The position numbers and the translations under genes are program-made. From Siphonodentalium dalli (Eukaryota > Mollusca > Scaphopoda > Gadilida > Siphonodentaliidae), in assembly GCA_032622095.1 (NCBI GenBank), contig CP136064.1, forward strand, positions 190,203,794-190,267,793: a DNA stretch of 64,000 nucleotides. Direction: 5' to 3'. Below are positions 1 to 64,000 of the stretch, piece by piece (positions within the stretch are counted from its first letter, which is position 1; every line of letters starts with the position of its first letter). The notes under the pieces are model-generated. The model ran no database searches. It saw only the letters and a program-made list of their open reading frames with translations, and was not told the DNA's origin.

Positions 1-318
1 ACAGACATGATGCACCATTCGTTCGCAATATGGACACCCAATAATTTAGTTGGTTGTTTGATTACGACATGTTCAAGATCGAAAATTGGGATCGTCAAGG
101 TCGGTCTCGGAATATTGTTAAATGGACACAACTCGTTTAAACCTCAAACAGTACGTATACCTAATATGGAAGTCGGAACAATGCAGGTCGATAAATACAC
201 GAAACACCGTTATACTCTAAAAATAGTCTTATCGAAATCACATTAATTTGACAGCTGTTTTCAATTATTTTTTCTCACAGATTGAGACAAACGCTCTTTA
301 TGCGTACCGTATAAGGAA

Positions 319-326
319 TATATAAA
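319..326 (+). promoter_or_regulatory. TATA-like motif TATATAAA (representative)
   Basis: TATATAAA lies 156 bp upstream of gene 1 in each unit. That is too far to be the usual upstream TATA of a tRNA gene (around -30), and no start site or product can be assigned to it. Confidence 0.3.
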
Positions 327-380
327 CAATGAACGCTCGATCTTTATTGTCTCGTGCTGATTAATTTTCCGAAAACAATA

Positions 381-415
381 TGACTTGAATAAGTCACGAC
401 ATGATATGTATACAT
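381..415. repeat. Two short inverted repeats upstream of gene 1 (representative)
   Basis: TGACTT-gaat-AAGTCA (381-396) could form a 6 bp stem with a 4 nt loop. ATGTATACAT (406-415) is a perfect 10 bp palindrome. Both lie 68-102 bp upstream of gene 1 and recur in each unit. Function unknown. Confidence 0.5.
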
Positions 416-489
416 TTCATGTATTTCTCGACACATTTTGACCCCGAACCGGGCCTGACGAGGAGGGTGTGTTCTTTGGCCTGGGGATG

Positions 490-501
490 TAGCTCAGTGG
501 T
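490..501 (+). promoter_or_regulatory. pol III A box (representative, unit 1 gene 1)
   Basis: TAGCTCAGTGGT matches the A-box consensus TRGCNNAGYNGG except for its last base. It lies in the T8 to D-loop region and recurs at gene nt 8-19 of nearly every copy. It is altered at the first loop G in eight gene 1 copies and partly deleted in unit 35 gene 3. Confidence 0.9.
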
Positions 502-532
502 AGAGCGTTCGCTTTGCATGTGAAAGGCCCCG

Positions 533-543
533 GGTTCGATCCC
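533..543 (+). promoter_or_regulatory. pol III B box (representative, unit 1 gene 1)
   Basis: GGTTCGATCCC fits the B-box consensus GGTTCRANNCC, the TFIIIC binding site inside the T arm. Gene 3 copies carry GGTTCAATCCC, which also fits (R = A). It is damaged in units 6 and 8 gene 1, removed in unit 19 gene 2 and altered in unit 27 gene 3. Confidence 0.92.
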
Positions 544-554
544 CGGCATCTCCA

Positions 555-794
555 GCACAGTGCTTTCTTTTTATTTGTATGTATGAAGTTTTAATTGCAC
601 ATGCCGCTGTTATGACTGACTGTCGTGATTTCATATACTGGAAAGTCACCATTTGTGAATCGAAACGTTCCGTCCTATATGCATAGCTATTAAATCACAA
701 CAAAGCAAATTTACCACTTCATCTGACTTCTCATCGAATAATAAATAGCTGTCTAATGTAGTCTCCAAACTTTGACGGACAAATTCTATCAGTT
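555..794. other. Spacer between genes 1 and 2 (unit 1)
   Basis: A 240 bp AT-rich spacer holding only the gene 1 terminator. I see no conserved gene. Position 672 is G in most units and A in units 21, 22, 23, 25 and 30. The antisense frame crossing this spacer and gene 2 is judged spurious. Confidence 0.8.
568..572 (+). terminator. pol III terminator of gene 1 (T5)
   Basis: A run of five T lies 13 nt after A73, preceded by a small AGCA/TGCT inverted repeat (554-564) and TTTC. It recurs behind gene 1 in every unit; unit 38 has a G to A change in the inverted repeat (56828). The 3' trailer would be about 14-18 nt. Confidence 0.85.
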
Positions 795-866
795 GGGGAT
801 GTAGCTCAGTGGTAGAGCGTTCGCTTTGCATGTGAAAGGCCCCGGGTTCGATCCCCGGCATCTCCA
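795..866 (+). tRNA. tRNA-Ala-TGC: tRNA-Ala(TGC), unit 1 gene 2
   Basis: Same 72 nt as gene 1, with anticodon TGC at 827-829. It is the most conserved gene of the unit: 41 of 42 copies show no difference by eye and the remaining one (unit 19) has a 13 bp deletion. Its first terminator is only a T4 run 8 nt downstream, with T4 and T5 runs further on as backup. Confidence 0.98.
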
Positions 867-874
867 AGAAATAC

Positions 875-878
875 TTTT
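875..878 (+). terminator. pol III terminator of gene 2 (T4)
   Basis: A minimal TTTT flanked by C and G, 8 nt after gene 2. Backup runs occur at 908-911 (T4), 957-961 (T5) and 1091-1098 (T8), so read-through transcripts of varied length are possible. Confidence 0.75.
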
Positions 879-1001
879 GCACGAAAGTTAAAATTAGATT
901 ATGACGGTTTTGGTGATATTAATGGATGTAAATAATAGAAACAGCTTTCCCCATCGTTTTTCCGCGTGAAATCACGAAAACGAAAAAATTACTTTTCTGT
1001 A

Positions 1002-1028
1002 TGCTCCGATGATATGCTCCGATGCTCC
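1002..1028 (+). repeat. ATGCTCCG microrepeat (representative, unit 1)
   Basis: Three copies of the octamer ATGCTCCG, the first separated from the second by ATGAT and the second and third in direct tandem. One octamer is missing in units 18, 20 and 21, which is what replication slippage would produce. Confidence 0.85.
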
Positions 1029-1160
1029 GTGGTATTGTCCTTATATCGCAGTGTAATTTCTATCATTTTATATTGAGATTAACATACTTCTTTTTTTTCG
1101 TGGGAAATCAAAGGATTTATTATTTGTCGACAATAATATGGCCTTGCAATTTTACGGGCC

Positions 1161-1232
1161 GGGGATGTAGCTCAGTGGTAGAGCGTTCGCTTCGCATGTG
1201 AAAGGCCCCGGGTTCAATCCCCGGCATCTCCA
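1161..1232 (+). tRNA. tRNA-Ala-CGC: tRNA-Ala(CGC), unit 1 gene 3
   Basis: Same cloverleaf as genes 1 and 2, but with anticodon CGC at 1193-1195, which reads GCG, and A instead of G at position 57 of the T loop. G3:U70 and A73 are kept. The A box is unchanged and the B box GGTTCAATCCC still fits consensus. A T4 run follows 11 nt downstream. The near identity to genes 1 and 2 suggests it arose by duplication and a single anticodon change; direction is inferred. Confidence 0.98.
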
Positions 1233-1243
1233 AGGAAGGCGAA

Positions 1244-1247
1244 TTTT
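1244..1247 (+). terminator. pol III terminator of gene 3 (T4)
   Basis: TTTT 11 nt after gene 3, recurring in all units. Backup runs are T4 at 1284-1287 and T5 at 1295-1299; the T5 is broken in unit 34 by a T to A change at 51487. Confidence 0.75.
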
Positions 1248-1515
1248 GTTACAATATCTTGCACTATATTTCATCAATGGCGGGTTTTGGTAAATTTTTA
1301 CCCCATTCAATCTCATACAAAATTTATAGCACTCGATCTATTTTATCAGAGGCTGCTTTTTGGTAATGTTTTGCACTATTCAAATCTCGCACAAAATCCC
1401 ATGTGTACATTGTCCTGTATTTTTTATAATTTGTTTTATATATCAGTTCGTTTCATCCCATATTTTAGTTGCGGGAGGTAGCGTCTGTTTCACAGCATCA
1501 CCCATAGAGACAAGT

Positions 1516-1523
1516 TGACGTCA
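1516..1523. promoter_or_regulatory. CRE-like TGACGTCA palindrome (representative)
   Basis: A perfect TGACGTCA, the consensus binding site of CREB/ATF-type bZIP proteins, spans each unit junction and appears intact in every copy. It sits 481 bp upstream of gene 1 and 283 bp downstream of gene 3. A functional role is inference; an 8-mer can occur by chance and then be copied with the array. Confidence 0.5.
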
Positions 1524-2004
1524 CAGACATGATGCACCATTCGTTCGCAATATGGACACCCAATAATTTAGTTGGTTGTTTGATTACGACATGTTCAAGA
1601 TCGAAAATTGGGATCGTCAAGGTCGGTCTCGGAATATTGTTAAATGGACACAACTCGTTTAAACCTCAAACAGTACGTATACCTAATATGGAAGTCGGAA
1701 CAATGCAGGTCGATAAATACACGAAACACCGTTATACTCTAAAAATAGTCTTATCGAAATCACATTAATTTGACAGCTGTTTTCAATTATTTTTTCTCAC
1801 AGATTGAGACAAACGCTCTTTATGCGTACCGTATAAGGAATATATAAACAATGAACGCTCGATCTTTATTGTCTCGTGCTGATTAATTTTCCGAAAACAA
1901 TATGACTTGAATAAGTCACGACATGATATGTATACATTTCATGTATTTCTCGACACATTTTGACCCCGAACGGGGCCTGACGAGGAGGGTATGTTCTTTG
2001 GCCT

Positions 2005-2076
2005 GGGGATGTAGCTCAGTTGTAGAGCGTTCGCTTTGCATGTGAAAGGCCCCGGGTTCGATCCCCGGCATCTCCA
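2005..2076 (+). tRNA. tRNA-Ala-TGC: tRNA-Ala(TGC), unit 2 gene 1, G18T variant
   Basis: The D loop reads AGTTGTA: G18 is replaced by T at 2021. G18 normally stacks on and pairs with pseudouridine 55 at the tRNA elbow and is also part of the A box, so both folding and transcription may suffer. Seven more gene 1 copies share it. Confidence 0.9.
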
Positions 2077-2316
2077 GCACAGTGCTTTCTTTTTATTTGT
2101 ATGTATGAAGTTTTAATTGCACATGCCGCTGTTATGACTGACTGTCGTGATTTCATATACTGGAAAGTCACCATTTGTGAATCGAAACGTTCCGTCCTAT
2201 ATGCATAGCTATTAAATCACAACAAAGCAAATTTACCACTTCATCTGACTTCTCATCGAATAATAAATAGCTGTCTAATGTAGTCTCCAAACTTTGACGG
2301 ACAAATTCTATCAGTT

Positions 2317-2388
2317 GGGGATGTAGCTCAGTGGTAGAGCGTTCGCTTTGCATGTGAAAGGCCCCGGGTTCGATCCCCGGCATCTCCA
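2317..2388 (+). tRNA. tRNA-Ala-TGC: tRNA-Ala(TGC), unit 2 gene 2
   Basis: Consensus copy. Confidence 0.97.
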
Positions 2389-2682
2389 AGAAATACTTTT
2401 GCACGAAAGTTAAAATTCGATTATGACGGTTTTGGTGATATTAATGGATGCAAATAATAGAAACAGCTTTCCCCATCGTTTTTCCGCGTGAAATCACGAA
2501 AACGAAAAAATTACTTTTCTGTATGCTCCGATGATATGCTCCGATGCTCCGTGGTATTGTCCTTATATCGCAGTGTAATTTCTATCATTTTATATTGAGA
2601 TTAACATACTTCTTTTTTTTCGTGGGAAATCAAAGGATTTATTATTTGTCGACAATAATATGGCCTTGCAATTTTACGGGCC

Positions 2683-2754
2683 GGGGATGTAGCTCAGTGG
2701 TAGAGCGTTCGCTTCGCATGTGAAAGGCCCCGGGTTCAATCCCCGGCATCTCCA
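2683..2754 (+). tRNA. tRNA-Ala-CGC: tRNA-Ala(CGC), unit 2 gene 3
   Basis: Consensus copy. Confidence 0.97.
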
Positions 2755-3526
2755 AGGAAGGCGAATTTTGTTACAATATCTTGCACTATATTTCATCAAT
2801 GGCGGGTTTTGGTAAATTTTTACCCCATTCAATCTCATACAAAATTTATAGCACTCGATCTATTTTATCAGAGGCTGCTTTTTGGTAATGTTTTGCACTA
2901 TTCAAATCTCGCACAAAATCCCATGTGTACATTGTCCTGTATTTTTTATAATTTGTTTTATATATCAGTTCGTTTCATCCCATATTTTAGTTGCGGGAGG
3001 TAGCGTCTGTTTCACAGCATCACCCATAGAGACAAGTTGACGTCACAGACATGATGCACCATTCGTTCGCAATATGGACACCCAATAATTTAGTTGGTTG
3101 TTTGATTACGACATGTTCAAGATCGAAAATTGGGATCGTCAAGGTCGGTCTCGGAATATTGTTAAATGGACACAACTCGTTTAAACCTCAAACAGTACGT
3201 ATACCTAATATGGAAGTCGGAACAATGCAGGTCGATAAATACACGAAACACCGTTATACTCTAAAAATAGTCTTATCGAAATCACATTAATTTGACAGCT
3301 GTTTTCAATTATTTTTTCTCACAGATTGAGACAAACGCTCTTTATGCGTACCGTATAAGGAATATATAAACAATGAACGCTCGATCTTTATTGTCTCGTG
3401 CTGATTAATTTTCCGAAAACAATATGACTTGAATAAGTCACGACATGATATGTATACATTTCATGTATTTCTCGACACATTTTGACCCCGAACCGGGCCT
3501 GACGAGGAGGGTGTGTTCTTTGGCCT

Positions 3527-3598
3527 GGGGATGTAGCTCAGTGGTAGAGCGTTCGCTTTGCATGTGAAAGGCCCCGGGTTCGATCCCCGGCATCTCCA
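3527..3598 (+). tRNA. tRNA-Ala-TGC: tRNA-Ala(TGC), unit 3 gene 1
   Basis: Consensus copy. Confidence 0.97.
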
Positions 3599-3838
3599 GC
3601 ACAGTGCTTTCTTTTTATTTGTATGTATGAAGTTTTAATTGCACATGCCGCTGTTATGACTGACTGTCGTGATTTCATATACTGGAAAGTCACCATTTGT
3701 GAATCGAAACGTTCCGTCCTATATGCATAGCTATTAAATCACAACAAAGCAAATTTACCACTTCATCTGACTTCTCATCGAATAATAAATAGCTGTCTAA
3801 TGTAGTCTCCAAACTTTGACGGACAAATTCTATCAGTT

Positions 3839-3910
3839 GGGGATGTAGCTCAGTGGTAGAGCGTTCGCTTTGCATGTGAAAGGCCCCGGGTTCGATCCCC
3901 GGCATCTCCA
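3839..3910 (+). tRNA. tRNA-Ala-TGC: tRNA-Ala(TGC), unit 3 gene 2
   Basis: Consensus copy. Confidence 0.97.
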
Positions 3911-4204
3911 AGAAATACTTTTGCACGAAAGTTAAAATTAGATTATGACGGTTTTGGTGATATTAATGGATGTAAATAATAGAAACAGCTTTCCCCATCG
4001 TTTTTCCGCGTGAAATCACGAAAACGAAAAAATTACTTTTCTGTATGCTCCGATGATATGCTCCGATGCTCCGTGGTATTGTCCTTATATTGCAGTGTAA
4101 TTTCTATCATTTTATATTGAGATTAACATACTTCTTTTTTTTCGTGGGAAATCAAAGGATTTATTATTTGTCGACAATAATATGGCCTTGCAATTTTACG
4201 GGCC

Positions 4205-4276
4205 GGGGATGTAGCTCAGTGGTAGAGCGTTCGCTTCGCATGTGAAAGGCCCCGGGTTCAATCCCCGGCATCTCCA
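4205..4276 (+). tRNA. tRNA-Ala-CGC: tRNA-Ala(CGC), unit 3 gene 3
   Basis: Consensus copy. Confidence 0.97.
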
Positions 4277-5048
4277 AGGAAGGCGAATTTTGTTACAATA
4301 TCTTGCACTATATTTCATCAATGGCGGGTTTTGGTAAATTTTTACCCCATTCAATCTCATACAAAATTTATAGCACTCGATCTATTTTATCAGAGGCTGC
4401 TTTTTGGTAATGTTTTGCACTATTCAAATCTCGCACAAAATCCCATGTGTACATTGTCCTGTATTTTTTATAATTTGTTTTATATATCAGTTCGTTTCAT
4501 CCCATATTTTAGTTGCGGGAGGTAGCGTCTGTTTCACAGCATCACCCATAGAGACAAGTTGACGTCACAGACATGATGCACCATTCGTTCGCAATATGGA
4601 CACCCAATAATTTAGTTGGTTGTTTGATTACGACATGTTCAAGATCGAAAATTGGGATCGTCAAGGTCGGTCTCGGAATATTGTTAAATGGACACAACTC
4701 GTTTAAACCTCAAACAGTACGTATACCTAATATGGAAGTCGGAACAATGCAGGTCGATAAATACACGAAACACCGTTATACTCTAAAAATAGTCTTATCG
4801 AAATCACATTAATTTGACAGCTGTTTTCAATTATTTTTTCTCACAGATTGAGACAAACGCTCTTTATGCGTACCGTATAAGGAATATATAAACAATGAAC
4901 GCTCGATCTTTATTGTCTCGTGCTGATTAATTTTCCGAAAACAATATGACTTGAATAAGTCACGACATGATATGTATACATTTCATGTATTTCTCGACAC
5001 ATTTTGACCCCGAACGGGGCCTGACGAGGAGGGTATGTTCTTTGGCCT

Positions 5049-5120
5049 GGGGATGTAGCTCAGTTGTAGAGCGTTCGCTTTGCATGTGAAAGGCCCCGGG
5101 TTCGATCCCCGGCATCTCCA
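5049..5120 (+). tRNA. tRNA-Ala-TGC: tRNA-Ala(TGC), unit 4 gene 1, G18T variant
   Basis: G18T at 5065; otherwise consensus. Confidence 0.9.
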
Positions 5121-5360
5121 GCACAGTGCTTTCTTTTTATTTGTATGTATGAAGTTTTAATTGCACATGCCGCTGTTATGACTGACTGTCGTGATTTCAT
5201 ATACTGGAAAGTCACCATTTGTGAATCGAAACGTTCCGTCCTATATGCATAGCTATTAAATCACAACAAAGCAAATTTACCACTTCATCTGACTTCTCAT
5301 CGAATAATAAATAGCTGTCTAATGTAGTCTCCAAACTTTGACGGACAAATTCTATCAGTT

Positions 5361-5432
5361 GGGGATGTAGCTCAGTGGTAGAGCGTTCGCTTTGCATGTG
5401 AAAGGCCCCGGGTTCGATCCCCGGCATCTCCA
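5361..5432 (+). tRNA. tRNA-Ala-TGC: tRNA-Ala(TGC), unit 4 gene 2
   Basis: Consensus copy. Confidence 0.97.
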
Positions 5433-5726
5433 AGAAATACTTTTGCACGAAAGTTAAAATTCGATTATGACGGTTTTGGTGATATTAATGGATGCAAATA
5501 ATAGAAACAGCTTTCCCCATCGTTTTTCCGCGTGAAATCACGAAAACGAAAAAATTACTTTTCTGTATGCTCCGATGATATGCTCCGATGCTCCGTGGTA
5601 TTGTCCTTATATTGCAGTGTAATTTCTATCATTTTATATTGAGATTAACATACTTCTTTTTTTTCGTGGGAAATCAAAGGATTTATTATTTGTCGACAAT
5701 AATATGGCCTTGCAATTTTACGGGCC

Positions 5727-5798
5727 GGGGATGTAGCTCAGTGGTAGAGCGTTCGCTTCGCATGTGAAAGGCCCCGGGTTCAATCCCCGGCATCTCCA
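5727..5798 (+). tRNA. tRNA-Ala-CGC: tRNA-Ala(CGC), unit 4 gene 3
   Basis: Consensus copy. Confidence 0.97.
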
Positions 5799-6570
5799 AG
5801 GAAGGCGAATTTTGTTACAATATCTTGCACTATATTTCATCAATGGCGGGTTTTGGTAAATTTTTACCCCATTCAATCTCATACAAAATTTATAGCACTC
5901 GATCTATTTTATCAGAGGCTGCTTTTTGGTAATGTTTTGCACTATTCAAATCTCGCACAAAATCCCATGTGTACATTGTCCTGTATTTTTTATAATTTGT
6001 TTTATATATCAGTTCGTTTCATCCCATATTTTAGTTGCGGGAGGTAGCGTCTGTTTCACAGCATCACCCATAGAGACAAGTTGACGTCACAGACATGATG
6101 CACCATTCGTTCGCAATATGGACACCCAATAATTTAGTTGGTTGTTTGATTACGACATGTTCAAGATCGAAAATTGGGATCGTCAAGGTCGGTCTCGGAA
6201 TATTGTTAAATGGACACAACTCGTTTAAACCTCAAACAGTACGTATACCTAATATGGAAGTCGGAACAATGCAGGTCGATAAATACACGAAACACCGTTA
6301 TACTCTAAAAATAGTCTTATCGAAATCACATTAATTTGACAGCTGTTTTCAATTATTTTTTCTCACAGATTGAGACAAACGCTCTTTATGCGTACCGTAT
6401 AAGGAATATATAAACAATGAACGCTCGATCTTTATTGTCTCGTGCTGATTAATTTTCCGAAAACAATATGACTTGAATAAGTCACGACATGATATGTATA
6501 CATTTCATGTATTTCTCGACACATTTTGACCCCGAACCGGGCCTGACGAGGAGGGTATGTTCTTTGGTCT

Positions 6571-6642
6571 GGGGATGTAGCTCAGTGGTAGAGCGTTCGC
6601 TTTGCATGTGAAAGGCCCCGGGTTCGATCCCCGGCATCTCCA
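6571..6642 (+). tRNA. tRNA-Ala-TGC: tRNA-Ala(TGC), unit 5 gene 1
   Basis: Consensus copy; the base 3 nt upstream is T instead of C (type C mark). Confidence 0.97.
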
Positions 6643-6882
6643 GCACAGTGCTTTCTTTTTATTTGTATGTATGAAGTTTTAATTGCACATGCCGCTGTTA
6701 TGACTGACTGTCGTGATTTCATATATTGGAAAGTCACCATTTGTGAATCGAAACGTTCCGTCCTATATGCATAGCTATTAAATCACAACAAAGCAAATTT
6801 ACCACTTCATCTGACTTCTCATCGAATAATAAATAGCTGTCTAATGTAGTCTCCAAACTTTGACGGACAAATTCTATCAGTT

Positions 6883-6954
6883 GGGGATGTAGCTCAGTGG
6901 TAGAGCGTTCGCTTTGCATGTGAAAGGCCCCGGGTTCGATCCCCGGCATCTCCA
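6883..6954 (+). tRNA. tRNA-Ala-TGC: tRNA-Ala(TGC), unit 5 gene 2
   Basis: Consensus copy. Confidence 0.97.
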
Positions 6955-7248
6955 AGAAATACTTTTGCACGAAAGTTAAAATTCGATTATGACGGTTTTG
7001 GTGATATTAATGGATGTAAATAATAGAAACAGCTTTCCCCATCGTTTTTCCGCGTGAAATCACGAAAACGAAAAAATTACTTTTCTGTATGCTCCGATGA
7101 TATGCTCCGATGCTCCGTGGTATTGTCCTTATATTGCAGTGTAATTTCTATCATTTTATATTGAGATTAACATACTTCTTTTTTTTCGTGGGAAATCAAA
7201 GGATTTATTATTTGTCGACAATAATATGGCCTTGCAATTTTACGGGCC

Positions 7249-7320
7249 GGGAATGTAGCTCAGTGGTAGAGCGTTCGCTTCGCATGTGAAAGGCCCCGGG
7301 TTCAATCCCCGGCATCTCCA
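7249..7320 (+). tRNA. tRNA-Ala-CGC: tRNA-Ala(CGC), unit 5 gene 3, G4A variant
   Basis: The acceptor stem starts GGGAATG: G4 is A at 7252, giving an A4-C69 mismatch directly beside the G3:U70 identity pair. Shared with units 12, 14 and 16. Confidence 0.9.
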
Positions 7321-8091
7321 AGGAAGGCGAATTTTGTTACAATATCTTGCACTATATTTCATCAATGGCGGGTTTTGGTAAATTTTTACCCCATTCAATC
7401 TCATACAAAATTTATAGCACTCGATCTATTTTATCAGAGGCTGCTTTTTGGTAATGTTTTGCACTATTCAAATCTCGCACAAAATCCCATGTGTACATTG
7501 TCCTGTATTTTTTATAATTTGTTTTATATATCAGTTCGTTTCATCCCATATTTTAGTTGCGGGAGGTAGCGTCTGTTTCACAGCATCACCCATAGAGACA
7601 AGTTGACGTCACAGACATGATGCACATTCGTTCGCAATATGGACACCCAATAATTTAGTTGGTTGTTTGATTACGACATGTTCAAGATCGAAAATTGGGA
7701 TCGTCAAGGTCGGTCTCGGAATATTGTTAAATGGACACAACTCGTTTAAACCTCAAACAGTACGTATACCTAATATGGAAGTCGGAACAATGCAGGTCGA
7801 TAAATACACGAAACACCGTTATACTCTAAAAATAGTCTTATCGAAATCACATTAATTTGACAGCTGTTTTCAATTATTTTTTCTCACAGATTGAGACAAA
7901 CGCTCTTTATGCGTACCGTATAAGGAATATATAAACAATGAACGCTCGATCTTTATTGTCTCGTGCTGATTAATTTTCCGAAAACAATATGACTTGAATA
8001 AGTCACGACATGATATGTATACATTTCATGTATTTCTCGACACATTTTGACCCCGAACGGGGCCTGACGAGGAGGGTATGTTCTTTGGCCT

Positions 8092-8163
8092 GGGGATGTA
8101 GCTCAGTTGTAGAGCGTTCGCTTTGCATGTGAAAGGCCCCGGGATCGATCCCCGGCATCTCCA
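8092..8163 (+). tRNA. tRNA-Ala-TGC: tRNA-Ala(TGC), unit 6 gene 1, G18T + T54A
   Basis: G18T at 8108 and T54A at 8144. T54 forms the conserved reverse-Hoogsteen pair with A58 and is part of the B box, so both halves of the elbow and both promoter boxes are touched. Probably a weak or dead gene. Confidence 0.85.
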
Positions 8164-8403
8164 GCACAGTGCTTTCTTTTTATTTGTATGTATGAAGTTT
8201 TAATTGCACAAGCCGCTGTTATGACTGACTGTCGTGATTTCATATACTGGAAAGTCACCATTTGTGAATCGAAACGTTCCGTCCTATATGCATAGCTATT
8301 AAATCACAACAAAGCAAATTTACCACTTCATCTGACTTCTCATCGAATAATAAATAGCTGTCTAATGTAGTCTCCAAACTTTGACGGACAAATTCTATCA
8401 GTT

Positions 8404-8475
8404 GGGGATGTAGCTCAGTGGTAGAGCGTTCGCTTTGCATGTGAAAGGCCCCGGGTTCGATCCCCGGCATCTCCA
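8404..8475 (+). tRNA. tRNA-Ala-TGC: tRNA-Ala(TGC), unit 6 gene 2
   Basis: Consensus copy. Confidence 0.97.
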
Positions 8476-8769
8476 AGAAATACTTTTGCACGAAAGTTAA
8501 AATTAGATTATGACGGTTTTGGTGATATTAATGGATGTAAATAATAGAAACAGCTTTCCCCATCGTTTTTCCGCGTGAAATCACGAAAACGAAAAAATTA
8601 CTTTTCTGTATGCTCCGATGATATGCTCCGATGCTCCGTGGTATTGTCCTTATATTGCAGTGTAATTTCTATCATTTTATATTGAGATTAACATACTTCT
8701 TTTTTTTCGTGGGAAATCAAAGGATTTATTATTTGTCGACAATAATATGGCCTTGCAATTTTACGGGCC

Positions 8770-8841
8770 GGGGATGTAGCTCAGTGGTAGAGCGTTCGCT
8801 TCGCATGTGAAAGGCCCCGGGTTCAATCCCCGGCATCTCCA
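8770..8841 (+). tRNA. tRNA-Ala-CGC: tRNA-Ala(CGC), unit 6 gene 3
   Basis: Consensus copy. Confidence 0.97.
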
Positions 8842-9613
8842 AGGAAGGCGAATTTTGTTACAATATCTTGCACTATATTTCATCAATGGCGGGTTTTGGT
8901 AAATTTTTACCCCATTCAATCTCATACAAAATTTATAGCACTCGATCTATTTTATCAGAGGCTGCTTTTTGGTAATGTTTTGCACTATTCAAATCTCGCA
9001 CAAAATCCCATGTGTACATTGTCCTGTATTTTTTATAATTTGTTTTATATATCAGTTCGTTTCATCCCATATTTTAGTTGCGGGAGGTAGCGTCTGTTTC
9101 ACAGCATCACCCATAGAGACAAGTTGACGTCACAGACATGATGCACCATTCGTTCGCAATATGGACACCCAATAATTTAGTTGGTTGTTTGATTACGACA
9201 TGTTCAAGATCGAAAATTGGGATCGTCAAGGTCGGTCTCGGAATATTGTTAAATGGACACAACTCGTTTAAACCTCAAACAGTACGTATACCTAATATGG
9301 AAGTCGGAACAATGCAGGTCGATAAATACACGAAACACCGTTATACTCTAAAAATAGTCTTATCGAAATCACATTAATTTGACAGCTGTTTTCAATTATT
9401 TTTTCTCACAGATTGAGACAAACGCTCTTTATGCGTACCGTATAAGGAATATATAAACAATGAACGCTCGATCTTTATTGTCTCGTGCTGATTAATTTTC
9501 CGAAAACAATATGACTTGAATAAGTCACGACATGATATGTATACATTTCATGTATTTCTCGACACATTTTGACCCCGAACGGGGCCTGACGAGGAGGGTA
9601 TGTTCTTTGGCCT

Positions 9614-9685
9614 GGGGATGTAGCTCAGTTGTAGAGCGTTCGCTTTGCATGTGAAAGGCCCCGGGTTCGATCCCCGGCATCTCCA
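9614..9685 (+). tRNA. tRNA-Ala-TGC: tRNA-Ala(TGC), unit 7 gene 1, G18T variant
   Basis: G18T at 9630; otherwise consensus. Confidence 0.9.
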
Positions 9686-9925
9686 GCACAGTGCTTTCTT
9701 TTTATTTGTATGTATGAAGTTTTAATTGCACATGCCGCTGTTATGACTGACTGTCGTGATTTCATATACTGGAAAGTCACCATTTGTGAATCGAAACGTT
9801 CCGTCCTATATGCATAGCTATTAAATCACAACAAAGCAAATTTACCACTTCATCTGACTTCTCATCGAATAATAAATAGCTGTCTAATGTAGTCTCCAAA
9901 CTTTGACGGACAAATTCTATCAGTT

Positions 9926-9997
9926 GGGGATGTAGCTCAGTGGTAGAGCGTTCGCTTTGCATGTGAAAGGCCCCGGGTTCGATCCCCGGCATCTCCA
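9926..9997 (+). tRNA. tRNA-Ala-TGC: tRNA-Ala(TGC), unit 7 gene 2
   Basis: Consensus copy. Confidence 0.97.
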
Positions 9998-10291
9998 AGA
10001 AATACTTTTGCACGAAAGTTAAAATTCGATTATGACGGTTTTGGTGATATTAATGGATGCAAATAATAGAAACAGCTTTCCCCATCGTTTTTCCGCGTGA
10101 AATCACGAAAACGAAAAAATTACTTTTCTGTATGCTCCGATGATATGCTCCGATGCTCCGTGGTATTGTCCTTATATTGCAGTGTAATTTCTATCATTTT
10201 ATATTGAGATTAACATACTTCTTTTTTTTCGTGGGAAATCAAAGGATTTATTATTTGTCGACAATAATATGGCCTTGCAATTTTACGGGCC

Positions 10292-10363
10292 GGGGATGTA
10301 GCTCAGTGGTAGAGCGTTCGCTTCGCATGTGAAAGGCCCCGGGTTCAATCCCCGGCATCTCCA
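10292..10363 (+). tRNA. tRNA-Ala-CGC: tRNA-Ala(CGC), unit 7 gene 3
   Basis: Consensus copy. Confidence 0.97.
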
Positions 10364-11135
10364 AGGAAGGCGAATTTTGTTACAATATCTTGCACTATAT
10401 TTCATCAATGGCGGGTTTTGGTAAATTTTTACCCCATTCAATCTCATACAAAATTTATAGCACTCGATCTATTTTATCAGAGGCTGCTTTTTGGTAATGT
10501 TTTGCACTATTCAAATCTCGCACAAAATCCCATGTGTACATTGTCCTGTATTTTTTATAATTTGTTTTATATATCAGTTCGTTTCATCCCATATTTTAGT
10601 TGCGGGAGGTAGCGTCTGTTTCACAGCATCACCCATAGAGACAAGTTGACGTCACAGACATGATGCACCATTCGTTCGCAATATGGACACCCAATAATTT
10701 AGTTGGTTGTTTGATTACGACATGTTCAAGATCGAAAATTGGGATCGTCAAGGTCGGTCTCGGAATATTGTTAAATGGACACAACTCGTTTAAACCTCAA
10801 ACAGTACGTATACCTAATATGGAAGTCGGAACAATGCAGGTCGATAAATACACGAAACACCGTTATACTCTAAAAATAGTCTTATCGAAATCACATTAAT
10901 TTGACAGCTGTTTTCAATTATTTTTTCTCACAGATTGAGACAAACGCTCTTTATGCGTACCGTATAAGGAATATATAAACAATGAACGCTCGATCTTTAT
11001 TGTCTCGTGCTGATTAATTTTCCGAAAACAATATGACTTGAATAAGTCACGACATGATATGTATACATTTCATGTATTTCTCGACACATTTTGACCCCGA
11101 ACGGGGCCTGACGAGGAGGGTATGTTCTTTGGCCT

Positions 11136-11207
11136 GGGGATGTAGCTCAGTTGTAGAGCGTTCGCTTTGCATGTGAAAGGCCCCGGGATCGATCCCCGGC
11201 ATCTCCA
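11136..11207 (+). tRNA. tRNA-Ala-TGC: tRNA-Ala(TGC), unit 8 gene 1, G18T + T54A
   Basis: G18T at 11152 and T54A at 11188, the same double change as unit 6. Confidence 0.85.
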
Positions 11208-11447
11208 GCACAGTGCTTTCTTTTTATTTGTATGTATGAAGTTTTAATTGCACATGCCGCTGTTATGACTGACTGTCGTGATTTCATATACTGGAAAGTC
11301 ACCATTTGTGAATCGAAACGTTCCGTCCTATATGCATAGCTATTAAATCACAACAAAGCAAATTTACCACTTCATCTGACTTCTCATCGAATAATAAATA
11401 GCTGTCTAATGTAGTCTCCAAACTTTGACGGACAAATTCTATCAGTT

Positions 11448-11519
11448 GGGGATGTAGCTCAGTGGTAGAGCGTTCGCTTTGCATGTGAAAGGCCCCGGGT
11501 TCGATCCCCGGCATCTCCA
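11448..11519 (+). tRNA. tRNA-Ala-TGC: tRNA-Ala(TGC), unit 8 gene 2
   Basis: Consensus copy. Confidence 0.97.
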
Positions 11520-11813
11520 AGAAATACTTTTGCACGAAAGTTAAAATTCGATTATGACGGTTTTGGTGATATTAATGGATGCAAATAATAGAAACAGCTT
11601 TCCCCATCGTTTTTCCGCGTGAAATCACGAAAACGAAAAAATTACTTTTCTGTATGCTCCGATGATATGCTCCGATGCTCCGTGGTATTGTCCTTATATC
11701 GCAGTGTAATTTCTATCATTTTATATTGAGATTAACATACTTCTTTTTTTTCGTGGGAAATCAAAGGATTTATTATTTGTCGACAATAATATGGCCTTGC
11801 AATTTTACGGGCC

Positions 11814-11885
11814 GGGGATGTAGCTCAGTGGTAGAGCGTTCGCTTCGCATGTGAAAGGCCCCGGGTTCAATCCCCGGCATCTCCA
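11814..11885 (+). tRNA. tRNA-Ala-CGC: tRNA-Ala(CGC), unit 8 gene 3
   Basis: Consensus copy. Confidence 0.97.
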
Positions 11886-12657
11886 AGGAAGGCGAATTTT
11901 GTTACAATATCTTGCACTATATTTCATCAATGGCGGGTTTTGGTAAATTTTTACCCCATTCAATCTCATACAAAATTTATAGCACTCGATCTATTTTATC
12001 AGAGGCTGCTTTTTGGTAATGTTTTGCACTATTCAAATCTCGCACAAAATCCCATGTGTACATTGTCCTGTATTTTTTATAATTTGTTTTATATATCAGT
12101 TCGTTTCATCCCATATTTTAGTTGCGGGAGGTAGCGTCTGTTTCACAGCATCACCCATAGAGACAAGTTGACGTCACAGACATGATGCACCATTCGTTCG
12201 CAATATGGACACCCAATAATTTAGTTGGTTGTTTGATTACGACATGTTCAAGATCGAAAATTGGGATCGTCAAGGTCGGTCTCGGAATATTGTTAAATGG
12301 ACACAACTCGTTTAAACCTCAAACAGTACGTATACCTAATATGGAAGTCGGAACAATGCAGGTCGATAAATACACGAAACACCGTTATACTCTAAAAATA
12401 GTCTTATCGAAATCACATTAATTTGACAGCTGTTTTCAATTATTTTTTCTCACAGATTGAGACAAACGCTCTTTATGCGTACCGTATAAGGAATATATAA
12501 ACAATGAACGCTCGATCTTTATTGTCTCGTGCTGATTAATTTTCCGAAAACAATATGACTTGAATAAGTCACGACATGATATGTATACATTTCATGTATT
12601 TCTCGACACATTTTGACCCCGAACCGGGCCTGACGAGGAGGGTGTGTTCTTTGGCCT

Positions 12658-12729
12658 GGGGATGTAGCTCAGTGGTAGAGCGTTCGCTTTGCATGTGAAA
12701 GGCCCCGGGTTCGATCCCCGGCATCTCCA
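12658..12729 (+). tRNA. tRNA-Ala-TGC: tRNA-Ala(TGC), unit 9 gene 1
   Basis: Consensus copy. Confidence 0.97.
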
Positions 12730-12969
12730 GCACAGTGCTTTCTTTTTATTTGTATGTATGAAGTTTTAATTGCACAAGCCGCTGTTATGACTGACTGTCG
12801 TGATTTCATATACTGGAAAGTCACCATTTGTGAATCGAAACGTTCCGTCCTATATGCATAGCTATTAAATCACAACAAAGCAAATTTACCACTTCATCTG
12901 ACTTCTCATCGAATAATAAATAGCTGTCTAATGTAGTCTCCAAACTTTGACGGACAAATTCTATCAGTT

Positions 12970-13041
12970 GGGGATGTAGCTCAGTGGTAGAGCGTTCGCT
13001 TTGCATGTGAAAGGCCCCGGGTTCGATCCCCGGCATCTCCA
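12970..13041 (+). tRNA. tRNA-Ala-TGC: tRNA-Ala(TGC), unit 9 gene 2
   Basis: Consensus copy. Confidence 0.97.
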
Positions 13042-13335
13042 AGAAATACTTTTGCACGAAAGTTAAAATTAGATTATGACGGTTTTGGTGATATTAATGG
13101 ATGTAAATAATAGAAACAGCTTTCCCCATCGTTTTTCCGCGTGAAATCACGAAAACGAAAAAATTACTTTTCTGTATGCTCCGATGATATGCTCCGATGC
13201 TCCGTGGTATTGTCCTTATATTGCAGTGTAATTTCTATCATTTTATATTGAGATTAACATACTTCTTTTTTTTCGTGGGAAATCAAAGGATTTATTATTT
13301 GTCGACAATAATATGGCCTTGCAATTTTACGGGCC

Positions 13336-13407
13336 GGGGATGTAGCTCAGTGGTAGAGCGTTCGCTTCGCATGTGAAAGGCCCCGGGTTCAATCCCCGGC
13401 ATCTCCA
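13336..13407 (+). tRNA. tRNA-Ala-CGC: tRNA-Ala(CGC), unit 9 gene 3
   Basis: Consensus copy. Confidence 0.97.
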
Positions 13408-14179
13408 AGGAAGGCGAATTTTGTTACAATATCTTGCACTATATTTCATCAATGGCGGGTTTTGGTAAATTTTTACCCCATTCAATCTCATACAAAATTT
13501 ATAGCACTCGATCTATTTTATCAGAGGCTGCTTTTTGGTAATGTTTTGCACTATTCAAATCTCGCACAAAATCCCATGTGTACATTGTCCTGTATTTTTT
13601 ATAATTTGTTTTATATATCAGTTCGTTTCATCCCATATTTTAGTTGCGGGAGGTAGCGTCTGTTTCACAGCATCACCCATAGAGACAAGTTGACGTCACA
13701 GACATGATGCACCATTCGTTCGCAATATGGACACCCAATAATTTAGTTGGTTGTTTGATTACGACATGTTCAAGATCGAAAATTGGGATCGTCAAGGTCG
13801 GTCTCGGAATATTGTTAAATGGACACAACTCGTTTAAACCTCAAACAGTACGTATACCTAATATGGAAGTCGGAACAATGCAGGTCGATAAATACACGAA
13901 ACACCGTTATACTCTAAAAATAGTCTTATCGAAATCACATTAATTTGACAGCTGTTTTCAATTATTTTTTCTCACAGATTGAGACAAACGCTCTTTATGC
14001 GTACCGTATAAGGAATATATAAACAATGAACGCTCGATCTTTATTGTCTCGTGCTGATTAATTTTCCGAAAACAATATGACTTGAATAAGTCACGACATG
14101 ATATGTATACATTTCATGTATTTCTCGACACATTTTGACCCCGAACGGGGCCTGACGAGGAGGGTATGTTCTTTGGCCT

Positions 14180-14251
14180 GGGGATGTAGCTCAGTTGTAG
14201 AGCGTTCGCTTTGCATGTGAAAGGCCCCGGGTTCGATCCCCGGCATCTCCA
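14180..14251 (+). tRNA. tRNA-Ala-TGC: tRNA-Ala(TGC), unit 10 gene 1, G18T variant
   Basis: G18T at 14196; otherwise consensus. Confidence 0.9.
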
Positions 14252-14491
14252 GCACAGTGCTTTCTTTTTATTTGTATGTATGAAGTTTTAATTGCACATG
14301 CCGCTGTTATGACTGACTGTCGTGATTTCATATACTGGAAAGTCACCATTTGTGAATCGAAACGTTCCGTCCTATATGCATAGCTATTAAATCACAACAA
14401 AGCAAATTTACCACTTCATCTGACTTCTCATCGAATAATAAATAGCTGTCTAATGTAGTCTCCAAACTTTGACGGACAAATTCTATCAGTT

Positions 14492-14563
14492 GGGGATGTA
14501 GCTCAGTGGTAGAGCGTTCGCTTTGCATGTGAAAGGCCCCGGGTTCGATCCCCGGCATCTCCA
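14492..14563 (+). tRNA. tRNA-Ala-TGC: tRNA-Ala(TGC), unit 10 gene 2
   Basis: Consensus copy. Confidence 0.97.
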
Positions 14564-14857
14564 AGAAATACTTTTGCACGAAAGTTAAAATTCGATTATG
14601 ACGGTTTTGGTGATATTAATGGATGCAAATAATAGAAACAGCTTTCCCCATCGTTTTTCCGCGTGAAATCACGAAAACGAAAAAATTACTTTTCTGTATG
14701 CTCCGATGATATGCTCCGATGCTCCGTGGTATTGTCCTTATATTGCAGTGTAATTTCTATCATTTTATATTGAGATTAACATACTTCTTTTTTTTCGTGG
14801 GAAATCAAAGGATTTATTATTTGTCGACAATAATATGGCCTTGCAATTTTACGGGCC

Positions 14858-14929
14858 GGGGATGTAGCTCAGTGGTAGAGCGTTCGCTTCGCATGTGAAA
14901 GGCCCCGGGTTCAATCCCCGGCATCTCCA
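14858..14929 (+). tRNA. tRNA-Ala-CGC: tRNA-Ala(CGC), unit 10 gene 3
   Basis: Consensus copy. Confidence 0.97.
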
Positions 14930-15701
14930 AGGAAGGCGAATTTTGTTACAATATCTTGCACTATATTTCATCAATGGCGGGTTTTGGTAAATTTTTACCC
15001 CATTCAATCTCATACAAAATTTATAGCACTCGATCTATTTTATCAGAGGCTGCTTTTTGGTAATGTTTTGCACTATTCAAATCTCGCACAAAATCCCATG
15101 TGTACATTGTCCTGTATTTTTTATAATTTGTTTTATATATCAGTTCGTTTCATCCCATATTTTAGTTGCGGGAGGTAGCGTCTGTTTCACAGCATCACCC
15201 ATAGAGACAAGTTGACGTCACAGACATGATGCACCATTCGTTCGCAATATGGACACCCAATAATTTAGTTGGTTGTTTGATTACGACATGTTCAAGATCG
15301 AAAATTGGGATCGTCAAGGTCGGTCTCGGAATATTGTTAAATGGACACAACTCGTTTAAACCTCAAACAGTACGTATACCTAATATGGAAGTCGGAACAA
15401 TGCAGGTCGATAAATACACGAAACACCGTTATACTCTAAAAATAGTCTTATCGAAATCACATTAATTTGACAGCTGTTTTCAATTATTTTTTCTCACAGA
15501 TTGAGACAAACGCTCTTTATGCGTACCGTATAAGGAATATATAAACAATGAACGCTCGATCTTTATTGTCTCGTGCTGATTAATTTTCCGAAAACAATAT
15601 GACTTGAATAAGTCACGACATGATATGTATACATTTCATGTATTTCTCGACACATTTTGACCCCGAACCGGGCCTGACGAGGAGGGTATGTTCTTTGGTC
15701 T

Positions 15702-15773
15702 GGGGATGTAGCTCAGTGGTAGAGCGTTCGCTTTGCATGTGAAAGGCCCCGGGTTCGATCCCCGGCATCTCCA
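15702..15773 (+). tRNA. tRNA-Ala-TGC: tRNA-Ala(TGC), unit 11 gene 1
   Basis: Consensus copy. Confidence 0.97.
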
Positions 15774-16013
15774 GCACAGTGCTTTCTTTTTATTTGTATG
15801 TATGAAGTTTTAATTGCACATGCCGCTGTTATGACTGACTGTCGTGATTTCATATACTGGAAAGTCACCATTTGTGAATCGAAACGTTCCGTCCTATATG
15901 CATAGCTATTAAATCACAACAAAGCAAATTTACCACTTCATCTGACTTCTCATCGAATAATAAATAGCTGTCTAATGTAGTCTCCAAACTTTGACGGACA
16001 AATTCTATCAGTT

Positions 16014-16085
16014 GGGGATGTAGCTCAGTGGTAGAGCGTTCGCTTTGCATGTGAAAGGCCCCGGGTTCGATCCCCGGCATCTCCA
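16014..16085 (+). tRNA. tRNA-Ala-TGC: tRNA-Ala(TGC), unit 11 gene 2
   Basis: Consensus copy. Confidence 0.97.
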
Positions 16086-16379
16086 AGAAATACTTTTGCA
16101 CGAAAGTTAAAATTCGATTATGACGGTTTTGGTGATATTAATGGATGTAAATAATAGAAACAGCTTTCCCCATCGTTTTTCCGCGTGAAATCACGAAAAC
16201 GAAAAAATTACTTTTCTGTATGCTCCGATGATATGCTCCGATGCTCCGTGGTATTGTCCTTATATTGCAGTGTAATTTCTATCATTTTATATTGAGATTA
16301 ACATACTTCTTTTTTTTCGTGGGAAATCAAAGGATTTATTATTTGTCGACAATAATATGGCCTTGCAATTTTACGGGCC

Positions 16380-16451
16380 GGGGATGTAGCTCAGTGGTAG
16401 AGCGTTCGCTTCGCATGTGAAAGGCCCCGGGTTCAATCCCCGGCATCTCCA
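16380..16451 (+). tRNA. tRNA-Ala-CGC: tRNA-Ala(CGC), unit 11 gene 3
   Basis: Consensus copy. Confidence 0.97.
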
Positions 16452-17223
16452 AGGAAGGCGAATTTTGTTACAATATCTTGCACTATATTTCATCAATGGC
16501 GGGTTTTGGTAAATTTTTACCCCATTCAATCTCATACAAAATTTATAGCACTCGATCTATTTTATCAGAGGCTGCTTTTTGGTAATGTTTTGCACTATTC
16601 AAATCTCGCACAAAATCCCATGTGTACATTGTCCTGTATTTTTTATAATTTGTTTTATATATCAGTTCGTTTCATCCCATATTTTAGTTGCGGGAGGTAG
16701 CGTCTGTTTCACAGCATCACCCATAGAGACAAGTTGACGTCACAGACATGATGCACCATTCGTTCGCAATATGGACACCCAATAATTTAGTTGGTTGTTT
16801 GATTACGACATGTTCAAGATCGAAAATTGGGATCGTCAAGGTCGGTCTCGGAATATTGTTAAATGGACACAACTCGTTTAAACCTCAAACAGTACGTATA
16901 CCTAATATGGAAGTCGGAACAATGCAGGTCGATAAATACACGAAACACCGTTATACTCTAAAAATAGTCTTATCGAAATCACATTAATTTGACAGCTGTT
17001 TTCAATTATTTTTTCTCACAGATTGAGACAAACGCTCTTTATGCGTACCGTATAAGGAATATATAAACAATGAACGCTCGATCTTTATTGTCTCGTGCTG
17101 ATTAATTTTCCGAAAACAATATGACTTGAATAAGTCACGACATGATATGTATACATTTCATGTATTTCTCGACACATTTTGACCCCGAACCGGGCCTGAC
17201 GAGGAGGGTATGTTCTTTGGTCT

Positions 17224-17295
17224 GGGGATGTAGCTCAGTGGTAGAGCGTTCGCTTTGCATGTGAAAGGCCTTGGGTTCGATCCCCGGCATCTCCA
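17224..17295 (+). tRNA. tRNA-Ala-TGC: tRNA-Ala(TGC), unit 12 gene 1, CC49-50TT
   Basis: Adjacent C49T and C50T at 17271-17272 turn the two outer T-stem pairs into G-U wobbles. The stem can still form, more weakly. A tandem CC to TT is the typical mark of UV-type dipyrimidine damage or a single multinucleotide event; which one is not decidable here. Confidence 0.9.
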
Positions 17296-17535
17296 GCACA
17301 GTGCTTTCTTTTTATTTGTATGTATGAAGTTTTAATTGCACATGCCGCTGTTATGACTGACTGTCGTGATTTCATATACTGGAAAGTCACCATTTGTGAA
17401 TCGAAACGTTCCGTCCTATATGCATAGCTATTAAATCACAACAAAGCAAATTTACCACTTCATCTGACTTCTCATCGAATAATAAATAGCTGTCTAATGT
17501 AGTCTCCAAACTTTGACGGACAAATTCTATCAGTT

Positions 17536-17607
17536 GGGGATGTAGCTCAGTGGTAGAGCGTTCGCTTTGCATGTGAAAGGCCCCGGGTTCGATCCCCGGC
17601 ATCTCCA
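17536..17607 (+). tRNA. tRNA-Ala-TGC: tRNA-Ala(TGC), unit 12 gene 2
   Basis: Consensus copy. Confidence 0.97.
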
Positions 17608-17901
17608 AGAAATACTTTTGCACGAAAGTTAAAATTCGATTATGACGGTTTTGGTGATATTAATGGATGTAAATAATAGAAACAGCTTTCCCCATCGTTT
17701 TTCCGCGTGAAATCACGAAAACGAAAAAATTACTTTTCTGTATGCTCCGATGATATGCTCCGATGCTCCGTGGTATTGTCCTTATATTGCAGTGTAATTT
17801 CTATCATTTTATATTGAGATTAACATACTTCTTTTTTTTCGTGGGAAATCAAAGGATTTATTATTTGTCGACAATAATATGGCCTTGCAATTTTACGGGC
17901 C

Positions 17902-17973
17902 GGGAATGTAGCTCAGTGGTAGAGCGTTCGCTTCGCATGTGAAAGGCCCCGGGTTCAATCCCCGGCATCTCCA
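17902..17973 (+). tRNA. tRNA-Ala-CGC: tRNA-Ala(CGC), unit 12 gene 3, G4A variant
   Basis: G4A at 17905 gives an A4-C69 mismatch. Confidence 0.9.
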
Positions 17974-18745
17974 AGGAAGGCGAATTTTGTTACAATATCT
18001 TGCACTATATTTCATCAATGGCGGGTTTTGGTAAATTTTTACCCCATTCAATCTCATACAAAATTTATAGCACTCGATCTATTTTATCAGAGGCTGCTTT
18101 TTGGTAATGTTTTGCACTATTCAAATCTCGCACAAAATCCCATGTGTACATTGTCCTGTATTTTTTATAATTTGTTTTATATATCAGTTCGTTTCATCCC
18201 ATATTTTAGTTGCGGGAGGTAGCGTCTGTTTCACAGCATCACCCATAGAGACAAGTTGACGTCACAGACATGATGCACCATTCGTTCGCAATATGGACAC
18301 CCAATAATTTAGTTGGTTGTTTGATTACGACATGTTCAAGATCGAAAATTGGGATCGTCAAGGTCGGTCTCGGAATATTGTTAAATGGACACAACTCGTT
18401 TAAACCTCAAACAGTACGTATACCTAATATGGAAGTCGGAACAATGCAGGTCGATAAATACACGAAACACCGTTATACTCTAAAAATAGTCTTATCGAAA
18501 TCACATTAATTTGACAGCTGTTTTCAATTATTTTTTCTCACAGATTGAGACAAACGCTCTTTATGCGTACCGTATAAGGAATATATAAACAATGAACGCT
18601 CGATCTTTATTGTCTCGTGCTGATTAATTTTCCGAAAACAATATGACTTGAATAAGTCACGACATGATATGTATACATTTCATGTATTTCTCGACACATT
18701 TTGACCCCGAACGGGGCCTGACGAGGAGGGTATGTTCTTTGGCCT

Positions 18746-18817
18746 GGGGATGTAGCTCAGTTGTAGAGCGTTCGCTTTGCATGTGAAAGGCCCCGGGTTC
18801 GATCCCCGGCATCTCCA
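18746..18817 (+). tRNA. tRNA-Ala-TGC: tRNA-Ala(TGC), unit 13 gene 1, G18T variant
   Basis: G18T at 18762; otherwise consensus. Confidence 0.9.
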
Positions 18818-19057
18818 GCACAGTGCTTTCTTTTTATTTGTATGTATGAAGTTTTAATTGCACATGCCGCTGTTATGACTGACTGTCGTGATTTCATATA
18901 CTGGAAAGTCACCATTTGTGAATCGAAACGTTCCGTCCTATATGCATAGCTATTAAATCACAACAAAGCAAATTTACCACTTCATCTGACTTCTCATCGA
19001 ATAATAAATAGCTGTCTAATGTAGTCTCCAAACTTTGACGGACAAATTCTATCAGTT

Positions 19058-19129
19058 GGGGATGTAGCTCAGTGGTAGAGCGTTCGCTTTGCATGTGAAA
19101 GGCCCCGGGTTCGATCCCCGGCATCTCCA
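19058..19129 (+). tRNA. tRNA-Ala-TGC: tRNA-Ala(TGC), unit 13 gene 2
   Basis: Consensus copy. Confidence 0.97.
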
Positions 19130-19423
19130 AGAAATACTTTTGCACGAAAGTTAAAATTCGATTATGACGGTTTTGGTGATATTAATGGATGCAAATAATA
19201 GAAACAGCTTTCCCCATCGTTTTTCCGCGTGAAATCACGAAAACGAAAAAATTACTTTTCTGTATGCTCCGATGATATGCTCCGATGCTCCGTGGTATTG
19301 TCCTTATATTGCAGTGTAATTTCTATCATTTTATATTGAGATTAACATACTTCTTTTTTTTCGTGGGAAATCAAAGGATTTATTATTTGTCGACAATAAT
19401 ATGGCCTTGCAATTTTACGGGCC

Positions 19424-19495
19424 GGGGATGTAGCTCAGTGGTAGAGCGTTCGCTTCGCATGTGAAAGGCCCCGGGTTCAATCCCCGGCATCTCCA
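19424..19495 (+). tRNA. tRNA-Ala-CGC: tRNA-Ala(CGC), unit 13 gene 3
   Basis: Consensus copy. Confidence 0.97.
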
Positions 19496-20267
19496 AGGAA
19501 GGCGAATTTTGTTACAATATCTTGCACTATATTTCATCAATGGCGGGTTTTGGTAAATTTTTACCCCATTCAATCTCATACAAAATTTATAGCACTCGAT
19601 CTATTTTATCAGAGGCTGCTTTTTGGTAATGTTTTGCACTATTCAAATCTCGCACAAAATCCCATGTGTACATTGTCCTGTATTTTTTATAATTTGTTTT
19701 ATATATCAGTTCGTTTCATCCCATATTTTAGTTGCGGGAGGTAGCGTCTGTTTCACAGCATCACCCATAGAGACAAGTTGACGTCACAGACATGATGCAC
19801 CATTCGTTCGCAATATGGACACCCAATAATTTAGTTGGTTGTTTGATTACGACATGTTCAAGATCGAAAATTGGGATCGTCAAGGTCGGTCTCGGAATAT
19901 TGTTAAATGGACACAACTCGTTTAAACCTCAAACAGTACGTATACCTAATATGGAAGTCGGAACAATGCAGGTCGATAAATACACGAAACACCGTTATAC
20001 TCTAAAAATAGTCTTATCGAAATCACATTAATTTGACAGCTGTTTTCAATTATTTTTTCTCACAGATTGAGACAAACGCTCTTTATGCGTACCGTATAAG
20101 GAATATATAAACAATGAACGCTCGATCTTTATTGTCTCGTGCTGATTAATTTTCCGAAAACAATATGACTTGAATAAGTCACGACATGATATGTATACAT
20201 TTCATGTATTTCTCGACACATTTTGACCCCGAACCGGGCCTGACGAGGAGGGTATGTTCTTTGGTCT

Positions 20268-20339
20268 GGGGATGTAGCTCAGTGGTAGAGCGTTCGCTTT
20301 GCATGTGAAAGGCCCCGGGTTCGATCCCCGGCATCTCCA
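20268..20339 (+). tRNA. tRNA-Ala-TGC: tRNA-Ala(TGC), unit 14 gene 1
   Basis: Consensus copy. Confidence 0.97.
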
Positions 20340-20579
20340 GCACAGTGCTTTCTTTTTATTTGTATGTATGAAGTTTTAATTGCACATGCCGCTGTTATGA
20401 CTGACTGTCGTGATTTCATATACTGGAAAGTCACCATTTGTGAATCGAAACGTTCCGTCCTATATGCATAGCTATTAAATCACAACAAAGCAAATTTACC
20501 ACTTCATCTGACTTCTCATCGAATAATAAATAGCTGTCTAATGTAGTCTCCAAACTTTGACGGACAAATTCTATCAGTT

Positions 20580-20651
20580 GGGGATGTAGCTCAGTGGTAG
20601 AGCGTTCGCTTTGCATGTGAAAGGCCCCGGGTTCGATCCCCGGCATCTCCA
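20580..20651 (+). tRNA. tRNA-Ala-TGC: tRNA-Ala(TGC), unit 14 gene 2
   Basis: Consensus copy. Confidence 0.97.
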
Positions 20652-20945
20652 AGAAATACTTTTGCACGAAAGTTAAAATTCGATTATGACGGTTTTGGTG
20701 ATATTAATGGATGTAAATAATAGAAACAGCTTTCCCCATCGTTTTTCCGCGTGAAATCACGAAAACGAAAAAATTACTTTTCTGTATGCTCCGATGATAT
20801 GCTCCGATGCTCCGTGGTATTGTCCTTATATTGCAGTGTAATTTCTATCATTTTATATTGAGATTAACATACTTCTTTTTTTTCGTGGGAAATCAAAGGA
20901 TTTATTATTTGTCGACAATAATATGGCCTTGCAATTTTACGGGCC

Positions 20946-21017
20946 GGGAATGTAGCTCAGTGGTAGAGCGTTCGCTTCGCATGTGAAAGGCCCCGGGTTC
21001 AATCCCCGGCATCTCCA
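20946..21017 (+). tRNA. tRNA-Ala-CGC: tRNA-Ala(CGC), unit 14 gene 3, G4A variant
   Basis: G4A at 20949 gives an A4-C69 mismatch. Confidence 0.9.
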
Positions 21018-21789
21018 AGGAAGGCGAATTTTGTTACAATATCTTGCACTATATTTCATCAATGGCGGGTTTTGGTAAATTTTTACCCCATTCAATCTCA
21101 TACAAAATTTATAGCACTCGATCTATTTTATCAGAGGCTGCTTTTTGGTAATGTTTTGCACTATTCAAATCTCGCACAAAATCCCATGTGTACATTGTCC
21201 TGTATTTTTTATAATTTGTTTTATATATCAGTTCGTTTCATCCCATATTTTAGTTGCGGGAGGTAGCGTCTGTTTCACAGCATCACCCATAGAGACAAGT
21301 TGACGTCACAGACATGATGCACCATTCGTTCGCAATATGGACACCCAATAATTTAGTTGGTTGTTTGATTACGACATGTTCAAGATCGAAAATTGGGATC
21401 GTCAAGGTCGGTCTCGGAATATTGTTAAATGGACACAACTCGTTTAAACCTCAAACAGTACGTATACCTAATATGGAAGTCGGAACAATGCAGGTCGATA
21501 AATACACGAAACACCGTTATACTCTAAAAATAGTCTTATCGAAATCACATTAATTTGACAGCTGTTTTCAATTATTTTTTCTCACAGATTGAGACAAACG
21601 CTCTTTATGCGTACCGTATAAGGAATATATAAACAATGAACGCTCGATCTTTATTGTCTCGTGCTGATTAATTTTCCGAAAACAATATGACTTGAATAAG
21701 TCACGACATGATATGTATACATTTCATGTATTTCTCGACACATTTTGACCCCGAACGGGGCCTGACGAGGAGGGTATGTTCTTTGGCCT

Positions 21790-21861
21790 GGGGATGTAGC
21801 TCAGTTGTAGAGCGTTCGCTTTGCATGTGAAAGGCCCCGGGTTCGATCCCCGGCATCTCCA
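21790..21861 (+). tRNA. tRNA-Ala-TGC: tRNA-Ala(TGC), unit 15 gene 1, G18T variant
   Basis: G18T at 21806; the rightmost copy carrying this allele in the window. Confidence 0.9.
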
Positions 21862-22101
21862 GCACAGTGCTTTCTTTTTATTTGTATGTATGAAGTTTTA
21901 ATTGCACATGCCGCTGTTATGACTGACTGTCGTGATTTCATATACTGGAAAGTCACCATTTGTGAATCGAAACGTTCCGTCCTATATGCATAGCTATTAA
22001 ATCACAACAAAGCAAATTTACCACTTCATCTGACTTCTCATCGAATAATAAATAGCTGTCTAATGTAGTCTCCAAACTTTGACGGACAAATTCTATCAGT
22101 T

Positions 22102-22173
22102 GGGGATGTAGCTCAGTGGTAGAGCGTTCGCTTTGCATGTGAAAGGCCCCGGGTTCGATCCCCGGCATCTCCA
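22102..22173 (+). tRNA. tRNA-Ala-TGC: tRNA-Ala(TGC), unit 15 gene 2
   Basis: Consensus copy. Confidence 0.97.
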
Positions 22174-22467
22174 AGAAATACTTTTGCACGAAAGTTAAAA
22201 TTCGATTATGACGGTTTTGGTGATATTAATGGATGCAAATAATAGAAACAGCTTTCCCCATCGTTTTTCCGCGTGAAATCACGAAAACGAAAAAATTACT
22301 TTTCTGTATGCTCCGATGATATGCTCCGATGCTCCGTGGTATTGTCCTTATATTGCAGTGTAATTTCTATCATTTTATATTGAGATTAACATACTTCTTT
22401 TTTTTCGTGGGAAATCAAAGGATTTATTATTTGTCGACAATAATATGGCCTTGCAATTTTACGGGCC

Positions 22468-22539
22468 GGGGATGTAGCTCAGTGGTAGAGCGTTCGCTTC
22501 GCATGTGAAAGGCCCCGGGTTCAATCCCCGGCATCTCCA
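22468..22539 (+). tRNA. tRNA-Ala-CGC: tRNA-Ala(CGC), unit 15 gene 3
   Basis: Consensus copy. Confidence 0.97.
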
Positions 22540-23311
22540 AGGAAGGCGAATTTTGTTACAATATCTTGCACTATATTTCATCAATGGCGGGTTTTGGTAA
22601 ATTTTTACCCCATTCAATCTCATACAAAATTTATAGCACTCGATCTATTTTATCAGAGGCTGCTTTTTGGTAATGTTTTGCACTATTCAAATCTCGCACA
22701 AAATCCCATGTGTACATTGTCCTGTATTTTTTATAATTTGTTTTATATATCAGTTCGTTTCATCCCATATTTTAGTTGCGGGAGGTAGCGTCTGTTTCAC
22801 AGCATCACCCATAGAGACAAGTTGACGTCACAGACATGATGCACCATTCGTTCGCAATATGGACACCCAATAATTTAGTTGGTTGTTTGATTACGACATG
22901 TTCAAGATCGAAAATTGGGATCGTCAAGGTCGGTCTCGGAATATTGTTAAATGGACACAACTCGTTTAAACCTCAAACAGTACGTATACCTAATATGGAA
23001 GTCGGAACAATGCAGGTCGATAAATACACGAAACACCGTTATACTCTAAAAATAGTCTTATCGAAATCACATTAATTTGACAGCTGTTTTCAATTATTTT
23101 TTCTCACAGATTGAGACAAACGCTCTTTATGCGTACCGTATAAGGAATATATAAACAATGAACGCTCGATCTTTATTGTCTCGTGCTGATTAATTTTCCG
23201 AAAACAATATGACTTGAATAAGTCACGACATGATATGTATACATTTCATGTATTTCTCGACACATTTTGACCCCGAACCGGGCCTGACGAGGAGGGTATG
23301 TTCTTTGGTCT

Positions 23312-23383
23312 GGGGATGTAGCTCAGTGGTAGAGCGTTCGCTTTGCATGTGAAAGGCCCCGGGTTCGATCCCCGGCATCTCCA
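23312..23383 (+). tRNA. tRNA-Ala-TGC: tRNA-Ala(TGC), unit 16 gene 1
   Basis: Consensus copy. Confidence 0.97.
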
Positions 23384-23623
23384 GCACAGTGCTTTCTTTT
23401 TATTTGTATGTATGAAGTTTTAATTGCACATGCCGCTGTTATGACTGACTGTCGTGATTTCATATACTGGAAAGTCACCATTTGTGAATCGAAACGTTCC
23501 GTCCTATATGCATAGCTATTAAATCACAACAAAGCAAATTTACCACTTCATCTGACTTCTCATCGAATAATAAATAGCTGTCTAATGTAGTCTCCAAACT
23601 TTGACGGACAAATTCTATCAGTT

Positions 23624-23695
23624 GGGGATGTAGCTCAGTGGTAGAGCGTTCGCTTTGCATGTGAAAGGCCCCGGGTTCGATCCCCGGCATCTCCA
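23624..23695 (+). tRNA. tRNA-Ala-TGC: tRNA-Ala(TGC), unit 16 gene 2
   Basis: Consensus copy. Confidence 0.97.
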
Positions 23696-23989
23696 AGAAA
23701 TACTTTTGCACGAAAGTTAAAATTCGATTATGACGGTTTTGGTGATATTAATGGATGTAAATAATAGAAACAGCTTTCCCCATCGTTTTTCCGCGTGAAA
23801 TCACGAAAACGAAAAAATTACTTTTCTGTATGCTCCGATGATATGCTCCGATGCTCCGTGGTATTGTCCTTATATTGCAGTGTAATTTCTATCATTTTAT
23901 ATTGAGATTAACATACTTCTTTTTTTTCGTGGGAAATCAAAGGATTTATTATTTGTCGACAATAATATGGCCTTGCAATTTTACGGGCC

Positions 23990-24061
23990 GGGAATGTAGC
24001 TCAGTGGTAGAGCGTTCGCTTCGCATGTGAAAGGCCCCGGGTTCAATCCCCGGCATCTCCA
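23990..24061 (+). tRNA. tRNA-Ala-CGC: tRNA-Ala(CGC), unit 16 gene 3, G4A variant
   Basis: G4A at 23993 gives an A4-C69 mismatch; last copy with this allele in the window. Confidence 0.9.
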
Positions 24062-24833
24062 AGGAAGGCGAATTTTGTTACAATATCTTGCACTATATTT
24101 CATCAATGGCGGGTTTTGGTAAATTTTTACCCCATTCAATCTCATACAAAATTTATAGCACTCGATCTATTTTATCAGAGGCTGCTTTTTGGTAATGTTT
24201 TGCACTATTCAAATCTCGCACAAAATCCCATGTGTACATTGTCCTGTATTTTTTATAATTTGTTTTATATATCAGTTCGTTTCATCCCATATTTTAGTTG
24301 CGGGAGGTAGCGTCTGTTTCACAGCATCACCCATAGAGACAAGTTGACGTCACAGACATGATGCACCATTCGTTCGCAATATGGACACCCAATAATTTAG
24401 TTGGTTGTTTGATTACGACATGTTCAAGATCGAAAATTGGGATCGTCAAGGTCGGTCTCGGAATATTGTTAAATGGACACAACTCGTTTAAACCTCAAAC
24501 AGTACGTATACCTAATATGGAAGTCGGAACAATGCAGGTCGATAAATACACGAAACACCGTTATACTCTAAAAATAGTCTTATCGAAATCACATTAATTT
24601 GACAGCTGTTTTCAATTATTTTTTCTCACAGATTGAGACAAACGCTCTTTATGCGTACCGTATAAGGAATATATAAACAATGAACGCTCGATCTTTATTG
24701 TCTCGTGCTGATTAATTTTCCGAAAACAATATGACTTGAATAAGTCACGACATGATATGTATACATTTCATGTATTTCTCGACACATTTTGACCCCGAAC
24801 CGGGCCTCACGAGGAGGGTGTGTTCTTTGGCCT

Positions 24834-24905
24834 GGGGATGTAGCTCAGTGGTAGAGCGTTCGCTTTGCATGTGAAAGGCCCCGGGTTCGATCCCCGGCAT
24901 CTCCA
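24834..24905 (+). tRNA. tRNA-Ala-TGC: tRNA-Ala(TGC), unit 17 gene 1
   Basis: Consensus copy. Confidence 0.97.
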
Positions 24906-25145
24906 GCACAGTGCTTTCTTTTTATTTGTATGTATGAAGTTTTAATTGCACATGCCGCTGTTATGACTGACTGTCGTGATTTCATATACTGGAAAGTCAC
25001 CATTTGTGAATCGAAACGTTCCGTCCTATATGCATAGCTATTAAATCACAACAAAGCAAATTTACCACTTCATCTGACTTCTCATCGAATAATAAATAGC
25101 TGTCTAATGTAGTCTCCAAACTTTGACGGACAAATTCTATCAGTT

Positions 25146-25217
25146 GGGGATGTAGCTCAGTGGTAGAGCGTTCGCTTTGCATGTGAAAGGCCCCGGGTTC
25201 GATCCCCGGCATCTCCA
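25146..25217 (+). tRNA. tRNA-Ala-TGC: tRNA-Ala(TGC), unit 17 gene 2
   Basis: Consensus copy. Confidence 0.97.
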
Positions 25218-25511
25218 AGAAATACTTTTGCACGAAAGTTAAAATTCGATTATGACGGTTTTGGTGATATTAATGGATGTAAATAATAGAAACAGCTTTC
25301 CCCATCGTTTTTCCGCGTGAAATCACGAAAACGAAAAAATTACTTTTCTGTATGCTCCGATGATATGCTCCGATGCTCCGTGGTATTGTCCTTATATTGC
25401 AGTGTAATTTCTATCATTTTATATTGAGATTAACATACTTCTTTTTTTTCGTGGGAAATCAAAGGATTTATTATTTGTCGACAATAATATGGCCTTGCAA
25501 TTTTACGGGCC

Positions 25512-25583
25512 GGGGATGTAGCTCAGTGGTAGAGCGTTCGCTTCGCATGTGAAAGGCCCCGGGTTCAATCCCCGGCATCTCCA
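25512..25583 (+). tRNA. tRNA-Ala-CGC: tRNA-Ala(CGC), unit 17 gene 3
   Basis: Consensus copy. Confidence 0.97.
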
Positions 25584-26355
25584 AGGAAGGCGAATTTTGT
25601 TACAATATCTTGCACTATATTTCATCAATGGCGGGTTTTGGTAAATTTTTACCCCATTCAATCTCATACAAAATTTATAGCACTCGATCTATTTTATCAG
25701 AGGCTGCTTTTTGGTAATGTTTTGCACTATTCAAATCTCGCACAAAATCCCATGTGTACATTGTCCTGTATTTTTTATAATTTGTTTTATATATCAGTTC
25801 GTTTCATCCCATATTTTAGTTGCGGGAGGTAGCGTCTGTTTCACAGCATCACCCATAGAGACAAGTTGACGTCACAGACATGATGCACCATTCGTTCGCA
25901 ATATGGACACCCAATAATTTAGTTGGTTGTTTGATTACGACATGTTCAAGATCGAAAATTGGGATCGTCAAGGTCGGTCTCGGAATATTGTTAAATGGAC
26001 ACAACTCGTTTAAACCTCAAACAGTACGTATACCTAATATGGAAGTCGGAACAATGCAGGTCGATAAATACACGAAACACCGTTATACTCTAAAAATAGT
26101 CTTATCGAAATCACATTAATTTGACAGCTGTTTTCAATTATTTTTTCTCACAGATTGAGACAAACGCTCTTTATGCGTACCATATAAGGAATATATAAAC
26201 AATGAACGCTCGATCTTTATTGTCTCGTGCTGATTAATTTTCCGAAAACAATATGACTTGAATAAGTCACGACATGATATGTATACATTTCATGTATTTC
26301 TCGACACATTTTGACCCCGAACCGGGCCTGACGAGGAGGGTGTGTTCTTTGGCCT

Positions 26356-26427
26356 GGGGATGTAGCTCAGTGGTAGAGCGTTCGCTTTGCATGTGAAAGG
26401 CCCCGGGTTCGATCCCCGGCATCTCCA
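26356..26427 (+). tRNA. tRNA-Ala-TGC: tRNA-Ala(TGC), unit 18 gene 1
   Basis: Consensus copy. Confidence 0.97.
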
Positions 26428-26667
26428 GCACAGTGCTTTCTTTTTATTTGTATGTATGAAGTTTTAATTGCACATGCCGCTGTTATGACTGACTGTCGTG
26501 ATTTCATATACTGGAAAGTCACCATTTGTGAATCGAAACGTTCCGTCCTATATGCATAGCTATTAAATCACAACAAAGCAAATTTACCACTTCATCTGAC
26601 TTCTCATCGAATAATAAATAGCTGTCTAATGTAGTCTCCAAACTTTGAAGGACAAATTCTATCAGTT

Positions 26668-26739
26668 GGGGATGTAGCTCAGTGGTAGAGCGTTCGCTTT
26701 GCATGTGAAAGGCCCCGGGTTCGATCCCCGGCATCTCCA
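26668..26739 (+). tRNA. tRNA-Ala-TGC: tRNA-Ala(TGC), unit 18 gene 2
   Basis: Consensus copy. Confidence 0.97.
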
Positions 26740-27025
26740 AGAAATACTTTTGCACGAAAGTTAAAATTCGATTATGACGGTTTTGGTGATATTAATGGAT
26801 GTAAATAATAGAAACAGCTTTCCCCATCGTTTTTCCGCGTGAAATCACGAAAACGAAAAAATTACTTTTCTGTATGCTCCGATGATATGCTCCGTGGTAT
26901 TGTCCTTATATCGCAGTGTAATTTCTATCATTTTATATTGAGATTAACATACTTCTTTTTTTTCGTGGGAAATCAAAGGATTTATTATTTGTCGACAATA
27001 ATATGGCCTTGCAATTTTACGGGCC

Positions 27026-27097
27026 GGGGATGTAGCTCAGTGGTAGAGCGTTCGCTTCGCATGTGAAAGGCCCCGGGTTCAATCCCCGGCATCTCCA
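27026..27097 (+). tRNA. tRNA-Ala-CGC: tRNA-Ala(CGC), unit 18 gene 3
   Basis: Consensus copy; the spacer before it is 8 bp shorter. Confidence 0.97.
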
Positions 27098-27869
27098 AGG
27101 AAGGCGAATTTTGTTACAATATCTTGCACTATATTTCATCAATGGCGGGTTTTGGTAAATTTTTACCCCATTCAATCTCATACAAAATTTATAGCACTCG
27201 ATCTATTTTATCAGAGGCTGCTTTTTGGTAATGTTTTGCACTATTCAAATCTCGCACAAAATCCCATGTGTACATTGTCCTGTATTTTTTATAATTTGTT
27301 TTATATATCAGTTCGTTTCATCCCATATTTTAGTTGCGGGAGGTAGCGTCTGTTTCACAGCATCACCCATAGAGACAAGTTGACGTCACAGACATGATGC
27401 ACCATTCGTTCGCAATATGGACACCCAATAATTTAGTTGGTTGTTTGATTACGACATGTTCAAGATCGAAAATTGGGATCGTCAAGGTCGGTCTCGGAAT
27501 ATTGTTAAATGGACATAACTCGTTTAAACCTCAAACAGTACGTATACCTAATATGGAAGTCGGAACAATGCAGGTCGATAAATACACGAAACACCGTTAT
27601 ACTCTAAAAATAGTCTTATCGAAATCACATTAATTTGACAGCTGTTTTCAATTATTTTTTCTCACAGATTGAGACAAACGCTCTTTATGCGTACCGTATA
27701 AGGAATATATAAACAATGAACGCTCGATCTTTATTGTCTCGTGCTGATTAATTTTCCGAAAACAATATGACTTGAATAAGTCACGACATGATATGTATAC
27801 ATTTCATGTATTTCTCGACACATTTTGACCCCGAACGGGGCCTGACGAGGAGGGTATGTTCTTTGGCCT

Positions 27870-27941
27870 GGGGATGTAGCTCAGTGGTAGAGCGTTCGCT
27901 TTGCATGTGAAAGGCCCCGGGTTCGATCCCCGGCATCTCCA
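27870..27941 (+). tRNA. tRNA-Ala-TGC: tRNA-Ala(TGC), unit 19 gene 1
   Basis: Consensus copy. Confidence 0.97.
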
Positions 27942-28181
27942 GCACAGTGCTTTCTTTTTATTTGTATGTATGAAGTTTTAATTGCACATGCCGCTGTTAT
28001 GACTGACTGTCGTGATTTCATATACTGGAAAGTCACCATTTGTGAATCGAAACGTTCCGTCCTATATGCATAGCTATTAAATCACAACAAAGCAAATTTA
28101 CCACTTCATCTGACTTCTCATCGAATAATAAATAGCTGTCTAATGTAGTCTCCAAACTTTGACGGACAAATTCTATCAGTT

Positions 28182-28240
28182 GGGGATGTAGCTCAGTGGT
28201 AGAGCGTTCGCTTTGCATGTGAAAGGCCCCGGCATCTCCA
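28182..28240 (+). pseudogene. tRNA-Ala(TGC) pseudogene, unit 19 gene 2, T arm deleted
   Basis: Only 59 nt remain. The 13 bp lost equal one copy of CCCCGG plus the T loop between the two CCCCGG repeats formed by the T-stem halves and their neighbours, a clean deletion between 6 bp direct repeats. The B box and T arm are gone, so neither TFIIIC binding nor normal folding is expected. The acceptor, D and anticodon arms are intact. T-armless tRNAs exist in some mitochondria, but nothing suggests that here. Confidence 0.93.
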
Positions 28241-28534
28241 AGAAATACTTTTGCACGAAAGTTAAAATTCGATTATGACGGTTTTGGTGATATTAATGGA
28301 TGTAAATAATAGAAACAGCTTTCCCCATCGTTTTTCCGCGTGAAATCACGAAAACGAAAAAATTACTTTTCTGTATGCTCCGATGATATGCTCCGATGCT
28401 CCGTGGTATTGTCCTTATATTGCAGTGTAATTTCTATCATTTTATATTGAGATTAACATACTTCTTTTTTTTCGTGGGAAATCAAAGGATTTATTATTTG
28501 TCGACAATAATATGGCCTTGCAATTTTACGGGCC

Positions 28535-28606
28535 GGGGATGTAGCTCAGTGGTAGAGCGTTCGCTTCGCATGTGAAAGGCCCCGGGTTCAATCCCCGGCA
28601 TCTCCA
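28535..28606 (+). tRNA. tRNA-Ala-CGC: tRNA-Ala(CGC), unit 19 gene 3
   Basis: Consensus copy. Confidence 0.97.
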
Positions 28607-29378
28607 AGGAAGGCGAATTTTGTTACAATATCTTGCACTATATTTCATCAATGGCGGGTTTTGGTAAATTTTTACCCCATTCAATCTCATACAAAATTTA
28701 TAGCACTCGATCTATTTTATCAGAGGCTGCTTTTTGGTAATGTTTTGCACTATTCAAATCTCGCACAAAATCCCATGTGTACATTGTCCTGTATTTTTTA
28801 TAATTTGTTTTATATATCAGTTCGTTTCATCCCATATTTTAGTTGCGGGAGGTAGCGTCTGTTTCACAGCATCACCCATAGAGACAAGTTGACGTCACAG
28901 ACATGATGCACCATTCGTTCGCAATATGGACACCCAATAATTTAGTTGGTTGTTTGATTACGACATGTTCAAGATCGAAAATTGGGATCGTCAAGGTCGG
29001 TCTCGGAATATTGTTAAATGGACACAACTCGTTTAAACCTCAAACAGTACGTATACCTAATATGGAAGTCGGAACAATGCAGGTCGATAAATACACGAAA
29101 CACCGTTATACTCTAAAAATAGTCTTATCGAAATCACATTAATTTGACAGCTGTTTTCAATTATTTTTTCTCACAGATTGAGACAAACGCTCTTTATGCG
29201 TACCATATAAGGAATATATAAACAATGAACGCTCGATCTTTATTGTCTCGTGCTGATTAATTTTCCGAAAACAATATGACTTGAATAAGTCACGACATGA
29301 TATGTATACATTTCATGTATTTCTCGACACATTTTGACCCCGAACCGGGCCTGACGAGGAGGGTGTGTTCTTTGGCCT

Positions 29379-29450
29379 GGGGATGTAGCTCAGTGGTAGA
29401 GCGTTCGCTTTGCATGTGAAAGGCCCCGGGTTCGATCCCCGGCATCTCCA
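29379..29450 (+). tRNA. tRNA-Ala-TGC: tRNA-Ala(TGC), unit 20 gene 1
   Basis: Consensus copy. Confidence 0.97.
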
Positions 29451-29690
29451 GCACAGTGCTTTCTTTTTATTTGTATGTATGAAGTTTTAATTGCACATGC
29501 CGCTGTTATGACTGACTGTCGTGATTTCATATACTGGAAAGTCACCATTTGTGAATCGAAACGTTCCGTCCTATATGCATAGCTATTAAATCACAACAAA
29601 GCAAATTTACCACTTCATCTGACTTCTCATCGAATAATAAATAGCTGTCTAATGTAGTCTCCAAACTTTGACGGACAAATTCTATCAGTT

Positions 29691-29762
29691 GGGGATGTAG
29701 CTCAGTGGTAGAGCGTTCGCTTTGCATGTGAAAGGCCCCGGGTTCGATCCCCGGCATCTCCA
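29691..29762 (+). tRNA. tRNA-Ala-TGC: tRNA-Ala(TGC), unit 20 gene 2
   Basis: Consensus copy. Confidence 0.97.
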
Positions 29763-30048
29763 AGAAATACTTTTGCACGAAAGTTAAAATTCGATTATGA
29801 CGGTTTTGGTGATATTAATGGATGTAAATAATAGAAACAGCTTTCCCCATCGTTTTTCCGCGTGAAATCACGAAAACGAAAAAATTACTTTTCTGTATGC
29901 TCCGATGATATGCTCCGTGGTATTGTCCTTATATCGCAGTGTAATTTCTATCATTTTATATTGAGATTAACATACTTCTTTTTTTTCGTGGGAAATCAAA
30001 GGATTTATTATTTGTCGACAATAATATGGCCTTGCAATTTTACGGGCC

Positions 30049-30120
30049 GGGGATGTAGCTCAGTGGTAGAGCGTTCGCTTCGCATGTGAAAGGCCCCGGG
30101 TTCAATCCCCGGCATCTCCA
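30049..30120 (+). tRNA. tRNA-Ala-CGC: tRNA-Ala(CGC), unit 20 gene 3
   Basis: Consensus copy. Confidence 0.97.
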
Positions 30121-30892
30121 AGGAAGGCGAATTTTGTTACAATATCTTGCACTATATTTCATCAATGGCGGGTTTTGGTAAATTTTTACCCCATTCAATC
30201 TCATACAAAATTTATAGCACTCGATCTATTTTATCAGAGGCTGCTTTTTGGTAATGTTTTGCACTATTCAAATCTCGCACAAAATCCCATGTGTACATTG
30301 TCCTGTATTTTTTATAATTTGTTTTATATATCAGTTCGTTTCATCCCATATTTTAGTTGCGGGAGGTAGCGTCTGTTTCACAGCATCACCCATAGAGACA
30401 AGTTGACGTCACAGACATGATGCACCATTCGTTCGCAATATGGACACCCAATAATTTAGTTGGTTGTTTGATTACGACATGTTCAAGATCGAAAATTGGG
30501 ATCGTCAAGGTCGGTCTCGGAATATTGTTAAATGGACACAACTCGTTTAAACCTCAAACAGTACGTATACCTAATATGGAAGTCGGAACAATGCAGGTCG
30601 ATAAATACACGAAACACCGTTATACTCTAAAAATAGTCTTATCGAAATCACATTAATTTGACAGCTGTTTTCAATTATTTTTTCTCACAGATTGAGACAA
30701 ACGCTCTTTATGCGTACCGTATAAGGAATATATAAACAATGAACGCTCGATCTTTATTGTCTCGTGCTGATTAATTTTCCGAAAACAATATGACTTGAAT
30801 AAGTCACGACATGATATGTATACATTTCATGTATTTCTCGACACATTTTGACCCCGAACGGGGCCTGACGAGGAGGGTATGTTCTTTGGCCT

Positions 30893-30964
30893 GGGGATGT
30901 AGCTCAGTGGTAGAGCGTTCGCTTTGCATGTGAAAGGCCCCGGGTTCGATCCCCGGCATCTCCA
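30893..30964 (+). tRNA. tRNA-Ala-TGC: tRNA-Ala(TGC), unit 21 gene 1
   Basis: Consensus copy. Confidence 0.97.
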
Positions 30965-31204
30965 GCACAGTGCTTTCTTTTTATTTGTATGTATGAAGTT
31001 TTAATTGCACATGCCGCTGTTATGACTGACTGTCGTGATTTCATATACTGGAAAGTCACCATTTGTGAATCGAAACGTTCCATCCTATATGCATAGCTAT
31101 TAAATCACAACAAAGCAAATTTACCACTTCATCTGACTTCTCATCGAATAATAAATAGCTGTCTAATGTAGTCTCCAAACTTTGACGGACAAATTCTATC
31201 AGTT

Positions 31205-31276
31205 GGGGATGTAGCTCAGTGGTAGAGCGTTCGCTTTGCATGTGAAAGGCCCCGGGTTCGATCCCCGGCATCTCCA
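31205..31276 (+). tRNA. tRNA-Ala-TGC: tRNA-Ala(TGC), unit 21 gene 2
   Basis: Consensus copy. Confidence 0.97.
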
Positions 31277-31562
31277 AGAAATACTTTTGCACGAAAGTTA
31301 AAATTCGATTATGACGGTTTTGGTGATATTAATGGATGTAAATAATAGAAACAGCTTTCCCCATCGTTTTTCCGCGTGAAATCACGAAAACGAAAAAATT
31401 ACTTTTCTGTATGCTCCGATGATATGCTCCGTGGTATTGTCCTTATATCGCAGTGTAATTTCTATCATTTTATATTGAGATTAACATACTTCTTTTTTTT
31501 CGTGGGAAATCAAAGGATTTATTATTTGTCGACAATAATATGGCCTTGCAATTTTACGGGCC

Positions 31563-31634
31563 GGGGATGTAGCTCAGTGGTAGAGCGTTCGCTTCGCATG
31601 TGAAAGGCCCCGGGTTCAATCCCCGGCATCTCCA
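31563..31634 (+). tRNA. tRNA-Ala-CGC: tRNA-Ala(CGC), unit 21 gene 3
   Basis: Consensus copy. Confidence 0.97.
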
Positions 31635-32406
31635 AGGAAGGCGAATTTTGTTACAATATCTTGCACTATATTTCATCAATGGCGGGTTTTGGTAAATTTT
31701 TACCCCATTCAATCTCATACAAAATTTATAGCACTCGATCTATTTTATCAGAGGCTGCTTTTTGGTAATGTTTTGCACTATTCAAATCTCGCACAAAATC
31801 CCATGTGTACATTGTCCTGTATTTTTTATAATTTGTTTTATATATCAGTTCGTTTCATCCCATATTTTAGTTGCGGGAGGTAGCGTCTGTTTCACAGCAT
31901 CACCCATAGAGACAAGTTGACGTCACAGACATGATGCACCATTCGTTCGCAATATGGACACCCAATAATTTAGTTGGTTGTTTGATTACGACATGTTCAA
32001 GATCGAAAATTGGGATCGTCAAGGTCGGTCTCGGAATATTGTTAAATGGACACAACTCGTTTAAACCTCAAACAGTACGTATACCTAATATGGAAGTCGG
32101 AACAATGCAGGTCGATAAATACACGAAACACCGTTATACTCTAAAAATAGTCTTATCGAAATCACATTAATTTGACAGCTGTTTTCAATTATTTTTTCTC
32201 ACAGATTGAGACAAACGCTCTTTATGCGTACCGTATAAGGAATATATAAACAATGAACGCTCGATCTTTATTGTCTCGTGCTGATTAATTTTCCGAAAAC
32301 AATATGACTTGAATAAGTCACGACATGATATGTATACATTTCATGTATTTCTCGACACATTTTGACCCCGAACGGGGCCTGACGAGGAGGGTATGTTCTT
32401 TGGCCT

Positions 32407-32478
32407 GGGGATGTAGCTCAGTGGTAGAGCGTTCGCTTTGCATGTGAAAGGCCCCGGGTTCGATCCCCGGCATCTCCA
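32407..32478 (+). tRNA. tRNA-Ala-TGC: tRNA-Ala(TGC), unit 22 gene 1
   Basis: Consensus copy. Confidence 0.97.
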
Positions 32479-32718
32479 GCACAGTGCTTTCTTTTTATTT
32501 GTATGTATGAAGTTTTAATTGCACATGCCGCTGTTATGACTGACTGTCGTGATTTCATATACTGGAAAGTCACCATTTGTGAATCGAAACGTTCCATCCT
32601 ATATGCATAGCTATTAAATCACAACAAAGCAAATTTACCACTTCATCTGACTTCTCATCGAATAATAAATAGCTGTCTAATGTAGTCTCCAAACTTTGAC
32701 GGACAAATTCTATCAGTT

Positions 32719-32790
32719 GGGGATGTAGCTCAGTGGTAGAGCGTTCGCTTTGCATGTGAAAGGCCCCGGGTTCGATCCCCGGCATCTCCA
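32719..32790 (+). tRNA. tRNA-Ala-TGC: tRNA-Ala(TGC), unit 22 gene 2
   Basis: Consensus copy. Confidence 0.97.
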
Positions 32791-33084
32791 AGAAATACTT
32801 TTGCACGAAAGTTAAAATTCGATTATGACGGTTTTGGTGATATTAATGGATGTAAATAATAGAAACAGCTTTCCCCATCGTTTTTCCGCGTGAAATCACG
32901 AAAACGAAAAAATTACTTTTCTGTATGCTCCGATGATATGCTCCGATGCTCCGTGGTATTGTCCTTATATTGCAGTGTAATTTCTATCATTTTATATTGA
33001 GATTAACATACTTCTTTTTTTTCGTGGGAAATCAAAGGATTTATTATTTGTCGACAATAATATGGCCTTGCAATTTTACGGGCC

Positions 33085-33156
33085 GGGGATGTAGCTCAGT
33101 GGTAGAGCGTTCGCTTCGCATGTGAAAGGCCCCGGGTTCAATCCCCGGCATCTCCA
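33085..33156 (+). tRNA. tRNA-Ala-CGC: tRNA-Ala(CGC), unit 22 gene 3
   Basis: Consensus copy. Confidence 0.97.
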
Positions 33157-33928
33157 AGGAAGGCGAATTTTGTTACAATATCTTGCACTATATTTCATCA
33201 ATGGCGGGTTTTGGTAAATTTTTACCCCATTCAATCTCATACAAAATTTATAGCACTCGATCTATTTTATCAGAGGCTGCTTTTTGGTAATGTTTTGCAC
33301 TATTCAAATCTCGCACAAAATCCCATGTGTACATTGTCCTGTATTTTTTATAATTTGTTTTATATATCAGTTCGTTTCATCCCATATTTTAGTTGCGGGA
33401 GGTAGCGTCTGTTTCACAGCATCACCCATAGAGACAAGTTGACGTCACAGACATGATGCACCATTCGTTCGCAATATGGACACCCAATAATTTAGTTGGT
33501 TGTTTGATTACGACATGTTCAAGATCGAAAATTGGGATCGTCAAGGTCGGTCTCGGAATATTGTTAAATGGACACAACTCGTTTAAACCTCAAACAGTAC
33601 GTATACCTAATATGGAAGTCGGAACAATGCAGGTCGATAAATACACGAAACACCGTTATACTCTAAAAATAGTCTTATCGAAATCACATTAATTTGACAG
33701 CTGTTTTCAATTATTTTTTCTCACAGATTGAGACAAACGCTCTTTATGCGTACCGTATAAGGAATATATAAACAATGAACGCTCGATCTTTATTGTCTCG
33801 TGCTGATTAATTTTCCGAAAACAATATGACTTGAATAAGTCACGACATGATATGTATACATTTCATGTATTTCTCGACACATTTTGACCCCGAACGGGGC
33901 CTGACGAGGAGGGTATGTTCTTTGGCCT

Positions 33929-34000
33929 GGGGATGTAGCTCAGTGGTAGAGCGTTCGCTTTGCATGTGAAAGGCCCCGGGTTCGATCCCCGGCATCTCCA
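33929..34000 (+). tRNA. tRNA-Ala-TGC: tRNA-Ala(TGC), unit 23 gene 1
   Basis: Consensus copy. Confidence 0.97.
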
Positions 34001-34240
34001 GCACAGTGCTTTCTTTTTATTTGTATGTATGAAGTTTTAATTGCACATGCCGCTGTTATGACTGACTGTCGTGATTTCATATACTGGAAAGTCACCATTT
34101 GTGAATCGAAACGTTCCATCCTATATGCATAGCTATTAAATCACAACAAAGCAAATTTACCACTTCATCTGACTTCTCATCGAATAATAAATAGCTGTCT
34201 AATGTAGTCTCCAAACTTTGACGGACAAATTCTATCAGTT

Positions 34241-34312
34241 GGGGATGTAGCTCAGTGGTAGAGCGTTCGCTTTGCATGTGAAAGGCCCCGGGTTCGATCC
34301 CCGGCATCTCCA
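34241..34312 (+). tRNA. tRNA-Ala-TGC: tRNA-Ala(TGC), unit 23 gene 2
   Basis: Consensus copy. Confidence 0.97.
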
Positions 34313-34606
34313 AGAAATACTTTTGCACGAAAGTTAAAATTCGATTATGACGGTTTTGGTGATATTAATGGATGTAAATAATAGAAACAGCTTTCCCCAT
34401 CGTTTTTCCGCGTGAAATCACGAAAACGAAAAAATTACTTTTCTGTATGCTCCGATGATATGCTCCGATGCTCCGTGGTATTGTCCTTATATTGCAGTGT
34501 AATTTCTATCATTTTATATTGAGATTAACATACTTCTTTTTTTTCGTGGGAAATCAAAGGATTTATTATTTGTCGACAATAATATGGCCTTGCAATTTTA
34601 CGGGCC

Positions 34607-34678
34607 GGGGATGTAGCTCAGTGGTAGAGCGTTCGCTTCGCATGTGAAAGGCCCCGGGTTCAATCCCCGGCATCTCCA
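34607..34678 (+). tRNA. tRNA-Ala-CGC: tRNA-Ala(CGC), unit 23 gene 3
   Basis: Consensus copy. Confidence 0.97.
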
Positions 34679-35450
34679 AGGAAGGCGAATTTTGTTACAA
34701 TATCTTGCACTATATTTCATCAATGGCGGGTTTTGGTAAATTTTTACCCCATTCAATCTCATACAAAATTTATAGCACTCGATCTATTTTATCAGAGGCT
34801 GCTTTTTGGTAATATTTTGCACTATTCAAATCTCGCACAAAATCCCATGTGTACATTGTCCTGTATTTTTTATAATTTGTTTTATATATCAGTTCGTTTC
34901 ATCCCATATTTTAGTTGCGGGAGGTAGCGTCTGTTTCACAGCATCACCCATAGAGACAAGTTGACGTCACAGACATGATGCACCATTCGTTCGCAATATG
35001 GACACCCAATAATTTAGTTGGTTGTTTGATTACGACATGTTCAAGATCGAAAATTGGGATCGTCAAGGTCGGTCTCGGAATATTGTTAAATGGACACAAC
35101 TCGTTTAAACCTCAAACAGTACGTATACCTAATATGGAAGTCGGAACAATGCAGGTCGATAAATACACGAAACACCGTTATACTCTAAAAATAGTCTTAT
35201 CGAAATCACATTAATTTGACAGCTGTTTTCAATTATTTTTTCTCACAGATTGAGACAAACGCTCTTTATGCGTACCGTATAAGGAATATATAAACAATGA
35301 ACGCTCGATCTTTATTGTCTCGTGCTGATTAATTTTCCGAAAACAATATGACTTGAATAAGTCACGACATGATATGTATACATTTCATGTATTTCTCGAC
35401 ACATTTTGACCCCGAACCGGGCCTGACGAGGAGGGTGTGTTCTTTGGCCT

Positions 35451-35522
35451 GGGGATGTAGCTCAGTGGTAGAGCGTTCGCTTTGCATGTGAAAGGCCCCG
35501 GGTTCGATCCCCGGCATCTCCA
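35451..35522 (+). tRNA. tRNA-Ala-TGC: tRNA-Ala(TGC), unit 24 gene 1
   Basis: Consensus copy. Confidence 0.97.
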
Positions 35523-35762
35523 GCACAGTGCTTTCTTTTTATTTGTATGTATGAAGTTTTAATTGCACATGCCGCTGTTATGACTGACTGTCGTGATTTC
35601 ATATACTGGAAAGTCACCATTTGTGAATCGAAACGTTCCGTCCTATATGCATAGCTATTAAATCACAACAAAGCAAATTTACCACTTCATCTGACTTCTC
35701 ATCGAATAATAAATAGCTGTCTAATGTAGTCTCCAAACTTTGACGGACAAATTCTATCAGTT

Positions 35763-35834
35763 GGGGATGTAGCTCAGTGGTAGAGCGTTCGCTTTGCATG
35801 TGAAAGGCCCCGGGTTCGATCCCCGGCATCTCCA
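35763..35834 (+). tRNA. tRNA-Ala-TGC: tRNA-Ala(TGC), unit 24 gene 2
   Basis: Consensus copy. Confidence 0.97.
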
Positions 35835-36128
35835 AGAAATACTTTTGCACGAAAGTTAAAATTCGATTATGACGGTTTTGGTGATATTAATGGATGTAAA
35901 TAATAGAAACAGCTTTCCCCATCGTTTTTCCGCGTGAAATCACGAAAACGAAAAAATTACTTTTCTGTATGCTCCGATGATATGCTCCGATGCTCCGTGG
36001 TATTGTCCTTATATTGCAGTGTAATTTCTATCATTTTATATTGAGATTAACATACTTCTTTTTTTTCGTGGGAAATCAAAGGATTTATTATTTGTCGACA
36101 ATAATATGGCCTTGCAATTTTACGGGCC

Positions 36129-36200
36129 GGGGATGTAGCTCAGTGGTAGAGCGTTCGCTTCGCATGTGAAAGGCCCCGGGTTCAATCCCCGGCATCTCCA
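36129..36200 (+). tRNA. tRNA-Ala-CGC: tRNA-Ala(CGC), unit 24 gene 3
   Basis: Consensus copy. Confidence 0.97.
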
Positions 36201-36972
36201 AGGAAGGCGAATTTTGTTACAATATCTTGCACTATATTTCATCAATGGCGGGTTTTGGTAAATTTTTACCCCATTCAATCTCATACAAAATTTATAGCAC
36301 TCGATCTATTTTATCAGAGGCTGCTTTTTGGTAATGTTTTGCACTATTCAAATCTCGCACAAAATCCCATGTGTACATTGTCCTGTATTTTTTATAATTT
36401 GTTTTATATATCAGTTCGTTTCATCCCATATTTTAGTTGCGGGAGGTAGCGTCTGTTTCACAGCATCACCCATAGAGACAAGTTGACGTCACAGACATGA
36501 TGCACCATTCGTTCGCAATATGGACACCCAATAATTTAGTTGGTTGTTTGATTACGACATGTTCAAGATCGAAAATTGGGATCGTCAAGGTCGGTCTCGG
36601 AATATTGTTAAATGGACACAACTCGTTTAAACCTCAAACAGTACGTATACCTAATATGGAAGTCGGAACAATGCAGGTCGATAAATACACGAAACACCGT
36701 TATACTCTAAAAATAGTCTTATCGAAATCACATTAATTTTACAGCTGTTTTCAATTATTTTTTCTCACAGATTGAGACAAACGCTCTTTATGCGTACCGT
36801 ATAAGGAATATATAAACAATGAACGCTCGATCTTTATTGTCTCGTGCTGATTAATTTTCCGAAAACAATATGACTTGAATAAGTCACGACATGATATGTA
36901 TACATTTCATGTATTTCTCGACACATTTTGACCCCGAACGGGGCCTGACGAGGAGGGTATGTTCTTTGGCCT

Positions 36973-37044
36973 GGGGATGTAGCTCAGTGGTAGAGCGTTC
37001 GCTTTGCATGTGAAAGGCCCCGGGTTCGATCCCCGGCATCTCCA
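36973..37044 (+). tRNA. tRNA-Ala-TGC: tRNA-Ala(TGC), unit 25 gene 1
   Basis: Consensus copy. Confidence 0.97.
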
Positions 37045-37284
37045 GCACAGTGCTTTCTTTTTATTTGTATGTATGAAGTTTTAATTGCACATGCCGCTGT
37101 TATGACTGACTGTCGTGATTTCATATACTGGAAAGTCACCATTTGTGAATCGAAACGTTCCATCCTATATGCATAGCTATTAAATCACAACAAAGCAAAT
37201 TTACCACTTCATCTGACTTCTCATCGAATAATAAATAGCTGTCTAATGTAGTCTCCAAACTTTGACGGACAAATTCTATCAGTT

Positions 37285-37356
37285 GGGGATGTAGCTCAGT
37301 GGTAGAGCGTTCGCTTTGCATGTGAAAGGCCCCGGGTTCGATCCCCGGCATCTCCA
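37285..37356 (+). tRNA. tRNA-Ala-TGC: tRNA-Ala(TGC), unit 25 gene 2
   Basis: Consensus copy. Confidence 0.97.
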
Positions 37357-37650
37357 AGAAATACTTTTGCACGAAAGTTAAAATTCGATTATGACGGTTT
37401 TGGTGATATTAATGGATGTAAATAATAGAAACAGCTTTCCCCATCGTTTTTCCGCGTGAAATCACGAAAACGAAAAAATTACTTTTCTGTATGCTCCGAT
37501 GATATGCTCCGATGCTCCGTGGTATTGTCCTTATATTGCAGTGTAATTTCTATCATTTTATATTGAGATTAACATACTTCTTTTTTTTCGTGGGAAATCA
37601 AAGGATTTATTATTTGTCGACAATAATATGGCCTTGCAATTTTACGGGCC

Positions 37651-37722
37651 GGGGATGTAGCTCAGTGGTAGAGCGTTCGCTTCGCATGTGAAAGGCCCCG
37701 GGTTCAATCCCCGGCATCTCCA
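37651..37722 (+). tRNA. tRNA-Ala-CGC: tRNA-Ala(CGC), unit 25 gene 3
   Basis: Consensus copy. Confidence 0.97.
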
Positions 37723-38494
37723 AGGAAGGCGAATTTTGTTACAATATCTTGCACTATATTTCATCAATGGCGGGTTTTGGTAAATTTTTACCCCATTCAA
37801 TCTCATACAAAATTTATAGCACTCGATCTATTTTATCAGAGGCTGCTTTTTGGTAATATTTTGCACTATTCAAATCTCGCACAAAATCCCATGTGTACAT
37901 TGTCCTGTATTTTTTATAATTTGTTTTATATATCAGTTCGTTTCATCCCATATTTTAGTTGCGGGAGGTAGCGTCTGTTTCACAGCATCACCCATAGAGA
38001 CAAGTTGACGTCACAGACATGATGCACCATTCGTTCGCAATATGGACACCCAATAATTTAGTTGGTTGTTTGATTACGACATGTTCAAGATCGAAAATTG
38101 GGATCGTCAAGGTCGGTCTCGGAATATTGTTAAATGGACACAACTCGTTTAAACCTCAAACAGTACGTATACCTAATATGGAAGTCGGAACAATGCAGGT
38201 CGATAAATACACGAAACACCGTTATACTCTAAAAATAGTCTTATCGAAATCACATTAATTTGACAGCTGTTTTCAATTATTTTTTCTCACAGATTGAGAC
38301 AAACGCTCTTTATGCGTACCGTATAAGGAATATATAAACAATGAACGCTCGATCTTTATTGTCTCGTGCTGATTAATTTTCCGAAAACAATATGACTTGA
38401 ATAAGTCACGACATGATATGTATACATTTCATGTATTTCTCGACACATTTTGACCCCGAACCGGGCCTGACGAGGAGGGTGTGTTCTTTGGCCT

Positions 38495-38566
38495 GGGGAT
38501 GTAGCTCAGTGGTAGAGCGTTCGCTTTGCATGTGAAAGGCCCCGGGTTCGATCCCCGGCATCTCCA
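38495..38566 (+). tRNA. tRNA-Ala-TGC: tRNA-Ala(TGC), unit 26 gene 1
   Basis: Consensus copy. Confidence 0.97.
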
Positions 38567-38806
38567 GCACAGTGCTTTCTTTTTATTTGTATGTATGAAG
38601 TTTTAATTGCACATGCCGCTGTTATGACTGACTGTCGTGATTTCATATACTGGAAAGTCACCATTTGTGAATCGAAACGTTCCGTCCTATATGCATAGCT
38701 ATTAAATCACAACAAAGCAAATTTACCACTTCATCTGACTTCTCATCGAATAATAAATAGCTGTCTAATGTAGTCTCCAAACTTTGACGGACAAATTCTA
38801 TCAGTT

Positions 38807-38878
38807 GGGGATGTAGCTCAGTGGTAGAGCGTTCGCTTTGCATGTGAAAGGCCCCGGGTTCGATCCCCGGCATCTCCA
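38807..38878 (+). tRNA. tRNA-Ala-TGC: tRNA-Ala(TGC), unit 26 gene 2
   Basis: Consensus copy. Confidence 0.97.
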
Positions 38879-39172
38879 AGAAATACTTTTGCACGAAAGT
38901 TAAAATTCGATTATGACGGTTTTGGTGATATTAATGGATGTAAATAATAGAAACAGCTTTCCCCATCGTTTTTCCGCGTGAAATCACGAAAACGAAAAAA
39001 TTACTTTTCTGTATGCTCCGATGATATGCTCCGATGCTCCGTGGTATTGTCCTTATATTGCAGTGTAATTTCTATCATTTTATATTGAGATTAACATACT
39101 TCTTTTTTTTCGTGGGAAATCAAAGGATTTATTATTTGTCGACAATAATATGGCCTTGCAATTTTACGGGCC

Positions 39173-39244
39173 GGGGATGTAGCTCAGTGGTAGAGCGTTC
39201 GCTTCGCATGTGAAAGGCCCCGGGTTCAATCCCCGGCATCTCCA
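39173..39244 (+). tRNA. tRNA-Ala-CGC: tRNA-Ala(CGC), unit 26 gene 3
   Basis: Consensus copy. Confidence 0.97.
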
Positions 39245-40016
39245 AGGAAGGCGAATTTTGTTACAATATCTTGCACTATATTTCATCAATGGCGGGTTTT
39301 GGTAAATTTTTACCCCATTCAATCTCATACAAAATTTATAGCACTCGATCTATTTTATCAGAGGCTGCTTTTTGGTAATGTTTTGCACTATTCAAATCTC
39401 GCACAAAATCCCATGTGTACATTGTCCTGTATTTTTTATAATTTGTTTTATATATCAGTTCGTTTCATCCCATATTTTAGTTGCGGGAGGTAGCGTCTGT
39501 TTCACAGCATCACCCATAGAGACAAGTTGACGTCACAGACATGATGCACCATTCGTTCGCAATATGGACACCCAATAATTTAGTTGGTTGTTTGATTACG
39601 ACATGTTCAAGATCGAAAATTGGGATCGTCAAGGTCGGTCTCGGAATATTGTTAAATGGACACAACTCGTTTAAACCTCAAACAGTACGTATACCTAATA
39701 TGGAAGTCGGAACAATGCAGGTCGATAAATACACGAAACACCGTTATACTCTAAAAATAGTCTTATCGAAATCACATTAATTTTACAGCTGTTTTCAATT
39801 ATTTTTTCTCACAGATTGAGACAAACGCTCTTTATGCGTACCGTATAAGGAATATATAAACAATGAACGCTCGATCTTTATTGTCTCGTGCTGATTAATT
39901 TTCCGAAAACAATATGACTTGAATAAGTCACGACATGATATGTATACATTTCATGTATTTCTCGACACATTTTGACCCCGAACGGGGCCTGACGAGGAGG
40001 GTATGTTCTTTGGCCT

Positions 40017-40088
40017 GGGGATGTAGCTCAGTGGTAGAGCGTTCGCTTTGCATGTGAAAGGCCCCAGGTTCGATCCCCGGCATCTCCA
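40017..40088 (+). tRNA. tRNA-Ala-TGC: tRNA-Ala(TGC), unit 27 gene 1, G51A variant
   Basis: G51A at 40066 puts an A-C mismatch in the middle of the T stem; the B box core is untouched. Confidence 0.88.
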
Positions 40089-40328
40089 GCACAGTGCTTT
40101 CTTTTTATTTGTATGTATGAAGTTTTAATTGCACATGCCGCTGTTATGACTGACTGTCGTGATTTCTTATACTGGAAAGTCACCATTTGTGAATCGAAAC
40201 GTTCCGTCCTATATGCATAGCTATTAAATCACAACAAAGCAAATTTACCACTTCATCTGACTTCTCATCGAATAATAAATAGCTGTCTAATGTAGTCTCC
40301 AAACTTTGACGGACAAATTCTATCAGTT

Positions 40329-40400
40329 GGGGATGTAGCTCAGTGGTAGAGCGTTCGCTTTGCATGTGAAAGGCCCCGGGTTCGATCCCCGGCATCTCCA
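40329..40400 (+). tRNA. tRNA-Ala-TGC: tRNA-Ala(TGC), unit 27 gene 2
   Basis: Consensus copy, the only unaltered tRNA gene of this unit. Confidence 0.97.
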
Positions 40401-40694
40401 AGAAATACTTTTGCACGAAAGTTAAAATTCGATTATGACGGTTTTGATGATATTAATGGATGCAAATAATAGAAACAGCTTTCCCCATCGTTTTTCCGCG
40501 TGAAATCACGAAAACGAAAAAATTACTTTTCTGTATGCTCCGATGATATGCTCCGATGCTCCGTGGTATTGTCCTTATATTGCAGTGTAATTTCTATCAT
40601 TTTATATTGAGATTAACATACTTCTTTTTTTTCGTGGGAAATCAAAGGATTTATTATTTGTCGACAATAATATGGCCTTGCAATTTTACGGGCC

Positions 40695-40766
40695 GGGGAT
40701 GTAGCTCAGTGGTAGAGCGTTCGCTTCGCATGTGAAAGGCCCCGTGTTCAATCCCCGGCATCTCCA
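40695..40766 (+). tRNA. tRNA-Ala-CGC: tRNA-Ala(CGC), unit 27 gene 3, G52T variant
   Basis: G52T at 40745 gives a U-C mismatch in the T stem and changes the first base of the B box (GGTTC to TGTTC). Likely poorly transcribed and unstable. Confidence 0.87.
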
Positions 40767-41538
40767 AGGAAGGCGAATTTTGTTACAATATCTTGCACTA
40801 TATTTCATCAATGGCGGGTTTTGGTAAATTTTTACCCCATTCAATCTCATACAAAATTTATAGCACTCGATCTATTTTATCAGAGGCTGCTTTTTGGTAA
40901 TGTTTTGCACTATTCAAATCTCGCACAAAATCCCATGTGTACATTGTCCTGTATTTTTTATAATTTGTTTTAAATATCAGTTCGTTTCATCCCATATTTT
41001 AGTTGCGGGAGGTAGCGTCTGTTTCACAGCATCACCCATAGAGACAAGTTGACGTCACAGACATGATGCACCATTCGTTCGCAATATGGACACCCAATAA
41101 TTTAGTTGGTTGTTTGATTACGACATGTTCAAGATCGAAAATTGGGATCGTCAAGGTCGGTCTCGGAATATTGTTAAATGGACACAACTCGTTTAAACCT
41201 CAAACAGTACGTATACCTAATATGGAAGTCGGAACAATGCAGGTCGATAAATACACGAAACACCGTTATACTCTAAAAATAGTCTTATCGAAATCACATT
41301 AATTTGACAGCTGTTTTCAATTATTTTTTCTCACAGATTGAGACAAACGCTCTTTATGCGTACCGTATAAGGAATATATAAACAATGAACGCTCGATCTT
41401 TATTGTCTCGTGCTGATTAATTTTCCGAAAACAATATGACTTGAATAAGTCACGACATGATATGTATACATTTCATGTATTTCTCGACACATTTTGACCC
41501 CGAACCGGGCCTGACGAGGAGGGTGTGTTCTTTGGCCT

Positions 41539-41610
41539 GGGGATGTAGCTCAGTGGTAGAGCGTTCGCTTTGCATGTGAAAGGCCCCGGGTTCGATCCCC
41601 GGCATCTCCA
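41539..41610 (+). tRNA. tRNA-Ala-TGC: tRNA-Ala(TGC), unit 28 gene 1
   Basis: Consensus copy. Confidence 0.97.
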
Positions 41611-41850
41611 GCACAGTGCTTTCTTTTTATTTGTATGTATGAAGTTTTAATTGCACATGCCGCTGTTATGACTGACTGTCGTGATTTCATATACTGGAAA
41701 GTCACCATTTGTGAATCGAAACGTTCCGTCCTATATGCATAGCTATTAAATCACAACAAAGCAAATTTACCACTTCATCTGACTTCTCATCGAATAATAA
41801 ATAGCTGTCTAATGTAGTCTCCAAACTTTGACGGACAAATTCTATCAGTT

Positions 41851-41922
41851 GGGGATGTAGCTCAGTGGTAGAGCGTTCGCTTTGCATGTGAAAGGCCCCG
41901 GGTTCGATCCCCGGCATCTCCA
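41851..41922 (+). tRNA. tRNA-Ala-TGC: tRNA-Ala(TGC), unit 28 gene 2
   Basis: Consensus copy. Confidence 0.97.
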
Positions 41923-42216
41923 AGAAATACTTTTGCACGAAAGTTAAAATTCGATTATGACGGTTTTGGTGATATTAATGGATGCAAATAATAGAAACAG
42001 CTTTCCCCATCGTTTTTCCGCGTGAAATCACGAAAACGAAAAAATTACTTTTCTGTATGCTCCGATGATATGCTCCGATGCTCCGTGGTATTGTCCTTAT
42101 ATTGCAGTGTAATTTCTATCATTTTATATTGAGATTAACATACTTCTTTTTTTTCGTGGGAAATCAAAGGATTTATTATTTGTCGACAATAATATGGCCT
42201 TGCAATTTTACGGGCC

Positions 42217-42288
42217 GGGGATGTAGCTCAGTGGTAGAGCGTTCGCTTCGCATGTGAAAGGCCCCGGGTTCAATCCCCGGCATCTCCA
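42217..42288 (+). tRNA. tRNA-Ala-CGC: tRNA-Ala(CGC), unit 28 gene 3
   Basis: Consensus copy. Confidence 0.97.
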
Positions 42289-43060
42289 AGGAAGGCGAAT
42301 TTTGTTACAATATCTTGCACTATATTTCATCAATGGCGGGTTTTGGTAAATTTTTACCCCATTCAATCTCATACAAAATTTATAGCACTCGATCTATTTT
42401 ATCAGAGGCTGCTTTTTGGTAATGTTTTGCACTGTTCAAATCTCGCACAAAATCCCATGTGTACATTGTCCTGTATTTTTTATAATTTGTTTTATATATC
42501 AGTTCGTTTCATCCCATATTTTAGTTGCGGGAGGTAGCGTCTGTTTCACAGCATCACCCATAGAGACAAGTTGACGTCACAGACATGATGCACCATTCGT
42601 TCGCAATATGGACACCCAATAATTTAGTTGGTTGTTTGATTACGACATGTTCAAGATCGAAAATTGGGATCGTCAAGGTCGGTCTCGGAATATTGTTAAA
42701 TGGACACAACTCGTTTAAACCTCAAACAGTACGTATACCTAATATGGAAGTCGGAACAATGCAGGTCGATAAATACACGAAACACCGTTATACTCTAAAA
42801 ATAGTCTTATCGAAATCACATTAATTTGACAGCTGTTTTCAATTATTTTTTCTCACAGATTGAGACAAACGCTCTTTATGCGTACCGTATAAGGAATATA
42901 TAAACAATGAACGCTCGATCTTTATTGTCTCGTGCTGATTAATTTTCCGAAAACAATATGACTTGAATAAGTCACGACATGATATGTATACATTTCATGT
43001 ATTTCTCGACACATTTTGACCCCGAACGGGGCCTGACGAGGAGGGTGTGTTCTTTGGCCT

Positions 43061-43132
43061 GGGGATGTAGCTCAGTGGTAGAGCGTTCGCTTTGCATGTG
43101 AAAGGCCCCGGGTTCGATCCCCGGCATCTCCA
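43061..43132 (+). tRNA. tRNA-Ala-TGC: tRNA-Ala(TGC), unit 29 gene 1
   Basis: Consensus copy. Confidence 0.97.
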
Positions 43133-43372
43133 GCACAGTGCTTTCTTTTTATTTGTATGTATGAAGTTTTAATTGCACATGCCGCTGTTATGACTGACTG
43201 TCGTGATTTCATATACTGGAAAGTCACCATTTGTGAATCGAAACGTTCCGTCCTATATGCATAGCTATTAAATCACAACAAAGCAAATTTACCACTTCAT
43301 CTGACTTCTCATCGAATAATAAATAGCTGTCTAATGTAGTCTCCAAACTTTGACGGACAAATTCTATCAGTT

Positions 43373-43444
43373 GGGGATGTAGCTCAGTGGTAGAGCGTTC
43401 GCTTTGCATGTGAAAGGCCCCGGGTTCGATCCCCGGCATCTCCA
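43373..43444 (+). tRNA. tRNA-Ala-TGC: tRNA-Ala(TGC), unit 29 gene 2
   Basis: Consensus copy. Confidence 0.97.
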
Positions 43445-43738
43445 AGAAATACTTTTGCACGAAAGTTAAAATTCGATTATGACGGTTTTGGTGATATTAA
43501 TGGATGTAAATAATAGAAACAGCTTTCCCCATCGTTTTTCCGCGTGAAATCACGAAAACGAAAAAATTACTTTTCTGTATGCTCCGATGATATGCTCCGA
43601 TGCTCCGTGGTATTGTCCTTATATTGCAGTGTAATTTCTATCATTTTATATTGAGATTAACATACTTCTTTTTTTTCGTGGGAAATCAAAGGATTTATTA
43701 TTTGTCGACAATAATATGGCCTTGCAATTTTACGGGCC

Positions 43739-43810
43739 GGGGATGTAGCTCAGTGGTAGAGCGTTCGCTTCGCATGTGAAAGGCCCCGGGTTCAATCCCC
43801 GGCATCTCCA
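43739..43810 (+). tRNA. tRNA-Ala-CGC: tRNA-Ala(CGC), unit 29 gene 3
   Basis: Consensus copy. Confidence 0.97.
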
Positions 43811-44582
43811 AGGAAGGCGAATTTTGTTACAATATCTTGCACTATATTTCATCAATGGCGGGTTTTGGTAAATTTTTACCCCATTCAATCTCATACAAAA
43901 TTTATAGCACTCGATCTATTTTATCAGAGGCTGCTTTTTGGTAATGTTTTGCACTATTCAAATCTCGCACAAAATCCCATGTGTACATTGTCCTGTATTT
44001 TTTATAATTTGTTTTATATATCAGTTCGTTTCATCCCATATTTTAGTTGCGGGAGGTAGCGTCTGTTTCACAGCATCACCCATAGAGACAAGTTGACGTC
44101 ACAGACATGATGCACCATTCGTTCGCAATATGGACACCCAATAATTTAGTTGGTTGTTTGATTACGACATGTTCAAGATCGAAAATTGGGATCGTCAAGG
44201 TCGGTCTCGGAATATTGTTAAATGGACACAACTCGTTTAAACCTCAAACAGTACGTATACCTAATATGGAAGTCGGAACAATGCAGGTCGATAAATACAC
44301 GAAACACCGTTATACTCTAAAAATAGTCTTATCGAAATCACATTAATTTGACAGCTGTTTTCAATTATTTTTTCTCACAGATTGAGACAAACGCTCTTTA
44401 TGCGTACCGTATAAGGAATATATAAACAATGAACGCTCGATCTTTATTGTCTCGTGCTGATTAATTTTCCGAAAACAATATGACTTGAATAAGTCACGAC
44501 ATGATATGTATACATTTCATGTATTTCTCGACACATTTTGACCCCGAACCGGGCCTGATGAGGAGGGTGTGTTCTTTGGCCT

Positions 44583-44654
44583 GGGGATGTAGCTCAGTGG
44601 TAGAGCGTTCGCTTTGCATGTGAAAGGCCCCGGGTTCGATCCCCGGCATCTCCA
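44583..44654 (+). tRNA. tRNA-Ala-TGC: tRNA-Ala(TGC), unit 30 gene 1
   Basis: Consensus copy. Confidence 0.97.
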
Positions 44655-44894
44655 GCACAGTGCTTTCTTTTTATTTGTATGTATGAAGTTTTAATTGCAC
44701 ATGCCGCTGTTATGACTGACTGTCGTGATTTCATATACTGGAAAGTCACCATTTGTGAATCGAAACGTTCCATCCTATATGCATAGCTATTAAATCACAA
44801 CAAAGCAAATTTACCACTTCATCTGACTTCTCATCGAATAATAAATAGCTGTCTAATGTAGTCTCCAAACTTTGACGGACAAATTCTATCAGTT

Positions 44895-44966
44895 GGGGAT
44901 GTAGCTCAGTGGTAGAGCGTTCGCTTTGCATGTGAAAGGCCCCGGGTTCGATCCCCGGCATCTCCA
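44895..44966 (+). tRNA. tRNA-Ala-TGC: tRNA-Ala(TGC), unit 30 gene 2
   Basis: Consensus copy. Confidence 0.97.
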
Positions 44967-45260
44967 AGAAATACTTTTGCACGAAAGTTAAAATTCGATT
45001 ATGACGGTTTTGGTGATATTAATGGATGTAAATAATAGAAACAGCTTTCCCCATCGTTTTTCCGCGTGAAATCACGAAAACGAAAAAATTACTTTTCTGT
45101 ATGCTCCGATGATATGCTCCGATGCTCCGTGGTATTGTCCTTATATTGCAGTGTAATTTCTATCATTTTATATTGAGATTAACATACTTCTTTTTTTTCG
45201 TGGGAAATCAAAGGATTTATTATTTGTCGACAATAATATGGCCTTGCAATTTTACGGGCC

Positions 45261-45332
45261 GGGGATGTAGCTCAGTGGTAGAGCGTTCGCTTCGCATGTG
45301 AAAGGCCCCGGGTTCAATCCCCGGCATCTCCA
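45261..45332 (+). tRNA. tRNA-Ala-CGC: tRNA-Ala(CGC), unit 30 gene 3
   Basis: Consensus copy. Confidence 0.97.
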
Positions 45333-46104
45333 AGGAAGGCGAATTTTGTTACAATATCTTGCACTATATTTCATCAATGGCGGGTTTTGGTAAATTTTTA
45401 CCCCATTCAATCTCATACAAAATTTATAGCACTCGATCTATTTTATCAGAGGCTGCTTTTTGGTAATGTTTTGCACTATTCAAATCTCGCACAAAATCCC
45501 ATGTGTACATTGTCCTGTATTTTTTATAATTTGTTTTATATATCAGTTCGTTTCATCCCATATTTTAGTTGCGGGAGGTAGCGTCTGTTTCACAGCATCA
45601 CCCATAGAGACAAGTTGACGTCACAGACATGATGCACCATTCGTTCGCAATATGGACACCCAATAATTTAGTTGGTTGTTTGATTACGACATGTTCAAGA
45701 TCGAAAATTGGGATCGTCAAGGTCGGTCTCGGAATATTGTTAAATGGACACAACTCGTTTAAACCTCAAACAGTACGTATACCTAATATGGAAGTCGGAA
45801 CAATGCAGGTCGATAAATACACGAAACACCGTTATACTCTAAAAATAGTCTTATCGAAATCACATTAATTTGACAGCTGTTTTCAATTATTTTTTCTCAC
45901 AGATTGAGACAAACGCTCTTTATGCGTACCGTATAAGGAATATATAAACAATGAACGCTCGATCTTTATTGTCTCGTGCTGATTAATTTTCCGAAAACAA
46001 TATGACTTGAATAAGTCACGACATGATATGTATACATTTCATGTATTTCTCGACACATTTTGACCCCGAACCGGGCCTGACGAGGAGGGTGTGTTCTTTG
46101 GCCT

Positions 46105-46176
46105 GGGGATGTAGCTCAGTGGTAGAGCGTTCGCTTTGCATGTGAAAGGCCCCGGGTTCGATCCCCGGCATCTCCA
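46105..46176 (+). tRNA. tRNA-Ala-TGC: tRNA-Ala(TGC), unit 31 gene 1
   Basis: Consensus copy. Confidence 0.97.
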
Positions 46177-46416
46177 GCACAGTGCTTTCTTTTTATTTGT
46201 ATGTATGAAGTTTTAATTGCACATGCCGCTGTTATGACTGACTGTCGTGATTTCATATACTGGAAAGTCACCATTTGTGAATCGAAACGTTCCGTCCTAT
46301 ATGCATAGCTATTAAATCACAACAAAGCAAATTTACCACTTCATCTGACTTCTCATCGAATAATAAATAGCTGTCTAATGTAGTCTCCAAACTTTGACGG
46401 ACAAATTCTATCAGTT

Positions 46417-46488
46417 GGGGATGTAGCTCAGTGGTAGAGCGTTCGCTTTGCATGTGAAAGGCCCCGGGTTCGATCCCCGGCATCTCCA
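46417..46488 (+). tRNA. tRNA-Ala-TGC: tRNA-Ala(TGC), unit 31 gene 2
   Basis: Consensus copy. Confidence 0.97.
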
Positions 46489-46782
46489 AGAAATACTTTT
46501 GCACGAAAGTTAAAATTCGATTATGACGGTTTTGGTGATATTAATGGATGCAAATAATAGAAACAGCTTTCCCCATCGTTTTTCCGCGTGAAATCACGAA
46601 AACGAAAAAATTACTTTTCTGTATGCTCCGATGATATGCTCCGATGCTCCGTGGTATTGTCCTTATATTGCAGTGTAATTTCTATCATTTTATATTGAGA
46701 TTAACATACTTCTTTTTTTTCGTGGGAAATCAAAGGATTTATTATTTGTCGACAATAATATGGCCTTGCAATTTTACGGGCC

Positions 46783-46854
46783 GGGGATGTAGCTCAGTGG
46801 TAGAGCGTTCGCTTCGCATGTGAAAGGCCCCGGGTTCAATCCCCGGCATCTCCA
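46783..46854 (+). tRNA. tRNA-Ala-CGC: tRNA-Ala(CGC), unit 31 gene 3
   Basis: Consensus copy. Confidence 0.97.
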
Positions 46855-47626
46855 AGGAAGGCGAATTTTGTTACAATATCTTGCACTATATTTCATCAAT
46901 GGCGGGTTTTGGTAAATTTTTACCCCATTCAATCTCATACAAAATTTATAGCACTCGATCTATTTTATCAGAGGCTGCTTTTTGGTAATGTTTTGCACTA
47001 TTCAAATCTCGCACAAAATCCCATGTGTACATTGTCCTGTATTTTTTATAATTTGTTTTATATATCAGTTCGTTTCATCCCATATTTTAGTTGCGGGAGG
47101 TAGCGTCTGTTTCACAGCATCACCCATAGAGACAAGTTGACGTCACAGACATGATGCACCATTCGTTCGCAATATGGACACCCAATAATTTAGTTGGTTG
47201 TTTGATTACGACATGTTCAAGATCGAAAATTGGGATCGTCAAGGTCGGTCTCGGAATATTGTTAAATGGACACAACTCGTTTAAACCTCAAACAGTACGT
47301 ATACCTAATATGGAAGTCGGAACAATGCAGGTCGATAAATACACGAAACACCGTTATACTCTAAAAATAGTCTTATCGAAATCACATTAATTTGACAGCT
47401 GTTTTCAATTATTTTTTCTCACAGATTGAGACAAACGCTCTTTATGCGTACCGTATAAGGAATATATAAACAATGAACGCTCGATCTTTATTGTCTCGTG
47501 CTGATTAATTTTCCGAAAACAATATGACTTGAATAAGTCACGACATGATATGTATACATTTCATGTATTTCTCGACACATTTTGACCCCGAACCGGGCCT
47601 GACGAGGAGGGTGTGTTCTTTGGCCT

Positions 47627-47698
47627 GGGGATGTAGCTCAGTGGTAGAGCGTTCGCTTTGCATGTGAAAGGCCCCGGGTTCGATCCCCGGCATCTCCA
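47627..47698 (+). tRNA. tRNA-Ala-TGC: tRNA-Ala(TGC), unit 32 gene 1
   Basis: Consensus copy. Confidence 0.97.
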
Positions 47699-47938
47699 GC
47701 ACAGTGCTTTCTTTTTATTTGTATGTATGAAGTTTTAATTGCACATGCCGCTGTTATGACTGACTGTCGTGATTTCATATACTGGAAAGTCACCATTTGT
47801 GAATCGAAACGTTCCGTCCTATATGCATAGCTATTAAATCACAAGAAAGCAAATTTACCACTTCATCTGACTTCTCATCGAATAATAAATAGCTGTCTAA
47901 TGTAGTCTCCAAACTTTGACGGACAAATTCTATCAGTT

Positions 47939-48010
47939 GGGGATGTAGCTCAGTGGTAGAGCGTTCGCTTTGCATGTGAAAGGCCCCGGGTTCGATCCCC
48001 GGCATCTCCA
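47939..48010 (+). tRNA. tRNA-Ala-TGC: tRNA-Ala(TGC), unit 32 gene 2
   Basis: Consensus copy. Confidence 0.97.
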
Positions 48011-48304
48011 AGAAATACTTTTGCACGAAAGTTAAAATTCGATTATGACGGTTTTGGTGATATTAATGGATGTAAATAATAGAAACAGCTTTCCCCATCG
48101 TTTTTCCGCGTGAAATCACGAAAACGAAAAAATTACTTTTCTGTATGCTCCGATGATATGCTCCGATGCTCCGTGGTATTGTCCTTATATTGCAGTGTAA
48201 TTTCTATCATTTTATATTGAGATTAACATACTTCTTTTTTTTCGTGGGAAATCAAAGGATTTATTATTTGTCGACAATAATATGGCCTTGCAATTTTACG
48301 GGCC

Positions 48305-48376
48305 GGGGATGTAGCTCAGTGGTAGAGCGTTCGCTTCGCATGTGAAAGGCCCCGGGTTCAATCCCCGGCATCTCCA
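48305..48376 (+). tRNA. tRNA-Ala-CGC: tRNA-Ala(CGC), unit 32 gene 3
   Basis: Consensus copy. Confidence 0.97.
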
Positions 48377-49148
48377 AGGAAGGCGAATTTTGTTACAATA
48401 TCTTGCACTATATTTCATCAATGGCGGGTTTTGGTAAATTTTTACCCCATTCAATCTCATACAAAATTTATAGCACTCGATCTATTTTATCAGAGGCTGC
48501 TTTTTGGTAATGTTTTGCACTATTCAAATCTCGCACAAAATCCCATGTGTACATTGTCCTGTATTTTTTATAATTTGTTTTATATATCAGTTCGTTTCAT
48601 CCCATATTTTAGTTGCGGGAGGTAGCGTCTGTTTCACAGCATCACCCATAGAGACAAGTTGACGTCACAGACATGATGCACCATTCGTTCGCAATATGGA
48701 CACCCAATAATTTAGTTGGTTGTTTGATTACGACATGTTCAAGATCGAAAATTGGGATCGTCAAGGTCGGTCTCGGAATATTGTTAAATGGACACAACTC
48801 GTTTAAACCTCAAACAGTACGTATACCTAATATGGAAGTCGGAACAATGCAGGTCGATAAATACACGAAACACCGTTATACTCTAAAAATAGTCTTATCG
48901 AAATCACATTAATTTGACAGCTGTTTTCAATTATTTTTTCTCACAGATTGAGACAAACGCTCTTTATGCGTACCGTATAAGGAATATATAAACAATGAAC
49001 GCTCGATCTTTATTGTCTCGTGCTGATTAATTTTCCGAAAACAATATGACTTGAATAAGTCACGACATGATATGTATACATTTCATGTATTTCTCGACAC
49101 ATTTTGACCCCGAACCGGGCCTGACGAGGAGGGTGTGTTCTTTGGCCT

Positions 49149-49220
49149 GGGGATGTAGCTCAGTGGTAGAGCGTTCGCTTTGCATGTGAAAGGCCCCGGG
49201 TTCGATCCCCGGCATCTCCA
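49149..49220 (+). tRNA. tRNA-Ala-TGC: tRNA-Ala(TGC), unit 33 gene 1
   Basis: Consensus copy. Confidence 0.97.
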
Positions 49221-49460
49221 GCACAGTGCTTTCTTTTTATTTGTATGTATGAAGTTTTAATTGCACATGCCGCTGTTATGACTGACTGTCGTGATTTCAT
49301 ATACTGGAAAGTCACCATTTGTGAATCGAAACGTTCCGTCCTATATGCATAGCTATTAAATCACAACAAAACAAATTTACCACTTCATCTGACTTCTCAT
49401 CGAATAATAAATAGCTGTCTAATGTAGTCTCCAAACTTTGACGGACAAATTCTATCAGTT

Positions 49461-49532
49461 GGGGATGTAGCTCAGTGGTAGAGCGTTCGCTTTGCATGTG
49501 AAAGGCCCCGGGTTCGATCCCCGGCATCTCCA
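49461..49532 (+). tRNA. tRNA-Ala-TGC: tRNA-Ala(TGC), unit 33 gene 2
   Basis: Consensus copy. Confidence 0.97.
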
Positions 49533-49826
49533 AGAAATACTTTTGCACGAAAGTTAAAATTCGATTATGACGGTTTTGGTGATATTAATGGATGCAAATA
49601 ATAGAAACAGCTTTCCCCATCGTTTTTCCGCGTGAAATCACGAAAACGAAAAAATTACTTTTCTGTATGCTCCGATGATATGCTCCGATGCTCCGTGGTA
49701 TTGTCCTTATATTGCAGTGTAATTTCTATCATTTTATATTGAGATTAACATACTTCTTTTTTTTCGTGGGAAATCAAAGGATTTATTATTTGTCGACAAT
49801 AATATGGCCTTGCAATTTTACGGGCC

Positions 49827-49898
49827 GGGGATGTAGCTCAGTGGTAGAGCGTTCGCTTCGCATGTGAAAGGCCCCGGGTTCAATCCCCGGCATCTCCA
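49827..49898 (+). tRNA. tRNA-Ala-CGC: tRNA-Ala(CGC), unit 33 gene 3
   Basis: Consensus copy. Confidence 0.97.
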
Positions 49899-50670
49899 AG
49901 GAAGGCGAATTTTGTTACAATATCTTGCACTATATTTCATCAATGGCGGGTTTTGGTAAATTTTTACCCCATTCAATCTCATACAAAATTTATAGCACTC
50001 GATCTATTTTATCAGAGGCTGCTTTTTGGTAATGTTTTGCACTATTCAAATCTCGCACAAAATCCCATGTGTACATTGTCCTGTATTTTTTATAATTTGT
50101 TTTATATATCAGTTCGTTTCATCCCATATTTTAGTTGCGGGAGGTAGCGTCTGTTTCACAGCATCACCCATAGAGACAAGTTGACGTCACAGACATGATG
50201 CACCATTCGTTCGCAATATGGACACCCAATAATTTAGTTGGTTGTTTGATTACGACATGTTCAAGATCGAAAATTGGGATCGTCAAGGTCGGTCTCGGAA
50301 TATTGTTAAATGGACACAACTCGTTTAAACCTCAAACAGTACGTATACCTAATATGGAAGTCGGAACAATGCAGGTCGATAAATACACGAAACACCGTTA
50401 TACTCTAAAAATAGTCTTATCGAAATCACATTAATTTGACAGCTGTTTTCAATTATTTTTTCTCACAGATTGAGACAAACGCTCTTTATGCGTACCGTAT
50501 AAGGAATATATAAACAATGAACGCTCGATCTTTATTGTCTCGTGCTGATTAATTTTCCGAAAACAATATGACTTGAATAAGTCACGACATGATATGTATA
50601 CATTTCATGTATTTCTCGACACATTTTGACCCCGAACCGGGCCTGACGAGGAGGGTGTGTTCTTTGGCCT

Positions 50671-50742
50671 GGGGATGTAGCTCAGTGGTAGAGCGTTCGC
50701 TTTGCATGTGAAAGGCCCCGGGTTCGATCCCCGGCATCTCCA
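50671..50742 (+). tRNA. tRNA-Ala-TGC: tRNA-Ala(TGC), unit 34 gene 1
   Basis: Consensus copy. Confidence 0.97.
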
Positions 50743-50982
50743 GCACAGTGCTTTCTTTTTATTTGTATGTATGAAGTTTTAATTGCACATGCCGCTGTTA
50801 TGACTGACTGTCGTGATTTCATATACTGGAAAGTCACCATTTGTGAATCGAAACGTTCCGTCCTATATGCATAGCTATTAAATCACAACAAAGCAAATTT
50901 ACCACTTCATCTGACTTCTCATCGAATAATAAATAGCTGTCTAATGTAGTCTCCAAACTTTGACGGACAAATTCTATCAGTT

Positions 50983-51054
50983 GGGGATGTAGCTCAGTGG
51001 TAGAGCGTTCGCTTTGCATGTGAAAGGCCCCGGGTTCGATCCCCGGCATCTCCA
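50983..51054 (+). tRNA. tRNA-Ala-TGC: tRNA-Ala(TGC), unit 34 gene 2
   Basis: Consensus copy. Confidence 0.97.
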
Positions 51055-51348
51055 AGAAATACTTTTGCACGAAAGTTAAAATTCGATTATGACGGTTTTG
51101 GTGATATTAATGGATGTAAATAATAGAAACAGCTTTCCCCATCGTTTTTCCGCGTGAAATCACGAAAACGAAAAAATTACTTTTCTGTATGCTCCGATGA
51201 TATGCTCCGATGCTCCGTGGTATTGTCCTTATATTGCAGTGTAATTTCTATCATTTTATATTGAGATTAACATACTTCTTTTTTTTCGTGGGAAATCAAA
51301 GGATTTATTATTTGTCGACAATAATATGGCCTTGCAATTTTACGGGCC

Positions 51349-51420
51349 GGGGATGTAGCTCAGTGGTAGAGCGTTCGCTTCGCATGTGAAAGGCCCCGGG
51401 TTCAATCCCCGGCATCTCCA
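51349..51420 (+). tRNA. tRNA-Ala-CGC: tRNA-Ala(CGC), unit 34 gene 3
   Basis: Consensus copy. Confidence 0.97.
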
Positions 51421-52192
51421 AGGAAGGCGAATTTTGTTACAATATCTTGCACTATATTTCATCAATGGCGGGTTTTGGTAAATTTTAACCCCATTCAATC
51501 TCATACAAAATTTATAGCACTCGATCTATTTTATCAGAGGCTGCTTTTTGGTAATGTTTTGCACTATTCAAATCTCGCACAAAATCCCATGTGTACATTG
51601 TCCTGTATTTTTTATAATTTGTTTTATATATCAGTTCGTTTCATCCCATATTTTAGTTGCGGGAGGTAGCGTCTGTTTCACAGCATCACCCATAGAGACA
51701 AGTTGACGTCACAGACATGATGCACCATTCGTTCGCAATATGGACACCCAATAATTTAGTTGGTTGTTTGATTACGACATGTTCAAGATCGAAAATTGGG
51801 ATCGTCAAGGTCGGTCTCGGAATATTGTTAAATGGACACAACTCGTTTAAACCTCAAACAGTACGTATAACTAATATGGAAGTCGGAACAATGCAGGTCG
51901 ATAAATACACGAAACACCGTTATACTCTAAAAATAGTCTTATCGAAATCACATTAATTTGACAGCTGTTTTCAATTATTTTTTCTCACAGATTGAGACAA
52001 ACGCTCTTTATGCGTACCGTATAAGGAATATATAAACAATGAACGCTCGATCTTTATTGTCTCGTGCTGATTAATTTTCCGAAAACAATATGACTTGAAT
52101 AAGTCACGACATGATATGTATACATTTCATGTATTTCTCGACACATTTTGACCCCGAACCGGGCCTGACGAGGAGGGTGTGTTCTTTGGCCT

Positions 52193-52264
52193 GGGGATGT
52201 AGCTCAGTGGTAGAGCGTTCGCTTTGCATGTGAAAGGCCCCGGGTTCGATCCCCGGCATCTCCA
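52193..52264 (+). tRNA. tRNA-Ala-TGC: tRNA-Ala(TGC), unit 35 gene 1
   Basis: Consensus copy. Confidence 0.97.
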
Positions 52265-52504
52265 GCACAGTGCTTTCTTTTTATTTGTATGTATGAAGTT
52301 TTAATTGCACATGCCGCTGTTATGACTGACTGTCGTGATTTCATATACTGGAAAGTCACCATTTGTGAATCGAAACGTTCCGTCCTATATGCATAGCTAT
52401 TAAATCACAACAAAGCAAATTTACCACTTCATCTGACTTCTCATCGAATAATAAATAGCTGTCTAATGTAGTCTCCAAACTTTGACGGACAAATTCTATC
52501 AGTT

Positions 52505-52576
52505 GGGGATGTAGCTCAGTGGTAGAGCGTTCGCTTTGCATGTGAAAGGCCCCGGGTTCGATCCCCGGCATCTCCA
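52505..52576 (+). tRNA. tRNA-Ala-TGC: tRNA-Ala(TGC), unit 35 gene 2
   Basis: Consensus copy. Confidence 0.97.
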
Positions 52577-52870
52577 AGAAATACTTTTGCACGAAAGTTA
52601 AAATTCGATTATGACGGTTTTGGTGATATTAATGGATGCAAATAATAGAAACAGCTTTCCCCATCGTTTTTCCGCGTGAAATCACGAAAACGAAAAAATT
52701 ACTTTTCTGTATGCTCCGATGATATGCTCCGATGCTCCGTGGTATTGTCCTTATATTGCAGTGTAATTTCTATCATTTTATATTGAGATTAACATACTTC
52801 TTTTTTTTCGTGGGAAATCAAAGGATTTATTATTTGTCGACAATAATATGGCCTTGCAATTTTACGGGCC

Positions 52871-52934
52871 AGCTCAGTGGTAGAGCGTTCGCTTCGCATG
52901 TGAAAGGCCCCGGGTTCAATCCCCGGCATCTCCA
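52871..52934 (+). pseudogene. tRNA-Ala(CGC) pseudogene, unit 35 gene 3, 5' acceptor strand deleted
   Basis: The 8 bp GGGGATGT (bases 1-8) are missing, so the 5' acceptor strand, the G of G3:U70 and the first base of the A box are gone; 64 nt remain. No microhomology is evident at the junction. The B box and the rest of the cloverleaf are intact, so some transcription is conceivable, but a chargeable tRNA is not. Confidence 0.93.
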
Positions 52935-53706
52935 AGGAAGGCGAATTTTGTTACAATATCTTGCACTATATTTCATCAATGGCGGGTTTTGGTAAATTTT
53001 TACCCCATTCAATCTCATACAAAATTTATAGCACTCGATCTATTTTATCAGAGGCTGCTTTTTGGTAATGTTTTGCACTATTCAAATCTCGCACAAAATC
53101 CCATGTGTACATTGTCCTGTATTTTTTATAATTTGTTTTATATATCAGTTCGTTTCATCCCATATTTTAGTTGCGGGAGGTAGCGTCTGTTTCACAGCAT
53201 CACCCATAGAGACAAGTTGACGTCACAGACATGATGCACCATTCGTTCGCAATATGGACACCCAATAATTTAGTTGGTTGTTTGATTACGACATGTTCAA
53301 GATCGAAAATTGGGATCGTCAAGGTCGGTCTCGGAATATTGTTAAATGGACACAACTCGTTTAAACCTCAAACAGTACGTATACCTAATATGGAAGTCGG
53401 AACAATGCAGGTCGATAAATACACGAAACACCGTTATACTCTAAAAATAGTCTTATCGAAATCACATTAATTTGACAGCTGTTTTCAATTATTTTTTCTC
53501 ACAGATTGAGACAAACGCTCTTTATGCGTACCGTATAAGGAATATATAAACAATGAACGCTCGATCTTTATTGTCTCGTGCTGATTAATTTTCCGAAAAC
53601 AATATGACTTGAATAAGTCACGACATGATATGTATACATTTCATGTATTTCTCGACACATTTTGACCCCGAACCGGGCCTGACGAGGAGGGTGTGTTCTT
53701 TGGCCT

Positions 53707-53778
53707 GGGGATGTAGCTCAGTGGTAGAGCGTTCGCTTTGCATGTGAAAGGCCCCGGGTTCGATCCCCGGCATCTCCA
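53707..53778 (+). tRNA. tRNA-Ala-TGC: tRNA-Ala(TGC), unit 36 gene 1
   Basis: Consensus copy. Confidence 0.97.
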
Positions 53779-54018
53779 GCACAGTGCTTTCTTTTTATTT
53801 GTATGTATGAAGTTTTAATTGCACATGCCGCTGTTATGACTGACTGTCGTGATTTCATATACTGGAAAGTCACCATTTGTGAATCGAAACGTTCCGTCCT
53901 ATATGCATAGCTATTAAATCACAACAAAGCAAATTTACCACTTCATCTGACTTCTCATCGAATAATAAATAGCTGTCTAATGTAGTCTCCAAACTTTGAC
54001 GGACAAATTCTATCAGTT

Positions 54019-54090
54019 GGGGATGTAGCTCAGTGGTAGAGCGTTCGCTTTGCATGTGAAAGGCCCCGGGTTCGATCCCCGGCATCTCCA
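54019..54090 (+). tRNA. tRNA-Ala-TGC: tRNA-Ala(TGC), unit 36 gene 2
   Basis: Consensus copy. Confidence 0.97.
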
Positions 54091-54384
54091 AGAAATACTT
54101 TTGCACGAAAGTTAAAATTCGATTATGACGGTTTTGGTGATATTAATGGATGTAAATAATAGAAACAGCTTTCCCCATCGTTTTTCCGCGTGAAATCACG
54201 AAAACGAAAAAATTACTTTTCTGTATGCTCCGATGATATGCTCCGATGCTCCGTGGTATTGTCCTTATATTGCAGTGTAATTTCTATCATTTTATATTGA
54301 GATTAACATACTTCTTTTTTTTCGTGGGAAATCAAAGGATTTATTATTTGTCGACAATAATATGGCCTTGCAATTTTACGGGCC

Positions 54385-54456
54385 GGGGATGTAGCTCAGT
54401 GGTAGAGCGTTCGCTTCGCATGTGAAAGGCCCCGGGTTCAATCCCCGGCATCTCCA
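54385..54456 (+). tRNA. tRNA-Ala-CGC: tRNA-Ala(CGC), unit 36 gene 3
   Basis: Consensus copy. Confidence 0.97.
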
Positions 54457-55228
54457 AGGAAGGCGAATTTTGTTACAATATCTTGCACTATATTTCATCA
54501 ATGGCGGGTTTTGGTAAATTTTTACCCCATTCAATCTCATACAAAATTTATAGCACTCGATCTATTTTATCAGAGGCTGCTTTTTGGTAATGTTTTGCAC
54601 TATTCAAATCTCGCACAAGATCCCATGTGTACATTGTCCTGTATTTTTTATAATTTGTTTTATATATCAGTTCGTTTCATCCCATATTTTAGTTGCGGGA
54701 GGTAGCGTCTGTTTCACAGCATCACCCATAGAGACAAGTTGACGTCACAGACATGATGCACCATTCGTTCGCAATATGGACACCCAATAATTTAGTTGGT
54801 TGTTTGATTACGACATGTTCAAGATCGAAAATTGGGATCGTCAAGGTCGGTCTCGGAATATTGTTAAATGGACACAACTCGTTTAAACCTCAAACAGTAC
54901 GTATACCTAATATGGAAGTCGGAACAATGCAGGTCGATAAATACACGAAACACCGTTATACTCTAAAAATAGTCTTATCGAAATCACATTAATTTGACAG
55001 CTGTTTTCAATTATTTTTTCTCACAGATTGAGACAAACGCTCTTTATGCGTACCGTATAAGGAATATATAAACAATGAACGCTCGATCTTTATTGTCTCG
55101 TGCTGATTAATTTTCCGAAAACAATATGACTTGAATAAGTCACGACATGATATGTATACATTTCATGTATTTCTCGACACATTTTGACCCCGAACCGGGC
55201 CTGACGAGGAGGGTGTGTTCTTTGGCCT

Positions 55229-55300
55229 GGGGATGTAGCTCAGTGGTAGAGCGTTCGCTTTGCATGTGAAAGGCCCCGGGTTCGATCCCCGGCATCTCCA
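55229..55300 (+). tRNA. tRNA-Ala-TGC: tRNA-Ala(TGC), unit 37 gene 1
   Basis: Consensus copy. Confidence 0.97.
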
Positions 55301-55540
55301 GCACAGTGCTTTCTTTTTATTTGTATGTATGAAGTTTTAATTGCACATGCCGCTGTTATGACTGACTGTCGTGATTTCATATACTGGAAAGTCACCATTT
55401 GTGAATCGAAACGTTCCGTCCTATATGCATAGCTATTAAATCACAACAAAGCAAATTTACCACTTCATCTGACTTCTCATCGAATAATAAATAGCTGTCT
55501 AATGTAGTCTCCAAACTTTGACGGACAAATTCTATCAGTT

Positions 55541-55612
55541 GGGGATGTAGCTCAGTGGTAGAGCGTTCGCTTTGCATGTGAAAGGCCCCGGGTTCGATCC
55601 CCGGCATCTCCA
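55541..55612 (+). tRNA. tRNA-Ala-TGC: tRNA-Ala(TGC), unit 37 gene 2
   Basis: Consensus copy. Confidence 0.97.
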
Positions 55613-55906
55613 AGAAATACTTTTGCACGAAAGTTAAAATTCGATTATGACGGTTTTGGTGATATTAATGGATGCAAATAATAGAAACAGCTTTCCCCAT
55701 CGTTTTTCCGCGTGAAATCACGAAAACGAAAAAATTACTTTTCTGTATGCTCCGATGATATGCTCCGATGCTCCGTGGTATTGTCCTTATATTGCAGTGT
55801 AATTTCTATCATTTTATATTGAGATTAACATACTTCTTTTTTTTCGTGGGAAATCAAAGGATTTATTATTTGTCGACAATAATATGGCCTTGCAATTTTA
55901 CGGGCC

Positions 55907-55978
55907 GGGGATGTAGCTCAGTGGTAGAGCGTTCGCTTCGCATGTGAAAGGCCCCGGGTTCAATCCCCGGCATCTCCA
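55907..55978 (+). tRNA. tRNA-Ala-CGC: tRNA-Ala(CGC), unit 37 gene 3
   Basis: Consensus copy. Confidence 0.97.
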
Positions 55979-56750
55979 AGGAAGGCGAATTTTGTTACAA
56001 TATCTTGCACTATATTTCATCAATGGCGGGTTTTGGTAAATTTTTACCCCATTCAATCTCATACAAAATTTATAGCACTCGATCTATTTTATCAGAGGCT
56101 GCTTTTTGGTAATGTTTTGCACTATTCAAATCTCGCACAAAATCCCATGTGTACATTGTCCTGTATTTTTTATAATTTGTTTTATATATCAGTTCGTTTC
56201 ATCCCATATTTTAGTTGCGGGAGGTAGCGTCTGTTTCACAGCATCACCCATAGAGACAAGTTGACGTCACAGACATGATGCACCATTCGTTCGCAATATG
56301 GACACCCAATAATTTAGTTGGTTGTTTGATTACGACATGTTCAAGATCGAAAATTGGGATCGTCAAGGTCGGTCTCGGAATATTGTTAAATGGACACAAC
56401 TCGTTTAAACCTCAAACAGTACGTATACCTAATATGGAAGTCGGAACAATGCAGGTCGATAAATACACGAAACACCGTTATACTCTAAAAATAGTCTTAT
56501 CGAAATCACATTAATTTGACAGCTGTTTTCAATTATTTTTTCTCACAGATTGAGACAAACGCTCTTTATGCGTACCGTATAAGGAATATATAAACAATGA
56601 ACGCTCGATCTTTATTGTCTCGTGCTGATTAATTTTCCGAAAACAATATGACTTGAATAAGTCACGACATGATATGTATACATTTCATGTATTTCTCGAC
56701 ACATTTTGACCCCGAACCGGGCCTGACGAGGAGGGTGTGTTCTTTGGCCT

Positions 56751-56822
56751 GGGGATGTAGCTCAGTGGTAGAGCGTTCGCTTTGCATGTGAAAGGCCCCG
56801 GGTTCGATCCCCGGCATCTCCA
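56751..56822 (+). tRNA. tRNA-Ala-TGC: tRNA-Ala(TGC), unit 38 gene 1
   Basis: Consensus copy. Confidence 0.97.
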
Positions 56823-57062
56823 GCACAATGCTTTCTTTTTATTTGTATGTATGAAGTTTTAATTGCACATGCCGCTGTTATGACTGACTGTCGTGATTTC
56901 ATATACTGGAAAGTCACCATTTGTGAATCGAAACGTTCCGTCCTATATGCATAGCTATTAAATCACAACAAAGCAAATTTACCACTTCATCTGACTTCTC
57001 ATCGAATAATAAATAGCTGTCTAATGTAGTCTCCAAACTTTGACGGACAAATTCTATCAGTT

Positions 57063-57134
57063 GGGGATGTAGCTCAGTGGTAGAGCGTTCGCTTTGCATG
57101 TGAAAGGCCCCGGGTTCGATCCCCGGCATCTCCA
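57063..57134 (+). tRNA. tRNA-Ala-TGC: tRNA-Ala(TGC), unit 38 gene 2
   Basis: Consensus copy. Confidence 0.97.
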
Positions 57135-57428
57135 AGAAATACTTTTGCACGAAAGTTAAAATTCGATTATGACGGTTTTGGTGATATTAATGGATGCAAA
57201 TAATAGAAACAGCTTTCCCCATCGTTTTTCCGCGTGAAATCACGAAAACGAAAAAATTACTTTTCTGTATGCTCCGATGATATGCTCCGATGCTCCGTGG
57301 TATTGTCCTTATATTGCAGTGTAATTTCTATCATTTTATATTGAGATTAACATACTTCTTTTTTTTCGTGGGAAATCAAAGGATTTATTATTTGTCGACA
57401 ATAATATGGCCTTGCAATTTTACGGGCC

Positions 57429-57500
57429 GGGGATGTAGCTCAGTGGTAGAGCGTTCGCTTCGCATGTGAAAGGCCCCGGGTTCAATCCCCGGCATCTCCA
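57429..57500 (+). tRNA. tRNA-Ala-CGC: tRNA-Ala(CGC), unit 38 gene 3
   Basis: Consensus copy. Confidence 0.97.
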
Positions 57501-58272
57501 AGGAAGGCGAATTTTGTTACAATATCTTGCACTATATTTCATCAATGGCGGGTTTTGGTAAATTTTTACCCCATTCAATCTCATACAAAATTTATAGCAC
57601 TCGATCTATTTTATCAGAGGCTGCTTTTTGGTAATGTTTTGCACTATTCAAATCTCGCACAAAATCCCATGTGTACATTGTCCTGTATTTTTTATAATTT
57701 GTTTTATATATCAGTTCGTTTCATCCCATATTTTAGTTGCGGGAGGTAGCGTCTGTTTCACAGCATCACCCATAGAGACAAGTTGACGTCACAGACATGA
57801 TGCACCATTCGTTCGCAATATGGACACCCAATAATTTAGTTGGTTGTTTGATTACGACATGTTCAAGATCGAAAATTGGGATCGTCAAGGTCGGTCTCGG
57901 AATATTGTTAAATGGACACAACTCGTTTAAACCTCAAACAGTACGTATACCTAATATGGAAGTCGGAACAATGCAGGTCGATAAATACACGAAACACCGT
58001 TATACTCTAAAAATAGTCTTATCGAAATCACATTAATTTGACAGCTGTTTTCAATTATTTTTTCTCACAGATTGAGACAAACGCTCTTTATGCGTACCGT
58101 ATAAGGAATATATAAACAATGAACGCTCGATCTTTATTGTCTCGTGCTGATTAATTTTCCGAAAACAATATGACTTGAATAAGTCACGACATGATATGTA
58201 TACATTTCATGTATTTCTCGACACATTTTGACCCCGAACCGGGCCTGACGAGGAGGGTGTGTTCTTTGGCCT

Positions 58273-58344
58273 GGGGATGTAGCTCAGTGGTAGAGCGTTC
58301 GCTTTGCATGTGAAAGGCCCCGGGTTCGATCCCCGGCATCTCCA
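58273..58344 (+). tRNA. tRNA-Ala-TGC: tRNA-Ala(TGC), unit 39 gene 1
   Basis: Consensus copy. Confidence 0.97.
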
Positions 58345-58584
58345 GCACAGTGCTTTCTTTTTATTTGTATGTATGAAGTTTTAATTGCACATGCCGCTGT
58401 TATGACTGACTGTCGTGATTTCATATACTGGAAAGTCACCATTTGTGAATCGAAACGTTCCGTCCTATATGCATAGCTATTAAATCACAACAAAGCAAAT
58501 TTACCACTTCATCTGACTTCTCATCGAATAATAAATAGCTGTCTAATGTAGTCTCCAAACTTTGACGGACAAATTCTATCAGTT

Positions 58585-58656
58585 GGGGATGTAGCTCAGT
58601 GGTAGAGCGTTCGCTTTGCATGTGAAAGGCCCCGGGTTCGATCCCCGGCATCTCCA
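58585..58656 (+). tRNA. tRNA-Ala-TGC: tRNA-Ala(TGC), unit 39 gene 2
   Basis: Consensus copy. Confidence 0.97.
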
Positions 58657-58951
58657 AGAAATACTTTTGCACGAAAGTTAAAATTCGATTATGACGGTTT
58701 TGGTGATATTAATGGATGTAAATAATAGAAACAGCTTTCCCCATCGTTTTTCCGCGTGAAATCACGAAAACGAAAAAATTACTTTTCTGTATGCTCCGAT
58801 GATATGCTCCGATACTCCGTGGTATTGTCCTTATATTGCAGTGTAATTTCTATCATTTTATATTGAGATTAACATACTTCTTTTTTTTCGTGGGAAATCA
58901 AAGGATTTATTATTTGTCGACAATAATATGGGCCTTGCAATTTTACGGGCC

Positions 58952-59023
58952 GGGGATGTAGCTCAGTGGTAGAGCGTTCGCTTCGCATGTGAAAGGCCCC
59001 GGGTTCAATCCCCGGCATCTCCA
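58952..59023 (+). tRNA. tRNA-Ala-CGC: tRNA-Ala(CGC), unit 39 gene 3
   Basis: Consensus copy. Confidence 0.97.
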
Positions 59024-59795
59024 AGGAAGGCGAATTTTGTTACAATATCTTGCACTATATTTCATCAATGGCGGGTTTTGGTAAATTTTTACCCCATTCA
59101 ATCTCATACAAAATTTATAGCACTCGATCTATTTTATCAGAGGCTGCTTTTTGGTAATGTTTTGCACTATTCAAATCTCGCACAAAATCCCATGTGTACA
59201 TTGTCCTGTATTTTTTATAATTTGTTTTATATATCAGTTCGTTTCATCCCATATTTTAGTTGCGGGAGGTAGCGTCTGTTTCACAGCATCACCCATAGAG
59301 ACAAGTTGACGTCACAGACATGATGCACCATTCGTTCGCAATATGGACACCCAATAATTTAGTTGGTTGTTTGATTACGACATGTTCAAGATCGAAAATT
59401 GGGATCGTCAAGGTCGGTCTCGGAATATTGTTAAATGGACACAACTCGTTTAAACCTCAAACAGTACGTATACCTAATATGGAAGTCGGAACAATGCAGG
59501 TCGATAAATACACGAAACACCGTTATACTCTAAAAATAGTCTTATCGAAATCACATTAATTTGACAGCTGTTTTCAATTATTTTTTCTCACAGATTGAGA
59601 CAAACGCTCTTTATGCGTACCGTATAAGGAATATATAAACAATGAACGCTCGATCTTTATTGTCTCGTGCTGATTAATTTTCCGAAAACAATATGACTTG
59701 AATAAGTCACGACATGATATGTATACATTTCATGTATTTCTCGACACATTTTGACCCCGAACCGGGCCTGACGAGGAGGGTGTGTTCTTTGGCCT

Positions 59796-59867
59796 GGGGA
59801 TGTAGCTCAGTGGTAGAGCGTTCGCTTTGCAAGTGAAAGGCCCCGGGTTCGATCCCCGGCATCTCCA
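59796..59867 (+). tRNA. tRNA-Ala-TGC: tRNA-Ala(TGC), unit 40 gene 1, T38A variant
   Basis: T38A at 59832 in the anticodon loop allows a U32-A38 pair that the consensus U32/U38 lacks. The 32-38 pair tunes decoding accuracy in bacterial tRNA-Ala, so this copy could decode differently; the fold should be intact. Confidence 0.92.
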
Positions 59868-60107
59868 GCACAGTGCTTTCTTTTTATTTGTATGTATGAA
59901 GTTTTAATTGCACATGCCGCTGTTATGACTGACTGTCGTGATTTCATATACTGGAAAGTCACCATTTGTGAATCGAAACGTTCCGTCCTATATGCATAGC
60001 TATTAAATCACAACAAAGCAAATTTACCACTTCATCTGACTTCTCATCGAATAATAAATAGCTGTCTAATGTAGTCTCCAAACTTTGACGGACAAATTCT
60101 ATCAGTT

Positions 60108-60179
60108 GGGGATGTAGCTCAGTGGTAGAGCGTTCGCTTTGCATGTGAAAGGCCCCGGGTTCGATCCCCGGCATCTCCA
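60108..60179 (+). tRNA. tRNA-Ala-TGC: tRNA-Ala(TGC), unit 40 gene 2
   Basis: Consensus copy. Confidence 0.97.
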
Positions 60180-60474
60180 AGAAATACTTTTGCACGAAAG
60201 TTAAAATTCGATTATGACGGTTTTGGTGATATTAATGGATGTAAATAATAGAAACAGCTTTCCCCATCGTTTTTCCGCGTGAAATCACGAAAACGAAAAA
60301 ATTACTTTTCTGTATGCTCCGATGATATGCTCCGATGCTCCGTGGTATTGTCCTTATATTGCAGTGTAATTTCTATCATTTTATATTGAGATTAACATAC
60401 TTCTTTTTTTTTCGTGGGAAATCAAAGGATTTATTATTTGTCGACAATAATATGGCCTTGCAATTTTACGGGCC

Positions 60475-60546
60475 GGGGATGTAGCTCAGTGGTAGAGCGT
60501 TCGCTTCGCATGTGAAAGGCCCCGGGTTCAATCCCCGGCATCTCCA
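60475..60546 (+). tRNA. tRNA-Ala-CGC: tRNA-Ala(CGC), unit 40 gene 3
   Basis: Consensus copy. Confidence 0.97.
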
Positions 60547-61318
60547 AGGAAGGCGAATTTTGTTACAATATCTTGCACTATATTTCATCAATGGCGGGTT
60601 TTGGTAAATTTTTACCCCATTCAATCTCATACAAAATTTATAGCACTCGATCTATTTTATCAGAGGCTGCTTTTTGGTAATGTTTTGCACTATTCAAATC
60701 TCGCACAAAATCCCATGTGTACATTGTCCTGTATTTTTTATAATTTGTTTTATATATCAGTTCGTTTCATCCCATATTTTAGTTGCGGGAGGTAGCGTCT
60801 GTTTCACAGCATCACCCATAGAGACAAGTTGACGTCACAGACATGATGCACCATTCGTTCGCAATATGGACACCCAATAATTTAGTTGGTTGTTTGATTA
60901 CGACATGTTCAAGATCGAAAATTGGGATCGTCAAGGTCGGTCTCGGAATATTGTTAAATGGACACAACTCGTTTAAACCTCAAACAGTACGTATACCTAA
61001 TATGGAAGTCGGAACAATGCAGGTCGATAAATACACGAAACACCGTTATACTCTAAAAATAGTCTTATCGAAATCACATTAATTTGACAGCTGTTTTCAA
61101 TTATTTTTTCTCACAGATTGAGACAAACGCTCTTTATGCGTACCGTATAAGGAATATATAAACAATGAACGCTCGATCTTTATTGTCTCGTGCTGATTAA
61201 TTTTCCGAAAACAATATGACTTGAATAAGTCACGACATGATATGTATACATTTCATGTATTTCTCGACACATTTTGACCCCGAACGGGGCCTGACGAGGA
61301 GGGTATGTTCTTTGGCCT

Positions 61319-61390
61319 GGGGATGTAGCTCAGTGGTAGAGCGTTCGCTTTGCATGTGAAAGGCCCCGGGTTCGATCCCCGGCATCTCCA
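61319..61390 (+). tRNA. tRNA-Ala-TGC: tRNA-Ala(TGC), unit 41 gene 1
   Basis: Consensus copy. Confidence 0.97.
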
Positions 61391-61630
61391 GCACAGTGCT
61401 TTCTTTTTATTTGTATGTATGAAGTTTTAATTGCACATGCCGCTGTTATGACTGACTGTCGTGATTTCATATACTGGAAAGTCACCATTTGTGAATCGAA
61501 ACGTTCCGTCCTATATGCATAGCTATTAAATCACAACAAAGCAAATTTACCACTTCATCTGACTTCTCATCGAATAATAAATAGCTGTCTAATGTAGTCT
61601 CCAAACTTTGACGGACAAATTCTATCAGTT

Positions 61631-61702
61631 GGGGATGTAGCTCAGTGGTAGAGCGTTCGCTTTGCATGTGAAAGGCCCCGGGTTCGATCCCCGGCATCTC
61701 CA
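61631..61702 (+). tRNA. tRNA-Ala-TGC: tRNA-Ala(TGC), unit 41 gene 2
   Basis: Consensus copy. Confidence 0.97.
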
Positions 61703-61996
61703 AGAAATACTTTTGCACGAAAGTTAAAATTCGATTATGACGGTTTTGGTGATATTAATGGATGTAAATAATAGAAACAGCTTTCCCCATCGTTTTTCCG
61801 CGTGAAATCACGAAAACGAAAAAATTACTTTTCTGTATGCTCCGATGATATGCTCCGATGCTCCGTGGTATTGTCCTTATATTGCAGTGTAATTTCTATC
61901 ATTTTATATTGAGATTAACATACTTCTTTTTTTTCGTGGGAAATCAAAGGATTTATTATTTGTCGACAATAATATGGCCTTGCAATTTTACGGGCC

Positions 61997-62068
61997 GGGG
62001 ATGTAGCTCAGTGGTAGAGCGTTCGCTTCGCATTTGAAAGGCCCCGGGTTCAATCCCCGGCATCTCCA
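61997..62068 (+). tRNA. tRNA-Ala-CGC: tRNA-Ala(CGC), unit 41 gene 3, G39T variant
   Basis: G39T at 62034 replaces the C31-G39 pair closing the anticodon loop with a C-U mismatch. Promoter boxes and identity pair are intact. Confidence 0.9.
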
Positions 62069-62840
62069 AGGAAGGCGAATTTTGTTACAATATCTTGCAC
62101 TATATTTCATCAATGGCGGGTTTTGGTAAATTTTTACCCCATTCAATCTCATACAAAATTTATAGCACTCGATCTATTTTATCAGAGGCTGCTTTTTGGT
62201 AATGTTTTGCACTATTCAAATCTCGCACAAAATCCCATATGTACATTGTCCTGTATTTTTTATAATTTGTTTTATATATCAGTTCGTTTCATCCCATATT
62301 TTAGTTGCGGGAGGTAGCGTCTGTTTCACAGCATCACCCATAGAGACAAGTTGACGTCACAGACATGATGCACCATTCGTTCGCAATATGGACACCCAAT
62401 AATTTAGTTGGTTGTTTGATTACGACATGTTCAAGATCGAAAATTGGGATCGTCAAGGTCGGTCTCGGAATATTGTTAAATGGACACAACTCGTTTAAAC
62501 CTCAAACAGTACGTATACCTAATATGGAAGTCGGAACAATGCAGGTCGATAAATACACGAAACACCGTTATACTCTAAAAATAGTCTTATCGAAATCACA
62601 TTAATTTGACAGCTGTTTTCAATTATTTTTTCTCACAGATTGAGACAAACGCTCTTTATGCGTACCGTATAAGGAATATATAAACAATGAACGCTCGATC
62701 TTTATTGTCTCGTGCTGATTAATTTTCCGAAAACAATATGACTTGAATAAGTCACGACATGATATGTATACATTTCATGTATTTCTCGACACATTTTGAC
62801 CCCGAACCGGGCCTGACGAGGAGGGTGTGTTCTTTGGCCT

Positions 62841-62912
62841 GGGGATGTAGCTCAGTGGTAGAGCGTTCGCTTTGCATGTGAAAGGCCCCGGGTTCGATCC
62901 CCGGCATCTCCA
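62841..62912 (+). tRNA. tRNA-Ala-TGC: tRNA-Ala(TGC), unit 42 gene 1
   Basis: Consensus copy. Confidence 0.97.
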
Positions 62913-63152
62913 GCACAGTGCTTTCTTTTTATTTGTATGTATGAAGTTTTAATTGCACATGCCGCTGTTATGACTGACTGTCGTGATTTCATATACTGGA
63001 AAGTCACCATTTGTGAATCGAAACGTTCCGTCCTATATGCATAGCTATTAAATCACAACAAAGCAAATTTACCACTTCATCTGACTTCTCATCGAATAAT
63101 AAATAGCTGTCTAATGTAGTCTCCAAACTTTGACGGACAAATTCTATCAGTT

Positions 63153-63224
63153 GGGGATGTAGCTCAGTGGTAGAGCGTTCGCTTTGCATGTGAAAGGCCC
63201 CGGGTTCGATCCCCGGCATCTCCA
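63153..63224 (+). tRNA. tRNA-Ala-TGC: tRNA-Ala(TGC), unit 42 gene 2
   Basis: Consensus copy. Confidence 0.97.
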
Positions 63225-63519
63225 AGAAATACTTTTGCACGAAAGTTAAAATTCGATTATGACGGTTTTGGTGATATTAATGGATGTAAATAATAGAAAC
63301 AGCTTTCCCCATCGTTTTTCCGCGTGAAATCACGAAAACGAAAAAATTACTTTTCTGTATGCTCCGATGATATGCTCCGATGCTCCGTGGTATTGTCCTT
63401 ATATTGCAGTGTAATTTCTATCATTTTATATTGAGATTAACATACTTCTTTTTTTTTCGTGGGAAATCAAAGGATTTATTATTTGTCGACAATAATATGG
63501 CCTTGCAATTTTACGGGCC

Positions 63520-63591
63520 GGGGATGTAGCTCAGTGGTAGAGCGTTCGCTTCGCATGTGAAAGGCCCCGGGTTCAATCCCCGGCATCTCCA
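63520..63591 (+). tRNA. tRNA-Ala-CGC: tRNA-Ala(CGC), unit 42 gene 3
   Basis: Consensus copy. Confidence 0.97.
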
Positions 63592-63881
63592 AGGAAGGCG
63601 AATTTTGTTACAATATCTTGCACTATATTTCATCAATGGCGGGTTTTGGTAAATTTTTACCCCATTCAATCTCATACAAAATTTATAGCACTCGATCTAT
63701 TTTATCAGAGGCTGCTTTTTGGTAATGTTTTGCACTATTCAAATCTCGCACAAAATCCCATGTGTACATTGTCCTGTATTTTTTATAATTTGTTTTATAT
63801 ATCAGTTCGTTTCATCCCATATTTTAGTTGCGGGAGGTAGCGTCTGTTTCACAGCATCACCCATAGAGACAAGTTGACGTC

Positions 63882-64000
63882 ACAGACATGATGCACCATT
63901 CGTTCGCAATATGGACACCCAATAATTTAGTTGGTTGTTTGATTACGACATGTTCAAGATCGAAAATTGGGATCGTCAAGGTCGGTCTCGGAATATTGTT
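63882..64000 (+). repeat. Array unit 43 (partial, cut by window end)
   Basis: First 119 bp of a further unit; no diagnostic site is reached. Confidence 0.95.

Follow-up and report, generated by a model that had tools for sequence, protein, structure and literature searches.

A large, near-uniform tandem array of tRNA-Ala genes with signs of unequal exchange in Siphonodentalium dalli

Array organization

The window analyzed here is a stretch of 64,000 nucleotides from contig CP136064.1 of Siphonodentalium dalli and is occupied from end to end (1..64000, + strand) by head-to-tail units of about 1,522 bp, with unit 1 set to begin at base 1. It holds 42 complete units and 119 bp of unit 43, in agreement with the original prediction of more than 42 uninterrupted 1522-bp units with three tRNA-Ala genes each. 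The unit length is exactly 1,522 bp in 33 of the 42 complete units and lies between 1,509 and 1,523 bp in the remainder. When the window is compared with itself at a lag of 1,522, 85% of positions match and chance is therefore no concern for the period. The 119-bp fragment of unit 43 at the window end shows no mismatch to the consensus; both window ends therefore lie inside the array, as had been predicted, and the array runs past them. The mean difference between units is 0.29%, and unit 1 (1..1522, + strand), taken as the representative repeat unit, departs from the consensus at two positions. Within the window the locus has the form of satellite DNA, a long unbroken tandem array of near-identical units, as well as that of a tandem tRNA array, with a head-to-tail unit that carries tRNA genes and no other gene.

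tRNA-Ala genes of the repeat unit

ARAGORN called 124 tRNA-Ala genes in the window, all on the + strand, and the gathering score of Rfam family RF00005 was passed at 126 places, equal to three per unit. Two tRNA-Ala genes of the consensus unit have the anticodon TGC and one has CGC; no gene with an AGC anticodon was called by ARAGORN in the window. Gene 1, a tRNA-Ala(TGC) gene of 72 nt (483..554, + strand), scores 70.4 bits with Rfam, and its A box and B box begin at 490 and 533, respectively. It is followed by a run of five T residues (568..572, + strand) that is its likely Pol III terminator. Gene 2, also tRNA-Ala(TGC) (795..866, + strand), is identical to gene 1 over the 72 nt in the consensus and has a T4 run as its likely terminator (875..878, + strand). 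Gene 3, a tRNA-Ala(CGC) gene (1161..1232, + strand), is distinguished from genes 1 and 2 by two bases, namely the first anticodon base and one base of the T loop, and its likely terminator is again a T4 run (1244..1247, + strand). For each gene the T-run lies 8–13 bases behind the gene, at an equal distance in 42 of 42 units.

A-box and B-box patterns are present in all three genes. The consensus acceptor stem contains the G3:U70 pair, which was checked on gene 1, and genes 2 and 3 have the same bases there; this pair is important for tRNA-Ala identity. A G30:U40 pair is also present in the array genes. The minimum-energy fold of the unmodified sequence is a cloverleaf for gene 3 and is not one for genes 1 and 2, while Rfam scores both sequences alike as cloverleafs. 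With a covariance-model cloverleaf, G3:U70, an alanine anticodon, both promoter boxes and a T-run, the consensus genes have the features of tRNA-Ala genes and, judged from their sequence, appear intact and Pol III-competent.

The earlier count of 126 loci is confirmed by RF00005, but the implied intactness of all of them is not: 107 of the 126 gene copies are identical to the consensus, 17 carry substitutions and two carry deletions. In the same way, the proposed combination of satellite-like organization with intact Pol III genes holds for the consensus, with its G3:U70 pair, boxes and T-runs, but extends in strict identity only to those 107 copies. Gene 1 is the most variable of the three, with six distinct substitutions in 42 copies, among them G18T and T54A. 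Gene 2 matches the consensus in 41 of 42 copies and has no substitution in any of the 42, which is compatible with chance at such counts; its single deviating copy, in unit 19 (28182..28240, + strand), has lost 13 bp in the region of the T arm and B box and scores 46 bits with Rfam. Gene 3 matches the consensus in 35 of 42 copies, G4A being one of its variant alleles, and the first eight bases of its copy in unit 35 (52871..52926, + strand; 41.7 bits) are gone. Neither deletion allele was called by ARAGORN.

Remainder of the unit

No other RNA family rose above its Rfam gathering score in the window; in bases 1–4,600, with E values up to 1, the sole other listed match was to a permuted tmRNA, which scored 19.6 bits where the cutoff is 47. 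Of the stop-to-stop frames listed for bases 1–3,044 the longest has 99 amino acids, and the three of 16 listed frames that were compared with Pfam gave two matches below the cutoff and one blank. A hidden protein gene or further RNA was looked for by Rfam, by the frame listing and by Pfam on these three frames and none was found, and the description of the array as tRNA-only holds within these tests.

Strong terminal inverted or direct repeats of the unit were not found, and the only feature reported by TRF within the repeat is a 13-bp near-duplication. Matches among the three spacers are very short, and with a best blastn E value of 0.028 a common origin of the spacers is unsupported. Since no base separates genes 1 and 2 and two set gene 3 apart, while the spacers barely match, the genes have stayed alike and their flanks have not. 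A distant blastn search with unit 1 matched 177 phage records and five plasmid records; the matches listed (10 of the 177 phage and all five plasmid rows) each covered no more than 14% of the unit, in pieces located at the tRNA genes. The 72-nt tRNA pattern had no match in viral contigs and, with both anticodons, none in genome contigs. Shorter patterns likewise gave no matches, neither a 38-base part of the tRNA in genome contigs nor a 37-base part in viral contigs, and a 20-base spacer pattern had none in viral contigs. In the literature, the tRNA sequence was matched in three papers, each of which contains only a 25-base stretch from its 5′ part.

Sequence variation among units

The 216 bp of genes hold nine distinct substitutions and the 1,306 bp of spacer hold 28 (Fisher p = 0.09). 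In this comparison no purifying selection on individual copies of the genes was found, and the trend, which is non-significant, is in the opposite direction. When the genes are taken together with 50-bp flanks, 19 substitutions fall in 516 bp and 18 in the remaining 1,006 bp (p = 0.033). Thirteen of the 37 distinct substitutions lie within 50 bp around gene 1, with a scan p of 0.012 that tests a cluster noticed beforehand. As the tRNA genes are hit by substitutions no less often than the spacers, individual gene copies look dispensable, though the consensus genes look intact. Tolerance of mutated copies is compatible with a silent array as much as with a redundant active one. The consensus shows no depletion of CpG (71 observed, 58.7 expected), and CpG transitions account for five of the 37 distinct substitutions; there is therefore no mark of long methylation.

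Signs of exchange between units

Variants were polarized by the consensus, without an outgroup, and their distribution along the array suggests unequal exchange between units. Unit 6 (7611..9131, + strand), from which one C is missing, carries the variants 450G, 469A, 499T and 535A of unit 8 in its 5′ part and the variants 602A and 896A of unit 9 in its 3′ part. It reads as an unequal-exchange fusion of the kind that the adjoining units 8 and 9 (10654..13697, + strand) would yield. In units 12–16 (16742..24351, + strand) two unit types alternate as C B C B C. An exact repeat of 4,484 bp, the longest in the window, begins in these units at 17273 with an offset of 3,044, and its second copy extends into unit 17. 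Among units 18–21 (25874..31924, + strand), units 18, 20 and 21 have all lost 8 bp of spacer 2 (unit positions 1014–1021), which unit 19 retains. The four-gamete test covered 120 pairs of shared variants, and all four combinations occur in 28 of them; repeated mutation could explain some of these 28 pairs.

Units two apart differ at 3.12 sites on average compared with 4.36 in shuffled order, a value as low being reached in none of 5,000 shuffles. Units at lag 6 are also alike (3.81 differing sites, p = 0.013), and units one apart are unremarkable (4.29 against 4.35). The 0.29% difference, the mosaic units and the likeness at lag 2 together are the pattern of an array homogenized by exchange, the mechanism being read from that pattern.

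Simple simulations of exchange, with hand-chosen parameters and 60 runs per setting, were judged against the observed lag profile. Single-unit steps reproduced it in none of 60 runs and, in this simple model, single-unit slippage is not supported as the main exchange step. The profile was obtained in nine of 60 runs with steps of 1–12 units of which about 40% were two-unit steps, and in ten of 60 with steps of 2–12 units and the same share. Steps of 1–12 units gave it in one run of 60, and in none with about 20% two-unit steps; steps of 2–12 units gave it in one, steps of 1–6 units in two and none of 60 (two simulation sets), and 80% two-unit steps combined with one- and three-unit steps in two. 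With strict two-unit steps, and with steps of two, four or six units, the profile criterion was satisfied in 60 of 60 runs each, with an alternation far above that observed. The simulations generated roughly double the diversity seen in the array (8.2 compared with 4.35 differences in the best mixed model). The simulations loosely back two-unit steps, which may be over-represented among the exchanges.

Comparison with other tRNA arrays

The organization is precedented, as a few other eukaryotes are known to have tandem tRNA arrays; the present one is large, very uniform and devoted to one amino acid. The SYY cluster on chromosome 1 of Arabidopsis thaliana is likewise built of tandem units with three tRNA genes each, and the descriptions given include no further annotated gene (PMC10701932, PMC12308677). 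It is described as 27 units of about 1.5 kb each in almost 40 kb, compared with more than 42 units here, and it serves two amino acids rather than one. It too has major and minor copies and pseudogenes, and its Y1 gene is more variable than Y2, as gene 1 is more variable than gene 2 here. The share of variants is higher in Arabidopsis, where 22 of the 54 Tyr genes in the cluster are minor copies, compared with 19 variant copies among 126 in the present array. Expression and a deletion phenotype are known for the Arabidopsis cluster.

The Entamoeba arrays are likewise built from tandem tRNA units, with up to five genes each, and the copies of a unit are mostly alike in any one isolate; concerted evolution or unequal exchange has been proposed for them, and their function is stated to remain unclear (PMC2652664). 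According to the same source, almost all tRNA genes of E. histolytica lie in 25 kinds of array, compared with the one kind seen here, and short tandem repeats separate the genes in both E. histolytica and E. dispar, whereas TRF finds only the 13-bp near-duplication in our unit. Tandem duplications in plants are reported to comprise sets of two or three tRNA genes repeated up to 37 times, in clusters of up to 110 genes, fewer than the at least 126 here, and the bryophyte 'Cpu' repeats of tRNA-Ala(TGC) and tRNA-Leu(CAG) mix amino acids, unlike the alanine-only array (PMC12652284). Clustered tRNA-Ala genes in an animal are also on record for the silk-gland cluster of Bombyx mori (cited in PMC12419691); the silk-linked tRNA-Ala of that species is silk-gland-specific and apparently has the anticodon AGC (PMC7566577), in contrast to the TGC and CGC found here.

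Interpretation

We consider that the locus is probably a chromosomal tandem array of tRNA-Ala genes (TGC, TGC and CGC) whose units have multiplied and stayed nearly identical through recurrent unequal exchange and on whose summed output selection may act. The 1,522-bp unit, with three tRNA-Ala genes that could each be transcribed separately, would have been amplified in tandem on the chromosome, and repeated unequal exchange between units would have maintained its uniformity, presumably in steps that span several units, with two-unit steps the commoner. Mutations in single copies would be tolerated through redundancy and later be removed or spread by exchange; selection would act on the summed output of the array alone, or the consensus may still be young. 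Each gene, if transcribed, would act as a standard type-2 Pol III unit and yield tRNA-Ala for GCA and GCG codons.

A possible but less probable reading is a transcriptionally silent satellite that was amplified by chance and is held in repressed chromatin, with passenger tRNA genes that look intact only through recency. The gene copies are at least as variable as the spacers (nine distinct substitutions in 216 bp of genes, 28 in 1,306 bp of spacer), 19 of 126 copies are off the consensus, and the Arabidopsis Ser/Tyr/Tyr cluster, which is the nearest analogue, is described as silent in most tissues (PMC12308677), all of which fit such a satellite. The three intact-looking consensus genes, with T-runs in place in 42 of 42 units, argue against it, as does the lack of a long-methylation mark in the CpG data (71 against 58.7 expected; five transitions among 37), and the cluster of substitutions around gene 1 could reflect transcription-linked mutation.

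An unlikely reading, drawn by analogy with silk-producing systems, is that the array would be switched on in a single tissue to supply a very alanine-rich, silk-like protein. A single amino acid is served at 124 of 124 loci called by ARAGORN, and precedents exist in the tRNA-Ala of the Bombyx silk gland (PMC12419691) and the Ser/Tyr/Tyr cluster of the Arabidopsis root cap (PMC12308677). The G30:U40 pair, also reported in the silk-gland-preferred tRNA-Ala of Bombyx (PMC7566577), carries little weight because it is common in TGC and CGC tRNA-Ala, which are described as preferring it, for example in mammals; such unusual pairs were, according to that source, unseen in fungi and nematodes. The unusual Bombyx tRNA-Ala appear to have AGC anticodons (PMC7566577), whereas the window has TGC and CGC only. 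A very large dedicated bank of tRNA-Ala genes for GCA and GCG, opened only in one cell type for an extremely alanine-rich secreted protein, is a doubtful proposal; if true, such a bank would parallel the Arabidopsis root-cap cluster in an animal and would have an origin separate from that of the silkworm AGC genes.

It is very improbable that the array is an assembly artefact in which a few real units were inflated by a looped assembly graph. Such a graph could account for the identity of units 4, 7, 10, 13 and 15 and for the two-unit alternation, but 35 of the 42 units are distinct, 34 of them by substitutions alone, and variants common to at least two units define 21 haplotypes (20 without the homopolymer insertion). 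In addition, the 4,484-bp longest exact repeat is shorter than ordinary long reads, and the variants comprise 37 distinct substitutions but only three distinct indel events of a single base, unlike the errors of noisy reads. Inflation by the assembler from one or a few units is unlikely on these observations.

Many SINEs are headed by tRNA genes, and a SINE joins a tRNA promoter head to an unrelated body with an A-rich or LINE-like tail and target-site duplications. Birth of the array from a transposable element, as a tRNA-derived SINE or by Helitron-like capture, is very unlikely: Helitrons are reported to overlap an Arabidopsis tRNA-Cys cluster (PMC10701932), but the frames listed in bases 1–3,044 do not exceed 99 amino acids, the three tested have no Pfam match above the cutoff, the unit has no strong terminal repeats, inverted or direct, and a T-run close behind each gene is unlike a SINE body.

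The reason why some eukaryotes have satellite-like tRNA arrays is unsettled. The probable reading of the locus as an exchange-homogenized array makes its variant pattern a record of how Pol III gene arrays are homogenized. Array-specific alleles, such as G18T of gene 1, which is present in eight of 42 units, would be distinguishable in tRNA sequencing, and a large one-amino-acid array with traceable alleles is therefore a good natural test of supply, silence or one-tissue activity.

Overall organization of the array

A single tandem array fills the window, and no other feature was seen within its 64 kb. Unit starts were located with an 18-base anchor (up to three substitutions allowed), which gave 42 matches, the final one inside a partial unit; one further start, with an anchor one base short, brings the total to 42 whole units and 119 bp of a 43rd, the latter with no mismatches to the consensus. 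This count bears out the original prediction of an uninterrupted repeat of about 1,522 bp in more than 42 copies. The self-match at a lag of 1,522 covers 85% of window positions, 33 of the 42 units are exactly 1,522 bp long, and the mean pairwise difference among units is 0.29% (maximum 0.79%). The Rfam tRNA model finds 126 loci, the number of tRNA-Ala loci originally claimed, and ARAGORN identifies 124 of them as tRNA-Ala genes, every one on the + strand, missing gene 2 of unit 19 (28182–28240; 13-bp deletion) and gene 3 of unit 35 (52871–52926; 8-bp deletion at its start). The description of the array as tRNA-only also holds as far as tested: no other RNA family passes the Rfam threshold in the whole window and a Pfam comparison of three frames gives no match above the cutoff. 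The longest stop-to-stop frame listed over two units is 99 amino acids.

Inflation of the array during assembly is poorly compatible with the diversity of the units. Overall, 35 of the 42 are distinct (34 by substitutions alone), variants common to at least two units define 21 haplotypes, and the longest exact repeat in the window, with copies two units apart, measures 4,484 bp, within the span of ordinary long reads. An assembler could not easily build such an array from one or a few units, and the array, judged from its sequence, is very probably real.

Structure of the repeat unit

The consensus unit contains three genes in the same direction, tRNA-Ala(TGC), tRNA-Ala(TGC) and tRNA-Ala(CGC), referred to as genes 1, 2 and 3 (483–554, 795–866 and 1161–1232 in unit 1). 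Genes 1 and 2 have the same 72-nt consensus sequence, gene 3 differs from it by two bases, and the G3:U70 pair is present in the acceptor stem. A search of the consensus with generally known patterns places A boxes at unit positions 490, 802 and 1168 and B boxes at 533, 845 and 1211. A run of at least four Ts lies 13, 8 and 11 bases 3′ of genes 1, 2 and 3, respectively, in all 42 units. The genes align as cloverleafs in Rfam; the predicted minimum-energy fold of the bare sequence is a cloverleaf for gene 3 and not for genes 1 and 2. The spacers (240, 294 and 772 bp) share only very short matches with one another. Spacer 2 contains a 13-bp near-duplication (1000–1024 of unit 1 and equivalents), reported by TRF in 38 of 42 units, the exceptions being units 18, 20, 21 (8-bp deletion there) and 39 (substitution). 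A near-perfect 24-bp palindrome (399–422) lies ∼60 bp upstream of gene 1, and a decayed direct repeat (1285–1383; 26 nt, 81% alike, 73 bp from start to start) lies 3′ of gene 3.

Condition of the gene copies

The consensus genes look intact, as claimed, and the individual copies are not all so: 107 of 126 copies are identical to their own consensus (31/42, 41/42 and 35/42 for genes 1, 2 and 3), and 19 are altered, 17 by substitutions and two by deletions. In unit 19, the deleted stretch of gene 2 is flanked by two CCCCGG copies in the T arm, and its loss looks like the product of slippage within the B-box region. In Sprinzl numbers as assigned by script, gene 1 varies at position 18 in eight units and at position 54 in two, gene 3 varies at position 4 in four, and T-stem variants occur in units 12 and 27; from their sequence, these variants should be harmful. 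Gene 1 of unit 12 carries two neighbouring C-to-T changes (17271–17272; unit positions 530 and 531), perhaps a single event.

Of the 37 distinct substitutions, nine fall in gene sequence (216 bp in total) and 28 in spacer sequence (1,306 bp; Fisher p = 0.09), so these counts across 42 units give no sign of purifying selection on single gene copies. Since single copies appear unconstrained and harmful-looking variants are present, yet the consensus genes look intact, we favor redundancy: each copy would be individually dispensable, and damaged copies would be removed or spread through exchange. Thirteen of the 37 substitutions fall in gene 1 or no more than 50 bp from it (433–604 in unit 1 and equivalents; scan p = 0.012), and gene 2 has none in 42 copies; the cluster might reflect transcription-linked mutation or chance. 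CpG is not depleted in the consensus (71 versus 58.7 expected).

Probable exchange between units

Units 1–16 mostly alternate between a type carrying 450G, 469A, 499T and 929C (unit positions) and other types. Units two apart differ at 3.12 positions, against 4.36 when the unit order is shuffled, and none of 5,000 shuffles gave so low a value; differences are also low at a lag of six (p = 0.013), and adjacent units are no more alike than expected (4.29 versus 4.35). Unit 6 (7611–9131) combines the 5′ variants of unit 8 with the 3′ variants of unit 9 (10654–13697), as would be expected from a crossover between neighbours, and among the 120 pairs that shared variants can form, 28 occur in all four combinations.

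Exchange models were scored against the observed lag profile in a simple simulation with 60 runs per setting. Single-unit exchange never reproduced the profile (0/60). Steps of 1–6 units did so in 2/60 and 0/60 runs (two sets), 1–12 units in 1/60, 2–12 units in 1/60, and 80% two-unit steps with one- and three-unit steps in 2/60. With two-unit steps at about 20%, the 1–12-unit model gave 0/60; at about 40%, the 1–12- and 2–12-unit models gave 9/60 and 10/60. Steps fixed at two units were scored as a match in 60/60 runs, as were steps of 2, 4 and 6 units (60/60), but with alternation far stronger than observed in both cases. Because single-unit steps fail, mixed steps rarely fit and strict two-unit steps over-alternate, unequal exchange across several units with two-unit steps over-represented is likely, although the simulations fit only loosely. 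Units 29–42 (42579–63881) are less diverse (2.25–2.85 differences at lags 1–6) than units 1–28 (2.9–5.57), as if the window crossed sub-arrays of different age.

Comparison with known tandem tRNA arrays

Tandem tRNA arrays are an established kind of organization, found also as tandem repeats in Xenopus, and the present array belongs to this known type, as a large and uniform example with a single isotype. No earlier report of it was recognized in the literature searched, the coverage of which is incomplete. Tandem arrays are described as holding almost all tRNA genes of Entamoeba histolytica and >10% of its genome (PMC2652664). Clusters account for 65% of tRNA genes and pseudogenes in zebrafish and 87% in stickleback (PMC2888827) and reach 110 genes in plants (PMC12652284); clustered tRNA-Ala genes of the Bombyx silk gland are cited in a comment article (PMC12419691), and methylated tRNA gene repeats are mentioned for Xenopus and mouse embryos (PMC12308677). 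The Arabidopsis SYY cluster is described as 27 units of one Ser and two Tyr genes that extend over almost 40 kb and include no further annotated genes (PMC10701932); a later survey describes such stretches as not being strict triplet repeats (PMC11700998). The SYY cluster is reported to be silent in most tissues and on in root-cap cells, where deleting the cluster changes a transgenic glycoprotein rich in Ser, Tyr and Pro (PMC12308677). For the array described here, array-specific alleles would offer a means to separate supply to translation, silence and single-tissue use. The first Tyr position of the SYY cluster (Y1) is reported to hold more variants than the second (Y2) (PMC12308677), much as gene 1 is more variable than gene 2 here.
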